Shown piece by piece: positions 1-64,000 of a stretch of 64,000 bases of DNA; positions within the stretch are counted from its first letter, which is position 1, and every line of letters starts with the position of its first letter. The stretch comes from Terramyces sp. JEL0728. Its lineage: Eukaryota; Chytridiomycota; Chytridiomycetes; Rhizophydiales; Terramycetaceae. The translations under genes and the position numbers were made by a program. The stretch spans positions 124,001 through 188,000 of the forward strand of contig JADIIU010000002.1 of the NCBI GenBank assembly GCA_027603945.1. Direction: 5' to 3'. The notes below the pieces were generated by a model that was not told the DNA's origin, did no database searches, and was given only the letters and a program-made list of their open reading frames with translations.

Positions 1-1325
1 TGGTTAGTGAAGGACTGATACATTTCATTACTCCGCACATTCTCGGCAAAACGTAATAAAGTGGTACAGGCAACTCTTCCGAAATTACCATCACCATTCC
101 TGCCATTCTTTCCCAAGTGCCATACTTTGATTGGTTTGTAGCAATATGCCCCAACATTCTAGAGACAAATTCCTTATCATGAATTGGGTGTGAATATAAA
201 GGGCCGGCAATCTAGCATAAATAGCAAGTTACATGCATCTTATGACTACAGTGTTGGCAATTAGAATTCACATCTAAAGCGCTAGGGCCAAACTTTGGTC
301 CTTTATCCGTTTCGTTGTATTTTCCAATGGTTTGGGTTTCAAAGCTCTTGCATTGCTGGCAGTGATAGATCATGGAAGTTTTGCTGCATTAGAACATCAA
401 TACCTAGAAGACTGCTTCATTAGTTGCGCAGAATTATACACTCTGACAAACACCCGGACATAGTAGTCGATATGGCAACTAATCAATGGCACAATTGCTT
501 TTTTGTATCTGGACGCAATTGATTGAATGCTGTGCAATAAAATTCGCAAAGCAAGCTCATGTGTGTACGGAGCTTGGGGAATGTTCATCCCTCCGTATTT
601 TGCCCAACAGCTTTCCGGTTGACTTCCAGCTAAAACAGCCAAATCGGTACATGTAACGCACAAAAGTCCACCATCCGCAACGGCTTGGACAGCGCTGTCA
701 AGGAATGGTGCCGCTGATCCATACGGGTCCAAGTCAATAACATTGTACTCTGGTCCAGTATACAAAACTTTGCATGCATCTCCGTGGTTTGCTTGAATTA
801 TGTTTTCCGCTTTATTATGCTTGGCATTTCTTTCAATTGCTTTGACAGCGTCTTTTGATAAATCGTTGGTCAATATCTTTGATATTCGAGGAATTTCTTT
901 TGCATATCTAACCGAGCGTAAGCCAGAAGCAGAAAGGGCTTCCATAACTGAAATACCAGACTCATCAAACGATTTATGCAGGACATTGACCGGCTGGAAT
1001 GTGGAGGTGTCTGCAGAATCTAACATGCATTTAACCTGCAAGTTTCTCTTTTTCAGTTGTTTTTCAGTCATTTCGGGTGTGTATTCCTCATTTGTCATAG
1101 TGTAAATATCTGGATCCAGCTCCTGCTTCTTGTTTTTCTTTTGAAGCTTCTCTTTGAAATATAATTGACTCCATACTTTGATTGTTGCTATAGACATGTC
1201 TCTGTTAAATTCCTGGATTGGGTTGTAAAAGACTTGATCATCGAATAGGATTTCAGCAGACCCTATTTTAATATCCAAGCACCTTCCTTTACAGACTTTG
1301 TCCCATCTGCATTTAGAATCAACCA
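1..1325 (-). CDS. TRM1: tRNA (guanine-26-N2) dimethyltransferase, 3' end off window
   Basis: Methylates G26 of nuclear and mitochondrial tRNAs using S-adenosylmethionine. The early part matches the family (GSAEILF, then VFYNPIQEFNRDMSI), followed by the catalytic/SAM motif DLDPYGSAAPFLDSA and CVTCTDLAVLAG, and YYVRVFVRV just before the zinc-binding part. Two ultrashort introns (384..403 and 212..232) must be removed. Joining then gives the C-x2-C pair YHCQQC, a second pair CQHC, and AGPLYSHPIHDKEFV, which is the usual TRM1 continuation. I chose the ATG at 1325 because it directly precedes the conserved block. An in-frame extension to 1374 has only a poor leader. The gene runs off the left edge, so its C terminus is missing here. 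The 5' end sits about 60 bp from the stop of the upstream G8 gene. Confidence 0.93.
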
Positions 1326-1385
1326 TTTCGGTACCTCTTCTTTTCCCATTTATTCGAAAAAAAATATAAATCAAAATACCCTTTA

Positions 1386-4300
1386 TTAGAAAATGTAAAC
1401 GGAGAGTATAACAAAGCTTGCAAGGGCAAAGAAAGAGAATTTATCCGCGCTGGAGTGCGTGTCAGTTGCTGCTGGAAGATTGGAAGGGATGGATGATGAT
1501 GAATTGTAAATGCGGATTTGCTTTGTCAGACTTGAAACAGCTGTTCTAACAATGTCAAAGTTGTCACTTAAATGACAGTATAATCCATTTACACCCGGAC
1601 ACGTTGCTTGGATTTGGATGAATGAATGCCCGGTCAAAATTGGAAGTGTTATGCCGTCCCGGGAGAACTGGTATGCAGACATATCTTGATGTCTATCAAA
1701 AACACCATTTCTTCCTAGCTGGCCGTCTACCTGCTGAATTACACTTATATACAGAACGTTGATTGTTGTGTCAAAGAAATAAGCTGCTCCAAACGTTTTA
1801 GCTTGTGCTGCAAAGTCTTGATAGTTGAAAGTTTGAGTAAATTTAGCCTGGCATACTGTCAACTGAGTCCATTGTCTGCACCAAGAAGCAGCATTATAGG
1901 TAATGCTAAATCGAGATCCTGGAGGGTAAGGGAAAGCGAGGATATGTGTAACATTCGATTCAAGCTGGATATTGCTGATGACCAAATTAGTTGGTGCCCC
2001 ATCCAAATATCTTATATACCAACCGCCTCCCAGCCGGGGATCAATTGGGCCGGTAATTTTGGAATTAACTTCGACAACCAAGCCCGTTGACGAGAGGTTT
2101 TCATTTCGAAGAATGTGGGTAGCATAGGCAACTGGCGGACATGGTATAAAATTGCCATTGCCACATTGAGTTTTGCCTATGGTAGCCTGGTCAGCTTGAC
2201 TGGCTTGCAATATCAACGAACCAGTAGAAATCTTTTTTCCATCAGTTGTAATAGAATTGCACAACCACATATTCATTTGAGTTGAAGGCATACTACATTC
2301 ATTTGGATTAAGCAACCACCATTTGTTTGCCCAAGCAGAACCCATTTTTTGAGGAACAGTCTTTAGTGAAGCAGATCCATCGGTATCTTTCCAATTTTGT
2401 AGTCTACCCGAGATAGTTTGATGGGCGGTTTGCCCAAACCGCCATAGCTTTGTACGGTCATATATCTGATATTTTATGTTTGCGGTTGCCTGCATCTGCT
2501 CTGGAACATATTGATCAGAGTGTGTAAGAAAACTCCAAGCATTTCCAAAACAAGATTGGACTCCATTCATTCCAGTTTGTGGAATACAGCCATTCCAGCT
2601 TGTGGTGCAGTTACGGAAAGTAGTATTGGTGATAATATGGGATTGCCCCACATCATACCACTGAAACCCAGCATATTCGCTCCAATAAGCTTGATCTCTT
2701 CCATTGCAGTTCCAACTTTGAGTTCTGGCAGTAGGACAGTCATTATAAAGCGGGAGTATATTTCGAGTTCTGCAAATAACCAACATTTGGTTTACCCACA
2801 CCTGCCCAAACATGCTTGCAGCTTTACCACAATCGTGCGCTTCATACCGGATTAATTCTTGTCGGTTTCCCCAGTGCATTATTCCCCTATTTGCCAAAAA
2901 TGCTTTGGTATTGGTGAATCGCATCCACAGGTTTTTTATGCATGTTACGGAATTGGGGTTTGAGCTGCAAGTGTTGAAACCGTTATTGACCATTCTGCCA
3001 GGATTGTAACTAGGAGCCCCAGTATCTGGATCAAATCCTTGATATAATCCCCCGATATAAAATGCGCCTGCATTTTGCCACCAATAACCAGTAGAATGAG
3101 CACTATTGCCGTCAAATATCAAAGTTGGTCTGGTACTAGGATTGATTACTACGCCATGGCTGAGGCCAGCTGCAGAATACAACGCAGGGAAAGCAAATCC
3201 GCTCCAGCCGCCGGAAGCTGCGTTTCCAATAAAAACATTATGCGGGTTAGTTATGTAAAACCCAGACGCAGATACGTCAGATGGCACAATTAGGTTGACT
3301 GGATCATAATAGACCGTATCCAAAGTTTGCGTGTAAAACATTGTTGGATCAGTAATATTGCCAAGAAAATGAATGAAGCCAGCAAAATTGTATTTCAGTA
3401 CATTGTATTCCTCGACCCCATCTTCAAGGTAGTAGCAGTGTCCAGTAATGTCATAGCTAACTGTGTTATATAGAGTAAAGTTATTGGTTCCATGAATGCT
3501 CACACACCTGTAAAACGAAGAGCGGATTGCGCTGTACTTGAGATAACTTTGGTTTCCATGGTTTCCAAGCATGTGGACATGGAATGGGTATCGTCCCATA
3601 ACATTGGTTTGACCCATATGATACAGCCCGACTCCCGTCAATTTACCGACTCCATTGTCTGATACATAGATGTGCCCTCCAAAGCCCTTTGGAGCACCGC
3701 AAGGTCGCAGAGATGTTCCTGAGCCATGGTCTCCACTACATTTGTAATTTTTGCCATTCAAACTCGATATTTCGGCTGCCGTCAAGTTTCCTTGAACAAC
3801 AATGTTTCTGGAGAGCAGGGCAACTTCTGCCTGATATTCTGTTCCGCCATAGTGAGTATACTTTAGCGGAGCATTCAAAGTAATAGCGGTTACATTTGCA
3901 CCAAATTTTGTCAAATGCAAGGAAACTATTGTCCGAACTTCATTTTGATGCGATTCAAGACTGTCTTTTAAAACAGTTGTGGTGATCGCAATTTCTTGAT
4001 TTGGAGTCCAATTAACAGTATCTTGAATGTAGATGACAGTTGATCCAGCTCGGGCCGTGGTTGCCAATCTAGTCCATGTTGGCGCGAAAACAAAGGAATG
4101 TATTTCCAAAGTACCGCCGCTAACATATATTCCTTTGACAAATGGTTTTGGGGGGAACGGCTGGGCTGCTAGATTGCCAAACAAGTTTATTTTGACACTG
4201 TTATGGATTCTGCAAGTCTCTGACCCGATCAGCATGTGTCCGTTTAGAATAATTCCCATAGTATTCAAGATTATGGAAGCGTCGTCAAATATCAATGAGG

Positions 4301-4764
4301 TGTTTACAGGTACGGTGATGTATCCATAAACTCTTTGTTGTAATGAAGTATTAGTCACCAGGATATTCTTATTGGATGGCAAAGTGATAGATGAACCATT
4401 GGCGTTCGGAAGTGCTCCGTGCGGCCAAATACTAGGGTTATTCCAGTTCACAAGATTTGGAAACTCGTGGGGGCAGTTCCGCTTTAAAAGGTTATCGGAG
4501 TTCAGCGTGGAAAGGTTGGGACGGGGAAATGTTACGCCTTCCGACCAGTGGTTTTGGATAAAGACAGGATCAGCAGATCTTTTATGCTTTTTGCTATCTC
4601 CATCGTCGATGATCAAATATTCATCTCCGCGTTTCTCATGCTCCAGGTGAGATACGTTGTGCAGTCGATTTTGAATATAGTTCATCATGCTCGCTTTGGA
4701 TTATCGTTTCGTTACCTTTAGAGGTTGCCAATAATCCACAGAGGATAATCAGCCCAGACTTCAT
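1386..4764 (-). CDS. Secreted G8-domain / beta-helix protein, probably GPI-anchored
   Basis: A protein of 1118 residues related to the G8 group (CEMIP, TMEM2, PKHD1L1). A 22-nt intron (4694..4715) separates a signal-peptide exon, MKSGLIILCGLLATSKA, from the rest. A dibasic KHKR about 35 residues after it could be a processing site. The G8 domain lies around residues 90-230. A long right-handed beta-helix-like region follows, with many N-x-S/T sites and spaced cysteines. The C terminus is a Ser/Thr-rich stretch and then a hydrophobic tail (FSFFALASFVILSVYIF), which suggests GPI anchoring. Hyaluronan processing is known for some animal relatives but is not implied here. The stop TAA overlaps AATAAA. 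The substrate is unknown. Confidence 0.8.
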
Positions 4765-4971
4765 CTCGGATTTTGGAGAAAATAATCGCGTAAAATAAGT
4801 GGTGCTATTTGAATATCACCCAAGTAAGCAATACCACTCGGAACTTTCAAATTTGTTTTTAATATATTTACAATCGCTTTACAGTTCTTGGTTTGTCACT
4901 TAAATTGGATATGGGGGATGGTGATGCAAGCCCAGATACATCTTTCAGCTTACTTTTACTTTTTTCTAGTG

Positions 4972-6272
4972 TTAATCTGTATTACTTTTGTCTGGAATCT
5001 TTTCTTTTTTGACATCTGATTTCGCCCGATCTGGTGTTGGAGATGACACTTCCTCACTTAAATCCAATTCGGATAGTCTAGTTCTGGCTTTTGTTGAATT
5101 CTTGTACAGGTTTTGCCAGCGTACAAACGCTAAAATGGCCAGCATTCCCTTCTTTAATCTTCGTTCCGCGTTGTACGATCTCATCAAGTCCAGGACATTG
5201 GCATTAGCTCTGGAGTTTGTATTAGATCCACTTTCGTTCTTTGTGAAAAAGATATTACTAGTAACCAAGGATGGTTTGCAATCTCCCCTGCACTAATTCT
5301 CATTGCTGGATCAAATTTCAAAGTCAACTCGCATAGATTTTTTGCTTATTTTAACGTAGAGTACCTCTGCTGTCGATCTCTCCCCAATATTTTTCTGGAT
5401 ATTCTATTTTTCCTGAGCTAATCATATCATGAACTGCCCGCTCAGCTTCTTTTTCATACTGACATAATAGCAAATACAACATCACTCCTATACTCCACAC
5501 ATCGCATGTATGGTTATATCCCAAATGCTTTATAATCTCGGGAGCTTTGTTAATCCGCTTGTTACCCATATACATCGGAGTTCCAGCAATGTTATCTACT
5601 CCGTTGGAGTTGTCCGAGTAACAAGCAAGTCCAAAATCCGCCAATTTTATAACGTAATCATGATCCGCTATGTCGTATTTTAAAAGTATATTCTCAGGCT
5701 GCATTAGTGAACATTACTTTGATATCTCGATGAACAATTTTGTTGCGATGTAAATATGCTGGTATTAGGGAATAATTACTAACTGCATTAGTCAGTTGTG
5801 AAATGATGGCTCGGATGGTCTTGTCTGAGCAATATGATGATTTCCTGATGGCCTGAACCAGCTCTCCGCCTTCGCATCTACATGAATATTCGTTTACAGC
5901 TCCATTACCAAAGCGATTTTCTGGGAATTTTCAAACACTTCGTATAGCTGTAATATATTATCGTGCTGAATGGATTTCATTATGCTGACTTCCCTTTCTT
6001 GTTGCTCATAAAATGATGTTGCTCCTAGTTTCTTTTTAAGCGTTTTGCAAGCGTACATCTGCTTTGTCGTTTTATGCTCCACTATATTTACAACTCCAAA
6101 AGCCCCCCTATGGTTCAGCGATTCTTTACTGTCCTATAATTTTTCCAACTTGGTATATATTTTCAAATTCATTAAATGCATTTTCCGACCGTAGATGAGG
6201 TACTTTGTCTCCTTTCTTTTCTCTTATCGACGCAGGATAGCTCTCCTGCTTATCGGGTTCGGTTTCTGGCAT
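4972..6272 (-). CDS. Ca2+/calmodulin-dependent Ser/Thr protein kinase
   Basis: A 392-residue CaMK-group kinase built from seven exons. Introns: 6108..6129, 5878..5897, 5699..5717, 5545..5565, 5345..5364 and 5239..5258. After joining, the glycine loop reads GQGAFGVV, the ATP lysine is in YACKTLKKK, the catalytic loop is HRDIKPEN, and the activation segment is DFG...GTPMYMAPE. Subdomain XI ends with MRISAGEIANHPWL. The intron at 5545..5565 is 21 nt with no stop, so unspliced sequence reads through MYM-GNKRINK-APE. The tail YNAERRLKKGMLAILAFVRW resembles the CaMKII autoinhibitory/calmodulin-binding segment, but no association (hub) domain follows. The start at 6272 is the first in-frame ATG. It is divergent from BCS1, with 138 bp between the two starts. 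Confidence 0.9.
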
Positions 6273-6410
6273 CTGTAAATAAAACCAAGGAAGGTGACGT
6301 GGATTTTTATTTCATTTACCACGTTCTGTATGAATATAGCCGCATTCCCAATAGGCAATTACTTGAGCACTTGGGTTTTTTCAACCTTAAAATATTTTTC
6401 CATTTGAACC

Positions 6411-7762
6411 ATGGAATCGTTTTTTGCAGGCAATCCCTACTTTTCAGCTGGGTGAATTATTTATCTAATCAAGTGCGGGAATATTAGGACTTACAGCTGT
6501 TGGTGGGCTACTGGTAAGAGGTGCGGGAAACCTTGCACATGTTGTCCAGCGAAGAATGCTGGTCACACTTGAGATACCAATTAAAGATCCTTCTTACAGT
6601 TGGTTCCTTGAATGGATGACCCAAAACAGCAAAACTAAAGCACCGCCTAAATCCTTCATTGACAGGGCAATGGCAAAAAATCTACATCAGCTATCAATAG
6701 AAACCACATTTACGAAATATCCCAATGGAAGCACAAAGGCAGAATTCAGTCTAGTGCCAGGGCAGGGAAGACATTTTTTCAAGTATCAGCATTCATGGTT
6801 TCAAGTACTCTTTACTAATGGTAGGTTGAAAGGTCTAGGGAAAGTAAAATGGTTGATATTACTACTGGCTCGCCTTGGGAGACTATAAAAATTACTACAC
6901 TAAGCAAGGATAGAAATTTATTTGTGCAGATACTGGAAGAGGCAAAGACCGCTGCACTATCCAAGGAAATTGGAAAGATGGTTGTATTTACTTCATACGG
7001 CCATGAATGGAGACCGTTTGGATTACCGAGAAAACGAAGACCGCTGTCGTCAGTGGTTTTAAATGGAAATACCTCTGCAGAAATCTTAAATGATGTCAAG
7101 CAGTTTTTAGAAGCAGAAAAGTGGTACAACGACCGCGGCATTCCATATCGGCGTGGTTACTTACTGCATGGCCCGCCAGGTACGGGGAAATCCAGCTTTA
7201 TTCAATCGCTTGCCGGCGAGTTAGAGTATAATATCTGCATTATGAATTTAGCCGAGCTGGGGATGACAGATGATAGATTTGCACATTTATTGAATAACAT
7301 CCCCCCAAGGAGTATTATTTTATTAGAAGATATCGATGCCGCTTTTTCTGACAGGACTGCAGCAGAAACAGCAAAGCAAGGGTAATTTAGTTTAATGTCA
7401 GGCACCAAGGCATGCTGACACTGTCAGGATTACTTAATGGATTAGACGGCGTGGTTGCTTCAGAAGAAAGAATCATTTTTATGACAACCAATCACCTCGA
7501 TAGACTCGACCCTGCTATTATAAGACCAGGGAGGGTAGACACACGGATCTTTATTGGAAATGTAGCAGAAGAACAAGCCAGGACAATGTTTCTGAAGTTT
7601 TATGAAGGCGAAAACCTTTTGGCAACGAAATTTGTTGATGAACTGAAAACTGTGGGACTGATTGATATTACAAGTCCGGCCAGTCTCCAGGGCCATTTCG
7701 TACAAAACAAAGACAGTGCTCAACATGCACTGGACAACATTGAGCATTTAGTACCAAAATAA
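6411..7762 (+). CDS. BCS1: BCS1-type mitochondrial AAA ATPase
   Basis: Inner-membrane AAA protein that translocates the folded Rieske iron-sulfur protein during complex III assembly. The joined protein has 429 residues, close to the family norm. It begins MESFFAGNPYFSAGAG with a transmembrane segment (ILGLTAVGGLLV), as in BCS1 proteins, which use an internal signal. The BCS1-specific middle domain is next, then Walker A GPPGTGKSS, Walker B SIILLEDIDAAF, the second region of homology (TTNHLDRLDPAIIRPGRVD) and a C-terminal helical part. Introns are 6452..6473, 6805..6824 and 7382..7401. Each restores conserved sequence, for example WFQ|VERSRESKMVDITTG. The start is fixed by the exon-1 match. 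Confidence 0.95.
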
Positions 7763-7850
7763 ACATATAATTATTCTGCTGAACTTGGCAATCAGGAGCG
7801 GAGCGCGTAGAATGTGACTTTTTTCATTTAGGATTTGACCAAATTGCAAG

Positions 7851-8754
7851 ATGATGGGGACAGAACCAGATATGGATGAACCAAACCAGATGCACCATGA
7901 AAACCTAGGACAGCTTGTGCTCTATCAAAGAAAGATTGACATAATGAATAAAGTTATCCAAGAGCAACGAGATAAAATACTTGGCTATTCAAAGATCGCC
8001 CAGCAATACGAGACGCAAACCAAAGACGTGGACGCAATGAAAGACAGGATCAAACGCTTGAATAATGATGTGAGTGTTGCTAACCCTAGACGCTTCAGTT
8101 GGCAAAGTTTACCGACAAGGTTGAAGAATTGCAAAAAGAGTTGGAGAGCAAGCAAAAAGAAGTAGATTGTTTGAAGAGCGAACTGAAAGTCGCTGAACTA
8201 ACAGAACAAGATACGGCAAGCAAGCTGGTAGAAGTAAGACAGGACTACACCAATCATATCGCCACGATTCTCCAGGTTGGGAATGAGGAAATGAATTATT
8301 TATTATACCAGGACAACACTATAGCCGCTCTCGAGCTAAATCTCAAGTCTTGGTTTTCCAAGCCCGCCAGATTGTTGTGGAGATCCACCTTATGCAGCAG
8401 AGGTAAAATTCGATTAACAAGATATCCATAAAGCGGTCCAAAATCATTGGGTTCCAGATTCAGAATGCAAATGCTGTCAAGAGCCATCTTGCAATTCAAA
8501 ATTCACAATGCTCAATCGTAGACACCATTGCAGAAGGTACAGAAAGCTAACCAAGATGCGGCAAAATCTATTGCAAGAATCATTTAGAATATCTAAATAT
8601 AACTATAGTTGAAAAGATCTACGATGCAAACGCGCCAAGAACGTTGGTCTGCAACGAATGCTGCAGGATTGCCAAGGTGGGTAATCATTAATCATAGCTC
8701 CCAAAGACGCAGCACAATTCGTTCGAGGAATGCGTCTTTAACCACTCTGAATAA
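7851..8754 (+). CDS. FYVE zinc-finger coiled-coil protein
   Basis: A 274-residue protein with an N-terminal coiled coil (about residues 15-160, rich in K/E/Q) and a C-terminal FYVE domain, which binds phosphatidylinositol 3-phosphate on endosomes. The FYVE signature appears only after splicing: WVPDSE, CKCC, then RRHHCRRCGKIYC and LVCNECC. Introns are 8072..8091, 8406..8424, 8539..8557 and 8680..8700 (19-21 nt). The intron at 8539 falls inside the RRHHC-RRCG core. The stop TAA (8752-8754) overlaps AATAAA. The start is the ATG pair at 7851; an upstream non-coding exon is possible. The stretch just before the zinc finger is the least certain part of the model. The partner or Rab link cannot be told. 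Confidence 0.82.
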
Positions 8755-8783
8755 TAAACCCGTTTTTCCTTTTTTCAGCGTGG

Positions 8784-9926
8784 ATGTTTAAACTGAAAAT
8801 CAATAGTCTGATTGCAAGGAATTCGTCCAGCTACACTCTCACAAACAAATCAGTGATACTTTCAATACCAAATCCTACCGAATTTCATTACTCATGGCTG
8901 CGGGATAATTGCCAGTGTTCATTTTGTGTCCATTCTTTGACAAAACAAAAACTACATTCATCAGGACAAGCTGTATCGAAAAAACCGCTCAGCGTGGAAG
9001 TGCTTGCTAATACGGTCAAAATTATTTGGCCCAAAGACGCATTATTACCGCTCGCGCAAGAACATACCAGCGAATATGACAAGAAGTGGCTCCAAAGATT
9101 TCATTATACTAAACCATTCCAACCAACGATTAAGCCAGTAATGTGGGACTTGAAGAATTATAAACGCGAATCAATTGATTACAAAGATTTCCAAACACCG
9201 GATGGATTCAAAAAGGTGCTTCGGCAACTGCATGACTATGGATTAAGTTTTTTAAAGAATGTTCCAACGGATAAGGATACTCGAGTGGAACAAGTTGCCC
9301 AATCATTTGGTCCAATTCAGGAAACATTCTATGGTAAGAGCTGGGATGTAAAGAACGATCCGAATTCGAAAAACATTGCCTATACTTCACTCTACCTTGG
9401 TCTTCATATGGATTTAATGTATTTCGAGTCGCCGCCAGGATTGCAATTCCTTCATTGCCTGCAAAACACCGTAACTGGCGGGACTTCACTCTTTTTGGAC
9501 TTGTTTAAAGTAGTCGAAGATCTAAGGAGAGAACATCCGAAGCAATTCAAAGTACTAACAGAATATCCTGTTCGGTTCTTGTATGAAAACGATGGGCACC
9601 ACATGGACTTTAATAGGCCAACAATCAACATTGATATCAATGACGGCTACAACATCTACTATTCGCCTCCTTTCCAAGGGCCATTGCACGGGCCTCCAGA
9701 GAAAGTAGATGAATTCTATGAAGCATTTGCTTTGCTGGAGACAAAGATTAATCAGAGAGACGGGCTATACGAGTACTTGATGAAAGAGGGCGATCTGGTC
9801 ATATTTGCCAATAGAAGAGTCTTGCATGGAAGGGACAAGTTTGATCCCTTCTCAGGACATCGATGGCTGAAAGGAACGTACATCGGATTTGATGAATTCA
9901 AGGTTACTATTACTAATCTAGGATAA
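8784..9926 (+). CDS. Gamma-butyrobetaine / trimethyllysine dioxygenase family
   Basis: A 380-residue Fe(II)/2-oxoglutarate dioxygenase of the carnitine biosynthesis family (BBOX1/TMLHE). The N-terminal zinc-binding domain has WLRDNCQCSFC with a following histidine. The jelly-roll core has the metal-binding H-x-D in LHMDLMYFESPPGLQ and the distal histidine in RRVLHGRDKF, with the 2-oxoglutarate arginine expected in GHRWLKGTYIG. Families acting on gamma-butyrobetaine and on trimethyllysine are hard to separate by eye, so no gene symbol is given. There is no intron. A pyrimidine-rich tract ending in CAG lies just before the ATG and could be a 3' splice site of a 5'-UTR intron. It starts 29 bp after the FYVE gene stop on the same strand. 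Confidence 0.88.
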   Translation: MFKLKINSLIARNSSSYTLTNKSVILSIPNPTEFHYSWLRDNCQCSFCVHSLTKQKLHSSGQAVSKKPLSVEVLANTVKIIWPKDALLPLAQEHTSEYDKKWLQRFHYTKPFQPTIKPVMWDLKNYKRESIDYKDFQTPDGFKKVLRQLHDYGLSFLKNVPTDKDTRVEQVAQSFGPIQETFYGKSWDVKNDPNSKNIAYTSLYLGLHMDLMYFESPPGLQFLHCLQNTVTGGTSLFLDLFKVVEDLRREHPKQFKVLTEYPVRFLYENDGHHMDFNRPTINIDINDGYNIYYSPPFQGPLHGPPEKVDEFYEAFALLETKINQRDGLYEYLMKEGDLVIFANRRVLHGRDKFDPFSGHRWLKGTYIGFDEFKVTITNLG

Positions 9927-10007
9927 AGTTAGAATGCATCTCTGGAAATGAGCTCGGAATAAAAATAACGTGATGTGACCATTTGTTTAATTAAAATTTT
10001 TGCAAAA

Positions 10008-11171
10008 ATGTTGAGGAAATTATCAACCAGCTCACTGCTGAGGACAGGATTCACAGAGAAATTAAAGAATGGTCCAGGACTACAGGAATTCATAGAGCGC
10101 TCTTCGAAAATGACATTGGAAGAAAGCCTAGAGTTGAACACTCCAAACATTCATCCATTGACAAAAAGAAAGTACTAGCTAATTAATTCAGACACCAGAA
10201 GCTTCCCTCATGGCTAAAAACCGAAATCCCAGTTGGTCAGGATTTCAAGAGAATTAAAAGGGATCTGCGAGGATTAAAACTAAACACTGTCTGTGAAGAA
10301 GCAAGGTATTTGGTTGTTGATAAAGATGTCCAAATATCGGCGAATGCTGGGGAGGCGGCGAAGATGGTACCGCTACAGCAACTATTATGCTGATGGGCGA
10401 TGAATGCACCAGAGGGTGTAGATTTTGTTCTGTAAAAACAAATAGAAATCCGAACCCTTTGGATCCTGACGAGCCAGAAAATACAGCAGAAGCAATTTCT
10501 AGATGGGGACTGGATTATATTGTGATGACTTCTGTTGATCGCGATGGTAATTTGACTTAATATTAGATCTTCCTGATGGTGGGGCATCTCACTTTGCCAA
10601 GACCGTTCGGTTGATAAAGGAAAAGGCTCCTCATATCCTTGTTGAAACGCTTACTGGTGATTTCTGGGGGAAATTGGAAAATGTAGAGACTGTTGCACTT
10701 TCAGGAGTGGACGTCTATGGTAACTCTTCTTTAATTAGCCCACAATATCGAAACAGTTGAAAATTTACAACCATATGTAAGAGACAGAAGAGCTGGATTT
10801 AAGCAGTCGCTATCTGTGTTGGAAAGGGCAAAGTCTGTACAGCCTTCACTTGTAACAAAGACTTCCATGATGCTTGGTTTGGGGGAGACTGATGAAGAAG
10901 TAATGCATGCATTAAAAGGTACACTTTATTAATTTCAGAATTACGCAAGATTGATGTAGATGTAGTTACCTTTGGCCAATATATGCGGCCAACAAAGAAA
11001 CACATGAAAGTCGAAGCTTATATTACCCCAGAAAAGTTTGACTACTGGGCAGAGACTGCAAAGGAATTGGGATTCAAGTATGTGGCTTCTGGACCTTTAG
11101 TTAGGTCGAGTTATAAGGCTGGAGAGCTTTATATCAAGAATATTTTAAGAGCAGAAAAGAATAAAGAATAA
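10008..11171 (+). CDS. LIP5: Lipoyl synthase, mitochondrial
   Basis: Radical-SAM enzyme that inserts sulfur into octanoyl groups to make lipoate for pyruvate and 2-oxoglutarate dehydrogenases and the glycine cleavage system. The 354-residue product has an N-terminal presequence ([15 protein letters not shown]). The auxiliary cluster motif C-x4-C-x5-C is formed across an intron ([14 protein letters not shown]), and the radical-SAM motif is [10 protein letters not shown]. The C-terminal half has [21 protein letters not shown] and [13 protein letters not shown]. Five introns of 19-20 nt: 10172..10191, 10306..10325, 10547..10566, 10720..10738, 10919..10938. AATAAA (11160-11165) lies inside the last codons. 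The stop is only 4 nt from the stop of the convergent gene. Confidence 0.97.
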
Positions 11172-11175
11172 TTGT

Positions 11176-11574
11176 TTATTTACGCTTTGGTTTATGCGTT
11201 GCTGTGATGCAAGTTAGCAATAAGCTGAAAACAGTAAAGAGAGCAGTGAGATTGCCAAGGTTCCAGACTGCGCAAACATATGTAAAGAATTCATCCAAAG
11301 CAAAGCAGCCAATCCTACCGAAATAAATCTTGGCAATAATTCCAGTAGCTACCAAAACCAAATTCCCAAGTTGGACAATTCCAAATCGTTTCTTGTGTGT
11401 GAACATCGCAAGCAGCATAATAATAAGATTCCAAGCAATGAAAACCAATGGCTCGAGTTTGTTTGTCCTGATTGGTGATACCGATGTGAGCCAAAATGAC
11501 GATGTGAATAGAGTGGTGAACCAGTACACAATTCCAATCAAAGAAAGCAGAAACTGTATTCCAGCAGTAAACAT
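11176..11574 (-). CDS. Small four-TM membrane protein, unknown
   Basis: A 132-residue hydrophobic protein with about four predicted membrane segments (around residues 4-26, 42-60, 66-84 and 100-122). I do not recognise the family. The C terminus HKPKRK ends in a K-x-K-x-x pattern that often retrieves membrane proteins to the endoplasmic reticulum. No intron is needed. The stop overlaps AATAAA (TAAATAAA read on the minus strand), and the gene converges on LIP5 with 4 nt between stops. Codon use looks like its neighbours. Confidence 0.72.
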   Translation of the reverse strand: MFTAGIQFLLSLIGIVYWFTTLFTSSFWLTSVSPIRTNKLEPLVFIAWNLIIMLLAMFTHKKRFGIVQLGNLVLVATGIIAKIYFGRIGCFALDEFFTYVCAVWNLGNLTALFTVFSLLLTCITATHKPKRK

Positions 11575-11673
11575 GGCGCACTAATATTTTTCAATTGTTT
11601 TGGTCTTATTCATTATCATTGCCATTACAGACAGCTCGGGAACTAATAGCTCGAAATGACAAAAGACGATTTA

Positions 11674-14600
11674 TTAGGATTTGATACATGAACCAATTGG
11701 CTTTTCTACCTTTTCTTTGGCAGGTGCGGCTCTATTATGAGCCATATGAGATTGTACCAAATGGCCAGCAGCCAAAGCTGAACACAGTGAAAGCTCGCCA
11801 GCCAGCACAGAGGCACAGATAATCTTTGCGAGTTTTTGGGCATTTGCACCAGGCGTTTCCATGTTTGGTCCTTTTACTCCAAGGATTTCCAAACACGCAC
11901 CTTGTGGTCCAAGGGTTGTACCTCCACCAACGGTACCAACTTCAATACACGGCATACTACAGGAGATGTATAGATCTTCGCCGTTGTTAACTGCCTCCAT
12001 CAAAGTGATGCAATTGGAAGATTCAACGTTTTGGGCTGGGTCTTGCCCTGTTGCGATATAGATCGCAGTCAAGATATTTGCGGCATGCGCATTAAAACCG
12101 CCAATCGCACCAGCCATTGCAGACCCAATAAGATTTTTGGAAATATTCAGCTCAACGAGTGCTCTGACTGTTGTTTTCAAAACGCTAGTTACAACTTTTC
12201 CAGGAATAACAGCCTCTGCCACCACCGATTTGCCTCTTCCTTCAATCCAGTTAATAGCAGCAGGCTTTTTGTCTGTGCAGTAATTTCCAGAAATGGATAT
12301 AATTTGCATTTCGGTATACTTTTCGGAGAGTACTTGGTTAATATACGATTACCAGACAGCGCCTTTTCGACTCCTTTGGAGATCATATTCATTCCCATAG
12401 CATCGCCAGTTTTGGTGACAAATCTAAGGAATGCCAACTTTCCTGCAATAGCAACTTTAATCTATTGTCAATCCATTATTACATTATTTAGCTTCGCGAA
12501 TCGGCTAGTAGATTCAAAAGCTTCTTTTAAAGTTTCAAATCCTCCTTCCGTGTCTATCCATCTCTTTACATCTGCAGACCCTCTGACAGACGGGAATCCA
12601 ACTACTGGCCCTCTAGACATGCCATCGTTAATAATTTCGGTTTTTGCACCACCTCCTGCAGTAATTGCTTTGCAACCTCTGGAAGTTGAAGCAACTAGAC
12701 AGCCTTCTGTAGTTGCCATTGGAATTTGGAACATTTCTCCGTCAATTTCTATAGGGCCGGCAATGCCCACTGGAATAGGGATGTAACCGACAACGTTTTC
12801 ACAGCACACTCCAAATACTTGCTTGTAATCATAGTGGTGCAAAGGCAGAGCACTCTTTGTTAAATCAGATTTTGATAATCGCGCTATTGTGAGTTAGAAT
12901 TTACAAATAATCATTCTGCGTATGCCAACTGCTCTGGTATAATCGCCAATTGTCTTTTCCAGCGCATACGATGCAATTTTACCTGCATCGACCAATTTTA
13001 AAATCTCATCATCAGTCAGCTCTCCAATTCCAGAATTTGTCCATTTTGCCAACAATTCACCGACTACAGAATCATTTGCAGCAGTAGGAGGCGGGATAGC
13101 TGGTTTCTTTTCTTTGGTAACTGCTTGTAGTTTTTGTGCCGCCAATGCATTCTGCTTGTCCAGCCAATTTTGAGAAATTGCGACAGAAATAATAGCTGTT
13201 ATAGCGATAGACATTGAAAAGATCAAAATGGTATCAGGGTTGATGAAAGAGTAGGTAGTGTGCATTGGAAGCGGTACTCTGTCGATTTCAATTGGAATCC
13301 ATATTGGATGAATAATATGAGGTTTGGCGATTTGAACAATGACTGTTTCTGGGGATTGAGACATGATCAAGGAGGCGAGCGTGGAATATCCAGAATCAGA
13401 AGCATCAAGAATGCCGGGACGCAAGTTTAGCATATTGTACGATCCAGATGCAGTCACTGCGTGACTAATCAAGAATGTCAAAATTGTCAACAACTTTCCA
13501 CGAGAGATGATCTTGTTGGTCTTCTTTGCAGCTTCAGATTCCACCTTTGCGATTGGCGCATTTGTGAGCAGGTTCTTTTTCAAATCTACTACTTTAACTC
13601 TTTGGTCGTTCAGGTACAACCTTCGGAGTTCAATCTTTAATGTCAATACAGATAAATAGAACGAAAACAAGAAAATCCCATCCAGGAACAAGGAGATGGC
13701 AGCTAAAATGCAGTATCTTCCAAGGGTTCCGTTAAACCCAAGCGTGCCGCCGATTGCCAAGATTCCTACTTCGATGCTATATTCAACCAGTAAGGAACTA
13801 GAAACAGATGTAATTCCCTTCTTGATCTTTTCTCGCACCGATATTTTTTCAGTATCCTTCTTGTCTACTGCTTCAAACACGCTTTTGGTTAGTAAAAATG
13901 GCTTGTCGAATCCAACTGCAATGACAAAGTATGGAATGGCTTCAAACAATTCAGTTGCAGTTAGACTGATACCTAAAAAGCGTGTGATCGACAGCCCAAC
14001 CAAGAAAGCAAAGGCCGAATTCATGAATACACAGAATGCTAGAGTGAAATTCGAACCCAAAGTACGCATATTCATAATCAAATTGAGCAACGTTGCTTGC
14101 ATCAACACAATAGCAACAGCAATCATAATCAAATCTGATTGATGAGAAGTCTAGATTAGTCCTAAAAGTACCTTGAATAGCTGTTTTAGTTGGTTGTAAA
14201 CTTCAAAAAGGTCGTAGATGGAATTTCCATTTGGCAAAACACGCTTAAAATTAAGCATAATATCATGGTTGTAAAAGTTTTCCAATTGGGCTCCTTCAAG
14301 TCTCTTTTCCCAAATGTTTACGTTTTGTTGCTGAGCTAGAGTCGATACGTTAAAGAAGAGGGACATGACTATAGAGTCAGCTCCAATGACTATACTATCC
14401 TGTACCTTTAATCCTTCGAACGATGATTCAATCAAGGAAGGGTTGTTTGAGTTTGCAAGAGCTCTTGCCAGACTTTTTTCAGGCGACAAATTCTCTTGAT
14501 CAATCAGATATTCAACCGGAAAACTGTAGGCGCACTTGGAAAAATCTGTCAGCCAGCATAGATCAGTGTAATACTTTTTCTGTCCCAATTGGTCAACAAT

Positions 14601-14924
14601 GTGTAATGAGTCGACCAAAGATTCCAGTTCGTGTAATGTTTCGATTACTGGGATAGTAAGAACACCTTTTTGAGAGACGTTGGCGTGTAATTTTGGAAGG
14701 GTTACGATTACTTGCTTCATCAAAACCGTGTGCTTTACAAAAGTAGGATTCTGCGCAGTATATAGCGAGCCATTTGAAAGTGCAAGTCGCGGTAAAGGTT
14801 GATAGGTGGTGGTCAAGATCAACGACAGGTAGCAAACTCCAACTAGCACGACAAAAAAAGAAAGGGTCTCCACCGGATATTTTAATGCTTTGGTGACCTT
14901 GAAAGACACCAGTGAGTGTAGCAT
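11674..14924 (-). CDS. HMG1: 3-hydroxy-3-methylglutaryl-CoA reductase
   Basis: Rate-limiting enzyme of the mevalonate pathway, reducing HMG-CoA with NADPH at the ER membrane. The 1055-residue product has an N-terminal multi-span region (first span in [16 protein letters not shown], more spans around residues 270-450), a linker, and a C-terminal catalytic domain. Catalytic markers: [16 protein letters not shown], the glutamate in [19 protein letters not shown], the lysine in [10 protein letters not shown], aspartate in [20 protein letters not shown] and the histidine in SHMAHNR. Introns 14151..14171, 12884..12904, 12462..12482 and 12333..12352 (20-21 nt) all restore conserved sequence. The start at 14924 is the first ATG; the upstream in-frame extension has none. 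The stop overlaps AATAAA. Confidence 0.97.
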
Positions 14925-15117
14925 TTTTTTTATCCTAAAAATTACGAGCGAAAGTCTAAGGAACAAATGAGTGTGGCTTATACTAATTTAACTTCAATTT
15001 CTGTGGTAGGAACGATAGTCAATTCGTCTGCCAGGCCAATTCTATAAAGAAATAGAGCAGAGTGCGACTGATAAGGGAACAAAAACAATTTTGAAAGACT
15101 GTGGTAATTTATTGCAA

Positions 15118-16974
15118 TTATTTGGCCAAGGTACCAATGATGACTTCAGGTGCATACTTTTCAACAACTTCAGGTTTGTGCATCATGTTGAATTCTTCAG
15201 TTGCGTCTTTTCCAGCATAAATCATAATTGCTTTCTTGCCACCTAAATTAATTAAAATTACCTGGGTGATCTGCCAAAAAGTTTGTGCAGTCCAAAACTT
15301 GTCCGTTAACTACAACCCAGCAGTCCTTTTCGGTGTTGTGCTTTGCTACATCTGCTAATGTAAATACGCCTTGTTTCTTTGGAGCATCTTCGGCAGCAGG
15401 AGCAGCTTCTTCAGCGGCAGCTGGACCAGAGGCGACGGCTTTTGCAGCTGGAGCATCGCCATAGGTGATAGCAACATTCACGCCTCCGACAGAGATGGTA
15501 ACTGGGGTTCCTGCAACGTGTCCAGCAACATTTCCTAATCTTCTTTGAGCAGACAATTGGGACATCAAATAAGCAGCAGCAGTGGCACCAGCAACTCTTC
15601 CGTAAACAACACATCCCAATAAAGACGAGCCACCCAATCTGTTTGCACCGTGAACACCACCAGCCATTTCACCACAGGCAAAGAGACCAGAGATAGGTCC
15701 AGCTGGAGACAAGACGCGAGAAGCATCATCAATTTGAACACCACCCATAGTAAAGTGGAGAACTGGAGTGACGATAGCAACCCAGAAAGAATCATCAGTA
15801 GAGAAAGGAACGTTGTGGAAAAACTTTTTGCCAAATGGACACTTTTTGGATTTTGCAACTTCGTTGTAGTTGGCAAAAGTAGCTTCCAAATTCTTTAATG
15901 GGATTCCAGTATCCTTGGCCAATTCAGCACCGCTCTTGTAGTGCTTCATCAAACCACGGCCCATGTAGTGCTTACAGTGCCATTCAATTTCTTTTCCAGC
16001 TTTACTGTTCAAGACTAATCTGAATGGACCTTTTCCTTTCCACATTTGCCCAGTGACATAATCACGATGTCCCAATTCGTCAGCGATACGCTGTCCATTG
16101 ACATCGAGCAGCAAACCACCAACACCTCTCAAAGCTTCAGCAGCCAAGAACTTTACTTTGGCATTTGGTTCTTTTGGATCAACTAAACCAGTTGGGTGAA
16201 CTTGAACCTTGTCCATGTGGATAGTGTTCCCGCCAACAGCAAGGGTCATCTTGATACCGTCACCAGTACAGCTAATATTAATCATATATTACTGGTCACC
16301 GTTGGTTGTTGGAAGATCCCACAGCTCTGGGCGGTACTTTTTCAGCAAAGAGTCTTCAGTGAAATCAGCGGCATACCCACCAGTAGCCAAAATAACTGGT
16401 CCGAATTCCTTGATCATCTTACCCTTGTGCAAGTATTCAACACCAACAATAACATCATTTTCTTTGATGAGTTTCTTTACATTGGCTTTGGTGATCAATT
16501 TAGCACGATCTGGTTGAGATTTGGTGATATCTTCATAGGTAGACATGAGAGCATAGGTAATGGTCATACCTGGGAATTGCTCAGTACCTCTGTGGGTTCT
16601 TGGTTGTGAATGGCCACCTAATCTTGCAAGCAACGAAAGATCTACCTTGAACTTATCTTGGATCCATTCAACGGCAGATCCGGATTGGTAGGTCAACACC
16701 TTGGTCAATGGAGGAACGATTTCAGCTCTGGCAGATTTTGCTGAATCTTCGTAAAAGATTTGAGAGTTATCCTAATATTAATTCGGCTTACTGGAATCCC
16801 AAGCTTGATTTGAGTGCTTGTGCCTGCACCATTGATACCTGAAGTTGCTTTGGTAGAGTTTCCTCCCAAGAATGGGTTTTTGTCAAGTAATAGAACATTA
16901 CCGCCTCTTTCCAAGATAGTGTGAGCTGCAGACAAACCTGCTAAACCACCTCCGACAACGATAACACGAGACAT
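15118..16974 (-). CDS. NADH-fumarate reductase with C-terminal cytochrome b5 domain
   Basis: A soluble flavoprotein of the Osm1/Frd1 type (598 residues) that reduces fumarate to succinate. It begins directly with the FAD dinucleotide fold (VIVVGGGLAGLSAAH), without a presequence, so a cytosolic location is likely. Later markers are HCTGDGIKM, MDKVQVHPTG, TMGGVQID and GEMAGGVHGANRLGGSSL. After an Ala/Pro-rich linker (about residues 455-510) comes a cytochrome b5-like heme domain: TLADVAKHNTEKDCWVVVNG and DHPGGKKAI. Introns are 16772..16791, 16272..16292 and 15243..15261, each ending TTAATATTAG or similar. Fusions of this kind are known in some protists and fungi. A role in redox balance under low oxygen is an inference. 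AATAAA begins 5 nt after the stop. Confidence 0.93.
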
Positions 16975-18361
16975 ATTTTGTAAGATTCAAAAGAATTGAA
17001 GCTGATTTTATATGCTGATCACATGACCACCAATTTGAAGATTTAGGCCGATTGGGCAAAAGTGCTTTTGACATGGATTGCTTGCTAATTAAATAAGCAA
17101 TTGTCGTTTCAGGAATTTATATTTTTGAATATTTTACTCGCTTTGTTGGACCATCCTGCTCTATTTATTGCACATGTCTCTGTCTCCTGCTGATTTGATT
17201 TTTTGGCTTTTGGTTACACAAAAGGGTGATCATTCGCCATTCAGCAATGCAACTTGGAGATGAAGAGGATAGAGCTGCATGCACTATCTTTTCAAGCAGC
17301 AACGCAATTCCTGGTGCTCGCTACTTGGTCTTGTGGATGATGGGTGGTTTTCATTTAAATTTCGATTTGGAATACAAAAGGTGGCAGTGGAAAAACTTGG
17401 TTCTCAAATCTAGATGCAGGTCTTTCAATCTATTCAGGCTTTTAGTGAGCAGTCTTCAATCACGTTCAGGTAGCGACCAGCTGAGATTTGGATGAAAAAG
17501 ACATTCCGATTCACTCCCCTAGATATCTGCAATTCTGCTTAATAGTTTTTGAATAGTAACAATGTTGCAAGTCAGCATTATGAGATTGAGATGGTTTTGT
17601 CGCGTTGTGTGATTGGACTGCTTGAAATTATGACCGAAAATGAATAATGGAAATAAAAGATCTGCCGATAATTACATGGAATTTGCATAAAACAAGTGAG
17701 CGATGTCTTATACTGCATTATTCGGTTAATGCTCTACAAGGATTGGCGTCTTATAGTATTGAGTTTAGAGACATTTTCAAGAGTTCAGAGTAGAATGCAG
17801 ATACACAATCAAACATTCATTGCAGTTGTCCATCTCATAAACGCAGTTACATTGGTGCCAACTCAATTGTTGGCTACTCTGCGCAAATCCGCAACACGCA
17901 CTTATGTTCCATCAATCAAATTCATTCGGCACAAAAGCGATTTACGTGTCCAAAAGCAATCAGCACAAAATAGAACTAGCAATCATGCCTTGATTCCACA
18001 AACCCAAAACTCGATTGGGAAAATTCAAACCACTAGCAGAATGCATTTACAAGTTGAATTTGGTTTATTCCATACCGATTCTTAGTCCCTAATATATAAA
18101 AAGTTTCGCCGCTTTGGCGTCAGGCTGATTCTATAATAGATCACGATAACTCCATGTGAAAGCGCCACGCAATTAATTAACGCCAAAAACAGATGTAATT
18201 AAACTGTTATTTGAATCAGGCTGCAAGAGCCCGTAATATGTTGATTACCACCGACGGATCCTAGTCGACATTGGCCTGCATTTCAACTTTTGCAAGAATT
18301 AAAAATAAATCCACAAAGCAGACATAATATTGTAAAAATATGAACAGTTTATTAATAATAT
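16975..18361 (+). other. Gene-poor stretch, no supported gene
   Basis: About 1.4 kb without a gene I can support, although most spacers in this window are under 200 bp. Open frames at 17226..17495 and 17696..18085 on the plus strand have no recognisable domain, unusual composition and no splice-site pattern. I searched by eye for snRNA, tRNA and 5S-like motifs and found none that hold. The left end must hold the promoter of the fumarate reductase gene and the right end the 3' region of the homeobox gene. A TAAT-rich site is listed separately at 18167. Confidence 0.55.
18167..18184. promoter_or_regulatory. TAATTAATTA-type homeodomain-like site, 3' of homeobox gene
   Basis: The core GCAATTAATTAACGC contains overlapping TAAT motifs in both orientations, the known half-site of many homeodomains. 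A close relative lies on the other side of the homeobox gene at 19407. Binding is inferred only from the motif and its position. Confidence 0.35.
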
Positions 18362-18766
18362 TTATGGTGAGGGAGTTCTAGGATATGAAAGGTCCAATAA
18401 AGCAGAAGCAGCGATATCAAGATTGTCATCGTCTGATCTGTCGCTTATTGGCGACACTGGTCTCTGCATACGTTTAATTGTCTGTCTCTTGTTTTGGAAC
18501 CACACTTGAACTCCTCTTGGAGTCATACCCACCTGGGCTGCAAGTTCTTGTCTCTGTTTGGCAGTTGGGAGTGGGTTCTGTGCAAATAGTGCTGATAAAG
18601 CTTGTAATTGTTCTTGCGATGTTCTCTGTCTCTTTTTCTTTCCATCAGTATTTGATTTGACATTATATGAAGAAACGTTAGAGACAACCCAGGACAGTTT
18701 CTTGTCTTCCACAGGCATGTTGAGTAATTCTTTGATGGACGGCAAGCTTGGTTTGACTGCTGACAT
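18362..18766 (-). CDS. Homeodomain transcription factor
   Basis: A 134-residue protein with a typical 60-residue homeodomain at about residues 43-102 (KKKRQRTSQEQLQALSALF and helix 3 VGMTPRGVQVWFQNKRQTIK). The recognition-helix asparagine and the WFQNKR signature are intact. The N-terminal 40 residues carry a short conserved-looking segment (PSIKELLNM). The C-terminal tail is Ser/Pro/Asp-rich. The length is short for the class, but the gene opens with a clear ATG and needs no intron. It sits alone between two spacers of more than 1.2 kb, and both carry TAATTAATTA-type sites, so autoregulation is possible. Its targets are unknown. Confidence 0.9.
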   Translation of the reverse strand: MSAVKPSLPSIKELLNMPVEDKKLSWVVSNVSSYNVKSNTDGKKKRQRTSQEQLQALSALFAQNPLPTAKQRQELAAQVGMTPRGVQVWFQNKRQTIKRMQRPVSPISDRSDDDNLDIAASALLDLSYPRTPSP

Positions 18767-19406
18767 TGGATATTTTGATGAGAGGGTTGCTTAATGACGG
18801 CTATTTATAAGTTAATTTTTGAAACAACGTGATAATCCATCACAAGGCTTAATCCAAAAATGGGCCTGGACCTCAGTTCTTTTTTTGAATTCTGAAAAAA
18901 TCATGGCGCCTTAAAAGACCACTTGGCGGTAGAACAGTGAGAAATATTATGTGCTCGCTTCTCAACCGTGATTTCCAGTTTATTCGTTTGCAGACTAGCA
19001 TTTTTGGTGTTTTTTCTGATTTTTTCTCACACCATGTGAATTCTAGTTTAATTAAAGGTAATAAGTGACTTACCACCCCAGAAATGGGGCCCACTGCAAA
19101 CGAATGTACCAATGGAATTTGATAATAAACAACAACCAATGATGAATTGGGGGCGAATCCAAGTGCAGACAGCTAATTGTGGTCCATAGATATTTGATTT
19201 ACCAGCGATCTGGAAATTTGTGCTACAACAGAAATTTCTGATACATGAAACATGGATGGAGTAATTATAATTTTCTCAGATCAAACCCTTGCTGGCGATT
19301 CGCCCAGCTACAGTAAATTGATTTCCATCCCATAGTAGCGATTGAGACGAAATAAATATGCGTCTCAGAGATCAGTTTAATTCACGCCATCCCAAACCTT
19401 CTTTGA

Positions 19407-19429
19407 GCGTAATTAATTATGATTAACGC
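19407..19429. promoter_or_regulatory. Imperfect palindrome with TAATTAATTA core
   Basis: The element begins GCGTAATTAATTA and ends TTAACGC, so GCGT and ACGC arms flank paired TAAT cores. It resembles the site at 18167 on the other side of the homeobox gene. It is a candidate homeodomain dimer site; the evidence is motif only. Confidence 0.38.
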
Positions 19430-19848
19430 ATCATGTGCATGGATGACTAGTCACACGGATGGGATTGATATGGGACAAAATTCATATGAAAACAAAGACA
19501 TCATTTGCACTTGAAAAAAAGAAAATTATAGATCGCCGAGTATAATACTATCTTTCCATTTAATTCTTTGATGAAATACCATAGAGTCATTTGACTAGCC
19601 TATTCCTAATTTGGAATCATTAAATATGCAAACCGCAATGTGCGGAGTTAAAAAAATAGGCAGCAGACCAAAATTGCGCCAAAGGAATAAATGACCACTC
19701 AGCTCATGAAAATTAATCATTAATGAAGCAATTATTGGACTGGGACTCTTGGCGGTTAGACAAAATAATCGCCATTACATACCCAATAACCAGGTGTATT
19801 ATGCAAATATCAACCCTGACCCCTCTGGTATTCCATGATATATTGAAT

Positions 19849-19889
19849 ACCAGAATTTAATATTCCGTGAAACACCAGAATTTAATATT
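19849..19889. repeat. 16-bp direct repeat
   Basis: ACCAGAATTTAATATT occurs at 19849..19864 and again at 19874..19889, 25 bp apart start to start, in the homeobox upstream region. The spacing is about two and a half helical turns. No further copies were noticed nearby. Confidence 0.8.
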
Positions 19890-20017
19890 TTATTATGGAT
19901 ATGGTAGTACAAGCAACAACAATTCGTAACCAGCCAACATTTCCCGAGTGCAAGAATGCTAGATATTTGGTTCAACCACGCATCAAATACCACAAGATAA
20001 ACAGCAGGAATTTTTTA

Positions 20018-20670
20018 TTACAACTCACGGCTCTCTTTATATTCTCTTCCTTCTTTTAAATTCCGTCTTTCCATTTCATTAAAGTAATCTGTAAATGGTC
20101 TAGAAGCTTCATCTCCCAACTGCTGGGCAACCAATTCTTTTTCTTCTTCCCTTTCCCTTGCTTCGTAAAACTCATGTAATGCTCTAATATAAGCTTTATC
20201 CAAATCCATATCCGCCAACGTCTTGGAAAGATACATTGTACGTTGAATAACACTATGGTTAATTAGAGCTACTTTTCTCCAGATAATTCAATTCTAGTTT
20301 TTTCATTGCCGAAAATACTAGTCCATTCGAAATCATCAGGCAGATTCAATTCAAGCACCAACCGAGGTCTAGTCAATTCAAATGGATGTTGCTCATAAAA
20401 TATTCTTCTGATTTTATCTTCACTGTAGATGATTTCTGGTAACTTGAATTTTAATTTGGTAGATTTGAATTTCTTTGTCGACTGCGATAGTTGAATTTGT
20501 CTTTTTGCTACTATTGGTTCATTAAATGTTTTTGTTGGGGCCATCAGTGGTTTTGGTGCTGGAGGATGTAATTTCATCGCATTGTAGAACGGTGGGTACT
20601 TTTGCTTTCCAGCTTGGACCTTCTTTTCAATGTTTTTCAAAAGCTGGAATGGATTATTCTTTACTTTCAT
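20018..20670 (-). CDS. RSM25: Mitochondrial small-subunit ribosomal protein mS23
   Basis: A 210-residue mitoribosomal protein. Family markers are NPFQLLKNIEKKVQAGKQ near the start, PPFYNAM, then IIYSEDKIRRIFYEQHPFEL and TRPRLVLE, and the coiled C-terminal ALHEFYEAREREEEKE. One 20-nt intron (20253..20272) restores VIQRTMYLSKTLADMDLDKA. I chose the ATG at 20670 because fungal mS23 proteins start right at this block. The next in-frame ATG (20728-20730) would leave only 1 bp to the start codon of the divergent gene. With this choice the two starts are 61 bp apart. Confidence 0.88.
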
Positions 20671-20731
20671 TTTTGTTTTTGGAAAAAAAATTCGAGATCC
20701 TGAGAGTAATCTGGTTACAAATACCTGCATA

Positions 20732-21508
20732 ATGAAAAAGTACAGCAGACAGGAACCAAAGACTGATGATGAACCTAAATCTATTTATAGAGATCGTGCT
20801 CAAGAACGAAGATTGGGAATCCAGGAACCAGTGCTGGAGAAACCAACTAAATTTGTCAAAGTAAATCAAGTAATTGTGCCGCGACAGGCTATTAAAAAAG
20901 ATGTGCTTGAAGCACAGGAATATATATCGCAATTATACCAGGAAACGCCAATTAAATCAGAATTTGCTCAAACTATTATCCGGTTGGCCACTGATAAACC
21001 CATTAGAAAAAGCAACTACAAGGAGCATGCATATATATTTAATTTGGGATTTGATAATGGCTACCAGGGAAGTGAAGATGAACCTAAAATAATTCCAAAA
21101 CAAAGAATCCGAAAAGAAGTAGTTAGTGATACCCAGGTGCTTTTGTCTCTCGTTCAAGCGCTACGGAACAGGAAAATCAGCGAAACCAAGAAACAAGAAG
21201 CAATTGTGGAGCACCAAGATGAAGATGACTTTGATATATTTGAAGATGCAGACAAAGAATACGTTTTAACAGTAAACAAGGACAAGTCAAAGAAAATCAA
21301 GTTGTTTGAGCAAGAAAAACAAGCTGAAACTAAACCTGACTTTAATGATGAAGCAATTCAAACTCTGATCAAACAGGAAGCAATGAAACAGAAAGAGGAG
21401 GAGGAAAAGATGGTTCTGGAGCCATTTGATGACATTGATTACGATGATTATTCTGATGAAGAGGAGGAGAAAGGGAAAAAGAGGACAAAATCAAAGAAAA
21501 TGAAATAA
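20732..21508 (+). CDS. RED/IK-like spliceosomal protein (tentative)
   Basis: A 258-residue, highly charged protein. The segment SIYRDRAQERRLG near residue 15 resembles the YRDRAKERR motif of RED (IK), a component of the spliceosome that acts before activation. A middle helical block (YISQLYQETPIKSEFAQTII, then HAYIFNLGFDNG) corresponds loosely to the conserved region ending in the family GLDxALL motif. The C terminus is very acidic, then KKRTKSKKMK, a likely nuclear signal. No intron is evident. The assignment rests on short motifs only; it could be another nuclear charged protein. It is divergent from mS23 and upstream of the GFA-domain gene on the same strand. Confidence 0.5.
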   Translation: MKKYSRQEPKTDDEPKSIYRDRAQERRLGIQEPVLEKPTKFVKVNQVIVPRQAIKKDVLEAQEYISQLYQETPIKSEFAQTIIRLATDKPIRKSNYKEHAYIFNLGFDNGYQGSEDEPKIIPKQRIRKEVVSDTQVLLSLVQALRNRKISETKKQEAIVEHQDEDDFDIFEDADKEYVLTVNKDKSKKIKLFEQEKQAETKPDFNDEAIQTLIKQEAMKQKEEEEKMVLEPFDDIDYDDYSDEEEEKGKKRTKSKKMK

Positions 21509-21616
21509 ATGGCTTTGTTATTTGTAGTTTATCAGTATGCAGTCAACTCATTGCTTTAATAATCGCGACTGTTGTATATTCTCAAATATTTTCAGGATCT
21601 GAAAAATCAATTCAAG

Positions 21617-22042
21617 ATGCAGACCTTTCATGGAAGCTGTCACTGCGAGACAATCAAATTCGAATTCAAAGCAGCCCAACCACTAAAAGTATGGAAATGC
21701 AACTGCTCAATATGCACAATGAAGCAAAACCATCACACAATAATTCCATCAACAAGTTTCAAACTAACCTCACCGCAATTAAGCTCCATACCAGAAATAG
21801 TCCAGCATGAATCGCTTGGATTGTATACATTCGGAACGCATACTGCCAAACACTTGTTTTGTAAAAAGTGTGGAGTTTGTCCATTTTATATACCGCGCAG
21901 CAATCCAGATTCGTTTGCAGTAACCATATACTGTGTGAAGGGTAAACCAGACTTTAAAGTGACGGAATTTGATGGCGAGAATTGGGAATCAAATATTGCT
22001 GAATTCCACAGCAAAAACAACTATAAAGCAATTCCAAACTAG
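21617..22042 (+). CDS. GFA / CENP-V domain zinc protein
   Basis: A 141-residue protein of the glutathione-dependent formaldehyde-activating (GFA) fold. Zinc ligands are visible in GSCHCETIKFEF, CNCSIC and LFCKKCGVCPF. The domain fills the whole protein. The members differ in function (CENP-V-like, small-molecule handling), so no substrate is proposed. The ATG at 21617 is the best start because GSCHC follows it at the usual distance. An upstream in-frame extension would add an unrelated leader. Its stop is 14 nt from the stop of the convergent gene. Confidence 0.85.
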   Translation: MQTFHGSCHCETIKFEFKAAQPLKVWKCNCSICTMKQNHHTIIPSTSFKLTSPQLSSIPEIVQHESLGLYTFGTHTAKHLFCKKCGVCPFYIPRSNPDSFAVTIYCVKGKPDFKVTEFDGENWESNIAEFHSKNNYKAIPN

Positions 22043-22056
22043 TATACAAGTTATTA

Positions 22057-23324
22057 TTATTTGTGTTTCTTTTTAGTTATACTATCTCTTCTAGGTAAAT
22101 CTATTTCCAACTCTCTCAGATCCATTTCGCGTTTTTGGTTAATCTGATTAGGCAACAATTACTTCGTCTAGTTTTTGCTGCACGATGCCACCGAACCTAT
22201 GTGATGTACTTATTGGTTTCAGAGATTCAGTCTTTGCCATTGTTTCGTTCCATAGTTCTGGTTTTATGAACCATTGCCCATACGTAAACTTTTTTGGGAT
22301 GGCTAGCATTACTACCGAGTACCTTTAGATTTTTTCTGTTTTTCGTATGCACTATCTATTGTATCGCCTGTCCCGAACGTTTCTTGGACAACATTAAGCC
22401 TCATTAACGGTTTAGTTTCCAGTATAGCTGGTTTACACGCGTTTAATAGTACATTAAATCCAGCGATATCGCTTTCTATTATCTGTGTATCCTTCTTTTT
22501 TGTCAATTCTACATCTCTGTATTTCTCATCCAATTCTTGTACCTGTTGAATGACTTTTTCGTCGAGATTGATTGAGTGGTCGAGCACATCAACTACCCAG
22601 GTTTGCAAATCCAGTGACACTACGTTAGCATATTGCACCTCTTTGCATTGCTGCGACTGCCTCTTGTTCTAAATCTTCAGTCGTCAATACTGCGTTTGGA
22701 TTCTTGTTGTTATCAATGAATTGCGAATATATTTGTTTTAGTGTTGCCTTCTTTTGCTCTGTTCGTTTCTTTCTTCTTGGCGTAGTGTACCTGTCATCGT
22801 CAATTTGTGGTTTTGGCGTTAGCTGATATTCTTCGATTGGATATTGTAGTTCGTCCTCTACTTCACTTGCAAACGATTCTTGCAAGTCATTGCTACCATC
22901 CATCATTATTCCCAATTCCCCAATCATTCCATGTTGAATTGACTGCCTTGGTTCTTCTTGCAACTCTGCTTCCTTTTCTTCTTTGAGATAATCATCGTAC
23001 AACTCGTCTTTGATAGTTTCATATATCCCTGGATTCAATTTTGCTTTCTTTCTCAGCGCTCCGCCTTTATCGATAATAGTTGTAAGAACTTTCCGTTGGT
23101 TTTCACTCAACCCATTAAATTGACGGGTCTATATTAATGATAGCTACCAAGTCAATAACTAGTTTCTCTTGTAAATGATCCACTTGCTTCTTTTTCTCTT
23201 GTAAAAGCGGGTATTTTTTACTTTTGCAATTCTCTGTTGTAAAATATTCCTGGGGAGGTAGTGGAATTGGCGGTATTTTAAATTTGGATATTAGCGGTGT
23301 TGCCGATGCTACTCGTCTTAGCAT
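22057..23324 (-). CDS. Unknown protein, possibly mitochondrial
   Basis: A five-exon gene giving 396 residues after removing 23129..23147, 22620..22638, 22303..22322 and 22144..22162 (19-20 nt). The total is divisible by three, which supports the model. I do not recognise the family. The N terminus MLRRVASATPLISKFKIPP could be a presequence. The middle is acidic and Lys-rich (PRRKKRTEQKKATLKQIY). The C-terminal part has a compact motif YGQWFIKPELWNE and ends in a basic tail DSITKKKHK. The last exon is found only if the fourth intron is removed; otherwise reading stops at GCC TAA (22148). A start at 23393 is also open. The function is unknown. Confidence 0.75.
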
Positions 23325-23458
23325 TATTCTGGTTAATTTATCAGTACTTTTGGGGCCGGTCTGTTGGCATGAGAGTTGACATTTTGACGTCACGATCCAC
23401 GATTTTATTCACAACAAATCTAGACTGGCAGTTTAAAGACCAACTTGAAACCAATTAA

Positions 23459-23776
23459 TTACAGGGTTTTTATTTCTGAATGTAAATCGTTGAATAGCTG
23501 CTTGTTGCCAAATTTCTTTAGTGTCCCACATACCTTGCATTCAAAAACCGCCTTCTTTTCATAGCCAACAAAGTCTACCAGCGCATTGCATTTCTTGCAT
23601 ATGGTGCGTTTAATCGACGGATCGATCCGAAGAACTACTTTTCGAGCGACCTGTTTCATTTGTCTGTTAAAATACGATGGTAGCAAGTGCTTGTATTGTG
23701 TTTGCGCTTGGTATAGAAAATTCATCCTTTGGTAGATGTCCTTGTTTGGTATTGATATTGGTTTTTTCTTTGCCAT
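23459..23776 (-). CDS. RPR2: RNase P protein subunit Rpp21/Rpr2
   Basis: A 105-residue subunit of nuclear RNase P, which matures the 5' ends of tRNAs. It opens MAKKKP, then IYQRMNFLYQAQTQY (helical Rpp21 N-terminal region). The zinc ribbon has CKKC and CKVC flanking pairs, with the family phrase RIDPSIKRTICKKC. The frame is open for another 24 codons upstream (to 23848). I prefer 23776 because relatives start with a short basic leader just before the helical block. The C terminus is short. No intron is needed. Pol alpha starts about 280 bp away in the opposite direction. Confidence 0.92.
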   Translation of the reverse strand: MAKKKPISIPNKDIYQRMNFLYQAQTQYKHLLPSYFNRQMKQVARKVVLRIDPSIKRTICKKCNALVDFVGYEKKAVFECKVCGTLKKFGNKQLFNDLHSEIKTL

Positions 23777-24056
23777 TTTTTTGAAAAATACATCAAACCA
23801 AACAGGTGATAAAATTCTGCGCGATTGAGCTTCCAAAAGCACTGCCATTAGAAATAATCACTTGCCGACCTCTTGGGAATTCTGTGGATAGTTGAAAAAT
23901 TGGCTGACTAGCATCTGATGAACGATTATGCCGTTAGTAGCAAGGACCCAACCCTGCTTCCATCCGATTATTGAAAGCCGCGTTTAAATCTCAAATTCAA
24001 ATAGTGCTGTCCGAAACAGTACTGTCCGAACTGCAAAGACAAAGTTGTCCAATTTT

Positions 24057-27000
24057 ATGTCATCTCGAAATAAAACAATAAAGCCGGATTTCTCGAAATT
24101 GAGAGCTCTAAGACAAAATGGGGAGACGAATTTGCAACATTACCAGGTAATACAACAATAATTTAGATCGCTGAACAAACCCCGATATACGATGAAGTAA
24201 CGGAAGAAGAATATAATGCAATTGCAAAACGTGCTATCCTTGAAGATGATTTCGTAGTTGATGATAACGGTGAAGGCTATGGCAGAGGAATTGAAGATTG
24301 GGATGCTCCCCAATCTGACTCTGAAAGTGATCTGGAACAGGATCAAGTGCCAAAGAAAAGAAAGAAAAAGTAGAATGCTCTAATGATAGGAAAGACGGCG
24401 GCATCATAACTGCGCTTATCAATAATCAAAACAAAAGAATTGCCCAGCAAAAAGTAGTTAAAGTAATGGTGGCTAATACTAGGAAATCGTAACCACCGAA
24501 AAGGAAAATGAATTCCTTTCCTCCATATTTAATGATATTGAATCTACTACTATACAGAAAAAGTCTGTTGCGGCCAAACCTAAAGTAAAACTGGAAGTTC
24601 GAAAGCCAATTAAATACAATATCGAACCACTTGCCCCCCACAATGATGACGTTGGTAATATGGATTTCATGGATATGGATGAAGCGAACCCTGTACAAGT
24701 CAAGGTGGAGGACGATTTTGTTGCACCAGTTCACCACCCTGTGCGAGTAAAAGAAGAACGGATTATCCCAAAGGTTGAAATCAGATCAGTGTCGAATACC
24801 TCCTCCACAAAGACAAAGAAATTCTTGCCAAAATTCGAACAAAAAGAAAGTGAGTTGGTTATCACTTCTAAACCAACTGATACGGTGAAATGGAAAGAAA
24901 TCAAGAGTGATTTTAATCAAGAGGCTATTCAAGAAGTTGGGGAAGTTGACTTTCACGAAAACCTGTACATGTTTTGGATTGATGCTTTTGAAAAAGATGG
25001 AGCTGTGTACTTATTTGGCAAGGTTGAATCAAACGGTACATTTGTGAGTTGCTGTGTCCAAGTGAAGAACATTGAACGCAACCTGTTTTTGCTACCTAGG
25101 AAATTCAAGCTTGATGGTATATTCAATTAACATAGACAATCGAAATGAAACTGACTACCCAGTCTCCCTTGGAGATGTGTACCTTGAATTTGATGAAATC
25201 CGAAAAAAGTATGGAATCAAAGAATTTGCATCCAAAGTAGTAAACAGAAAGTATGCCTTTGAATTGCCTGGGATTCCAGCAGAATCAGATTTTCTCAAAG
25301 TATTGTATTCTTTCAATGAAAAATCACTGGAAAGCTCACTTACTGGAAAAACCTTTAGTAAAGTGTTTGGCACAAAGACAAGCGCACTGGAACTCTTGCT
25401 ATTGAAAAGAAAGATTATGGGGCCATGCTGGTTGAAAATCCAAAATGCGGAACTTTCAACAGCAAGCATTTCATGGTGTAAATTGGAACTTGTCCTCAAA
25501 AACCCAAAAGATATTCTAAATGTAGCAGGGGATGAATCTGCCCCCAAAACCAGCCCCCCGATGGTTGTAATGTCTCTCAACTTGCGTACAGTCATGAACT
25601 CGCACAAAAATGTCAATGAGATTGTTTCAGTCAGTGCCTTGACATATACAAATGTCAATTGTGAAGGTGAATCGCAGGACCTTAAAGGATCGCAGTTTAG
25701 TATTCTTCGCCAAACCGATGTTCCTTGGCCAGACAATTTTGAAAACATCATCAAGGGCCAAGAAGTAAAAACCACGTTGGTGCCAAATGAGAGAGCCCTA
25801 CTTAGCTTACTAATTGGTATAACCATACTAATGTAGCCAATATTCAAAGAATCGACCCCGACATTTTGGTTGGGCACAACTTCATTGATTTTGATTTAGA
25901 TGTGCTATTGCAAAGAATGAAAGTATACAACATTCCACATTGGTCCAGAATTGGTAGACTCAAGCGGTCTGTATGGCCAAAACTCCAAGTTGGCGCCGGT
26001 GGTACTGGTGATTCTTCGTTTGCAGAACGCCAAATTGCCGCCGGAAGAATACTGTGCGATACATATCGAGCTGCAAAAGATTTGGTCAACAGCAAGAGTT
26101 TCAGTTTGAGTTACCTTTCTGCCACCCAACTAAAAATTGAAAGACCAGATATTGAATACGACAAGATTGCTAGCTATTTCTGGGAAACTTCCAAACTGCT
26201 GGAAATGATCAAACATTCTCAGTTTGATACTTGGTTGGCGACCCAATTGCTATTCAAATTGCAATTTTTGCCGCTCACTAAACAATTAACCAACCTTGCT
26301 GGTAACTTGTGGAGTAGGACCATGTCTGGAGCAAGAGCTGAAAGAAACGAATACTTGCTGCTTCATCAATTCCATGAAAAGAAATACATTTGTCCTGATA
26401 AAGAGTTTATTGAAAAGCAAGTCACTGTGCAGCTGAATGAGGATGGAGGTACTTTTTGCTAATATAGATGAAGTAAAAGCCGGGGGGAAACGCAAAGCTG
26501 CTTATTCTGGTGGTTTGGTCCTTGAACCAAAGAAAGGGCTGTACGATAAATATGTGTTACTGTTGGATTTCAACAGTCTGTATCCTTCCATTATCCAGGA
26601 GTATAACTTGTGCTTTACCACGGTTGAAAGGGTATATGATCAAGATGGAGACCACATGCCAGAGATTCCCGAAGACTGCGAAAAAGGAATTTTGCCCAAA
26701 TTGTTGGCAACTCTGGTTGAGAGAAGAAGAGCAGTTAAGGGATTGATGAAGGATCCAAAGATTTCGCCTCAGGAATATGCTCAGGTAAATTATGGCTAAT
26801 TCAGTATGATATTCGACAAAAGGCTCTCAAACTCACTGCTAATAGTATGTATGGGTGTCTAGGTTTCGTACACTCTAGATTTTATGCCAAACCAATCGCG
26901 ATGCTTATCACATTTAAAGGCAGAGAAATTCTTCAAAACACTGTTACTCTTGCAGAATCTCTTAACCTTGAAGTAATTTACGGCGACACTGACAGTATCA

Positions 27001-28339
27001 TGATTAACACCAACTCTGAAGATATCAAAACCGTCAAGAAGATTGGCAATGAATTGAAGCAGGTGGTAAATACTCGATACAAACTGCTGGAAATCGAAAT
27101 GGACGGCATGTTCAAGCGACTGTTATTGTTGAAAAAGAAAAAGTATGCAGCAATTGTAGCTGAAGAAAAGGATGGCAAAATCAATACCTCACTGGAAACC
27201 AAGGGGTTGGATATAGTTCGAAGAGACTGGTGCGACCTTTCCCATGATGTGTCGGGCTTTGCGTTGAATCAAATTTTGTCCAGCGAAAGTAGAGAAGATG
27301 CAGTCGAAAAAATTCATCAATATTTAGTTAAAGTTGGCGATCAAGTCCGAGCAAAACTTGTTCCGCCAGAGAAATATGTGATCAACAAAGGACTTACTAA
27401 AAAACCCGAAGAATACGCTGATAAGCATGCTCAACCTCATGTTCAAGTCGCTTTGCGAATGAAAAAGAATGGAGGCGGTGTTAAAGTTGGTGATACGATT
27501 CCATATGTTATTTGCAAAGGATCTGATGCAAACATTTCTCAAAGGGCACACCATATAGATGAATTGCTCAAGGAAGGCTCTGAATTAGAGATTGATATCG
27601 ACTGGTATCTTGCAAATCAGGTACATCCACCAATTTCGAGACTGTGCGCTCCAATAGAAGGCACTGATAATGCACGGCTAGCGGAATGTTTGGGGTTGGA
27701 TGTTGCAAAATACCAACAAATTTCAAGCAGTAGAACGGACGAAATTGACTTGTTTACGCTTGATTCGCAACTGGATGATCAGGAAAGGTTTAAAAATGTG
27801 GACAAATTCCAGTTCTGCTGTGTGTATTGCAATGAACAATCCGAGTTCTCTGGAATTATCAAGCACCATAATGACGGTGAACTAGAGGATGGATTTGTAT
27901 GTCAAAACATTGGCTGTCAATCAAAGCTTCCTTTGGAAATTTTCCAGACTCAATTGATTCTTTCTATTAGAAAGTGTCTTGAAAAGTATTTGGATCAATA
28001 CAATATCTGCGAAGATCCTACTTGCAACGCAAAAACCAGAGCGAATGGTGTTATGGGAAGAAAGTGCATAGTGTCAAAATGCCAAGGCTTCATGAAGATG
28101 GAATATGGCGACAGAGATTTGTACAACCAATTGCAATATTTCAAGAAACTGTTCCAGGCCAACCATTTGTACAAATTATATCCGCAAAGCAAAGGTAAGT
28201 AATTATTAACATTGAAAAAATTGATTTGCTTGTTTTCCAGAATGAGAATTACATCAGCAGTTTACAAACCGTTGTTGAACAATATTTGGACACCAATTCA
28301 AGGCATTGGATTAATCTCGGAGAAATTTTTAGTTTTTGA
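24057..28339 (+). CDS. POL1: DNA polymerase alpha catalytic subunit
   Basis: A B-family replicative polymerase of 1374 residues that extends RNA primers together with primase. N-terminal region: [21 protein letters not shown], typical of Pol alpha. Exonuclease-like domain [19 protein letters not shown] lacks the full proofreading set, as usual. Polymerase motifs: [15 protein letters not shown] (A), [12 protein letters not shown] (B), YGDTDSIMI (C). Two C-terminal zinc modules ([24 protein letters not shown]). Introns: 24147..24166, 24368..24387, 24463..24482, 25117..25135, 25817..25836, 26449..26467, 26785..26804 and 28195..28214. The last ends TTG, not AG. Using it gives [15 protein letters not shown], continuous to VVEQYLDTN and LGEIFSF. 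The stop TGA overlaps AATAAA. Confidence 0.96.
28195..28214 (+). other. POL1: GT-TG intron in Pol alpha gene
   Basis: This 20-nt intron begins GTAAGT and ends TTAACATTG, that is, the usual branch-like TTAAC followed by ATTG where other introns have ATAG. Ending at TTG is the only choice that keeps the reading frame and the C-terminal Pol alpha residues. The nearest downstream AG (TTTTCCAG, 46-nt intron) leads to an immediate stop. Confidence 0.7.
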
Positions 28340-28384
28340 ATAAACATCTTCAATAAGGTTACTGTCAGACCACTAGAATTTTAT

Positions 28385-29271
28385 TCAGCGATTTCCCGCA
28401 TAGATTTTGGCCAGTAGCTTTAAAAAGTAGTTGTTATCAAGTAGATCCAAACACTGAGATGTGCTCTTTGCCTCTGATTTGCCACCATCTTTGGCTGGAA
28501 TGTCAAACACCAAAGGAAGAAAGTTATCATCCTGGACAAAATCCCTGAAACACAGCCGATCGTGAATCCTACATCAATAAGGAATTACCAATTATTCACT
28601 TGGTCAATCGTCATGTTGCAATGAACCATCACGTTCTTTTTCAACAGGCAATCAACACTTTCAAAATCGTCCACCAAGTCAACATGCTTTGCGAATTGTT
28701 CTGCAACAGTCTTATCAGCAATAGATGGCACGAATATTTCCATAAGCTGAGACTGATGAATCCCACTCTTGACACCGTCAATGAGTTTATCGTATGAAAT
28801 CGGCTTTTCCCCCTCAGCAATTTCAATTGCCGCACACACGAATTTGATTTGGAATAGGATCTCCAACTTTTTCATGTCCCTTTTCCGCTCACTGTCAAGT
28901 CTGTCAAGTGAAAATTCTTTTGGTTCAAAAAACAAAAGCTCATAGTGTAATATGCGTTCTTCATTCCATTTCAAAAGATATTCGTGAATCATTGCTTCGC
29001 GATTTTCAGAGTACTTTGTCCACATTTCCAACAGGCGATACCTTTTATCACTTGACAGAGGAGATTTGTTCATTGTATCGGTGAATGTTGCGAGCGACCT
29101 TGAATCATACACTCCCAGATTTACATCCGACCTAGTAATGGGGGGCAAAAACGGGATTTTGAATAAGTTTTTAGTCAAGAGTTCATTTGCTTGGAATATG
29201 GTCATGTCCAGGTCGAGCGAAAAGTACTTTACTTCAACCAGCAAGTTTTCGACACTTTCAATAGTTGCCAT
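28385..29271 (-). CDS. Unknown mainly helical protein
   Basis: A 288-residue protein from two exons; the intron at 28569..28588 (20 nt) joins VNN to WIHDRLCFRDFVQDD. I do not recognise it. It is rich in charged and helical sequence, with no signal peptide, membrane segment or zinc motif. A start at 29271 (MATIESVENLLVEVKYF) is clear. Its stop TGA overlaps AATAAA, and it converges on Pol alpha with 45 bp between the stops. It shares a roughly 200-bp spacer with the divergent myosin light chain gene. No function is proposed. Confidence 0.78.
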
Positions 29272-29476
29272 TAACGCATTTGAGGCTGCAGCTGTTTTTA
29301 TATGTTGCCATTGTTATTGCCAGCACGACTGGCCGCACATAAGTTGTCAGCAATAGAATTTGTAAACCATGATGAAATCACTATTCACTAATATTATTGT
29401 TCGGTCCACCGTAGATTTATTGATTGTCTGCAAAAAGTAAACAAGGTGACGTGAATACTTTTTTCATTTTCGCGAA

Positions 29477-30029
29477 ATGGTATTAACCGACTAACAGCTA
29501 GTCTCAAAGAAAGCAAAAGAAGAAGCGCGCAGTCAGACAAAATTCCAATGTATTCGCAATGTTCGATCAAGGGCAAATTGCTGAATTCAAAGAAGCTTTT
29601 TCAATGATTGATCACGACAATGATGGTTTCATTGACAAGGAAGATTTAAAAGATATGCTCGCATCTCTAGGTACTAATTTGCTGACAAGGCCAAAATCCA
29701 ACTGAGGAATATATTGAAGATATGATCAGTGAAGCTCCCGGTAGTATCAACTTTACAATGTTTTTGACTTTGATGGGTGAAAAGATGAGTGGGACTGATC
29801 CGGAACATGAAATCTTGCAAGCATTTGAATGCTTTGACGTGGGAAAATCTGGATTTATCAACGCCGATGTATTACGCGAGGCAATGACCACGATGGGTGA
29901 AAGATTCACAGACGATGAAGTAAGTTTGATTAATGGCAGGTTGATGTTATGTTCAAAGGAGCCCCAGTTGATCGTTTAAACCAATTCAATTACAGACAAT
30001 TTGTCCAAGTATTGAAGCACGGTGAATAA
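29477..30029 (+). CDS. RLC1: Myosin II regulatory light chain
   Basis: An EF-hand protein of 163 residues that binds the neck of myosin II heavy chain. The first intron (29480..29501) falls directly after the ATG, so exon 1 codes for Met only. The product then reads [20 protein letters not shown], the basic phosphorylatable extension of animal and amoebozoan RLCs; the serine in NSNVF aligns with the myosin light chain kinase site, and the preceding Thr is Asn. EF loop 1 [12 protein letters not shown] is canonical and should bind a divalent ion; later loops are degenerate ([28 protein letters not shown]). Other introns: 29671..29689 and 29920..29939. The stop overlaps AATAAA. Confidence 0.95.
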
Positions 30030-30125
30030 ATATTTTGAATTTCAATTCCTCAATATTGTGAGCTGACTGGAAAGTGTTTGATCCACAAATATGGTGTTAT
30101 AAAATTGCAAAAAAATCGCGAAGAT

Positions 30126-31047
30126 ATGAATATTTTTGTGGCATCAGACCCTGTCCTGGATTGGGACAAAGCGCTGTCTCACTTAGTTGTATTTTCAGCA
30201 CTTGGAGTTGTCATCCGCTACTATTCGCTCACCCTTACAGGATATCTGCTGCCAGCAATTCTGTTCCCGCAGGTTATTGGATGTTTTATACTTGGAATCG
30301 TCCACTCTCACAGCTGGATACAAAAGTACTGACCGTTTAATGTTAGACATCATTATTTGAAACTTGGGTTAGCCACTGGATTATGTGGATCGATTACAAC
30401 ATTTTCTTCGTTTGTTGTCAATGATTACCACGTCTTTCAATCGGACGTATTTAACGGAATTATCTTGATTGGACTAATGCTTAGTTGTTCAATTGCCGCG
30501 TACCTGTTTGGGCGACACGTTGGATGTGTGGAACTATTTCATTACCCGCATACAGTTGTATGGATGGATTCAAGTCCAATCTGGCTTATTTTTGCCATAT
30601 TGACGTTTATAGGTGTCGCAATATGGTGCAGCTTCCAAACAAATCTATCTTTTGGATTGGCGGTGCTATTTGGACCTTTTGGAACCATCCTTCGATATTT
30701 CCTGTCCAAATTTAATCAAACAGCGGGGTTCATTCCGTTTGGAACCTTTATAGGTAATATTGCTATTTATTCCAGCAAATATATCTGCTACTATCCTATT
30801 GTGTTTCTTGAGTATATCCGAGAGTAACGGGCTTGGTGGTAAATGGTGCGCAGTTGCCTACGGCCTTGAATTTGGTTTTTGTGGATGTTTATCTACCATA
30901 TCTACATTTATTGCAGAACTTTATATGAAGGAAACTTGCTATTCGTACAGATACGGGATATTATCGCTAGGTACTGGCTTGCTCTCCACCTTATTGATAC
31001 TTGGCAGTTGGTCAGCAAGCGGACATGGAACTAATGCTTGCTCTTAA
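30126..31047 (+). CDS. FEX1: Fluoride exporter, two-domain CrcB/FEX type
   Basis: A 292-residue membrane protein that exports fluoride. Eukaryotic FEX proteins are two fused CrcB-like halves, and both are visible: LGLATGLCGSITTFSSF in the first and GLEFGFCGCLSTISTFIAEL in the second, each ending in the Phe-rich pore helix. About eight to nine membrane segments are predicted. Introns 30326..30346 and 30754..30775 are needed; the second restores GTFIANISATILL. The start at 30126 is the second in-frame ATG (the first is at 30078) and gives a short cytosolic N terminus (MNIFVASDPVLDWDKA). The spacer after the myosin light chain stop is only 96 bp. Confidence 0.92.
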
Positions 31048-31184
31048 ATAATATAATTCACATCTTTTATTATGGCACTAATAAGATCGTTGAACAACTT
31101 CCTTGAACATTGAGTTTGCACTCTTCACCCACTTTCCAAGTGCAGAATATCTCAACGCATCATTTGAACTACATCAACAACATA

Positions 31185-32521
31185 TTACCCTTGATCTAGC
31201 TGTACAAGCTGTGCGATTTGGTCAACCTTTGCTACTAATTTCCCATCAAGAATGACACTGATTAGAATATCCTCAACTTCTTTTGGCGATATAGTTAATT
31301 GCTATGGTTAGTTGGCAGCTACCTCTGCAATAAATTTAATTTCAATTCTAGAGTATGGCGAAACCAAATCAATGAGTACCTGCATCCTAATGGTTTTCAA
31401 TACATCATCAATATATTCTCTGATAAACAAGTCATCCATAATTGAAGATCTGTTTGATCGCAATATCCTTTCGAATCTCTTTAAATCCTTTTGGTGGAAT
31501 GCGTCTACCAAATCAGTCAACACAATAATTTGAGGATCTGTAGCGTATGATTTGGTTTCTTGAGAATCAAATGGATTGATTTGAGATTCCATCAACATAT
31601 TAGCCAGCACCAAATATTTCAGACATTGGATTCTTTGCTGACTTCCGGCTTCATCATAGTTTTTGAAAGCTTCAAAGAAATCTGTTTGTGCCTTATCCCA
31701 TTCCTGTTCATACATGTGCATCTTTCCGCCGCATTCTCTAATCAGCCCCATAATTCTAGGGTGAGGAATTGCAGATTTGACATGCAAACATTTTTGGTAC
31801 ACTTCTTTTAATTTCTTGTTATTCTTGGTTTCGGTATACATTTGAATTTCCAGCGCGTAGATTTCTAAAAGCAAAGTGCCTTTTTGTTGGTCATTAGAAC
31901 CATCAGAATTCTGGCAGGATTCGTGCAATTGACGGATAATCTTTTTCAACCTGCCATGTTCATGACGATCTAGCCAGAGCTACCGTTAAAATAGCCGTAC
32001 TTTTGCAAGCTTGAGATTGGTCTTTGTCCACAACCGTTCATTCCTTGATTCTTCCAGTGAATCCAATGTAATCGAATACAATTTTTCCATGAATGTAGTG
32101 TCTTGTGCTGCAGAAACATAGTCCAAAATTCCATTGATGCTTTTTTCGCTGGTATTTCGGGTTACTGCACTCTTTGTATACGTGAGCAGATTAACATAAT
32201 ACCGCAGCGTCTAATTTTAACCATAGCTTACTGAATCATAGTCAGCCAGCTTAAATGACACTTTAATCATTTGTTTATGCGCCTTGAAACCCCTGCAATT
32301 AACCACAATTACCATTCGCCTTTTTCTTCTTCCGCATCAATGACTTTTTGAAAATGCGTAATCGCTTTCTGAGGATCATTCTCCTTGTACCCCTTTGCTT
32401 CATAATATGCATTTTCAAGATCGACTTGAGTTTCCTCTTCCTCAGACCCTGAATATTCAAAGTCGAATTCATCTTCCTCCTGTTGTTAGCTATCTGCAAC
32501 CATCATATCATCATCAGACAT
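31185..32521 (-). CDS. CSN2: COP9 signalosome subunit 2
   Basis: A PCI-domain subunit of the COP9 signalosome, which removes Nedd8 from cullins. The 410-residue product opens with an acidic N terminus ([16 protein letters not shown]). Then come [96 protein letters not shown] and the PCI part with NPFDSQETK. Five introns (32480..32500, 32293..32312, 32211..32231, 31980..32000, 31302..31322), each 20-21 nt, restore close matches to animal and fungal CSN2. The last exon supplies the winged-helix end [20 protein letters not shown]. It is divergent from ERG28, with 29 bp between the start codons. Confidence 0.97.
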
Positions 32522-32550
32522 TTCGAGATTTGTAAAGTTGGAAAACGAAA

Positions 32551-32980
32551 ATGTCGATCGTGAATATTCCGAATGTCTTGTTCTTTGTTGGCACCATGGC
32601 GTTTTACAGTACTTGGATTTAAATATAGATTTTATTCAGAATTATATTCCTTCAATGAGTGTTACAAGACGAATCTATGCTAAACGGCCAGATCAAGTAA
32701 CTGATTTGACTGCAAGACTAATGGGCGTATGGACCTTAACCTCGGCAATAGTGCGCATATACGCTTCGTACCACATTCATGACAGAGCAGCGTATGATTT
32801 GTGTATAGCAACATTTGGAATTGCATTATTCTCATTTACCAGCGAAATTTTCATTTACAAGACTGCACCAATTAGCTCGCCAGGTGTATTTCCAGCCATG
32901 CTCATCTCTAGTAATTATTAATAACGATAGCGACTATGTTATTCTGGATGCTTTCATCGTATGGGGTGTATGTTCAATAA
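32551..32980 (+). CDS. ERG28: Ergosterol biosynthesis scaffold protein ERG28
   Basis: A small ER membrane protein (129 residues) that tethers the sterol C-4 demethylation enzymes. Markers: FIQNYIP, RLMGVWTLTSAIVRIYASYH, IHDRAAYDLCIATFGIALF and FTSEIFIYKTA. About four membrane segments. Introns 32609..32628 and 32911..32930 (both 20 nt). The first restores MAFYNFIQNY, the second the C-terminal WMLSSYGVYVQ. The stop TAA overlaps AATAAA (32976-32981). With HMG-CoA reductase in the same window it shows sterol synthesis from mevalonate. Confidence 0.95.
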
Positions 32981-33800
32981 AGTGTTTCATTCACAATGGA
33001 TTTTCCAATATTGTTCTAGAATAGTGGGTCCGCCAAGAACAATGACCAATGGTTATAAATATAGGGCAATCCACTCCAATCGAAAGGAAAGGTGCCAAGC
33101 GGTGATGCCAGATTCTGCGCGACACTCGTTCCAAGTCCTGAGCTGTCCCAAGGTAACCTTTGCTTTATTATTATGTTAAAGAGTGGAAGGCGGCGAGGCG
33201 GTAGTATTCAAGGTAAGGAGACGGTAAGATAGATACAGCACATTGCAAGTGTTCAAGTTTGGCCGTGGGGCCGGGCCCCTCTGCTGCCCACTCATTCAAT
33301 GGATATTTAACTGTCATTAAACTAGAGTGATACGCACCGCGAATCGTCTGAGCTTAACTCTTGTGTGCCGTTCTAACTGCCGCCAGAAGCTGCCTACTTT
33401 ATGTGAATGGATAGTTCTCCCTGTTAAAGTGTTGGGCTAATGGATTAGATTGTAAGTATGTGGATGCCACACGGGGTTCTCTTATGCTGCCGGAATTTTG
33501 GATTAGTGAATTGTTTTCGCTGTAAGTGTGTTGGAACGTTGGATTTTAAGTAACCAGGTTTCAACCGGATCACTAATTAGAATGTGGAATTTGGAAGAGC
33601 ACCGAATGGAATTACAATAGCGGGAGAAAGGCAGTTCATTTAGATCAGCTACAGCTCATCAACATTGAATGCAACTCTGCAACTTGGAAATCCTGGATGC
33701 CATTGGATTGCTGCTTACTCAATCTAGGACATTCTCTGCTGGGACTAGTTGGCATGAAATCCATCCCCAATAAAACAAACTCTGTTGGTAATTTTTTTTC
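32981..33800 (+). other. 820-bp unexplained, locally GC-rich stretch
   Basis: No coding sequence here can be supported. The segment begins with a TATA-like box (33054), and GC-rich patches follow: GGCGGCGAGGCGG near 33190 and GGGGCCGGGCCCC at 33267..33279, in a genome that is otherwise AT-rich. Open frames are short and lack the usual splice pattern. I tested by eye for snRNA, RNase P, SRP and telomerase RNA hallmarks and could not fix any. A structured non-coding RNA gene is a reasonable guess. The right end must hold the ICT1 promoter. Confidence 0.4.
33054..33060 (+). promoter_or_regulatory. TATA-like box
   Basis: TATAAAT lies about 75 bp after the ERG28 stop and is not near any coding start (the next one on this strand is at 33801). 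It could drive a non-coding transcript. The evidence is motif only. Confidence 0.3.
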
Positions 33801-34392
33801 ATGTTTCGGGCAAGAGTATTGCTGAATGGAGCTAGAGACAGACTGGAGATTGAGATAATACAGGATTTCAAGAAGCGGTTCACAATGGATATGCTAAAAA
33901 GTAATCAGGATTTAAAGCAGACGAAATAACCACCACATATTCCAGAAGCTCTGGCCCAGGTGGACAGAACGGTTCCTGATTTCTAACGGTAGTGAACAAA
34001 GGTATTCAAATTGTAACAAGTCAATACCAAAGTGAATATGCGCTTCGCAATTAATTCAGTTCCAGATTTTCCAGATGAGATAAAAAAGTTACTGCGCAAA
34101 GTACTCTTGGTTAATGCAGAATACAACAATAGTCAATAAGCAGGACGAATTGATTATCAGTTCCGATAGATATCGCACGCAGAAAGCCAACTACGATGAC
34201 TGCCTACAGAAAATCAACAGCCTGATAGAAGCTGCGTGCTATGTACCTAATGAGACCTCTGAAGTCACCAAGGAACGAGTTAAAGAGCTGTACTTGAGTT
34301 TTTGATTTAGTAAAGAACAAGAAAAGTGGAAGGTGGCTAGAGACAAGAAGCAGCGTTCCAATACCAAAGCCCATCGCCGGAAAGAATTTTAA
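33801..34392 (+). CDS. ICT1: Mitochondrial peptidyl-tRNA hydrolase ICT1 (mL62)
   Basis: A release-factor-like protein (163 residues) that rescues stalled mitoribosomes and is part of the large subunit in relatives. The presequence MFRARVLLNGARDRLEI precedes the catalytic loop YSRSSGPGGQNVNKVNTKV with the GGQ motif. The C terminus ends in the required basic tail (RSNTKAHRRKEF). Five introns: 33901..33920, 33972..33992, 34002..34020, 34101..34119 and 34290..34310. Two of them leave a 9-nt micro-exon (33993..34001) coding VNK right after GGQN. The stop overlaps AATAAA. The match to human ICT1 also covers DELIISSDRYRTQ and DCLQKINSLI. Confidence 0.95.
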
Positions 34393-34493
34393 TAAATAAT
34401 ATCCAGTTGTATGTAGCATGGGATTAGAGTGCAATGATGATTTCCGTTTTTGAAAATCAACCGTAAATTTGACCGCAAGACATTTTGTTCGAG

Positions 34494-35924
34494 ATGCTAG
34501 CTGTAGATAGAAATAGAAAAGACCCGGATAGCGGATGGAGATTCTCCCAGTGCTTTGGTGAAAAGAGCGAGTCGGATGATATCGTGGACGGTAAACATTA
34601 TTTCACAGTAGCTGATATTATAACCGCTGTGCAATTCGACCAAACTGGAGATTACTTGGCTACAGGAGACTATGGCGGTAGAATTGTGCTATTTGAACGG
34701 AACGATGGGGTACACCATGCTAACATTAGAAGAAGACTTGTGAATACAGATTTTTAGCTGAATTCCAATCACACTTGAGTGAGTTTGACTATTTAAAGTC
34801 CTGTGACATTGAAGAGAGGATCAATCAGATCGAATGGCTGAAGCGTTCCAATCATGCTCATATGCTTCTCTCTACAAACGACAAGACGATTAAACTATGG
34901 AAAGTATCTTCAAAGTCAGTCAGAGTAGTTGCAGAGAACAATTTGGGGAGTGGAACAAGACCAGGGAAACTCAGCGACTTGACTCTTCCAAAGTCTATTC
35001 ATCATGACAATATATATATTTCAAATCCCAAACGGATTTACCAAAATGCTCATCAGTACAACATCAATTCCATCTCTGTAAACTCCGATGGGGAACATTA
35101 CATTTCTTCGGACGATTTAAGACTAATGTTGTGGAACTTGGAAGTAACTAACGAGTGTTTCAGTACTTTTTACTTGACTGTAGATATTGTAGACATCAAG
35201 CAGGATTTCTATGACGAAACTACAGACTTTATTACATCCTCGGAAATGCATCCCATATCCTGCAACATGTTGTCGTATTCTACCGCAAGAGGAAAGATTA
35301 AATTATTGGATTTGCGACAGGATAATGCTGCGGATGAAAGGGCGAAAGGTATGTTGCTGCTGAGTTAGTTTTTGAAAACCCAACAGACAGTAAATCCTTC
35401 TTTAGTGATGTGATTGCCTCAGTGTCGGGTGTGAAATTCTCTCCTGATGGAAGGCATATGATCTCGAGAGATTATATGACCATCAAGCTTTGGGATTTGA
35501 ACATGGAAAACCAGCCAATCAAAACCATGAATATTCATGATCACTTGGAAAGCAAATTTTGTGATTTGTACGACAATGATGTTATTTTTGATAGATTTGG
35601 TGTCAACCTTTCTGGAGATGGGACGTAAGATTTATTAATGATAGCCAAGCTGTAACCGGAAGCTACTCCAACTTTTTCCATGTCTTTAATATGAAGAATG
35701 ACACTGATACCATCTTACAGGCGGACAAGTCAATGTTTAGACCAAGAGCAGTTGGATCTAAAGAAATATCTCCCGCAGAACAGTCCGAATTGCGCAAAAA
35801 GGAATTTTTCAATGTTGAAAAATTGGATTATAACAGGAGAATCTTCCATACCTCATGGCATCCTAGGGAAAACACCATTGCACTGGCTGCAACCAATAAC
35901 TTATTTCTTTTTCACAAGAATTAG
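34494..35924 (+). CDS. CDC55: Protein phosphatase 2A regulatory subunit B55
   Basis: A WD-repeat regulatory subunit (449 residues) that directs PP2A to substrates in mitosis and stress. Markers: [66 protein letters not shown] and [19 protein letters not shown]. Introns: 34710..34729, 35163..35183, 35348..35367 and 35625..35644. The second is 21 nt without a stop codon, so if left in it would insert seven residues between ECF and NIVDIKQD; family alignment shows it is an intron. The start at 34494 gives a short leader as in many fungal B55 proteins. Confidence 0.96.
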
Positions 35925-35954
35925 AAACGCTGACCTCATAATAAAGATAACAGT

Positions 35955-36638
35955 TTATTTGCCCACCATTTTTCTCCTGCGAGTATTAATGAACCAATTG
36001 TTGACTTGCACAACAGTCATGCCGCATTCTGAAGCAATTTCTTCTTTCTGTCTCTTGCTTGGATATGCGTCGTTTTCTTTTATCCATTCATATAAATAAT
36101 CCAGCACATAATCACTGAAATTTACGCGAGGTTTGAATTTATCTTGTTTTGCCAGCAGTCTACGTTTCTTTTTAATTTTTCTGGTTGGTGATTGGCAATC
36201 GATATCTGAGTAAGTTGAGGTAGTGCTGTACTGGCCCAGCTGCGTAGAAATCTGATCGAGTGTGCTTGTATCTAACGAAAGAGCAGGCACCAATGGTTGA
36301 CTAAACTCTGCCTCAAAGAATAGCTCTGGTCTGATTTCTACTGGTTTCTTGGCGAGTATTTGCTTCTTTGACAATTCATCAATGTCAATATACTTTGCAG
36401 TCATTCGCAGCAATTCCAGTTTACTAGACACAAGGCGGGCAATATGATCAATTGTAATCACAATCAGTGCCATCGAAGGTTCATCCGTGACATGCTTTGT
36501 ACCTGAACTAACAAAACTGTTGAACAAATCTTTGACTAATGCCAGGGTGGAATATAGCTCTTGGACTGAGGATGACTTGATGTCGTTGCGGAGCGAGCAT
36601 AAGGAACTGTAAAAGTCTGTCGTATGATTGCTTTTCAT
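35955..36638 (-). CDS. TALE-class homeodomain protein
   Basis: A 227-residue protein with a C-terminal TALE homeodomain (about residues 163-224). The three-residue loop extension gives DAYPSKRQKEEIASECGM, and helix 3 is VVQVNNWFINTRRRKM with the diagnostic WF-I-N-RR. Upstream is a basic KIKKKRRLL. The N-terminal 150 residues are helical with no recognised partner domain (such as PBC or MEIS). Its partner could be the non-TALE homeodomain protein at 18362, since TALE/non-TALE pairs are a common theme in fungi, but that is speculation. No intron is needed. The stop is 30 nt from the B55 stop. Confidence 0.9.
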   Translation of the reverse strand: MKSNHTTDFYSSLCSLRNDIKSSSVQELYSTLALVKDLFNSFVSSGTKHVTDEPSMALIVITIDHIARLVSSKLELLRMTAKYIDIDELSKKQILAKKPVEIRPELFFEAEFSQPLVPALSLDTSTLDQISTQLGQYSTTSTYSDIDCQSPTRKIKKKRRLLAKQDKFKPRVNFSDYVLDYLYEWIKENDAYPSKRQKEEIASECGMTVVQVNNWFINTRRRKMVGK

Positions 36639-36921
36639 TATTGACTTTGAAATATTTGAAAGTATTTATGAATCTGAGTGGTGGCTGAAAAGTGTCAATA
36701 ATGGCAATCAGAACCAACGGCGGATTAATGGCCAGCAATGGGATTGAAATTGAAATATACTTTGAAAGCCACATATTGGATTAATTGTTGTGGTTGCCAG
36801 ATACGAGGATTCGTTAGAAGATAAGGATTTGGCGTTTGGAGCACTCCAAGCTAGCTCACCGGGAAGCCCAAGGATTTATTGGACAGTGTTTTCACCCCCA
36901 GTTTCCTTCGCGTCAACAAAC

Positions 36922-38239
36922 ATGGTGGGCATAACGAAATATATAACTGCCAGAGTAAAAGTCACTAATTCAGGCAAAAAGGCTTCACAGATACATTAGA
37001 AATTTCGATGTAACGTTGGAGGATCCTTGGCCACAATTCAACCAAGCAATTTCGGAATCCCCCTTCTACAACCAGTTCATATTTATAATTGTCTTGCTGG
37101 ACTCAATATTAATTCTATACATGTCGCACCAGGCTGTACAAGATGAAAATTGGCCGTTAAAGGGAATCTTTAGCTATTTCACAATGGTGTTCCTTGGAAT
37201 ATATATGGTTGATCTGCTAATTAGAATCAGCGCTCAGTTGAAGGGATTCTTCAAATCTCTATACAACATCATCGATATCTGTGTTGTCCTAATTTATTTC
37301 ACCTCTTGGATACTGGATCAGACATATCCTTATTACATTACGAATGTCGGAATACGCGTTGTTAGAGGCATAAAAATTTTGCGTATAATTAGAATCATTC
37401 CGGCAATCAGAAGTTTGGAGCTAGTAGTAAATGCTTTATTGTATACAATGCGCACCGCGGTATTGGATGTTATTGTGCTTGCATTAATGATTATTTTCTG
37501 TTTAGGTGTGCTTGGCCATTTCATGTTTGGAACTGATCCAACGAGAACCCCAGCTTATGCAAGTTGGTCAGATTTAGGAAGCTCCTTTATGACTATATGG
37601 GTTTACATTTGCGGAGATGGTTGGTTACCGTATCAAGACCAGCTTCGATTATCGGGATATACTGCGAGCGAACCATTCTCTATACTGCTGATATACCTTG
37701 GCAATGTTATTATTTCAAATCTTTTCATTGGTGTAATTTCGCAAAACATCTACGAAGCATCACAAACAGAACGGCTCGCCCAGCTTGCCGCGCAGAAAGA
37801 AGCAAAGCTGGCAAAACGAGAACTATTCTTTAGAAAGCAGCAGAGAGATCTAATGCAGCTGCTGCAACAAAAGACATCTAAAAACGGAGGCTTCCAAGAC
37901 ATTATTCGGAACCTTGCTGGTGCCCTCAGACACGACGAAATCGTGAGGGTTAAAACGCTGCCAATGGATCTACTCTGGCTAGAAACCTTTGTAGTTACTT
38001 TGCATTACCATGAAAATACCATGTTTAGATGCCAGCAGTCGCATTTTGCCATTGCACAATCGCTAGCCGAATACGGTAAGACCAACATTAATAGCAGTCG
38101 ATCAAAGATTACAAAAAAAGGAGATTTAGTATTTGGTTTGCTAATAAATCGTATGCCAATTACAATTTACAGGGCTACACCTGAGTGGCATTCACCAATC
38201 AAGCGTCACGCCAAATTGTTTGTTAATCAGATACGATGA
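36922..38239 (+). CDS. CatSper-like single-repeat voltage-gated cation channel
   Basis: A 432-residue protein with one six-segment voltage-gated ion channel repeat, unlike the four-repeat CCH1-type channels. S4 has regularly spaced charges (GIRVVRGIKILRIIRIIPAIR). The pore reads SFMTIWVYICGDGW, with an aspartate at the Ca2+ filter position next to W. S6 is GNVIISNLFIGVISQNI. A coiled, charged C-terminal tail follows. This is the layout of CatSper alpha subunits, which form hetero-tetramers in flagella and occur in chytrids. A 19-nt intron (36955..36973) joins ITAR to AKRLHRYIRNF. The frame stays open upstream to about 36790 without an ATG, so the N terminus is uncertain. Confidence 0.78.
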
Positions 38240-38387
38240 AAGCTCAATATTTCCCAAGCTGAAGATGAATCAGCTTGTTTCCCTTCAAACCACCATGAAC
38301 CAAAAGGAATCCAAAGTGAAACGCAATGAAACATTTTTGCTCTGCCCCGAACCACGAAAGCGAAATTGTTTTACTTTAAAGAAATAA

Positions 38388-39592
38388 ATGGGATTTACCC
38401 TGGATGAATTGAATATCCTACTCGCAGTGGTGCGGAGTTCTGCAACTTTAGGTAAACACACACTAACCTCAGGGTTTATTGGAGTGCTATTAATGACCAT
38501 AATGTTTTCCACACAACACAAATCGTTCAGTAATCCAACCGGGAGGATAATAGTAGCGATCACGATATGCAATTTATTAGATTCGGTGCTGCAATTTATT
38601 GGAAGATTCCCAATCAACTCTGGAATAAGGAGCTTTGGATGCCAAGCTCAAGGATTCATGATTTCACAAATATTCATGACCGAATGGCTCCTGGGGTTCA
38701 CAATTACTTTATATATCCTCTTGATTATCTTTTTCAACTTCAAAGTCAGTGCAATCAGGGAATGGGAGTCTACAATCATCTCCATGTGTATTATTTTACC
38801 CCTACCTCTATCATTCATCATACTTTTCGCAAAACCAGACGGTGTGCATCCTCTTATTGGTGACGCAGATTTGTAAGTTGCAATTAACGCTAGTTGGTGC
38901 TGGATATCCTCTGATTATTACGCCGTGTACCAAGTCGGATTAGGGCTCTTGCCAAATATCGCAATAATTGTCGGCGAAACACTTTCATTCCTTGCAATCG
39001 CAGTTACAATTTCAGGAAATAACAAAGAGTACCTTAAACTAATATTAGAATTCAGGAAATGCTTTCCAAGCCATACAAGCGGTATATTATCACAAGAATG
39101 CTTGCTTACATGATTGCCTTTTGGATTATTTGGGCACCAACGCTGATTAATAGAATTGCGCAGTACGCTGTTGGGCAGCCAGTGTTTACTTTAGCCCTAA
39201 TCAATGCCATCTTTACCCCAGCTCAAGGGCTAATTCACTTTCTGGTGTTTCTAGTAACATGGTACGCGGCTGCTAATTATAGGTATTTGTCGCCATTAGT
39301 AAGATATCCAGATTCTGCCTTAGTATCAGATAAAGAAAACGAACACCCATTGTATCAAAATCCATATACCAACTACTCTGACATTTTCGACAATGGATTT
39401 GACAGCATGACCGTTTTGAACACCGTCATGAATTCATTGCCACCACTTGAAGGCCTGCCAAAGAGAAGAATGTCGGTGGTGGTTCATGATACAGGCAGAA
39501 GAAGTTTAGATCAAGCTACAGAGCGAACCAGCTTGGATGAATTGGATGGTGTGAGTAAATTCAGGGAAAGCCACAGACATTCAGTCGCATAA
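38388..39592 (+). CDS. Seven-TM G-protein-coupled receptor, cAR/GPR1-like
   Basis: A 387-residue membrane protein with seven predicted segments: starts near residues 22, 57, 100, 130, 175, 222 and 258. The fold and the cysteine/tryptophan motif FWCWISSDYYAVYQVG after TM4 resemble the cAMP receptor/GPR1 group. The C-terminal tail is Ser/Thr-rich. The introns 38873..38893 (21 nt) and 39029..39048 (20 nt) are needed to restore TM5 and the third cytosolic loop (NKEIQEMLSKPYKR). The ligand is unknown. It lies 148 bp after the CatSper-like gene on the same strand. An upstream 5' exon is possible. Confidence 0.75.
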
Positions 39593-39633
39593 ATTACATA
39601 GATATTCGTTATATAATATATTTTGATTTGATT

Positions 39634-42368
39634 TTATTCAAGCATCACCCAAGTGCGATTAATTGTTGCGAGGAGATCTCCAGGGAATTGGTACTGCAAG
39701 AACCCACAATAAGAAATAACTGCTCTAAATCTTTCCTTGATATCAATCAACATCTTTTCCTTATCGGTGGTTTTGGACTGTTTGATTTGATGATAAGTTT
39801 GCGAAAGTGCATTCGTAACAGAGAGTAGCAAGTTTGGTAACACTTTGGCAATATTGTCATCTAAAGCAGCAAATGAGTTTGCCTTGTTTCTGACCAAGGT
39901 AATATCATTTGACGAAGGGATCAGATCCAGATCGTAAAACAGCTTAAGTGCCGATTTGTATTCCTTTTGATCATACAGCATCTTGAACTTCGCCAAGTTG
40001 ATTAGAGTTTTGCAAGTGTTGGTGATACGGAGGTCCAACATGGATGCTTGCTGGGGACGCGAATAATAGAAAGCCAAAATGCTATCGGCTGTGGCAACAG
40101 GGTTGCTTAGATTTCCAAACAAGGTATTGTCTGTAGTTTGAATGGTGCTTGGCACATCTCCAGATAAAATAGTTTCTCCGATTTTCCTTATCAAGAGCTC
40201 AACCACTTTGTTTGGCTGTCCGCACAGGTTGTACATTTCCAAAGCATCTTTGTATCTACCTTCCAAGTCGCACTGTTCTGCAGCAGGTAAAACAATTCTG
40301 TCCAGGAATTCTTGGTCGCTTTCAAGATGGATAAGCTTGCGATGTTTTTCAATTGTTCCAGCAGTTCTGCCATGGCCATCTGAATGCATTTCACCCAACA
40401 ATTTTGGTGTCTTGGTGGCATTGGTGATAAGCTCTTTGATAATAGAGTAGATGTATCTTGTATATTCCTTTCCGCTCTCCCATTGGTGCTTGTTTTGACT
40501 AGCTGGTACACTTCCATCCAGAGGCTTTCCAAATAAGCCAATAAGATAGACATAGTGAAGGGCATCAATAGGATCTGTTTGAATCCAGTCTTTAGCAAAG
40601 ACGGTCATTAGCTTTGCAAAATGCAAATAATTAACTTCGTACTCCACGTTGGAGATTTTCAGCTTTGTTGCAGAGATCAAAGTACCAGAAATTGGAATGC
40701 TCTTTGGATTTTCTGGGACATTTAGAACACCATAGTAAGCCATTGCTACTGCAAAGTGTAGTGCTTCGACTGCAAAGAAAGGCTCTTTGGACAATTCGTC
40801 AATCGCCTTTTCAAATTCCCCGCATAGCAACAAAACAGTAAACCAAACTTCAATTTTTTTAAAGTAGGCTTTTCCAAACTTGAGCATAGCTTGAGAGAAA
40901 TCACGCATGGTATACTTTTCAAATGCTGCGTCGCTGTGGTAGTTTTCGTTAATCAGCATAGTATTGATCCACAAGTAGTCTTCGGTAGTGCTGATCAAAT
41001 CATGATTGCGGATGGTTTTAATATTTAGCTCGCACCTCCCAATCAACTTGTATAGTGTGTATTTAAACACATCCCCTTTTGGAGTAGACTTGGAATCAAC
41101 CAAATAATCTCTAACTCTTGAATTCCATTCCCCAATCAATTTGTCCCTGTGAGATTTAGGCAGACGTCCATCAGGCGATTGAACCCAGGCTCTAAAGTAT
41201 GTGTAAAAGTTTGGATCTTGCGATGCACCAATTTCTGCACTATACTTTTCGATATATTCCAATGCATCCTTTCGCAAACCCATTCTGACTAGATAATAAA
41301 CATGGGCCCAGAATGGTGTCTTGCCAATGGACAGATCCAACCAAGAAAGGCTCCATCTTCCATTCTTGAAAAACTTGATTTTCAAAAAAGCTTCTACTTC
41401 AGTATGCACAGTTGGCCTTCCTCCAATTTCATACTGCTGATCTCTTACTTGAGCTGTTAGCCAGTTTCTAAAAGTTTCTTCCAGCCAGTATCTGCCACCA
41501 TCAACGAGGTTAGCCCTGAACTTGATAAACGCAGGATCGACAGAGTCTTTTGTGGATTGGGAATATAATTCTGCAAAGTGTCCGGCTGCATAAGATAATT
41601 TTCCCTTGCGGATTCCCAACATGCTTTCCAACAAGTTCCAACTGGACACAACAAACTTTTGCTGATTAACATCTTGCAATTTCGCTTCGTTTGCCACTTT
41701 CTTAAAGTATGAAGTAGGAAGGTATGGCGACTCTGTAAGTCGGTGTTGATTGATTTCCTTGACAACATTAGCGTACGCACGCAATCTTGGATGATCTGAC
41801 AATCCACTTGTGCTATCCAAAGCAATACCAGAGCCAAACCTGTTTGAGCCATCAATCACTAATGTTAAATCGAGCTACTTGATTCGTAATCCGCATGAGT
41901 AGCAACTTGGTGTCCCAGGTCTTCCATAATCTTGCGCTTTTGTTTATTCCAATCTTTCTGTAGTAATTTTTCAAAGTTCTGTTCAAAATCAACTATAGTT
42001 TTGTTCTTTGATTCTTCAATAGCAATGGAAACCAAGTTTTCATGCTCATTAACCAAATATCCGTCAATATCAGTATCTGGCAATCCTTGCAACGGATCAA
42101 ATGTCAGCCCCAATTTGATATCTACCAAATTCTCCAACACTTTGTCAGCATCAATCCCCCTTGATGCTAGCAAGTAGGCAGTTCGATTATCAACATTTTG
42201 TTTTTTGTTTGGTGAATCTTGGCGTGAACTGGAACGACGGAGCAATCGCTTTGTTTGAGCTTCGATTTGCTCTATTCCACGTTCAATCTGTTCTACTCCA
42301 GTTGGCAATATGTGGTTGGTTAAACTGCGACCTTCCAAAACCAAATTTTTTAGATTGACACCAGACAT
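39634..42368 (-). CDS. NIC96: Nucleoporin NUP93 / Nic96
   Basis: A scaffold nucleoporin of the inner ring of the nuclear pore (904 residues). The N-terminal coiled coil (ILPTGVEQIERGIEQIEAQ) is the part that binds the Nsp1 channel complex in relatives. After it come the ACE1-like helical solenoid, with blocks such as NLLESMLGIRKGKLSYAAGH and ILCGEFEKAID-type repeats. The 20-nt intron at 41859..41878 joins YES to MIDGSNRFGSG. The stop overlaps AATAAA, 41 bp from the GPCR stop. TACO1 lies 21 bp upstream on the same strand. Confidence 0.9.
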
Positions 42369-42389
42369 TCTAAAAAAATAAACAATTTT

Positions 42390-43211
42390 TTATTGGGCAT
42401 TGTGATAAACGTTGACCACCTCATCTTGGGTTTCTATTGCCTCTAGAAAAGCAGAAAATTGTGCATTGCCTTCCTCGCTTAGTTTGATCGTATCCAAAGG
42501 AAAGAACCCAGAGTAGAATTCTTTAATTTCGTATCCCTTCTCAGCCAAGACGGCTTGTATTTTATTTGCATCGTTGATGGCACAATATATCTGAACTTTA
42601 TCTTCCAGCTCCACAAAATCTTCAATATCCAGCTCCATCGCACAATCAGTCATTTGTGCAAGCGTGTGGTTTGTTGTACCTTTGGCAAACACAACTGTTC
42701 CTTTGTGTTGAAAGAGGTATTCGACTGGTCCCAGTGCTCCTTTTTGTTTTTTAAAGATTGATTTGATTTCTGCATTTGTTTCTATATCAGCATTGATTAC
42801 TCGCAGAATTCGACACCATGCATTCCACAATACAGGCAACTTCACCAGGCGCCAAACCTTCAAAGCGGATTGTCTTGAAATCTTCTTGTTCCTTTGGTGA
42901 GGTGGCTCTTTTGATGGCATCTTGCAGAGTTTGTTTTGGCATTTGCGCAATCTTTGCTTGATGTAATGCCGATGCCAAATAATGATTGAGCGAGGTATCA
43001 GTCTCTCCATTCATTGCTTTGATTGCACCAACGATTTGCTTAGAGATTTTGCTGAACAGCTTTCCTCGCTGTTGATCGTTCGCACCCTGCATTAACCCAA
43101 TACAACCTTGGCATGGCGAATCTTTGACCTGAGGTGAATCGACGGTTACCATTTATTGTGTCCTGCAAATCTCACCTGGTTATATAAAAACGAAATCCTC
43201 TGAAAGTGCAT
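42390..43211 (-). CDS. TACO1: TACO1/YebC family mitochondrial translation protein
   Basis: A 253-residue protein of the YebC/TACO1 family, which in animals helps translate cytochrome oxidase subunit I and in bacteria acts on translation of difficult motifs. The joined N terminus is MHFQRISFLYNQVRFAGHNKW, then SKIRHAKGANDQQRGKLFSK. The presequence-like start and the AGHNKWSKI signature appear only after two introns (43129..43149 and 43087..43106) are removed. A third intron (42782..42800) restores SAKTNAEIKSIFKKQKGALG. An apparent start at 43152 is spurious because it lies within the first intron. The stop overlaps AATAAA. Confidence 0.95.
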
Positions 43212-43346
43212 TGAATTTTTTTGCAAAACAAATTGATTTCCATATACGGACAATTCAACTAGTTTTAATCTGGTGCTGATAATCGCAGAATTTTCATACA
43301 TTAGTGCCTTGTTTCAAATTCGTTGACTTTCAAGGTTTCCCACACA

Positions 43347-44294
43347 ATGCAACAGCTGAACATCAAACTGAGAATCAACAAGGAGCTACCGGAACTGAAC
43401 GCTCTTCCAAGGTGTTTGCTCCTTGATTACGGAATATTGTGCAAGGTAACAACACAGAATTTTTGGACAAAGCTGGAATTGAAGTGCTTGGAAAATGACT
43501 TTGAATTCACAAAGAAATTGCTTTTGGCGGAAATGAAAAAACGCTTGTCCGGATTAAAACTTCCGATTGAATGGAACATTACGGAAGATCATAGCGGAAG
43601 CTGGAGCGATACAAACTTATTGGCGAATATAACCCAGCACACGAATGATACTTTTATGGAATTCAATCCGAAAACAACCGCCAAATATGAAAATAATACT
43701 ATGCAAGATGAATCCACAAATATGCCAAAGCATTATGTAAAAAATGACACGGAAAGTGCAGAGCAAACGTGCGAAAAGTCTCAGCCAAAGTATTCGGACC
43801 ATAGAGGAGATGCGCTTGACACTATTGGCAGAAACGATTTGACTATGCTGGATTCTTCTACTGACGACCAGAAAATAGTATTGATTAGCTACCAGGGACG
43901 TGGTATTACTTTTGAAATATCAAAGTACAAATCACTAAAGAAACTGTACCAAGGAACTCAAAAGGAATTTCCTGTTGAATTGAAAATCAACTCCTTGTTT
44001 TGCTTGGTAGAGAACGAAAAGTTTTACATAACAAGCATTAATGATTTCAAATCTGGCCAAATTTACTATGTAGAATCAGATGAGAATGCGCACTTTAATA
44101 ATATGGAGGGGTTCTATAATCGTCTGCACAAATATTTGGCCAGGGAAGAAGTTGCACGGATTTATCATTGCTTTGAACTTGAATCAATCCATTTCGAAAC
44201 GCTGAGGATGTTGGACTCGCAGAAACTAACTGATATGGGCATTAATCAAATTGGATTGCAAGATTTCATATTGTATGTAGTTAAATATAATTAG
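43347..44294 (+). CDS. Unknown protein with C-terminal SAM-like domain
   Basis: A 315-residue intronless gene. The last 60 residues (LAREEVARIYHCFELESIHF and SQKLTDMGINQIGLQDFIL) look like a sterile alpha motif, a helical protein-interaction domain. The N-terminal 80 residues are hydrophobic-charged mixed (LPELNALPRCLLLDYGIL) with no known match. A middle linker of about 90 residues is rich in Asn, Thr and Asp. No membrane segment. The ATG at 43347 is chosen because the frame before it has no good start context. The next gene follows after 21 bp on the same strand. The function is unknown. Confidence 0.72.
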   Translation: MQQLNIKLRINKELPELNALPRCLLLDYGILCKVTTQNFWTKLELKCLENDFEFTKKLLLAEMKKRLSGLKLPIEWNITEDHSGSWSDTNLLANITQHTNDTFMEFNPKTTAKYENNTMQDESTNMPKHYVKNDTESAEQTCEKSQPKYSDHRGDALDTIGRNDLTMLDSSTDDQKIVLISYQGRGITFEISKYKSLKKLYQGTQKEFPVELKINSLFCLVENEKFYITSINDFKSGQIYYVESDENAHFNNMEGFYNRLHKYLAREEVARIYHCFELESIHFETLRMLDSQKLTDMGINQIGLQDFILYVVKYN

Positions 44295-44315
44295 CAGCTT
44301 AAAATTTTACGCGTT

Positions 44316-45833
44316 ATGAGTATCCAACTGCCGGTGGAAATTTGGTATCAGATATTGCTTTTAGCAGATAATCCAAGAGACTTGTCACATACAAATAAGA
44401 AACTCTATTTCCTTTCACTTAATCCTGCCACTGATGCGCGATGGTTGGTTAACAGATATCACAAGGACGCTTTCTTTGGCGCATTATACCATTGGACAAG
44501 CAATGAATGGAGACAAATGATATATAATGAATGTGAAAACAAGAAACTTGAACCGCCGATTCCAGATGAACGAAAAGGACGGTCGTATGTGAAAACCTGG
44601 TGGTTTGATAAAGCCTCGAAATGCAAGAGATGTAAGGGTTACGGGGATTTGAAACCAAGGAAATTTGACAAAGAATGGATAAAGTTATACCGCCAAGGAA
44701 CTACAAAAAGTGAATCGAACGCAATACTCAGGAAAAAGTTAATTTCCGACATTGATGGACTATCGTGTCCTTTTGAAACACACCAGATGCGCATATTGAT
44801 ATTACTATTCCAGCAGGTGCGAATTGAACCCAGTTTTCTAATGCTAATTAGATTTGCAGCTTCAACTGGACATCCAAAATTACTGTCTCTGCTATTTCAA
44901 TTCACAAGTCTAAATAAGGATTCAACTGTCGAATGGCCAGATACAATAAAAAACAGACTGTACATAACATTAAACTACCACGACGACATGAAGGAATTGT
45001 TTTACCAATCGCTATACACTGGCAAAATAGTGTGCTGCTTCCAAATAATCAACACCAATTTGATGAAACAGTTGCTGGCGAGAGATTGGAGTGATATGCT
45101 CCATGCCTGTGTGCACTCCAACTCAATATCAATATTGCATTTATTTATGGAAAAGAATTCCCAGACAAGACCATTTCATGTGATATCGGCAATTCGCCAT
45201 GCTGCTGTCCCGTTCTTTGGCCAAAAGAAACAGAAAATAATGGCATTAAGGGTCCTAGAAACACTGCCGGACGCTCTTTTAAACGAAGGATCTGAAAGGT
45301 TTGTCATGTTTGCAAGCGAATCTGGACAAGACGACGCACTGCGATACTTGAATAGTAAAGGGCAGCAATTCAATTTCTTGGAAGGGGCACCTTTGTTTAA
45401 TGCTGCAATGTTTGGCCAAGTAAGTACAGTGAAGCTGTTACTGTATGAAATAAGGGTGAACTCGTATATTTTCCATAAGGAGAGGGCAATTGTAATCTGT
45501 CTGCTTATATTTGATCACTTATTGGTTCTTTACGCGTTAATTACTGGATTGATATCGTTGGTCAACGGATGGGTGTGTACTTCTTTGGGACTTGGATATG
45601 CAACGTTTTCAGTCTTTGGATTTGTCAGTGATTCGAGTGCATGGTGCGTAGATTCTTCAACGTACACCGATACCTCCGGAAACAGTCTTTTCATAGTTAT
45701 TTTCTTTGTAGCTGTGTACTTTTTATTCAATCTGTACATACCCTTTGTCCCTCTGCTGCGATCGGTGTTCATGGTGCTGAGGAAAAACAGGATTGACAGG
45801 ACAGTAACTCCAAATTTGACAAGTATCGTATAA
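44316..45833 (+). CDS. F-box-like, repeat-containing protein with membrane-spanning C terminus
   Basis: A 505-residue protein with an unusual combination. The first 40 residues (LPVEIWYQILLLADNPRDLS) look like an F-box. The next 300 residues are helical with ankyrin-like units (RFAASTGHPKLLSLLFQF and FASESGQDDALRYLNSKG). A CKRC pair lies near residue 110. From about residue 390 there are three or so membrane segments (IVICLLIFDHLLVLYALITG and SLFIVIFFVAVYFLFNLYI). F-box plus ankyrin proteins are known, but a membrane-spanning end is unusual. No intron is needed. Its stop is separated by one base from the stop of the convergent SulP gene. Confidence 0.75.
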   Translation: MSIQLPVEIWYQILLLADNPRDLSHTNKKLYFLSLNPATDARWLVNRYHKDAFFGALYHWTSNEWRQMIYNECENKKLEPPIPDERKGRSYVKTWWFDKASKCKRCKGYGDLKPRKFDKEWIKLYRQGTTKSESNAILRKKLISDIDGLSCPFETHQMRILILLFQQVRIEPSFLMLIRFAASTGHPKLLSLLFQFTSLNKDSTVEWPDTIKNRLYITLNYHDDMKELFYQSLYTGKIVCCFQIINTNLMKQLLARDWSDMLHACVHSNSISILHLFMEKNSQTRPFHVISAIRHAAVPFFGQKKQKIMALRVLETLPDALLNEGSERFVMFASESGQDDALRYLNSKGQQFNFLEGAPLFNAAMFGQVSTVKLLLYEIRVNSYIFHKERAIVICLLIFDHLLVLYALITGLISLVNGWVCTSLGLGYATFSVFGFVSDSSAWCVDSSTYTDTSGNSLFIVIFFVAVYFLFNLYIPFVPLLRSVFMVLRKNRIDRTVTPNLTSIV

Positions 45834-45834
45834 T

Positions 45835-47407
45835 TTATTTCAAATAGTACTTTTCGTACAGTATCCACAGTAAACATGTAAACATTCCAGCAACGACTCC
45901 AGAGCTTGGGTCGAAAACAACCACTGAGATGAATGTAATAAACCAAATTGAAGCTTCTTTCAAGTTCTCTAACAATTTCTCACTATTCAACCTTTTGATT
46001 AGTTGATATCCCTTTGTAATCTTCATAACAGTGCTTTGTAGAGATACCATTGTAATGGCAGAAAGCACAGTGAGTGGAATATAGTATACAAAGTCAGTCA
46101 AAAACATAATAGTAATCAAAGAGAAAAACGACGCAAAAAAGTTTGCAAATGGTGTTTGAGCTTCTGTTTGCGTGGCCAATATTGCGCTTCTTGATAATGA
46201 TCCAGCAGGTACATATCCTGAAAAGAAGGGAGTAATCAGATTGGAAATTGTCAGTGCAATCTGATCGTTAATCTCTGTATCGTCTTCAAGGTTGCCAATA
46301 GGAGATAGAGGCGAGGTTGTCAGCCCAGACACAGGAGTAGGTAATCCGGCGGAAGGCGGTGTAATTAACCCTTCTGCTTCAGGGTCGTTTTTAGCAGGCG
46401 TTGGAGGAGGGAATGACTGCAAAATCGCTTTCATCGTCACATATGCAATTAGCGAAATTGAAATTGCATCTGGGATAAGACCAATCATAATCCTGAAATG
46501 CTGTGATCTTGGTGTCAATTCGAGTATTCTCCAAGGCAAAGTCAGGGAAGGCGGTCCAGATACTATTTTCCCAACAATCGCTACTCCAAATGCTTCTTCA
46601 AAAGCTAGCAAGTACGATATCACCGACGTAATAATAATCGACAAGAGCGCCTTTGGCAAATTGATTGGTCTTGCACCTTCTATGTTTTCATATCGTGCCA
46701 ATCTCTTGAAATATGGTCTTAAATCCAGATATGGCTCGATAAATCCAAGCAGATTGATAACAGTAAACACTGACACGCCAACTAAAGCTGTAATGAAGTT
46801 GATGCTTCCAAAGTTATCCAAGATAGCAATCCACGTTCTTGGGACAACAAAAGTCCCAGTGATAGGAGGTAATCGCAATCCAAGCAAATATTTAATCTGA
46901 GCGGTAATAATAGCGACACTAGCTGCGCTTGTAAATGCCTGTACTAATATTGCTGGTAAAATGCATTCAATATATTTTCCTAATTTTGTGATTGTAAATA
47001 TAAACATAATAATTCCACATAAAAAGGACAGGTATTCAGATAACGGTAAAATCAGAGGATATTTCTTCCACATTTCCAGGCCATCCGTTGGTTGATCGGT
47101 AATTACCATTGCTGTGGATAACAATGTATTCCCAACCATCAAAGACATCACCGCGTATGGTCCAATAGACATGAAGGGTGTATATCCGAAAATCAAATGT
47201 GCAAAGCTAGGTATAATTGTGGAATATAATCCTCTTTCTGAGGGCAGATACGCCAGTACTACATATCAGAGCTTTCTTACATGCATATGCCATAGCTTGG
47301 GGGACCAGGATAGTTGACAATGTCAGAGCGGCTAATAAATCTTGTACGAGTTGAACAAATGAGTATGTTTTGATCCAAGATATTATCGGGATGTATTTGA
47401 ATTTCAT
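45835..47407 (-). CDS. SulP-family sulfate/anion transporter lacking STAS domain
   Basis: A SulP (SLC26) anion transporter of 516 residues. The signature VPQAMAYALLA is formed across the 22-nt intron (47259..47280), then LYSTIIPSFAHLIFGYTPFMSIGPYAVMSLMVG-type core sequence (shown in parts) and about ten membrane segments. A long acidic/Pro-rich loop (SAGLPTPVSGLTTSPLSPIG) sits near the middle. The C terminus ends right after the last membrane segment (FTCLLWILYEKYYLK), so the usual cytosolic STAS domain is absent. Substrate is not determined. The stop overlaps AATAAA and is one base from the stop of the F-box gene. Confidence 0.88.
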
Positions 47408-47686
47408 GAGAAAAGTCTAAAATCACGAAAAATCACACCTTTGTGATGTTGGCCGCTGATTTCAACTTTTGGCAGGTTAAAGATCTGAACAATCTCAATG
47501 TTTCAGTCTCAAATACGAAAGATTCCTCATTCTTATTGCTTGTCAGACTAGAATTATCATTTCATGCTGCGCAATATACTATGGCCAGCCAGTCACGCAA
47601 TTGATAGTCCATGTCCGTTTGGATTCTACAAGGACTTTTGCAGGCACAAGTCATCACGTAAAGTTTCAAACGCGTTTTCCCTCAAA

Positions 47687-48077
47687 ATGACAAGCTATTT
47701 GATGGTAAGCTTAAATTGATAAAGTCTGGCGATCCAAAAAAGGAAGATTTCAGAAAATATCTAGAGCGTAATGGAATAATCGACTCATTGACCAAAGGTA
47801 CTCTCTCGCTGAACTAGTATTGGTTGGCCTTTATGAAGAACCTGAAAAACCAGATTCGCCAATAGAGTACATTGTACTAATGCAGATATATTAAACACTT
47901 CCTTGGTGGGCCATCTGAAGTAGACACTGAAGCTTTGAAACATGAAAACGAGGAATTGAAAAGTAGAATTGAAGAAATGCAGGCAAAGATAGATCAATTA
48001 ATGAGCGGTGTAACAAGTTACTTATTTAGCAAACTACTGAAGCCCCAGCGACAACCGAACCGGCGCCAGCGACATGA
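47687..48077 (+). CDS. MYCBP: MYCBP (AMY-1)-like protein
   Basis: A 103-residue protein, the same length as human MYCBP. Markers: KKEDFRKYLERNGIIDSLTK, VLVGLYEEPEKPDSPIE, YIKHFLGG, and a C-terminal leucine-zipper-like helix (LKHENEELKSRIEEMQAKID). Animal MYCBP also associates with cilia and A-kinase anchors. Five small exons with introns 47705..47724, 47798..47817, 47867..47885 and 48010..48029 (19-20 nt). The C terminus is a simple repeat of Ala, Pro, Thr and Glu. AATAAA begins at 48078, directly after the stop. The stop of convergent COA8 is 12 nt away. Confidence 0.93.
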
Positions 48078-48089
48078 AATAAACTTTTT

Positions 48090-48590
48090 TTATTTTGACA
48101 GCAATAAAGGTGTGAAAATTCCGGCTATAAACCACAATACCATTCTAATACGTTCTTTAACCAACTTTTGGTAGCCTCTAATCATTTCTTTTGCAGCGGC
48201 AAGTTCGTACTGTACACCTGGAATGAGCATCTTGAAGTTTTCTTTCCATAATTCCTTGTTATATTCGACCATACGGCTGTGGTTTCTTTCCGAAAATTGT
48301 CTATAGAATTCAGAGTAGTCGTGCGATGTTGGATGTTCCAGCTTTTCTAAATGTGACTGCAGCTCTGTTTGGAATCTTTTGTTGTTTTCTTTCCAGAACA
48401 AATGATGCTTTAAAAGCGAGTCTCTCCTCATCTCCAAGTATGGATGTCGAAATGATGGTTGAAGCATGCGGATATTGCTTATAGGGTGGGGCTGTGATAT
48501 CATATGCGGTGTAGTAATAGAAGGGAGTTTTAATAGTTGGAATGAAGTTGGGATTCTAGCTACAGCTGTTTTTTGTATTGCCTTTAGCAT
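48090..48590 (-). CDS. COA8: COA8/APOPT1-like cytochrome oxidase assembly factor
   Basis: A 166-residue mitochondrial protein. The presequence-like start MLKAIQKTAVARIPTSFQLL is followed by ISQPHPISNIRML (family S-N-x-R motif), the phrase DYSEFYRQFSERNHSRMVEYN and KELWKENFKMLIPG, as in COA8, which protects complex IV assembly from oxidative damage. A short hydrophobic end (MVLWFIAGIFTPLLL) may be a membrane segment, which is not typical of the human protein. No intron is needed. The stop overlaps AATAAA. It is divergent from pyridoxal kinase, with 31 bp between starts. Confidence 0.85.
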   Translation of the reverse strand: MLKAIQKTAVARIPTSFQLLKLPSITTPHMISQPHPISNIRMLQPSFRHPYLEMRRDSLLKHHLFWKENNKRFQTELQSHLEKLEHPTSHDYSEFYRQFSERNHSRMVEYNKELWKENFKMLIPGVQYELAAAKEMIRGYQKLVKERIRMVLWFIAGIFTPLLLSK

Positions 48591-48621
48591 TGAATTTGAT
48601 TAAAAAAAATCTGCAGACAAA

Positions 48622-49524
48622 ATGGCCAAACGAGTTTTATCAATTCAGAGCCATGTGGTATATGGAACGGTTGGCAATAAATGTATACTTGACTGACAAT
48701 TAGCCGCAACGCTTCCACTCCAGCTGCTGGGATTTGAAGTTGATCCATTGAACACAGTTCAGTTTTCCAACCATGCAGAATACGAGATATTTAAAGGATT
48801 AGCTTTCAACAAGCAAAATATTCAGGATTTGTTTCAAGGATTAATTTTGAATGATTTCGTGTCAGAGTACACTCACATTATAACTGGATACTGTGGAAAG
48901 GCAGAATCACTGCTGGAGATTTACAAATTCCTTTTAAAACAAAAGAGGGAGGGCTTGAAGATTGGTTTTCGTGCATTAATTCTAGTTGTTGATCCAGTTC
49001 TCGGTGATGACAATAAGCTTTACGTTTCCAATGACCAGATTCCAATTTACAAACAAATGATTGCATTGGCGGACTTGATTACTCCAAACGGCTTTGAAGC
49101 AGAGTGATATCTTGCTTATTTTAGAATACTATCCGGCATCAAACCAAATGCAGATAATATTCAACAGGTGTTTGACATTTTACATGCTTTCGGACCAAAG
49201 CAAGTGTTAATTACTTCAGTAATAGAATTAAACGATGGGCAAGATAAACTGGTATTGTATGGGTCAGACAATGGCAAGCTGTTCAAGATTTATATTCCAA
49301 AAATTGAAGGCAGATTTGTTGGAACTGGAGATGTTTTCTCTGCCCTAGTTCTTGGGCATTTGGATAAAGGATTGGTGGATGCTTGTGAATTATCTGTAGA
49401 TACCATGCAAAAGATTCTGGAGAACACGTTGCGATTGAAAAGGAAACGGAATGAGCTGGCGTTAGTTGACAGCATAGCAGATATCCTCAACCCAGTTGCA
49501 ACCAGAAAGGCTATATTTTTATGA
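48622..49524 (+). CDS. PDXK: Pyridoxal kinase
   Basis: Phosphorylates pyridoxal, pyridoxine and pyridoxamine to make the cofactor PLP. The 286-residue product starts MAKRVLSIQSHVVYGTVGNK, the usual family opening with the S-H-V-V-x-G-x-V-G-N motif. Other markers: TVQFSNH, LVVDPVLGDDNKLYV, LITPNGFEAEILSG and the phosphate/anion-hole motif FVGTGDVFSALVLGHL. Two 21-nt introns (48683..48703 and 49104..49124). The first falls inside the GNKSA turn. The stop lies within the AATAAA region of the convergent PAF1 gene. Confidence 0.96.
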
Positions 49525-49547
49525 TTTATTAAAAAGTCTTTTTGATG

Positions 49548-50759
49548 TTAGAAATCTTCATCTTCGCCTTCAATTTTGAATAATTCTTGCATCATGTTCT
49601 TTCTCTTTTCCCGTTCTTCAGTGCTCAATTGACGGTGCTTCATCAGTATTCTAGTTGGTCTTTCAATATTCTCTGAATAATACCTGTCGCGCTTACTCTA
49701 AGGTTAGTTTTGGTTACTAATGCTCTGCGTTTCTTGAATTTCAATTGATTTTGAATCGGGCTGTAGAATGCACCTCCTTCCTCTGTTCGCACTTGCAAAA
49801 AGTATGGATAATTACTCTGGGAAGCTTGATGGTCATATTCTCTCTGGAATTTGTATTCGTATTCCTAAAGTCAATATAATGTACAAATTGGTTGATATTG
49901 TATTGATCTTGGCTTTCCAATTTGCGTTTTTGCACAATCTTGGAAATGGTGTCTTTGGTTGGTGTGTAGTAAGCCATCCATGATTCAGCCCTATCTTCGG
50001 TTTTCAGAACTAGTGGCTTCAAAAGCGATTCTTCAAGAGCAAGCAAGTGCTGGTCAGATGGCAGCGACTCGTTAGCAAATTGCTTACTTTGCGTTCAGGA
50101 ATTGGATCTTCGTCGTATGTAACCGTACAGTAATTATCATCCCAATTTTCGAGATCTGGAAAGATTGGAATAATTTCAATTGCTTTCAAATCCTTGTTGC
50201 GCGGATGTTGGAGAGTAGATACCTTGGCATTTCGTACCTTGTCAAATGTCTTTTTGATTGCCGCGACTTGCTCATCAATTGTAAATTCCTTTTCAACGTA
50301 TTTCTTATCGTCATCCTTCTTGCTTCCTCTTCCGTAAGCATTTCTTTGGGAAGAAATAAACTCTGTTCTTCGTAGCCAAGGCACATTGATAACTCCTTGC
50401 GAATCAAGTTTTTTATCTACAGGTTTAATCATCAGTGCTTCATCCTTTGGATCCAGTTTCTGTTTTGTCAGCTTGTAGTTTGGAGTTTGAAATTCCTTTT
50501 CACAAAACCCCAATTGGAATGGATTGCATGGTAGTCCTTGATCTCCATCCGGATGAACTAGTTCATATTTGTAGTTTGAGTGCAGCGATGTTTCCTTGTA
50601 TTTGTAATATCTATCTGCTGCGTGTGGGTATTTCAGTAACACTGGGTCGAATGGTACTTGAGGCAACTCACAGTGGTATCGCAGCTTGAAAGCAAAATCC
50701 TGTCCAGTTTTTCTAATATTACGTGGGATTTACTTTTGGGTTTCTTTTTTGGATGTCAT
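49548..50759 (-). CDS. PAF1: PAF1, core subunit of the Paf1 complex
   Basis: A nuclear protein (376 residues) of the Paf1 complex, which travels with RNA polymerase II and promotes histone modification. Markers: QDFAFKLRYHCELPQVPFDP, FLKYPHAADRYYKY-type (here LLKYPHAADRYYKYKETSL), LDPKDEALM, LRRTEFISSQ, the tyrosine-rich FEYEYKFQREYDHQ and a C-terminal KRRALSKRDR block. Introns: 50713..50733, 50068..50087, 49865..49884 and 49698..49717, all 20-21 nt. The C terminus is short compared with yeast and lacks a long acidic tail. AATAAA is about 16 nt past the stop, overlapping the pyridoxal kinase stop codon. Confidence 0.93.
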
Positions 50760-50784
50760 TTCAAAATGAAGAAAATTAAGCCTT

Positions 50785-51444
50785 TTATTTCTTTGTAGGA
50801 TATGTATCGTAAATACCAATAAAGGAAGTGATGGTTCCGGCCAAACCAACAGTTCCGTCGCTTATGTCCATCCATCCCAATCTTGCAGTTGGGACAATCA
50901 AATCTACGGAATTCTTTACAATTCCTTGCTTCAGTTTGAATTCTTTTGCAGGATCCTTCTTTCCCTTTTCCAATAAAGTTTTTAATTTGTAAGCAGACAA
51001 TACAGCCCCACTCAGCAACCCAAAGAACCACGCTTTGGAGTGGATGGTTGACCACTTCTTTTCATCAGCCAACTTGATGTATCCAACTTTATGGAACCAT
51101 TGCATATGATCAACCACCATCCAAATAAACAGCGAGTATGATTTAAATAATCCAAGAGCCTTTTCAATTGGATCTTTAACGTTCAATGCTGTCAGGAAAT
51201 CTTGCAAGAATTGGACGGACCTAAACATACGCATGAGTTTACGAGATAAACCAACTGCTGACGCTCCTTTTGAAAGCTTTTGAATAGTTTCCTTGTCGCC
51301 TCCATGTGTTTTAAGGTAGTGAATTGGAATTTTTGAGCCATAGGCCACAAGTCTATAGAGCTTGTCGCGACCGTCAGTTTTCTTTAGCCAGTCCAAAAAT
51401 CTGAGTGCTTCTAGTGGGAGAGAGTAAGTTGCTGGTGTAGACAT
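50785..51444 (-). CDS. PEX11: Peroxisomal membrane protein PEX11
   Basis: A 219-residue peroxin that elongates and divides peroxisomes. Markers: FLDWLKKTDGRDKLYRLVAY (amphipathic membrane-shaping helix), LSRKLMRMFRSVQFLQDFL, and the two membrane segments in the second half (SLFIWMVVDHMQWFHKVGYI and GTVGLAGTITSFIGIYDTY). The length is typical. No intron is needed. The stop overlaps AATAAA. PAF1 starts 26 bp downstream on the same strand. Confidence 0.93.
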   Translation of the reverse strand: MSTPATYSLPLEALRFLDWLKKTDGRDKLYRLVAYGSKIPIHYLKTHGGDKETIQKLSKGASAVGLSRKLMRMFRSVQFLQDFLTALNVKDPIEKALGLFKSYSLFIWMVVDHMQWFHKVGYIKLADEKKWSTIHSKAWFFGLLSGAVLSAYKLKTLLEKGKKDPAKEFKLKQGIVKNSVDLIVPTARLGWMDISDGTVGLAGTITSFIGIYDTYPTKK

Positions 51445-51898
51445 TTTTAGTGAAAATATTTGCGGGATTTTTCGGTTTTATCGTTTGCAGGTGATCATCA
51501 GTCGGCCATAGAAATATAAATCACAGGATAGTTGGTGTTTATCAATACGCAAACCTGAACCTACTTTGGTTTCCAGTTGCTTGTGGAATTCCTAGTGAAA
51601 ATTGAAGTTGGAGTAAATGCCAAAAAACATGTGACTGATTCTTCACACCTATTTGGTGAGACATTAATTACTGGTAAAAGAACTGTCAAACGCATATCAA
51701 GCTTCTTGACCTCTACTGTATTGAGACAGCTGTAAGTCGACATCTGCTTACAATATTCCGTCTGTCAAAATTGACTGAATATATCCAATTATCGAACTTG
51801 AAGGAGCACGGATTATCTCCTCATGATGTTTACAGCTCAAACCCCAAAGCTTCAACCGACATTAATCGAGGCTCATCAAATAATTTATTGAGCAGACT
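51445..51898 (+). other. Spacer with an unassigned open stretch
   Basis: A 454-bp interval between PEX11 and an AVT transporter. On the plus strand 51564..51735 reads as a protein-like stretch (VKIEVGVNAKKHVTDSSHLF, later KRTVKRISSFLTSTVLRQL, then stop), but there is no ATG before it in the interval. A minus-strand frame at 51561..51743 (60 codons, ATG) also exists. Neither matches a family I know. AATAAA for the AVT gene lies near 51885. I cannot decide whether a small gene is present. Confidence 0.35.
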
Positions 51899-53187
51899 TC
51901 AAAAGAAGACCCAGACTGTCCCCATACCTCCCATTACTATTCCAGTAGCAGTAATTAACAATTCTATGGCCCATTCAAACTTTGACAACTCTTGGCCAAA
52001 CAAGGACATGTAGCAGCAAGACGGGAAAACAACTGAAACGGTAAAAGCAAATACAGATCCGAGTAATGCCATGACTTTGTGGAATTCGGGAACAGAAACA
52101 GAGATAAACAGGATCAATCCACCAGACAGAGTAATTGAAAGAAATCTGCGCACATTAGGATTCATTTTGAAAAAGTAGCTAAAGATTTGTTCCATCTGTG
52201 AATTTACAGGGCTAATGCTAATTGGATATTTGGTAAAGGCGTTGATGGCGACCAAGCCAATCATCAAGTTGGTTAAAATCTTGTTGTATTCTGGAACGAG
52301 CGGGATATTTTGGGTAATCTACATATTAGTTTTGCAGTACTTCATCCTTGGTGTCAGATCCAAACATTAAATATCCAATTACTCCGACGAACCCGTAATT
52401 CAAAACGACAATGAGATAAGACAGATTCAGTAACTTTGGATACTTTTCAGGTTGTTTCATATCGTGGTAAATCTGTGGAAAAACAAAGATCAACAATTAA
52501 ATTACCTGAATGTCCACAAAATCCAGCCATCAACAGACCAAAGGATAGTGGTATTGGAGAATATGCTGGCGGACCAGCGGATATATTTGCAAAATGGAGA
52601 ATAGATCCAGGCGATTCAGTTTTTGTAAATCCATCGTAGGAAAGGATCCCAATCAAGTTGACCATTGCAATAATCCCAATCAACGAAATATAAGAAATGA
52701 TGGATAGCGACCTTGGCCAAGTTGCTGGGATAACCAAACAGGAGACGATAACCTTTACATAGAATAAACTATACTGGGGAAACAGCGCAATAATTGAATC
52801 TGCAGTTAGAATTACTAGTGCAACAGCGGCAGTGCCCAATTCTAAAAAGAAGATTACGCTGATAAAAGTTCTCCCAGGTACTCCAAATGCAGCTTGTCCG
52901 ATATCGCTATAAGTGAACCCAGCTTCGTCGTTGGCTTTGCATTTGTTCAAGCACTTTCCTAAATGTTTCCCGGTATGGTGGGTAATTACTGCATAAAATA
53001 CTAGAAGGAACAGTCCAAGTCCATACCCGGTAATACTAAACGCAAATGGCAATGACAATAATCCGGTTCCCATTAAAATATTCACCGAATTGAACAAGGA
53101 ATTTGTAAAATTTGATCTTCCACTATTCTCAAATAACTTGAACTTATTCCGCAGTAACATTAGCTGAGTTGGTTCCTGTTCTTGCAT
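51899..53187 (-). CDS. AVT-type amino acid transporter (paralog A)
   Basis: An amino acid/auxin permease-family transporter (SLC32/36/38, yeast AVT1 group), 414 residues with about ten to eleven membrane segments. It opens NSLFNSVNILMGTGLLSLPF, the classic first segment. Introns: 52484..52505 and 52319..52340. The first begins GTAATTT and ends GATCTTTG, not AG; using it yields MAGFCGHSVFPQIYHDMKQP, which matches paralog B exactly in layout and keeps the frame. Normal GT-AG splicing at this spot gives a premature stop. The second sits at the same place as an intron in paralog B. The gene is divergent from paralog B at 53511. Confidence 0.9.
52484..52505 (-). other. GT-TG intron in AVT gene (paralog A)
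   Basis: A 22-nt intron that starts GTAATTT and ends TTGATCTTTG. The branch-like TTGAT lies at the usual distance, but the final AG is TG. The reading frame, the gene length and the paralog alignment (GHSVFPQIYHDM against GHSVFPNLYRDM) all require this end. The only nearby AG (TTCCACAG) shifts the frame to a stop. Confidence 0.7.
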
Positions 53188-53510
53188 CTTTCAAATTTTT
53201 TGGTAAAGTGAAACAGAATACTGCGGCATCCGTAATTTGGCCAAGCTTTAATAATCAAACCCGTGGAGGGAAAGGAATAGCGGTATTAATGCAGGATTCC
53301 ACTGGCTTACAGAATGCTTTCACCCTCCTTGTAATAAGTTTGCCATTCCAACTACATAATAGCCCTTTAATGATTTAATTCTCCTCATATACCTGTTATC
53401 TGAGTGCATGATTCTGACGTATTCATTGGTGTTGATAACGGATAAGAAGAGCAAGGTCCCTGCTTATCGCAAGAGTACAAAAGCACCAGCTCAAATATAA
53501 TTCATTGATA
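53188..53510. promoter_or_regulatory. Shared promoter region of the two AVT genes
   Basis: A 323-bp spacer between head-to-head AVT genes. It is the only divergent spacer of this size that links two paralogs here, so shared control is plausible. No coding frame is supported. I see no motif strong enough to name. Confidence 0.4.
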
Positions 53511-55148
53511 ATGTCAGATCAAGAAAGAGGGATAGATATCCAGCCAGGTGCTCGTCGCAATTCAGACAGGAATTACGGCAGCTACTTGGATATCCACCGG
53601 AATATTTCTAATTCAAACAGCAACATTCAGCCATCTTGGTCCTCATCATACAAAAGATCTCTGGATTATACTTGCTTCAGGAATAGCAGACAATCTGGAG
53701 CAACGATCCCAAGTATCAGCAATGAAGATCCCAGCACAATTCCTCCAGAATTCGTCGACGAAGAAAGCTCATTGCTGGAGAATTCAACTCTTAGAAATCC
53801 AAAATTAGCAAGGTTCGAAGATGTGCTGGAAGATAACGATGTTGAAGAGAGTCTTATCGAGGATGACGACCAGATTCACTCTACATTTTCCCAAACTCTT
53901 TTTAACAGTGTAAATATTTTGATGGGAATTGGAATATTATCTCTTCCATTTGGATTTGCAATTACAGGCTGGGCAGTAGGATTCGGTTTACTTGTGTTGT
54001 TTGGGCTGATGACTTACCATACCGGCATACTGCTGGGGAAATGCTTAGGAGATAGAAAAGGCGGCCAGCCTATTTGCTACACTTATGGAGATATAGGCAA
54101 GTTCAATTTAATGATAGGCGAAGCTGCATTTGGCATGGGCGGCCGTACGTTCATCTGCGTAGTGTTCTTTTTCGAGCTATGTGCTGCTAATATTGCGTTA
54201 ATTATTCTCGCTGCTGATTCAATTGTCGCTCTCATTCCAAATTTGAAGCTAGGGCTTGTCAAATGTGCAGTTGCCCTGTTAGTTTTCCCGCTGACTTGGC
54301 CACGATCGCTTGCGATTGTATCTTATGGATCCTTGGTGGGGATAATAGCCATTCTCAATCTTGTTGCTATATTATTTGTGGATGGATTTTCAAAAACAAC
54401 CGCTCCTGGCAGTTTATGGGAGCCAGCACTCACACACATACTGCCGCCGTCTCTTTATCCGGTGCCTTTAGCATTTGGCCTTATTATGGCGGGATTTGCA
54501 GGTATCTTTCAATTCATAATAGGACATTCAGTCTTTCCAAATTTATACAGAGATATGAGGGAACCAGAAAGGTTTCCACAGTTACTGAAATCTACTTATT
54601 TGGTAATTATGATTATCTATGCTGCTGTAGCAACTTCTGGATATTACATGTTTGGAAGTGCAGTTCGCGAAGAGGTATCTTTGTTACTGACACAGATAAC
54701 GCAAAATTTGCCGCTTATCGTTGAATATAATCCAATATTAACTAGGATTACGGTAGGGATTGTAGCAGTCAATCCACTTACTAAATATCCTCTGAACGTT
54801 GCTCCGCTGAATTTTCAATTAGGTGATCCATAACTTACGCTAGAACAGCTTCTTTTATACTTTGTCCCAGCGATTTCGAAAAATATTTCTAGGGCAGTTT
54901 GCTGCATTACATCTGGTATATTCATCTTGTTTGTTGCTATTACATTTCCCGGATTCCATTCGGTAATGGCACTTTTAGGATCGTTCTTTTCTTTCACTGT
55001 CTCTGTGGTATTCCCCGCAATGTGCTATATCAGACTTTTCGGATCTGACATCAGCACATTTGAATATGTTTTTGAGGCTACTGTTGCATTGGTTGGTGCT
55101 CTGTTTGGTATCGCTGGTACAATATGGGTGTTCTTGCCCATCAAATAG
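53511..55148 (+). CDS. AVT-type amino acid transporter (paralog B)
   Basis: A 517-residue relative of paralog A with a long cytosolic N terminus (about 120 residues, Ser/Asn/Glu-rich), as in vacuolar AVT1. The transporter core starts QTLFNSVNILMGIGILSLPF. Four introns of 21 nt: 54097..54117 (GC-AG), 54502..54522, 54675..54695 and 54823..54843. The first three have no stop in frame, so unspliced sequence reads through with seven extra residues each. Aligning to paralog A shows they are introns (TYGDIGEAAFGMGGR, MAGFAGHSVFPNLYRDM, REEITQNLPL). The fourth contains a stop and is needed to reach the last membrane segments (LLGSFFSFTVSVVFPAMCY). The start at 53511 is a clear ATG. Confidence 0.9.
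54097..54117 (+). other. GC-AG intron, 21 nt, stopless
   Basis: The 5' end reads ATAG|GCAAGTTC, the well-known consensus of GC-AG introns, and the 3' end is TTTAATGATAG. It would code KFNLMIG if retained. Paralog A lacks these seven residues (TYSDIGQAAFGVPGR), so removal restores the family sequence. Confidence 0.75.
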
Positions 55149-55209
55149 AAATTCAAACATCAATAAATCATTAAACACAATGGATATAGTGTATTAAATA
55201 AGGGTTTAT

Positions 55210-56502
55210 TTACCATATCTTTCCTAAATTTAGAACATCTTTCAATAGTTCAAAGAACCCGTGTCCCATCTCTAGAACAGTCTTATTCCTCTGCGCAACC
55301 ATATCAATAATACCAACCTCCTGTGAGTTGGAAGGATTTTGATAGATCATCGAATCAGTCAGAACATATGGTGTATAAGAATTTGGTGCTGGCATAGGTA
55401 GAGGCAGAGCATCTTTGAGCATTTCCGCTTTTCTATCCGCGAGTTTATTTGGTTTACTAAATATCCCTTGCGGTTGAATAAATAAAGGCATGTATTCCGG
55501 TATTAACTTTAGCATATCTTGGACCATCTTTTCCGTAACTTGCATGAAACTTGGAAGATAATATATACTCTTGTTACCAACTATTGTTAACAACTCTTAC
55601 GTGTATCTATCTTTAGCAGTGACTCTTTGACAGGTGCGAGTCCAGAAAATGAATCTGTTTCCACTATAGTCCTTTGCTCTACTTTCCAGTTGAACCCAAC
55701 GTTAGATCCGTACTCGTGCTGCAGCTTCCCGTATTTGTCGAATTGCGCATTTAGCGCTTTTGGCTGTAGGTTTTTAGATTCGACAAATTCCATGTTACTT
55801 CCAGATTCTCTAAAGGATCTTTGGATTTTCAAGATATTGCTTTTGACCGTAGGATCGCTATGTATAATTGACTTTTTCTTATATTTGCGTGCTATTGGGA
55901 GGTAGTTTTGTGGGTTTAAAATTACATTTTTCAATCGATCATACAATTTGGTTCGGTCCGGATCAGTTAGCTGGCTACAATGCTGGAGCATACCGAACCA
56001 CTCTGGCCCTATAGCTAGATTTGGAGCTTTGATTATTGATGCTTTTTTGCAGTTCGCGTTTGTGCTGCCAGATGATTTTATATACAATGTGCCACAGATA
56101 GTTGTATCCAGTTCAGACCTATCATAAAATAAAAAAGTACCAAGTAAATGTCAGATTAGACTTGTCTTCAAGTGCGTTGAATAGCCTCAGACATTTAAAA
56201 GTTTGATTGAACTTTCGTATTAGAATATTTTCCAGTCGCTCCCTTGAGGTACTGGCAGCTACAGGCACCAGCCGTTGTCTAGTAAATTTAAGAGTTTGTG
56301 CCAGATCCAGAAAGTCGACGTCTCTATACAAAAAGTCTACGCCGACTGCAGTATATCCATTAGGTACGCAGTCGGGATAATATCTTGTAAGCGGGTCAAA
56401 CGAATACAACTGGTTATAGGCCGGTAGTATCAAGATCTGCGCCGTGGTGTAGTCGTAATTTGGCTTGACTGTGATTCTATGTATTTCTCTTTTCAACGAC
56501 AT
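55210..56502 (-). CDS. Unknown protein, three exons
   Basis: A 416-residue protein; introns 56119..56140 (22 nt) and 55581..55600 (20 nt) give continuous frames and a length divisible by three. I do not recognise the family. The first third is beta-rich and Tyr-rich (FDPLTRYYPDCVPNGYTAVG), the middle is basic (ARKYKKKSIIH), and the end has an amphipathic helix (TVLEMGHGFFELLKDVLNLG). No signal peptide or membrane segment. The stop is TAA with AATAAA overlapping it (TAAATAAA). It converges on AVT paralog B with 61 bp between stops. Confidence 0.75.
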
Positions 56503-56913
56503 GAAAAATAGCTTTTAAAATTTTTAATTAAAGTTATTGCGCAATATATGCGCTAGGACCTTCAAAATTTTCAATGTAACACAGAGACCTCTTTTGGGTA
56601 GTGAAAGAGGCCCCACGCCTCGTAAAGTCTTATTTGATTGGCTCGTAGCTGGATTCAGACTCCCCCCAAACGATTGCCTCTGAATCGTACGACAAAGAAC
56701 AAAGACTTGCACACGACCAGCTGACAATCCTGCATAGAGCGAATGATCGGGAGCGAGAAGGTTGCCAGCGATCTCTGGACTAAGATGAAACATTTTGAAA
56801 AATTGCTGACAGGTTACTAATTTGGCTGTCAACTGTGTAACATTGGTAAAGATGTTGTACAGAGTAAACTTGCATTTGGTTTATTTATGTTTCAGAGACA
56901 ATGAAAGTTTCCA
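56503..56913. ncRNA. Hairpin-rich segment, candidate structured RNA
   Basis: A 411-bp spacer with higher GC content than its surroundings and several clean inverted repeats: CCTCTTT/AAAGAGG (56588..56610), GATTCAGA/TCTGAATC (56652..56686) and GATCG/CGATC (56745..56773). The coding frames on either strand (the longest is minus 56524..56832) lack splice pattern and family match. I looked for snRNA, U3, SRP and RNase P/MRP hallmarks and could not confirm any, so the class is unknown. The strand cannot be told. Confidence 0.35.
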
Positions 56914-57848
56914 ATGAACCTCAATCCCCTCCCTCCAATTGAAAATAACCAAAGTAATCCTTTGGATTCGCTGAAAGCCGAAATGAATAATGCGTTTAAA
57001 ATGCAGCAGATTATCCACAGAGATACGGACATGTTGCAACAGTATCTTTATTCTAAACTAGAATAATGCACACGCATTTTGTGTTTTTAGAGCGGGTGGT
57101 ATCAGATTTATCTCACCGAATCAATGATCTACAAGAACAGCTTGTTCATGAACGCAAAGAGCGACTGGCATTCCAAAACATCGCGGTAGAGTTGCAGAAA
57201 ACCCCTAAAGAGGAAAAGGTTCATATCGTCAATGATAATCAGAATGAATTTAGACTGGTCGACCAAAAGATTCAAATGCTTCACCAGAACGCTTCCTCAC
57301 AAGAGAAAAATATGTCGAAATTGACAGATATTGTCCACACAAACAAAGCATATTTGCAAGATCTACTTTCATCACATAAACAAACAATCGAGGCGGCAAA
57401 TATCACCATAATAAAAAACTATGAAGCATTCCAAACACATCTAACTGGAGATCTGAACACTTTCAAAATAGACCTGGAAGATTCAATCAAGGCCAAATTC
57501 AAAGAAACCGAAATGTTTAATGAATTAGTGATTAAAAACCAAGAGGAAACAAACACCAGGATCCTTGATTTGGAAAAGAGCGTGATGAGCAAGGCGGAAC
57601 AACAAGTGCAAGATGCGCGAGTGCATTTTAGTAACGAACTAGAACTCTCCAATCAAATGCGAAAGCATGAGCAAACTAGCATAATTGGAGTTATTAATAC
57701 AATGAAACAATCCGTATGTGCTGTAAGGCAAGAGCAAAAACTTCAAGGGCAAAAACTGTTAGAACGTGTTAATAGCCAGATTAGCCAGTTTGAAACAGAG
57801 CTTAAACAGAAAATTAAAGAAGTGTCCAGACCATTAATCGTTACGTAG
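56914..57848 (+). CDS. Coiled-coil protein, FAM81-like (tentative)
   Basis: A 304-residue protein that is almost all coiled coil (about residues 55-300, heptads rich in Leu, Ile, Glu, Lys). The intron at 57042..57061 joins DMLQQ to IMHTHFVFLERVVSD, and with it the first exon is needed. The pattern LSHRINDLQEQLVHERKER and later IKNYEAFQTHLTGDLN resembles FAM81 proteins, which are long coiled coils of animals and some other opisthokonts, but the match is weak. The start at 56914 is one of two nearby ATGs; the other frame stops early. AATAAA lies about 25 nt after the stop. Confidence 0.6.
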
Positions 57849-57907
57849 CATCTAATACAGTCTTGTTAAAGAATAAAAATCAATTTCTTGTATTTATTTG
57901 AATAGCT

Positions 57908-59631
57908 TTACTGTTGGAATTGAGCAGCAAAGTCTCCGAGGACCTTTCTGATTTTAGCATCAGTTTCAGAGCTAATAGCATTTTCCTTCTTAATGGCAGA
58001 AAAGATTTCAGGTGCGTTAGCATTGACATATGGGACTAAGGCAGCTTCGAAAGCAGTAACTTTGTTGACTGGAATCTTGTCGAGGAAGCCGTGTACACCA
58101 GAGAAGATAATGACAACCATGTGTTCGACAGAAAGCGGGGCATATTGGTTTTGTTTCAATAATTCAGTGAGACGGGCACCACGGTTAAGTGTGGATTGAG
58201 TAGCAGCATCTAAATCAGAACCGAATTGAGCGAAAGCAGCCATTTCACGATATTGAGCCAAGAAAAGTTTGAGGGAACCAGCAACTTGCTTCATAGCCTT
58301 GACTTGGGCAGCGGAACCGACTCTGGATACGGAAAGACCGACGTTAATAGCTGGACGGACACCCTTGAAGAAGAGTTCAGCTTCCAAGAAGATTTGGCCA
58401 TCAGTGATAGAAATTACATTAGTTGGGATATAAGCAGATACATCACCACCTTGGGTTTCAATAACTGGAAGAGCAGTCATGGAACCGCCCCCAAAGTTCT
58501 TGTTCATCTTTGCAGCACGTTCTAAAAGACGAGAGTGGAGATAGAAGACATCACCAGGGTAAGCTTCTCTACCTGGAGGACGACGAAGCAACAAAGACAT
58601 TTGACGATAAGCGACAGCTTGTTTGGACAAATCATCATAGATGATAAGAGAGTGCATGCCATTGTCACGGAAATATTCTCCCATGGCAGCTCCAGAGTAA
58701 GGTGCCAAGAATTGAAGCGGTGCAGCATCAGAAGCGGTAGCAGCAACGACAATAGAAAATTTAAGAGCATCGTTTTCTTCCAAAGTTTGGACGAATTGAG
58801 CTACAGTGGATCTCTTTTGTCCAACAGCTACGTAGATACAGTAGAGTTTCTTGGTTTCGTCAGAAGTAGCGTTCCATTTTTTTTGGTTAAGAATGGTATC
58901 AAGGGCGACAGCAGTCTTTCCGGTTTGACGATCACCAATGATCAATTCTCTCTGTCCACGGCCAATTGGCACCATGGAGTCAATACATTTAATCCCTGTT
59001 TGCATAGGTTCGTTAACAGAAGCACGAGGAATAATACCTGGAGCCTTGACTTGAACTCTTTGGCGAGTAACGTTTTGGAGTTGGCCCTACCATTATTTTT
59101 GCATTACCTTTCCGTCAATTGGGTTTCCAAGAGCATCAACAACACGGCCAAGGAGACCAGCACCGACTGGAACGTCTACAATAGAACCGGTTCTCTTGAC
59201 AATATCGCCTTCCTTGATAAGACGATCGTTTCCAAAGACTACGATACCAACGTTGTCAGTTTCCAAGTTCAAAGCTTGTCCCTAATATTAATCATATAGT
59301 AAACCTTGATTCCAGAGGAAAATTCCACCATCTCTTCTGCTTGGACATTCTTGAGACCGTAAACACGAGCAATACCATCCCCAATGGAAAGTACTCTTCC
59401 AGTTTCCTGAATATCAAAAGCCTTGTCAGCACCAAGGATTCTTTCTTCCAAGATTGAAGAGACTTCTGAAGTCACTAATATAAAAAAAATATTACAAGCT
59501 TTTGCAGCAAATGCTGGCTTTGAAGTCGAGAGTGGTCTTGCAAGTGCAGCTACACGAGTCTAATAAATTAATTGGAGACTTACAGCTACTGAAGAGCGCA
59601 TCAGTGGAGCGAAACGAATTGTTCTAAACAT
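57908..59631 (-). CDS. ATP1: ATP synthase F1 subunit alpha, mitochondrial
   Basis: Nucleotide-binding subunit of the F1 motor in mitochondria (544 residues). The presequence is [19 protein letters not shown] and continues [13 protein letters not shown]. Walker A is [12 protein letters not shown]. Other markers: [52 protein letters not shown] in parts, and [17 protein letters not shown]. The ending matches the family. Four introns: 59560..59583 (24 nt, longest here), 59475..59495, 59282..59304 and 59087..59107. Several end TTAATATTAG or TATATTAG. The codon use is regular and the gene is likely highly expressed. AATAAA is about 14 nt after the stop. Confidence 0.98.
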
Positions 59632-59876
59632 GATCAGAATAGATGAAGCGTTAAATTTTTTCTTTTCACTCCGTGCAAAAGAAGCAATCCAGACGCTGAT
59701 TGGCTAGAAAAAATATTCATCGTTTTTGAATCAGGAAAACGGAACAACAAAAGTTAAAAGGCAAGAGCAATATCAAGAGGACACGTATGTCCAAGTGGAG
59801 ATTCATCAGCGGGCTCTGCAGGAATTTTAAAGAAATTCTCCGCACCACGAATGAATAGCATTGACACTTGTTATAA

Positions 59877-60362
59877 TTAATCTTTATTTATTTTAATTTC
59901 AGATAACCGCAGGATGGTGTGGTGAGATTGATTGCGCACATATTTAGTCAAACCACTCTTCTTCCAATGTTTGCGTTCAATTTCCTTTGCAGATGCATGT
60001 TCAACCACCACCGCTTTGAGTGTAAAGTAATCTGGAAGAATATAAGGGTTCCCTTTTAATATGAATGATTCGTTTCCGATTTCCCTGATTCGGTCAAGCT
60101 CGATAACATCTCCAATCTTCAAATCGTTCATGCGCATCGTAATAAAAATATCATTCAGCGCTGCATGGTATGGTCTTTGCTTCAACTCGAATGTAGCGTA
60201 AAAGTGTTTTCCAGAATCAAGTAATTCAAGAGCTTTTTTTGTCTCGTCGCTCTTTGTCTTTGGAGCCGCTGGTCTTGCTGGCAGTTGTTGATGTACTTGG
60301 GAATATACTGGATAGTCGGTAATTGATTTGGAATACAGCCTTTTGAACAGCTGTCGTTGCAT
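59877..60362 (-). CDS. MRPL21: Mitochondrial large-subunit ribosomal protein bL21m
   Basis: A 161-residue mitoribosomal protein. The presequence MQRQLFKRLYSKSITDYPVY is followed by a basic linker and the L21 core: YATFELKQRPYHAALND, IGDVIELDRIREIG, LKGNPYILPDYFTLKAVVVE and the C-terminal RKHWKKSGLTKYVRNQSHHT. The final codons AAT AAA GAT TAA place an AATAAA inside the coding sequence just before the stop. No intron is needed. It is divergent from CWC15, with 30 bp between starts. Confidence 0.92.
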   Translation of the reverse strand: MQRQLFKRLYSKSITDYPVYSQVHQQLPARPAAPKTKSDETKKALELLDSGKHFYATFELKQRPYHAALNDIFITMRMNDLKIGDVIELDRIREIGNESFILKGNPYILPDYFTLKAVVVEHASAKEIERKHWKKSGLTKYVRNQSHHTILRLSEIKINKD

Positions 60363-60392
60363 TTTAAAACAGAAAAAAAACTTGAAAAATTA

Positions 60393-61085
60393 ATGACATC
60401 TGCAGCAAGACCTACCTTCTTACCAGCTATTGGTGGCCATTCGCTAAGAGATACTGGTGCTGGACCAGTCACATTGCAATCGGCAAAGGATTTGGCAGCC
60501 CACACTAAACTTAAATTCAGACAGAAAGGGCAGTTTTCAAAGGAAGATATGAAGAGAGTTGATTTGAAAGCTCAGTTGCAAGAAAAGGAACAGCAATATT
60601 TCCAAAAGATCAAGTCTTCAAGTAGCTTACTATTTAACTATAGCGGCTTTGAGCACGAATGTTGCGGAAGAGAAATTTAGCGAATTTCAGAACTTGGACA
60701 AAGACGATACCGAAGATGAAGATGACGGTAATTTAAATTAATCCTAGACGATGACGAAGAAGAAGATGATGAAGACGATACAGCTGAACTAATGAAGGAG
60801 TTGGAAAAGATAAAGCAAGAGCGAAGGCAGGAACAGGAAAGAATTGAACGAGAGTTGCAAGAACAAGAGGATAGGGAAGCGGAAGAAAGAGCAATGACTG
60901 GCAATCCGCTATTGAACGAATCAACTCTTGGAGGAAGCAGCTTTACAGTCAAACGCAGATGGGATGACGACGTTATTTTCAAGAATCAATCTAGAGGAGT
61001 AGTTGAAGTCCCAAAGAAGAGGTTCATCAACGATATGTTGCGATCTGATTTCCACCGCAAATTCATGGATAAATATGTTAAATAA
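60393..61085 (+). CDS. CWC15: Spliceosomal protein CWC15
   Basis: A 216-residue component of the Prp19-associated complex in the spliceosome. It opens MTSAARPTFLPAIGGHS, the family start (MTTAARPTFEPARGG), then LAAHTKLKFRQ. A strongly acidic middle (DEDDDDDEEEDDEDD) is followed by a long helix ELEKIKQERRQEQERIERE. The conserved end reads FTVKRRWDDDVIFKNQ, then KKRFINDMLRSDFHRKFMDK. Introns 60622..60643 (22 nt) and 60728..60747 (20 nt) restore it. AATAAA overlaps the stop. It is of interest that its own transcript has the ultrashort introns it helps remove. Confidence 0.96.
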
Positions 61086-61194
61086 ATTTACTAGTTTTTT
61101 AATATCCATGCGATCGTTCACTCTCTGCGACTGAATCCATCACAACGTATTTGAGTGATCTAATTTAATTTGAAAAGTTTAACACGCAGCAAAA

Positions 61195-61889
61195 ATGTCG
61201 GCAATTGTAGAAATGTTGATTGGGAAAAAGCTAACACCAGAAGAGCAAGTAAAGAAATGGAGACAGTCGATACGAGCGCAAGAGAGAGAGCTCGACAAGA
61301 GCGTCCGCAACATAGAAAAAGAACAACAGAACGCCAAGAAACTAATCAAGCAGGCTGCAAAGAGAAACGATCTGGCTTCCTGTCGCATATTAGCAAAGGA
61401 GGTTGTTGCAAGCAAGAAAGCAATCGACCGCATAATAACTTCAAAAGCGCAATTAGGATCACTAGGGATGAGTATGCAACAGCAACTAGGTTATTATTAT
61501 TAATGCAGCTGTGATCAAAGTAACCGGAGCTCTTGAAAAATCCACCCAAGTAATGAAGGTGGTCAATACGCTCATGAAACTACCGGAAATATCCCAAACA
61601 ATGACGGAAATGTCAAAGGAAATGATGAAAGTAACTAAATTGTAATGTAGGCCGGGATCATGGAAGAAATGATCAACGACACGCTCGAAGAACAGGACGA
61701 AGGGATTGAGGAGGAAGCGCAAGAGGAAGTAGACAAAGTGCTATTCGAGTTGACTGATGGTAAATAGAATTAATGGAAGGATTATTAGGAGAAGGTGGTA
61801 TTGTTGGACAGGATCTGCCAGCAACAAAGGTGAAGGAAGATTCAAACACGGAAATGGAAGCCAGATTGAAGGCTCTACAGTCCGTCTAA
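61195..61889 (+). CDS. VPS24: ESCRT-III subunit VPS24 (CHMP3)
   Basis: A 211-residue ESCRT-III subunit that assembles on endosomes to cut membranes. The N-terminal part, TPEEQVKKWRQSIRAQEREL then DKSVRNIEKEQQNAKKLIKQ, is the basic core helix pair. Later come LMKLPEISQTMTEMSKEM and GIMEEMINDTLE, and the C terminus EMEARLKALQSV is close to the MIM1 motif that binds Vps4. Introns: 61500..61518, 61631..61650 and 61760..61779 (19-20 nt). The acidic autoinhibitory end is present. The stop TAA overlaps AATAAA. Confidence 0.94.
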
Positions 61890-62009
61890 TAAAGTGAATT
61901 CCGAATTGAATGGAACAGACTTGTCTATCGCCAGAGAAGGTTTTAATCCAGAGTTTAACTTTTTCTATCAAGCCACGTTTTTCCAGAAATTTTTTTTGAA
62001 AAAAAAGTA

Positions 62010-63604
62010 ATGGCATCCATTGGTATTAGTTTTGGTACTGTCTACTCATGCATCTCCATTCCAGACAAGGTATTCGTAATTAACGGAAGAATGGCATTCC
62101 AGAGGCAATAGCAAACGAAGATGGATTCAGGCAAATTCCTTCATATGTTGCATACAATGATGTCGAAGTGTTATGCGGTACTCAAGCAAAGCAGCAAGCA
62201 TTATCCAACCCAAAAGGAACCATCAACCACTTTCGTCCATTATTAGGGAAAAGGTATTTTGATCTTGACAATAGAACTGGAGATAAGGAAATTAAAGAAT
62301 TTGGAAAAGCTTTTAGAGTTCCAATTGTTGCTTCTAATGAGGATCCAGCCTTACCTGTATTTGAAATCGAAACATTCCCTGAAGGAGCTGAAGAACCAGT
62401 TATTTCGCAATACTCTGTCACTGATGTTACTGCAACCTACCTCAAGAAATTGAAGGATACTGCTGAATACTTCCTCAGTGCCCAAGTTGATAACTGTGTT
62501 ATTTCTATCCCAGCCCACTTTGAAGAATCACAAAAGAAAGCTTTGTTGAAAGCTGCTCACGAAGCTGGATTCAAATCTGCCTATGAGTTGCATGAACCTG
62601 TTGCAGCTGTCATGGCATTCAATAACCTTGGATCAACAACTCAAAACAAAATGGACAAACAGATTGTGGTTTTGGATCTTGGTGCAGAATCATTCAATAT
62701 TACTTTGATTTCAAACCACGATGGATTATACACTATTGAAGACTCTGTCGAAGAACAAAACTTGGGGGGAAATGATTTTGACAAGGTTCTTGCTGAATTT
62801 GCAAAGGAAGAGTTCAAACGCAAGACCAAGATGGACATATCCGACAACAAGAGATCATTAATCAAATTACAAAATGCTTGCGAGCGCACCAAAAGAGCCT
62901 TGACTCGTCAAGACACTGCGCCATGCTCCGTAGAATCCTTGTATGATGGTATTGATTTTAACGGCTCCATCCCAAGGGCTAGGTTCGATATGCTTGCTGA
63001 ACCACTTTACAACAAGTGTAAAGCTGCTGTATTAAAGACCTTGAAGAAATCCAACTTGGCGGTCGAAAAGGTCGATCAAGTTGTTCTCATCGGAGGCAGC
63101 AGTAGAATGCCAAGATTCCAAGCTGCCATGAAATCCCTCTTTCCAAATGCAGATGCAGAGACTGAATTCAGATGTGATATTGAACCTGATGAAGCAATTG
63201 CTTTGGGATGTGCCGTCCAAGCTCAAATCCTTTTGGCAAACGAAATTGACTTTGATGTTAAATTTGAAAAAAAACTGATTGATGCAGAACACTTGTCTAA
63301 AACCATCACTATTGCCTCTGCTACAGGCGAACATGTACCAATTATCCCTGCAGGTACTCCTTTGCCAGTCCGTCGTCAATTTACCCTCCCCCTTGGTGCT
63401 AAACAAACCGGTATTTATCTTTCAGTGTTTGAATCTGATAGCAGCACCAATTCTTTGTTGGGCGAAGTTGTGTTGTCTGGCCTTCCAGATGATATCAAGG
63501 ACGGCAGAGTGGAAGTTGTTTTCTTGATTGAATTAGACCATGTATTACAAGTCACGATTACTGAAAAGGTCAGCGGCGAGAAAGTTCATGCTGCATTGAA
63601 ATAA
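62010..63604 (+). CDS. SSZ1: Ribosome-associated Hsp70 homolog SSZ1
   Basis: A 524-residue Hsp70-like protein of the Ssz1 group, which forms the ribosome-associated complex with zuotin at the nascent chain exit. The ATPase-like domain has ISFGTVYSCIS (altered phosphate loop), VIVLDLGAESFNIT-type residues (here QIVVLDLGAESFNITLISNH) and VVLIGGSSRMP. The substrate-binding part is short and ends VLQVTITEKVSGEKVH, as in yeast Ssz1. This truncation and the degenerate phosphate loop separate it from canonical Hsp70. A 20-nt intron (62070..62089) joins IPDK to NGIPEAIANEDGF. Confidence 0.9.
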
Positions 63605-63668
63605 ACCATCTTCAATAATTGAAAATTTCCGTGTCCAGATTTCTTGACATTTACTTTGGGGATCTAAA

Positions 63669-64000
63669 ATGGCCAAGAGAGTTACAGACTCTGATGAAGA
63701 ATCAGCCAACAAGAGACAGCGAAAAAAAGTACGACAATTCTGATAATAGGATTCAGGGTCAGAAGACTTTGATTCAGACAATGTGCAATCAGAAGGTGAA
63801 CTGGATGAACCGAATCGAAAAGATTTTTCAGGATTAGGAACTGTCGAATCAGTAACAATGGTCAATTTCATGTGCCATAAATACCTGGAAATTAAATTGG
63901 GCGAAAAGCTAAATTTCATAGTTGGTCATAATGGCTCAGGGAAATCTGCTATCCTTACAGCGTTGACTGTTGCATTGGGGGGAAAGGCTTCGTTCACCAA
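63669..64000 (+). CDS. SMC6: SMC6, N-terminal part, runs off the window
   Basis: The ATPase head start of the SMC5/6 complex subunit, which acts in DNA repair and replication fork stability. After an acidic leader ([20 protein letters not shown] and [14 protein letters not shown]), split by a 21-nt intron at 63729..63749, comes [20 protein letters not shown] and the Walker A region [16 protein letters not shown], then [13 protein letters not shown] is typical of SMC6. The reading frame is cut at 64000; the hinge and C-terminal head lie outside. Confidence 0.92.

Follow-up and report, generated by a model that had tools for sequence, protein, structure and literature searches.

This locus raises the question of whether the segments of about 20 nt that interrupt its genes are spliceosomal introns, and whether introns of this size are the rule across the genome. 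The stretch analysed (hereafter the window, positions 1..64000) is part of a contig of 384,731 bases from Terramyces sp. JEL0728 (Chytridiomycota, Rhizophydiales). The organism, whose genome was called "fungus-like" in an earlier note made from the letters alone, is a true fungus. Using a gene finder in which lengths of 18–25 nt were favoured, we predicted 111 GT-AG introns of 18–24 nt in the window (18 nt, 2; 19 nt, 18; 20 nt, 48; 21 nt, 32; 22 nt, 9; 23 nt, 1; 24 nt, 1). Of these, 108 fall in gene models of 80 aa or longer (47 models, 35 of which have introns), which agrees well with the roughly 100 introns in 35 genes counted in the earlier note. Its length range of 19–24 nt and peak at 20–21 nt also hold, except that two 18 nt introns are predicted as well. 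A few of the 111 calls are doubtful, and the 18 nt calls are putative; the one in HMG-CoA reductase is missing from both the deposited protein and the homology-checked model.

GT-AG ends are a requirement built into the gene finder. The lengths were evaluated against decoys and under altered length preferences. Open coding blocks were joined across GT..AG segments of 18–24 nt 121 times, whereas seven pairs of decoy dinucleotides did so 20–48 times each; neither 26–60 nt nor 61–100 nt shows such an excess. When six other length ranges were favoured instead, only 103–184 introns of the favoured lengths were called (460 for 18–25 nt) and total finder scores reached 12,370–12,731 (15,895 under 18–25 nt), while 102–130 introns of 18–25 nt were still called against the penalty. 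Without any length preference, a self-trained finder placed 302 of 379 predicted GT-AG introns at 18–24 nt over 264 kb sampled from 15.0 Mb, and 74 of 105 at 18–23 nt in the window; both runs made introns costlier and used matrices, but not lengths, trained on 18–25 nt introns. Before any splice-site training (iteration 0), 41 of 75 introns already lay at 19–23 nt, and with cheap introns and matrices trained on all lengths (iteration 3) the share was 96 of 211 at 18–24 nt, many of the calls being false joins. The length distribution of the 264 kb sample, taken without length preference, is narrow and single-peaked below about 25 nt. With short lengths favoured, all 20 sampled stretches contained short introns (9–32 per stretch), and the 460 introns of 18–25 nt per 264 kb scale to an estimated 26,000 or so over 15.0 Mb.

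To connect these predictions to protein families, we examined 28 introns in eight genes against homologues, solved structures and deposited proteins of the same strain, which are themselves predictions. The introns, with the evidence at each junction, are as follows.

212..232, minus strand, TRM1 intron, 21 nt: removal yields HCSHKMHIAGPLYSHPIHD, which aligns with solved Trm1
384..403, minus strand, TRM1 intron, 20 nt: inside the alignment to solved Trm1, where similarity is low
1263..1282, minus strand, TRM1 first intron, 20 nt: predicted; outside the significant alignment to solved Trm1
6805..6824, plus strand, BCS1 intron 1, 20 nt: gap-free alignment
7382..7401, plus strand, BCS1 intron 2, 20 nt: two-residue gap a few residues upstream
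14151..14171, minus strand, HMG-CoA reductase intron 1, 21 nt: the 20 columns around the junction hold exactly 20 residues in 84 of 93 homologues
12884..12904, minus strand, HMG-CoA reductase intron 2, 21 nt: alignment reaches the junction, 15 of 93 gap-free, with a variable loop directly after
12462..12482, minus strand, HMG-CoA reductase intron 3, 21 nt: all 93 homologues align without a gap
12333..12352, minus strand, HMG-CoA reductase intron 4, 20 nt: all 93 homologues align without a gap
25117..25135, plus strand, DNA polymerase alpha intron, 19 nt: aligned to solved polymerase alpha with a gap of one residue, three residues downstream
25817..25836, plus strand, DNA polymerase alpha intron, 20 nt: gap-free against solved polymerase alpha
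26449..26467, plus strand, DNA polymerase alpha intron, 19 nt: predicted; lies in a linker that varies in the alignment to solved polymerase alpha
26785..26804, plus strand, DNA polymerase alpha intron, 20 nt: directly before a 17-residue stretch; gap-free
32480..32500, minus strand, CSN2 intron 1, 21 nt: 68 of 119 homologues gap-free
32293..32312, minus strand, CSN2 intron 2, 20 nt: 114 of 119 homologues gap-free
32211..32231, minus strand, CSN2 intron 3, 21 nt: 116 of 119 homologues gap-free
31980..32000, minus strand, CSN2 intron 4, 21 nt: 119 of 119 homologues gap-free
31302..31322, minus strand, CSN2 intron 5, 21 nt: 116 of 119 homologues gap-free
31169..31188, minus strand, CSN2 intron 6, 20 nt: 95 of 119 homologues gap-free
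48683..48703, plus strand, pyridoxal kinase intron 1, 21 nt: same junction in deposited protein P0241
48965..48985, plus strand, pyridoxal kinase intron 2, 21 nt: a multiple of three with no stop, translated in the deposited protein
49104..49124, plus strand, pyridoxal kinase intron 3, 21 nt: homologue alignment and deposited protein
59087..59107, minus strand, ATP synthase alpha intron, 21 nt: gap-free alignment
59282..59304, minus strand, ATP synthase alpha intron, 23 nt: gap-free alignment
59475..59495, minus strand, ATP synthase alpha intron, 21 nt: aligned with a gap of one residue, some five residues upstream
59560..59583, minus strand, ATP synthase alpha first intron, 24 nt: predicted; in the N-terminal (targeting) part, outside the alignment
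60622..60643, plus strand, Cwc15 intron 1, 22 nt: predicted; variable region
60728..60747, plus strand, Cwc15 intron 2, 20 nt: predicted; variable acidic region

Homologues back 23 of these 28 introns and contradict none, bearing out the earlier claim that removal restores family-conserved sequence; the other five fall in variable or unaligned regions. The deposited gene models contain 10 of 13 short introns in three genes, and their departures fall at individual introns. HMG-CoA reductase P0004 is identical except for one loss, the 20 residues that follow intron 4, as if an 80 nt intron had been used; CSN2 P0121 is identical over all its 410 residues and stops at intron 6, 29 residues short; pyridoxal kinase P0241 is identical over 286 residues to one splice of the gene. 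Removal of pyridoxal kinase intron 2 yields GLKIVVDPVLGD, comparable to GLTIVVDPVLGD in two proteins of Boothiomyces, whose introns are known here through predicted proteins only. A Boothiomyces protein used once to scan viral contigs brought up no relative.

The earlier note had also held that no intron is longer, and here the genome sample is less uniform than the genes checked. Without length preference, 77 of the 379 predicted introns lay outside 18–24 nt and all but one of these measured at least 27 nt (76 introns), such that short introns might dominate alongside a real minority of longer ones outside the eight homology-checked genes. Half of these long calls (38 of 76) have no good nested short intron. 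At the SF1 locus calls of 248 and 73 nt appear, as do calls of 82 and 266 nt at the U2AF35 locus, where one further call of 186 nt, near an uncertain 5' end, persists even with short lengths favoured. Against such a mixture, the other 38 long calls do contain a good nested intron of 18–24 nt (3 of 380 in coding control segments), and long calls are spread over all lengths with no second peak and have a lower median splice-site score (8.4 versus 10.0 for short calls). The 73 nt SF1 call became 19 nt once short lengths were favoured, and the aligned parts of the eight genes nowhere need a longer intron. Four long calls checked closely in known window genes all proved false: 60 nt in TRM1 (really 21 nt), 41 nt in pyridoxal kinase (really 21 nt), 110 nt in ATP synthase (really 24 nt) and 59 nt in fumarate reductase (gone when the open frame is read through to its stop). 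We consider a real long-intron minority rather unlikely.

Evaluating the sequence of the predicted introns revealed a common architecture. The donor is GTA, with no preference for G at position 5, and the commonest donors are GTAATT (the most frequent), GTAATA and GTATTT. A YTRAY-like branch motif able to pair with U2 GUAGUA (most commonly TTAAT, CTAAT, TTAAC or CTAAC) is present in all but 17 of 460 introns; among the 443 that have it, the branch A lies at nucleotide 14 or 15 in 359, and the tail after it measures 5 or 6 nt in 372, ending in AG, mostly as TAG or CAG. Length is thus loop plus tail, giving 19 nt (14+5), 20 nt (14+6 or 15+5) and 21 nt (15+6). The GTA start and TAAY/TGAY motif of the earlier description therefore stand, while its spacing of 2–6 nt to the AG is tightened. 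Scored for this motif, 301 of 302 introns have it; because 68 percent of interior shuffles have it too, the weight of the motif lies on its fixed place. U12-type introns have an RTATCCTT donor, a TTCCTTAAC branch and a U12 snRNA, and the commonest donors here differ from that consensus.

Two further tests concerned stop codons and cryptic introns. In-frame stops occur in 86 of 125 introns of length 3n, while the two remaining frames give 118 of 250; detection favours stop-bearing introns, so this comparison carries no weight. Avoidance of cryptic introns, meant as indirect proof of splicing, was assessed in 143 open frames (94,449 nt), where cassette matches were not depleted: the sense strand has 46 and the antisense strand 75, while synonymous shuffles have 47.8 +/- 5.7. 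With the threshold made stricter, sense matches exceeded shuffles (14 versus 8.9 and 6 versus 1.6), and this excess perhaps represents real stopless introns within open frames.

The U2, SF1 and U2AF genes, for which the earlier note had asked an inspection, are all present in the genome. U2 snRNA (140 bits) carries the usual GUAGUA, SF1 and U2AF35 are encoded, and U2AF65 scores 252 bits exon by exon, below its family cut-off of 310. Prp8 is present as well (PROCN, E 9.8e-233). The sole oddity seen lies in the first RRM of U2AF65, which reads KEHCHVEF against KNFAFLEF of solved U2AF65, such that histidines replace two RNP1 phenylalanines; the second RRM and the C-terminal domain are kept. Searches run without a positive control gave no match to U1 snRNA by model or two patterns, and for U6 snRNA none by its conserved core and two sub-threshold matches by model. 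The latter are probably not U6: their scores of about 27 bits fall short of the gathering score, which is 44, and they adjoin an intron-like segment and recur as near-identical copies on two contigs.

Removal by another route, whether DNA-level excision, translational bypassing or tRNA-type splicing, might be entertained for segments near the known limit of the spliceosome. The GT-AG ends, the YTRAY-like motif at a fixed distance and the encoded branch-site and 3' splice-site factors all speak against it, as does the presence of the segments in assembled genomic DNA, making it very improbable. That sequencing or assembly errors or frameshifts in intronless genes mimic short introns is hardly credible even though the deposited gene models are predictions too, given that exact GT..AG removal restores conserved sequence gap-free against as many as 119 of 119 homologues, that decoy dinucleotides join blocks less often, and that the segments have a common fixed branch-site geometry.

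We therefore interpret the segments, with high confidence, as predicted U2-type spliceosomal introns of Terramyces sp. JEL0728 that have shrunk throughout the genome to about 20 nt, near the smallest size known for the splicing machinery. On the other side of the balance stand the U1 and U6 searches, the undepleted cassette matches in coding sequence and the 186 nt call at U2AF35. Their boundaries, architecture and restored frames, and the genes for U2 snRNA, SF1, U2AF65, U2AF35 and Prp8, can be established from the DNA itself, and introns of this size in a full-sized genome are supported by the length controls, the homologues and the presence of U2 snRNA, SF1, U2AF and Prp8. Each intron would be a fixed cassette (GTA 5' splice site, branch A at 14/15 in a YTRAY-like motif, tail of 5–6 nt) that the major spliceosome would remove by its two usual steps via a lariat of about 14–15 nt. 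Because a polypyrimidine tract has no room between them, the branch site and 3' splice site would be read as one unit. More tentatively, and rather less likely than not, the whole U2-type intron set may have become one cassette with SF1 and U2AF kept and the splicing machinery remodelled, U2AF65 having given up polypyrimidine-tract reading because no tract fits between branch site and AG.

Terramyces is a free-living fungus with these predicted introns in its main genome. Among the few lineages previously known for short introns, nucleomorphs and ciliates were named by the earlier note and mikrocytids were missing (16–17 nt; PMC10245619). Stentor coeruleus has introns of 15–16 nt with the branch A at position 10–11 and a 5 nt tail, the commonest being GUAAUUUUUAUAUAG, and its snRNAs and most core proteins are reported present (PMC9505925). 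Its introns resemble those of Terramyces in being uniformly tiny genome-wide, U2-type, AU-rich and GUA-initial, but it is a ciliate with a weak rather than clear branch consensus, an earlier branch A (10–11 versus 14–15) and a tail of 5 rather than 5–6 nt. Mikrocytids, intracellular parasites, share the uniform tiny introns but have a spliceosome reduced to 17–19 proteins and 224 introns in M. mackini (PMC10245619), whereas Terramyces has its far larger estimated set and encodes U2 snRNA, SF1, U2AF and Prp8. Chlorarachniophyte nucleomorph introns (18–21 bp, as cited in PMC10245619) span nearly the same narrow range, but in a relic endosymbiont nucleus. Paramecium, again a ciliate, likewise has short introns throughout its genome, with medians of 24 nt (P. 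bursaria) and 25 nt (P. tetraurelia), though over a wider range (15–100 nt in P. bursaria; PMC12862383). By titles and abstract openings in the open-licence literature, no report of short introns in Terramyces, Boothiomyces, other chytrids or any fungus appeared among the matches listed, and no paper there names JEL0728 or JEL0866. The excerpt of PMC5364385 gives intron numbers of other chytrids without lengths, and that of PMC11649378 leaves chytrids unmentioned.

Because the tail of 5–6 nt is close to the 5 nt of Stentor while the loop is 14–15 rather than 10–11 nt, our analysis suggests that the distance from branch to AG is a harder constraint than the loop. Gene models of the Terramyces family lose or gain residues where a short intron is missed. 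Terramyces is a convenient fungal test case for minimal intron size, and fungal relatives with longer introns should let the order of changes be traced. As a further independent case of tiny introns, in a fungus with SF1 and both U2AF subunits, it would open the lower limit of intron size to comparative tests.

Without any preference as to length, our gene models already concentrated their introns near 20 nt. A two-strand gene finder built on coding statistics and GT-AG introns was run with a flat length prior and ahead of any splice-site training; of the 75 introns it called in the window, 41 measured 19-23 nt. An over-calling run, in which introns cost little and the matrices came from introns of every length, placed 96 of 211 at 18-24 nt. 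With costlier introns, matrices trained on 18-25 nt introns and still no length term, 74 of 105 window introns fell at 18-23 nt. The same settings applied to a 264-kb sample (the window plus twenty 10-kb stretches out of 19 other contigs) gave 302 of 379 introns at 18-24 nt with a mode of 20 nt (143 introns), the remainder being sparse across 25-290 nt. A matrix-free scan, counting GT..AG cuts that connect two open coding blocks over a stop, found 121 GT-AG cuts at 18-24 nt versus 20-48 for seven decoy dinucleotide pairs, with no GT-AG excess at 26-60 nt (322; decoys 218-488) or 61-100 nt (380; decoys 252-615). With a length bonus on 18-25 nt, the favoured introns numbered 460 and the total score was 15,895; moving the bonus to six other ranges brought these down to 103-184 and 12,370-12,731, respectively, and even then 102-130 introns of 18-25 nt persisted.

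The longer calls made without a length preference were then a candidate second class, and several dissolved on inspection: those of 60 nt in TRM1, 41 nt in pyridoxal kinase and 110 nt in ATP synthase resolved to introns of 21, 21 and 24 nt, respectively, and a 59 nt call in fumarate reductase was gone once the open frame was read to its stop. A good 18-24 nt intron was nested in 38 of 76 long calls versus 3 of 380 length-matched coding segments, as expected if the finder jumps over small exons that separate short introns; no such nested intron accounts for the remaining 38 long calls.

Homology backs 23 of the 28 short introns examined in eight genes and speaks against none. For HMG-CoA reductase (HMGR), 93 homologues were used, namely the members of P0005-P0120 (from the best 120 of 5,802 matches) that reach 80 percent length; the 20 columns around its four junctions hold exactly 20 residues in 84, 15, 93 and 93 of them, the low value belonging to a junction that a variable loop follows. 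By the same measure, 68, 114, 116, 119, 116 and 95 of 119 homologues (P0122-P0240) fit the six introns of CSN2, a protein that matches solved CSN2 at 559 bits. Also backed are three introns each in ATP synthase alpha, pyridoxal kinase and DNA polymerase alpha and two each in TRM1 and BCS1. Of the remaining five, which lie in regions that cannot be judged, Cwc15 contributes two and ATP synthase alpha, TRM1 and polymerase alpha one apiece.

Deposited proteins of Terramyces sp. JEL0728 correspond to these window genes (C2:124001-188000, on a contig of 384,731 bases in an assembly of 231 contigs and 15,016,339 bases). Pyridoxal kinase P0241 equals a three-exon splice of the window, identical across 286 residues, CSN2 P0121 is identical to residues 1-410 of 439, and HMGR P0004 is identical to our reading save one loss of 20 residues; next after Terramyces, for the part of HMGR searched, comes Boothiomyces at 94-95 percent. 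Because of these matches, and because Terramyces (Terramycetaceae, Rhizophydiales) belongs to Chytridiomycota, the source is a true fungus, where the earlier note had spoken of a "fungus-like" genome; we take the organism to be free-living. Since 10 of 13 introns examined in the three genes are present in the deposited models, such short introns are already in public annotation. The other three, one per gene, are where deposited proteins depart from the homology-backed splice (window coordinates):

12273-12352, HMGR: deposited protein lacks 20 residues past intron 4, as from an 80 nt GT-AG cut
31169-31188, CSN2: deposited protein stops at intron 6, 29 residues early
48965-48985, pyridoxal kinase: deposited protein includes the translation of intron 2, a 21 nt segment free of stops

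With 18-25 nt favoured, the window yielded 111 introns of 18-24 nt (109 when processed as 16-kb pieces), and 35 of its 47 models of at least 80 aa held 108 of them, which confirms the previously claimed count of about 100 introns in 35 genes, though a few calls are doubtful, for example one of 18 nt in HMGR. Across the 264-kb sample, introns occurred in 143 of the 185 models that reach 80 aa, and scaling up from 460 per 264 kb we infer some 26,000 genome-wide. Elsewhere in the window, a single open frame at 1386-4688 would encode some 1,100 residues and carries both CEMIP beta-helix and CEMIP X domains, and 51899-55148 holds two divergent genes that by eye resemble the same sort of amino-acid transporter (the Aa_trans test covered the + strand copy), perhaps a local duplication.

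The introns share a rigid layout. GT-AG being imposed by construction, 405 of 460 begin GTA (most often GTAATT, GTAATA or GTATTT), donor position 5 is T at 0.47 and G at only 0.17, and the 3' ends are TAG in 290 and CAG in 108. Among the 443 with a branch motif, most frequently TTAAT, CTAAT, TTAAC or CTAAC, 359 place the branch A at nucleotide 14 or 15 and 372 have a tail of 5 or 6 nt past it, a length that leaves three or four nucleotides between branch A and acceptor AG, where a polypyrimidine tract cannot fit. Matrix information is 7.1 bits for the donor and 8.7 bits for branch plus acceptor, with an intron GC content of 0.29. In the 264-kb sample an in-frame stop occurred in 86 of 125 introns of length 3n versus 118 of 250 for the two alternative frames; selection for premature stops upon retention is possible, but detection is itself biased in that direction.

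The assembly encodes a complete U2 snRNA (140 bits) carrying GTAGTA, together with SF1, U2AF35, Prp8 and U2AF65, the latter at L026:1454-2854 and scoring 252 bits exon by exon, below the family cut-off of 310. U2AF65 scores 212 bits against the RRM1-RRM2 pair of a solved U2AF65, and it aligns with solved U2AF65 C-terminal domains over its own C-terminal part. Length-favouring models of these loci gave 12 of 13 introns at 18-20 nt, the thirteenth (186 nt) lying close to the 5' end of U2AF35, which is itself uncertain; without a length preference, longer introns were called in SF1 and U2AF35. RRM1 reads KEHCHVEF, lying in a single exon as far as its last residue, versus KNFAFLEF in the solved human protein, at the RNP1 motif, two phenylalanines thus becoming histidines, and the RRM2 counterpart KGFAFCEY resembles solved KGYAFCEY; seen against one solved U2AF65, the RRM1 change is a lead that the sequence offers. 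Searches by model, core sequence and pattern, run without a positive control, found no U1 or U6 snRNA genes in the assembly, possibly reflecting gaps or divergence. Near-identical stretches on two contigs (L022 and L023; contigs C199 and C111) carry sub-threshold U6 matches adjoining an intron-like segment, and they probably represent a repeated gene, not U6.

Comparable introns are described from Stentor (15-16 nt, beginning GUA, branch A at position 10-11, 5 nt tail; PMC9505925), mikrocytids (16-17 nt, with a strongly reduced spliceosome; PMC10245619), chlorarachniophyte nucleomorphs (18-21 bp, as cited in PMC10245619) and Paramecium bursaria (median 24 nt; PMC12862383). The Terramyces introns are of the same kind, with a fungus as host, and among the matches listed by full-text searches of open-licence literature none reported such introns in a fungus.

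Coding sequence showed no avoidance of chance cassettes (GTA donor, branch A at nucleotide 14-15, 5-6 nt tail ending AG); this result, and a case built on sequence, keep the splicing of these introns at very probable rather than proven. The major spliceosome would most likely excise them via its usual two steps, presumably by way of a lariat; the boundaries, branch motif and factor genes are observed directly. Such rigidity of layout suggests an active site in which set distances separate 5' splice site, branch helix and AG, a single short cassette thereby bearing all the signals.
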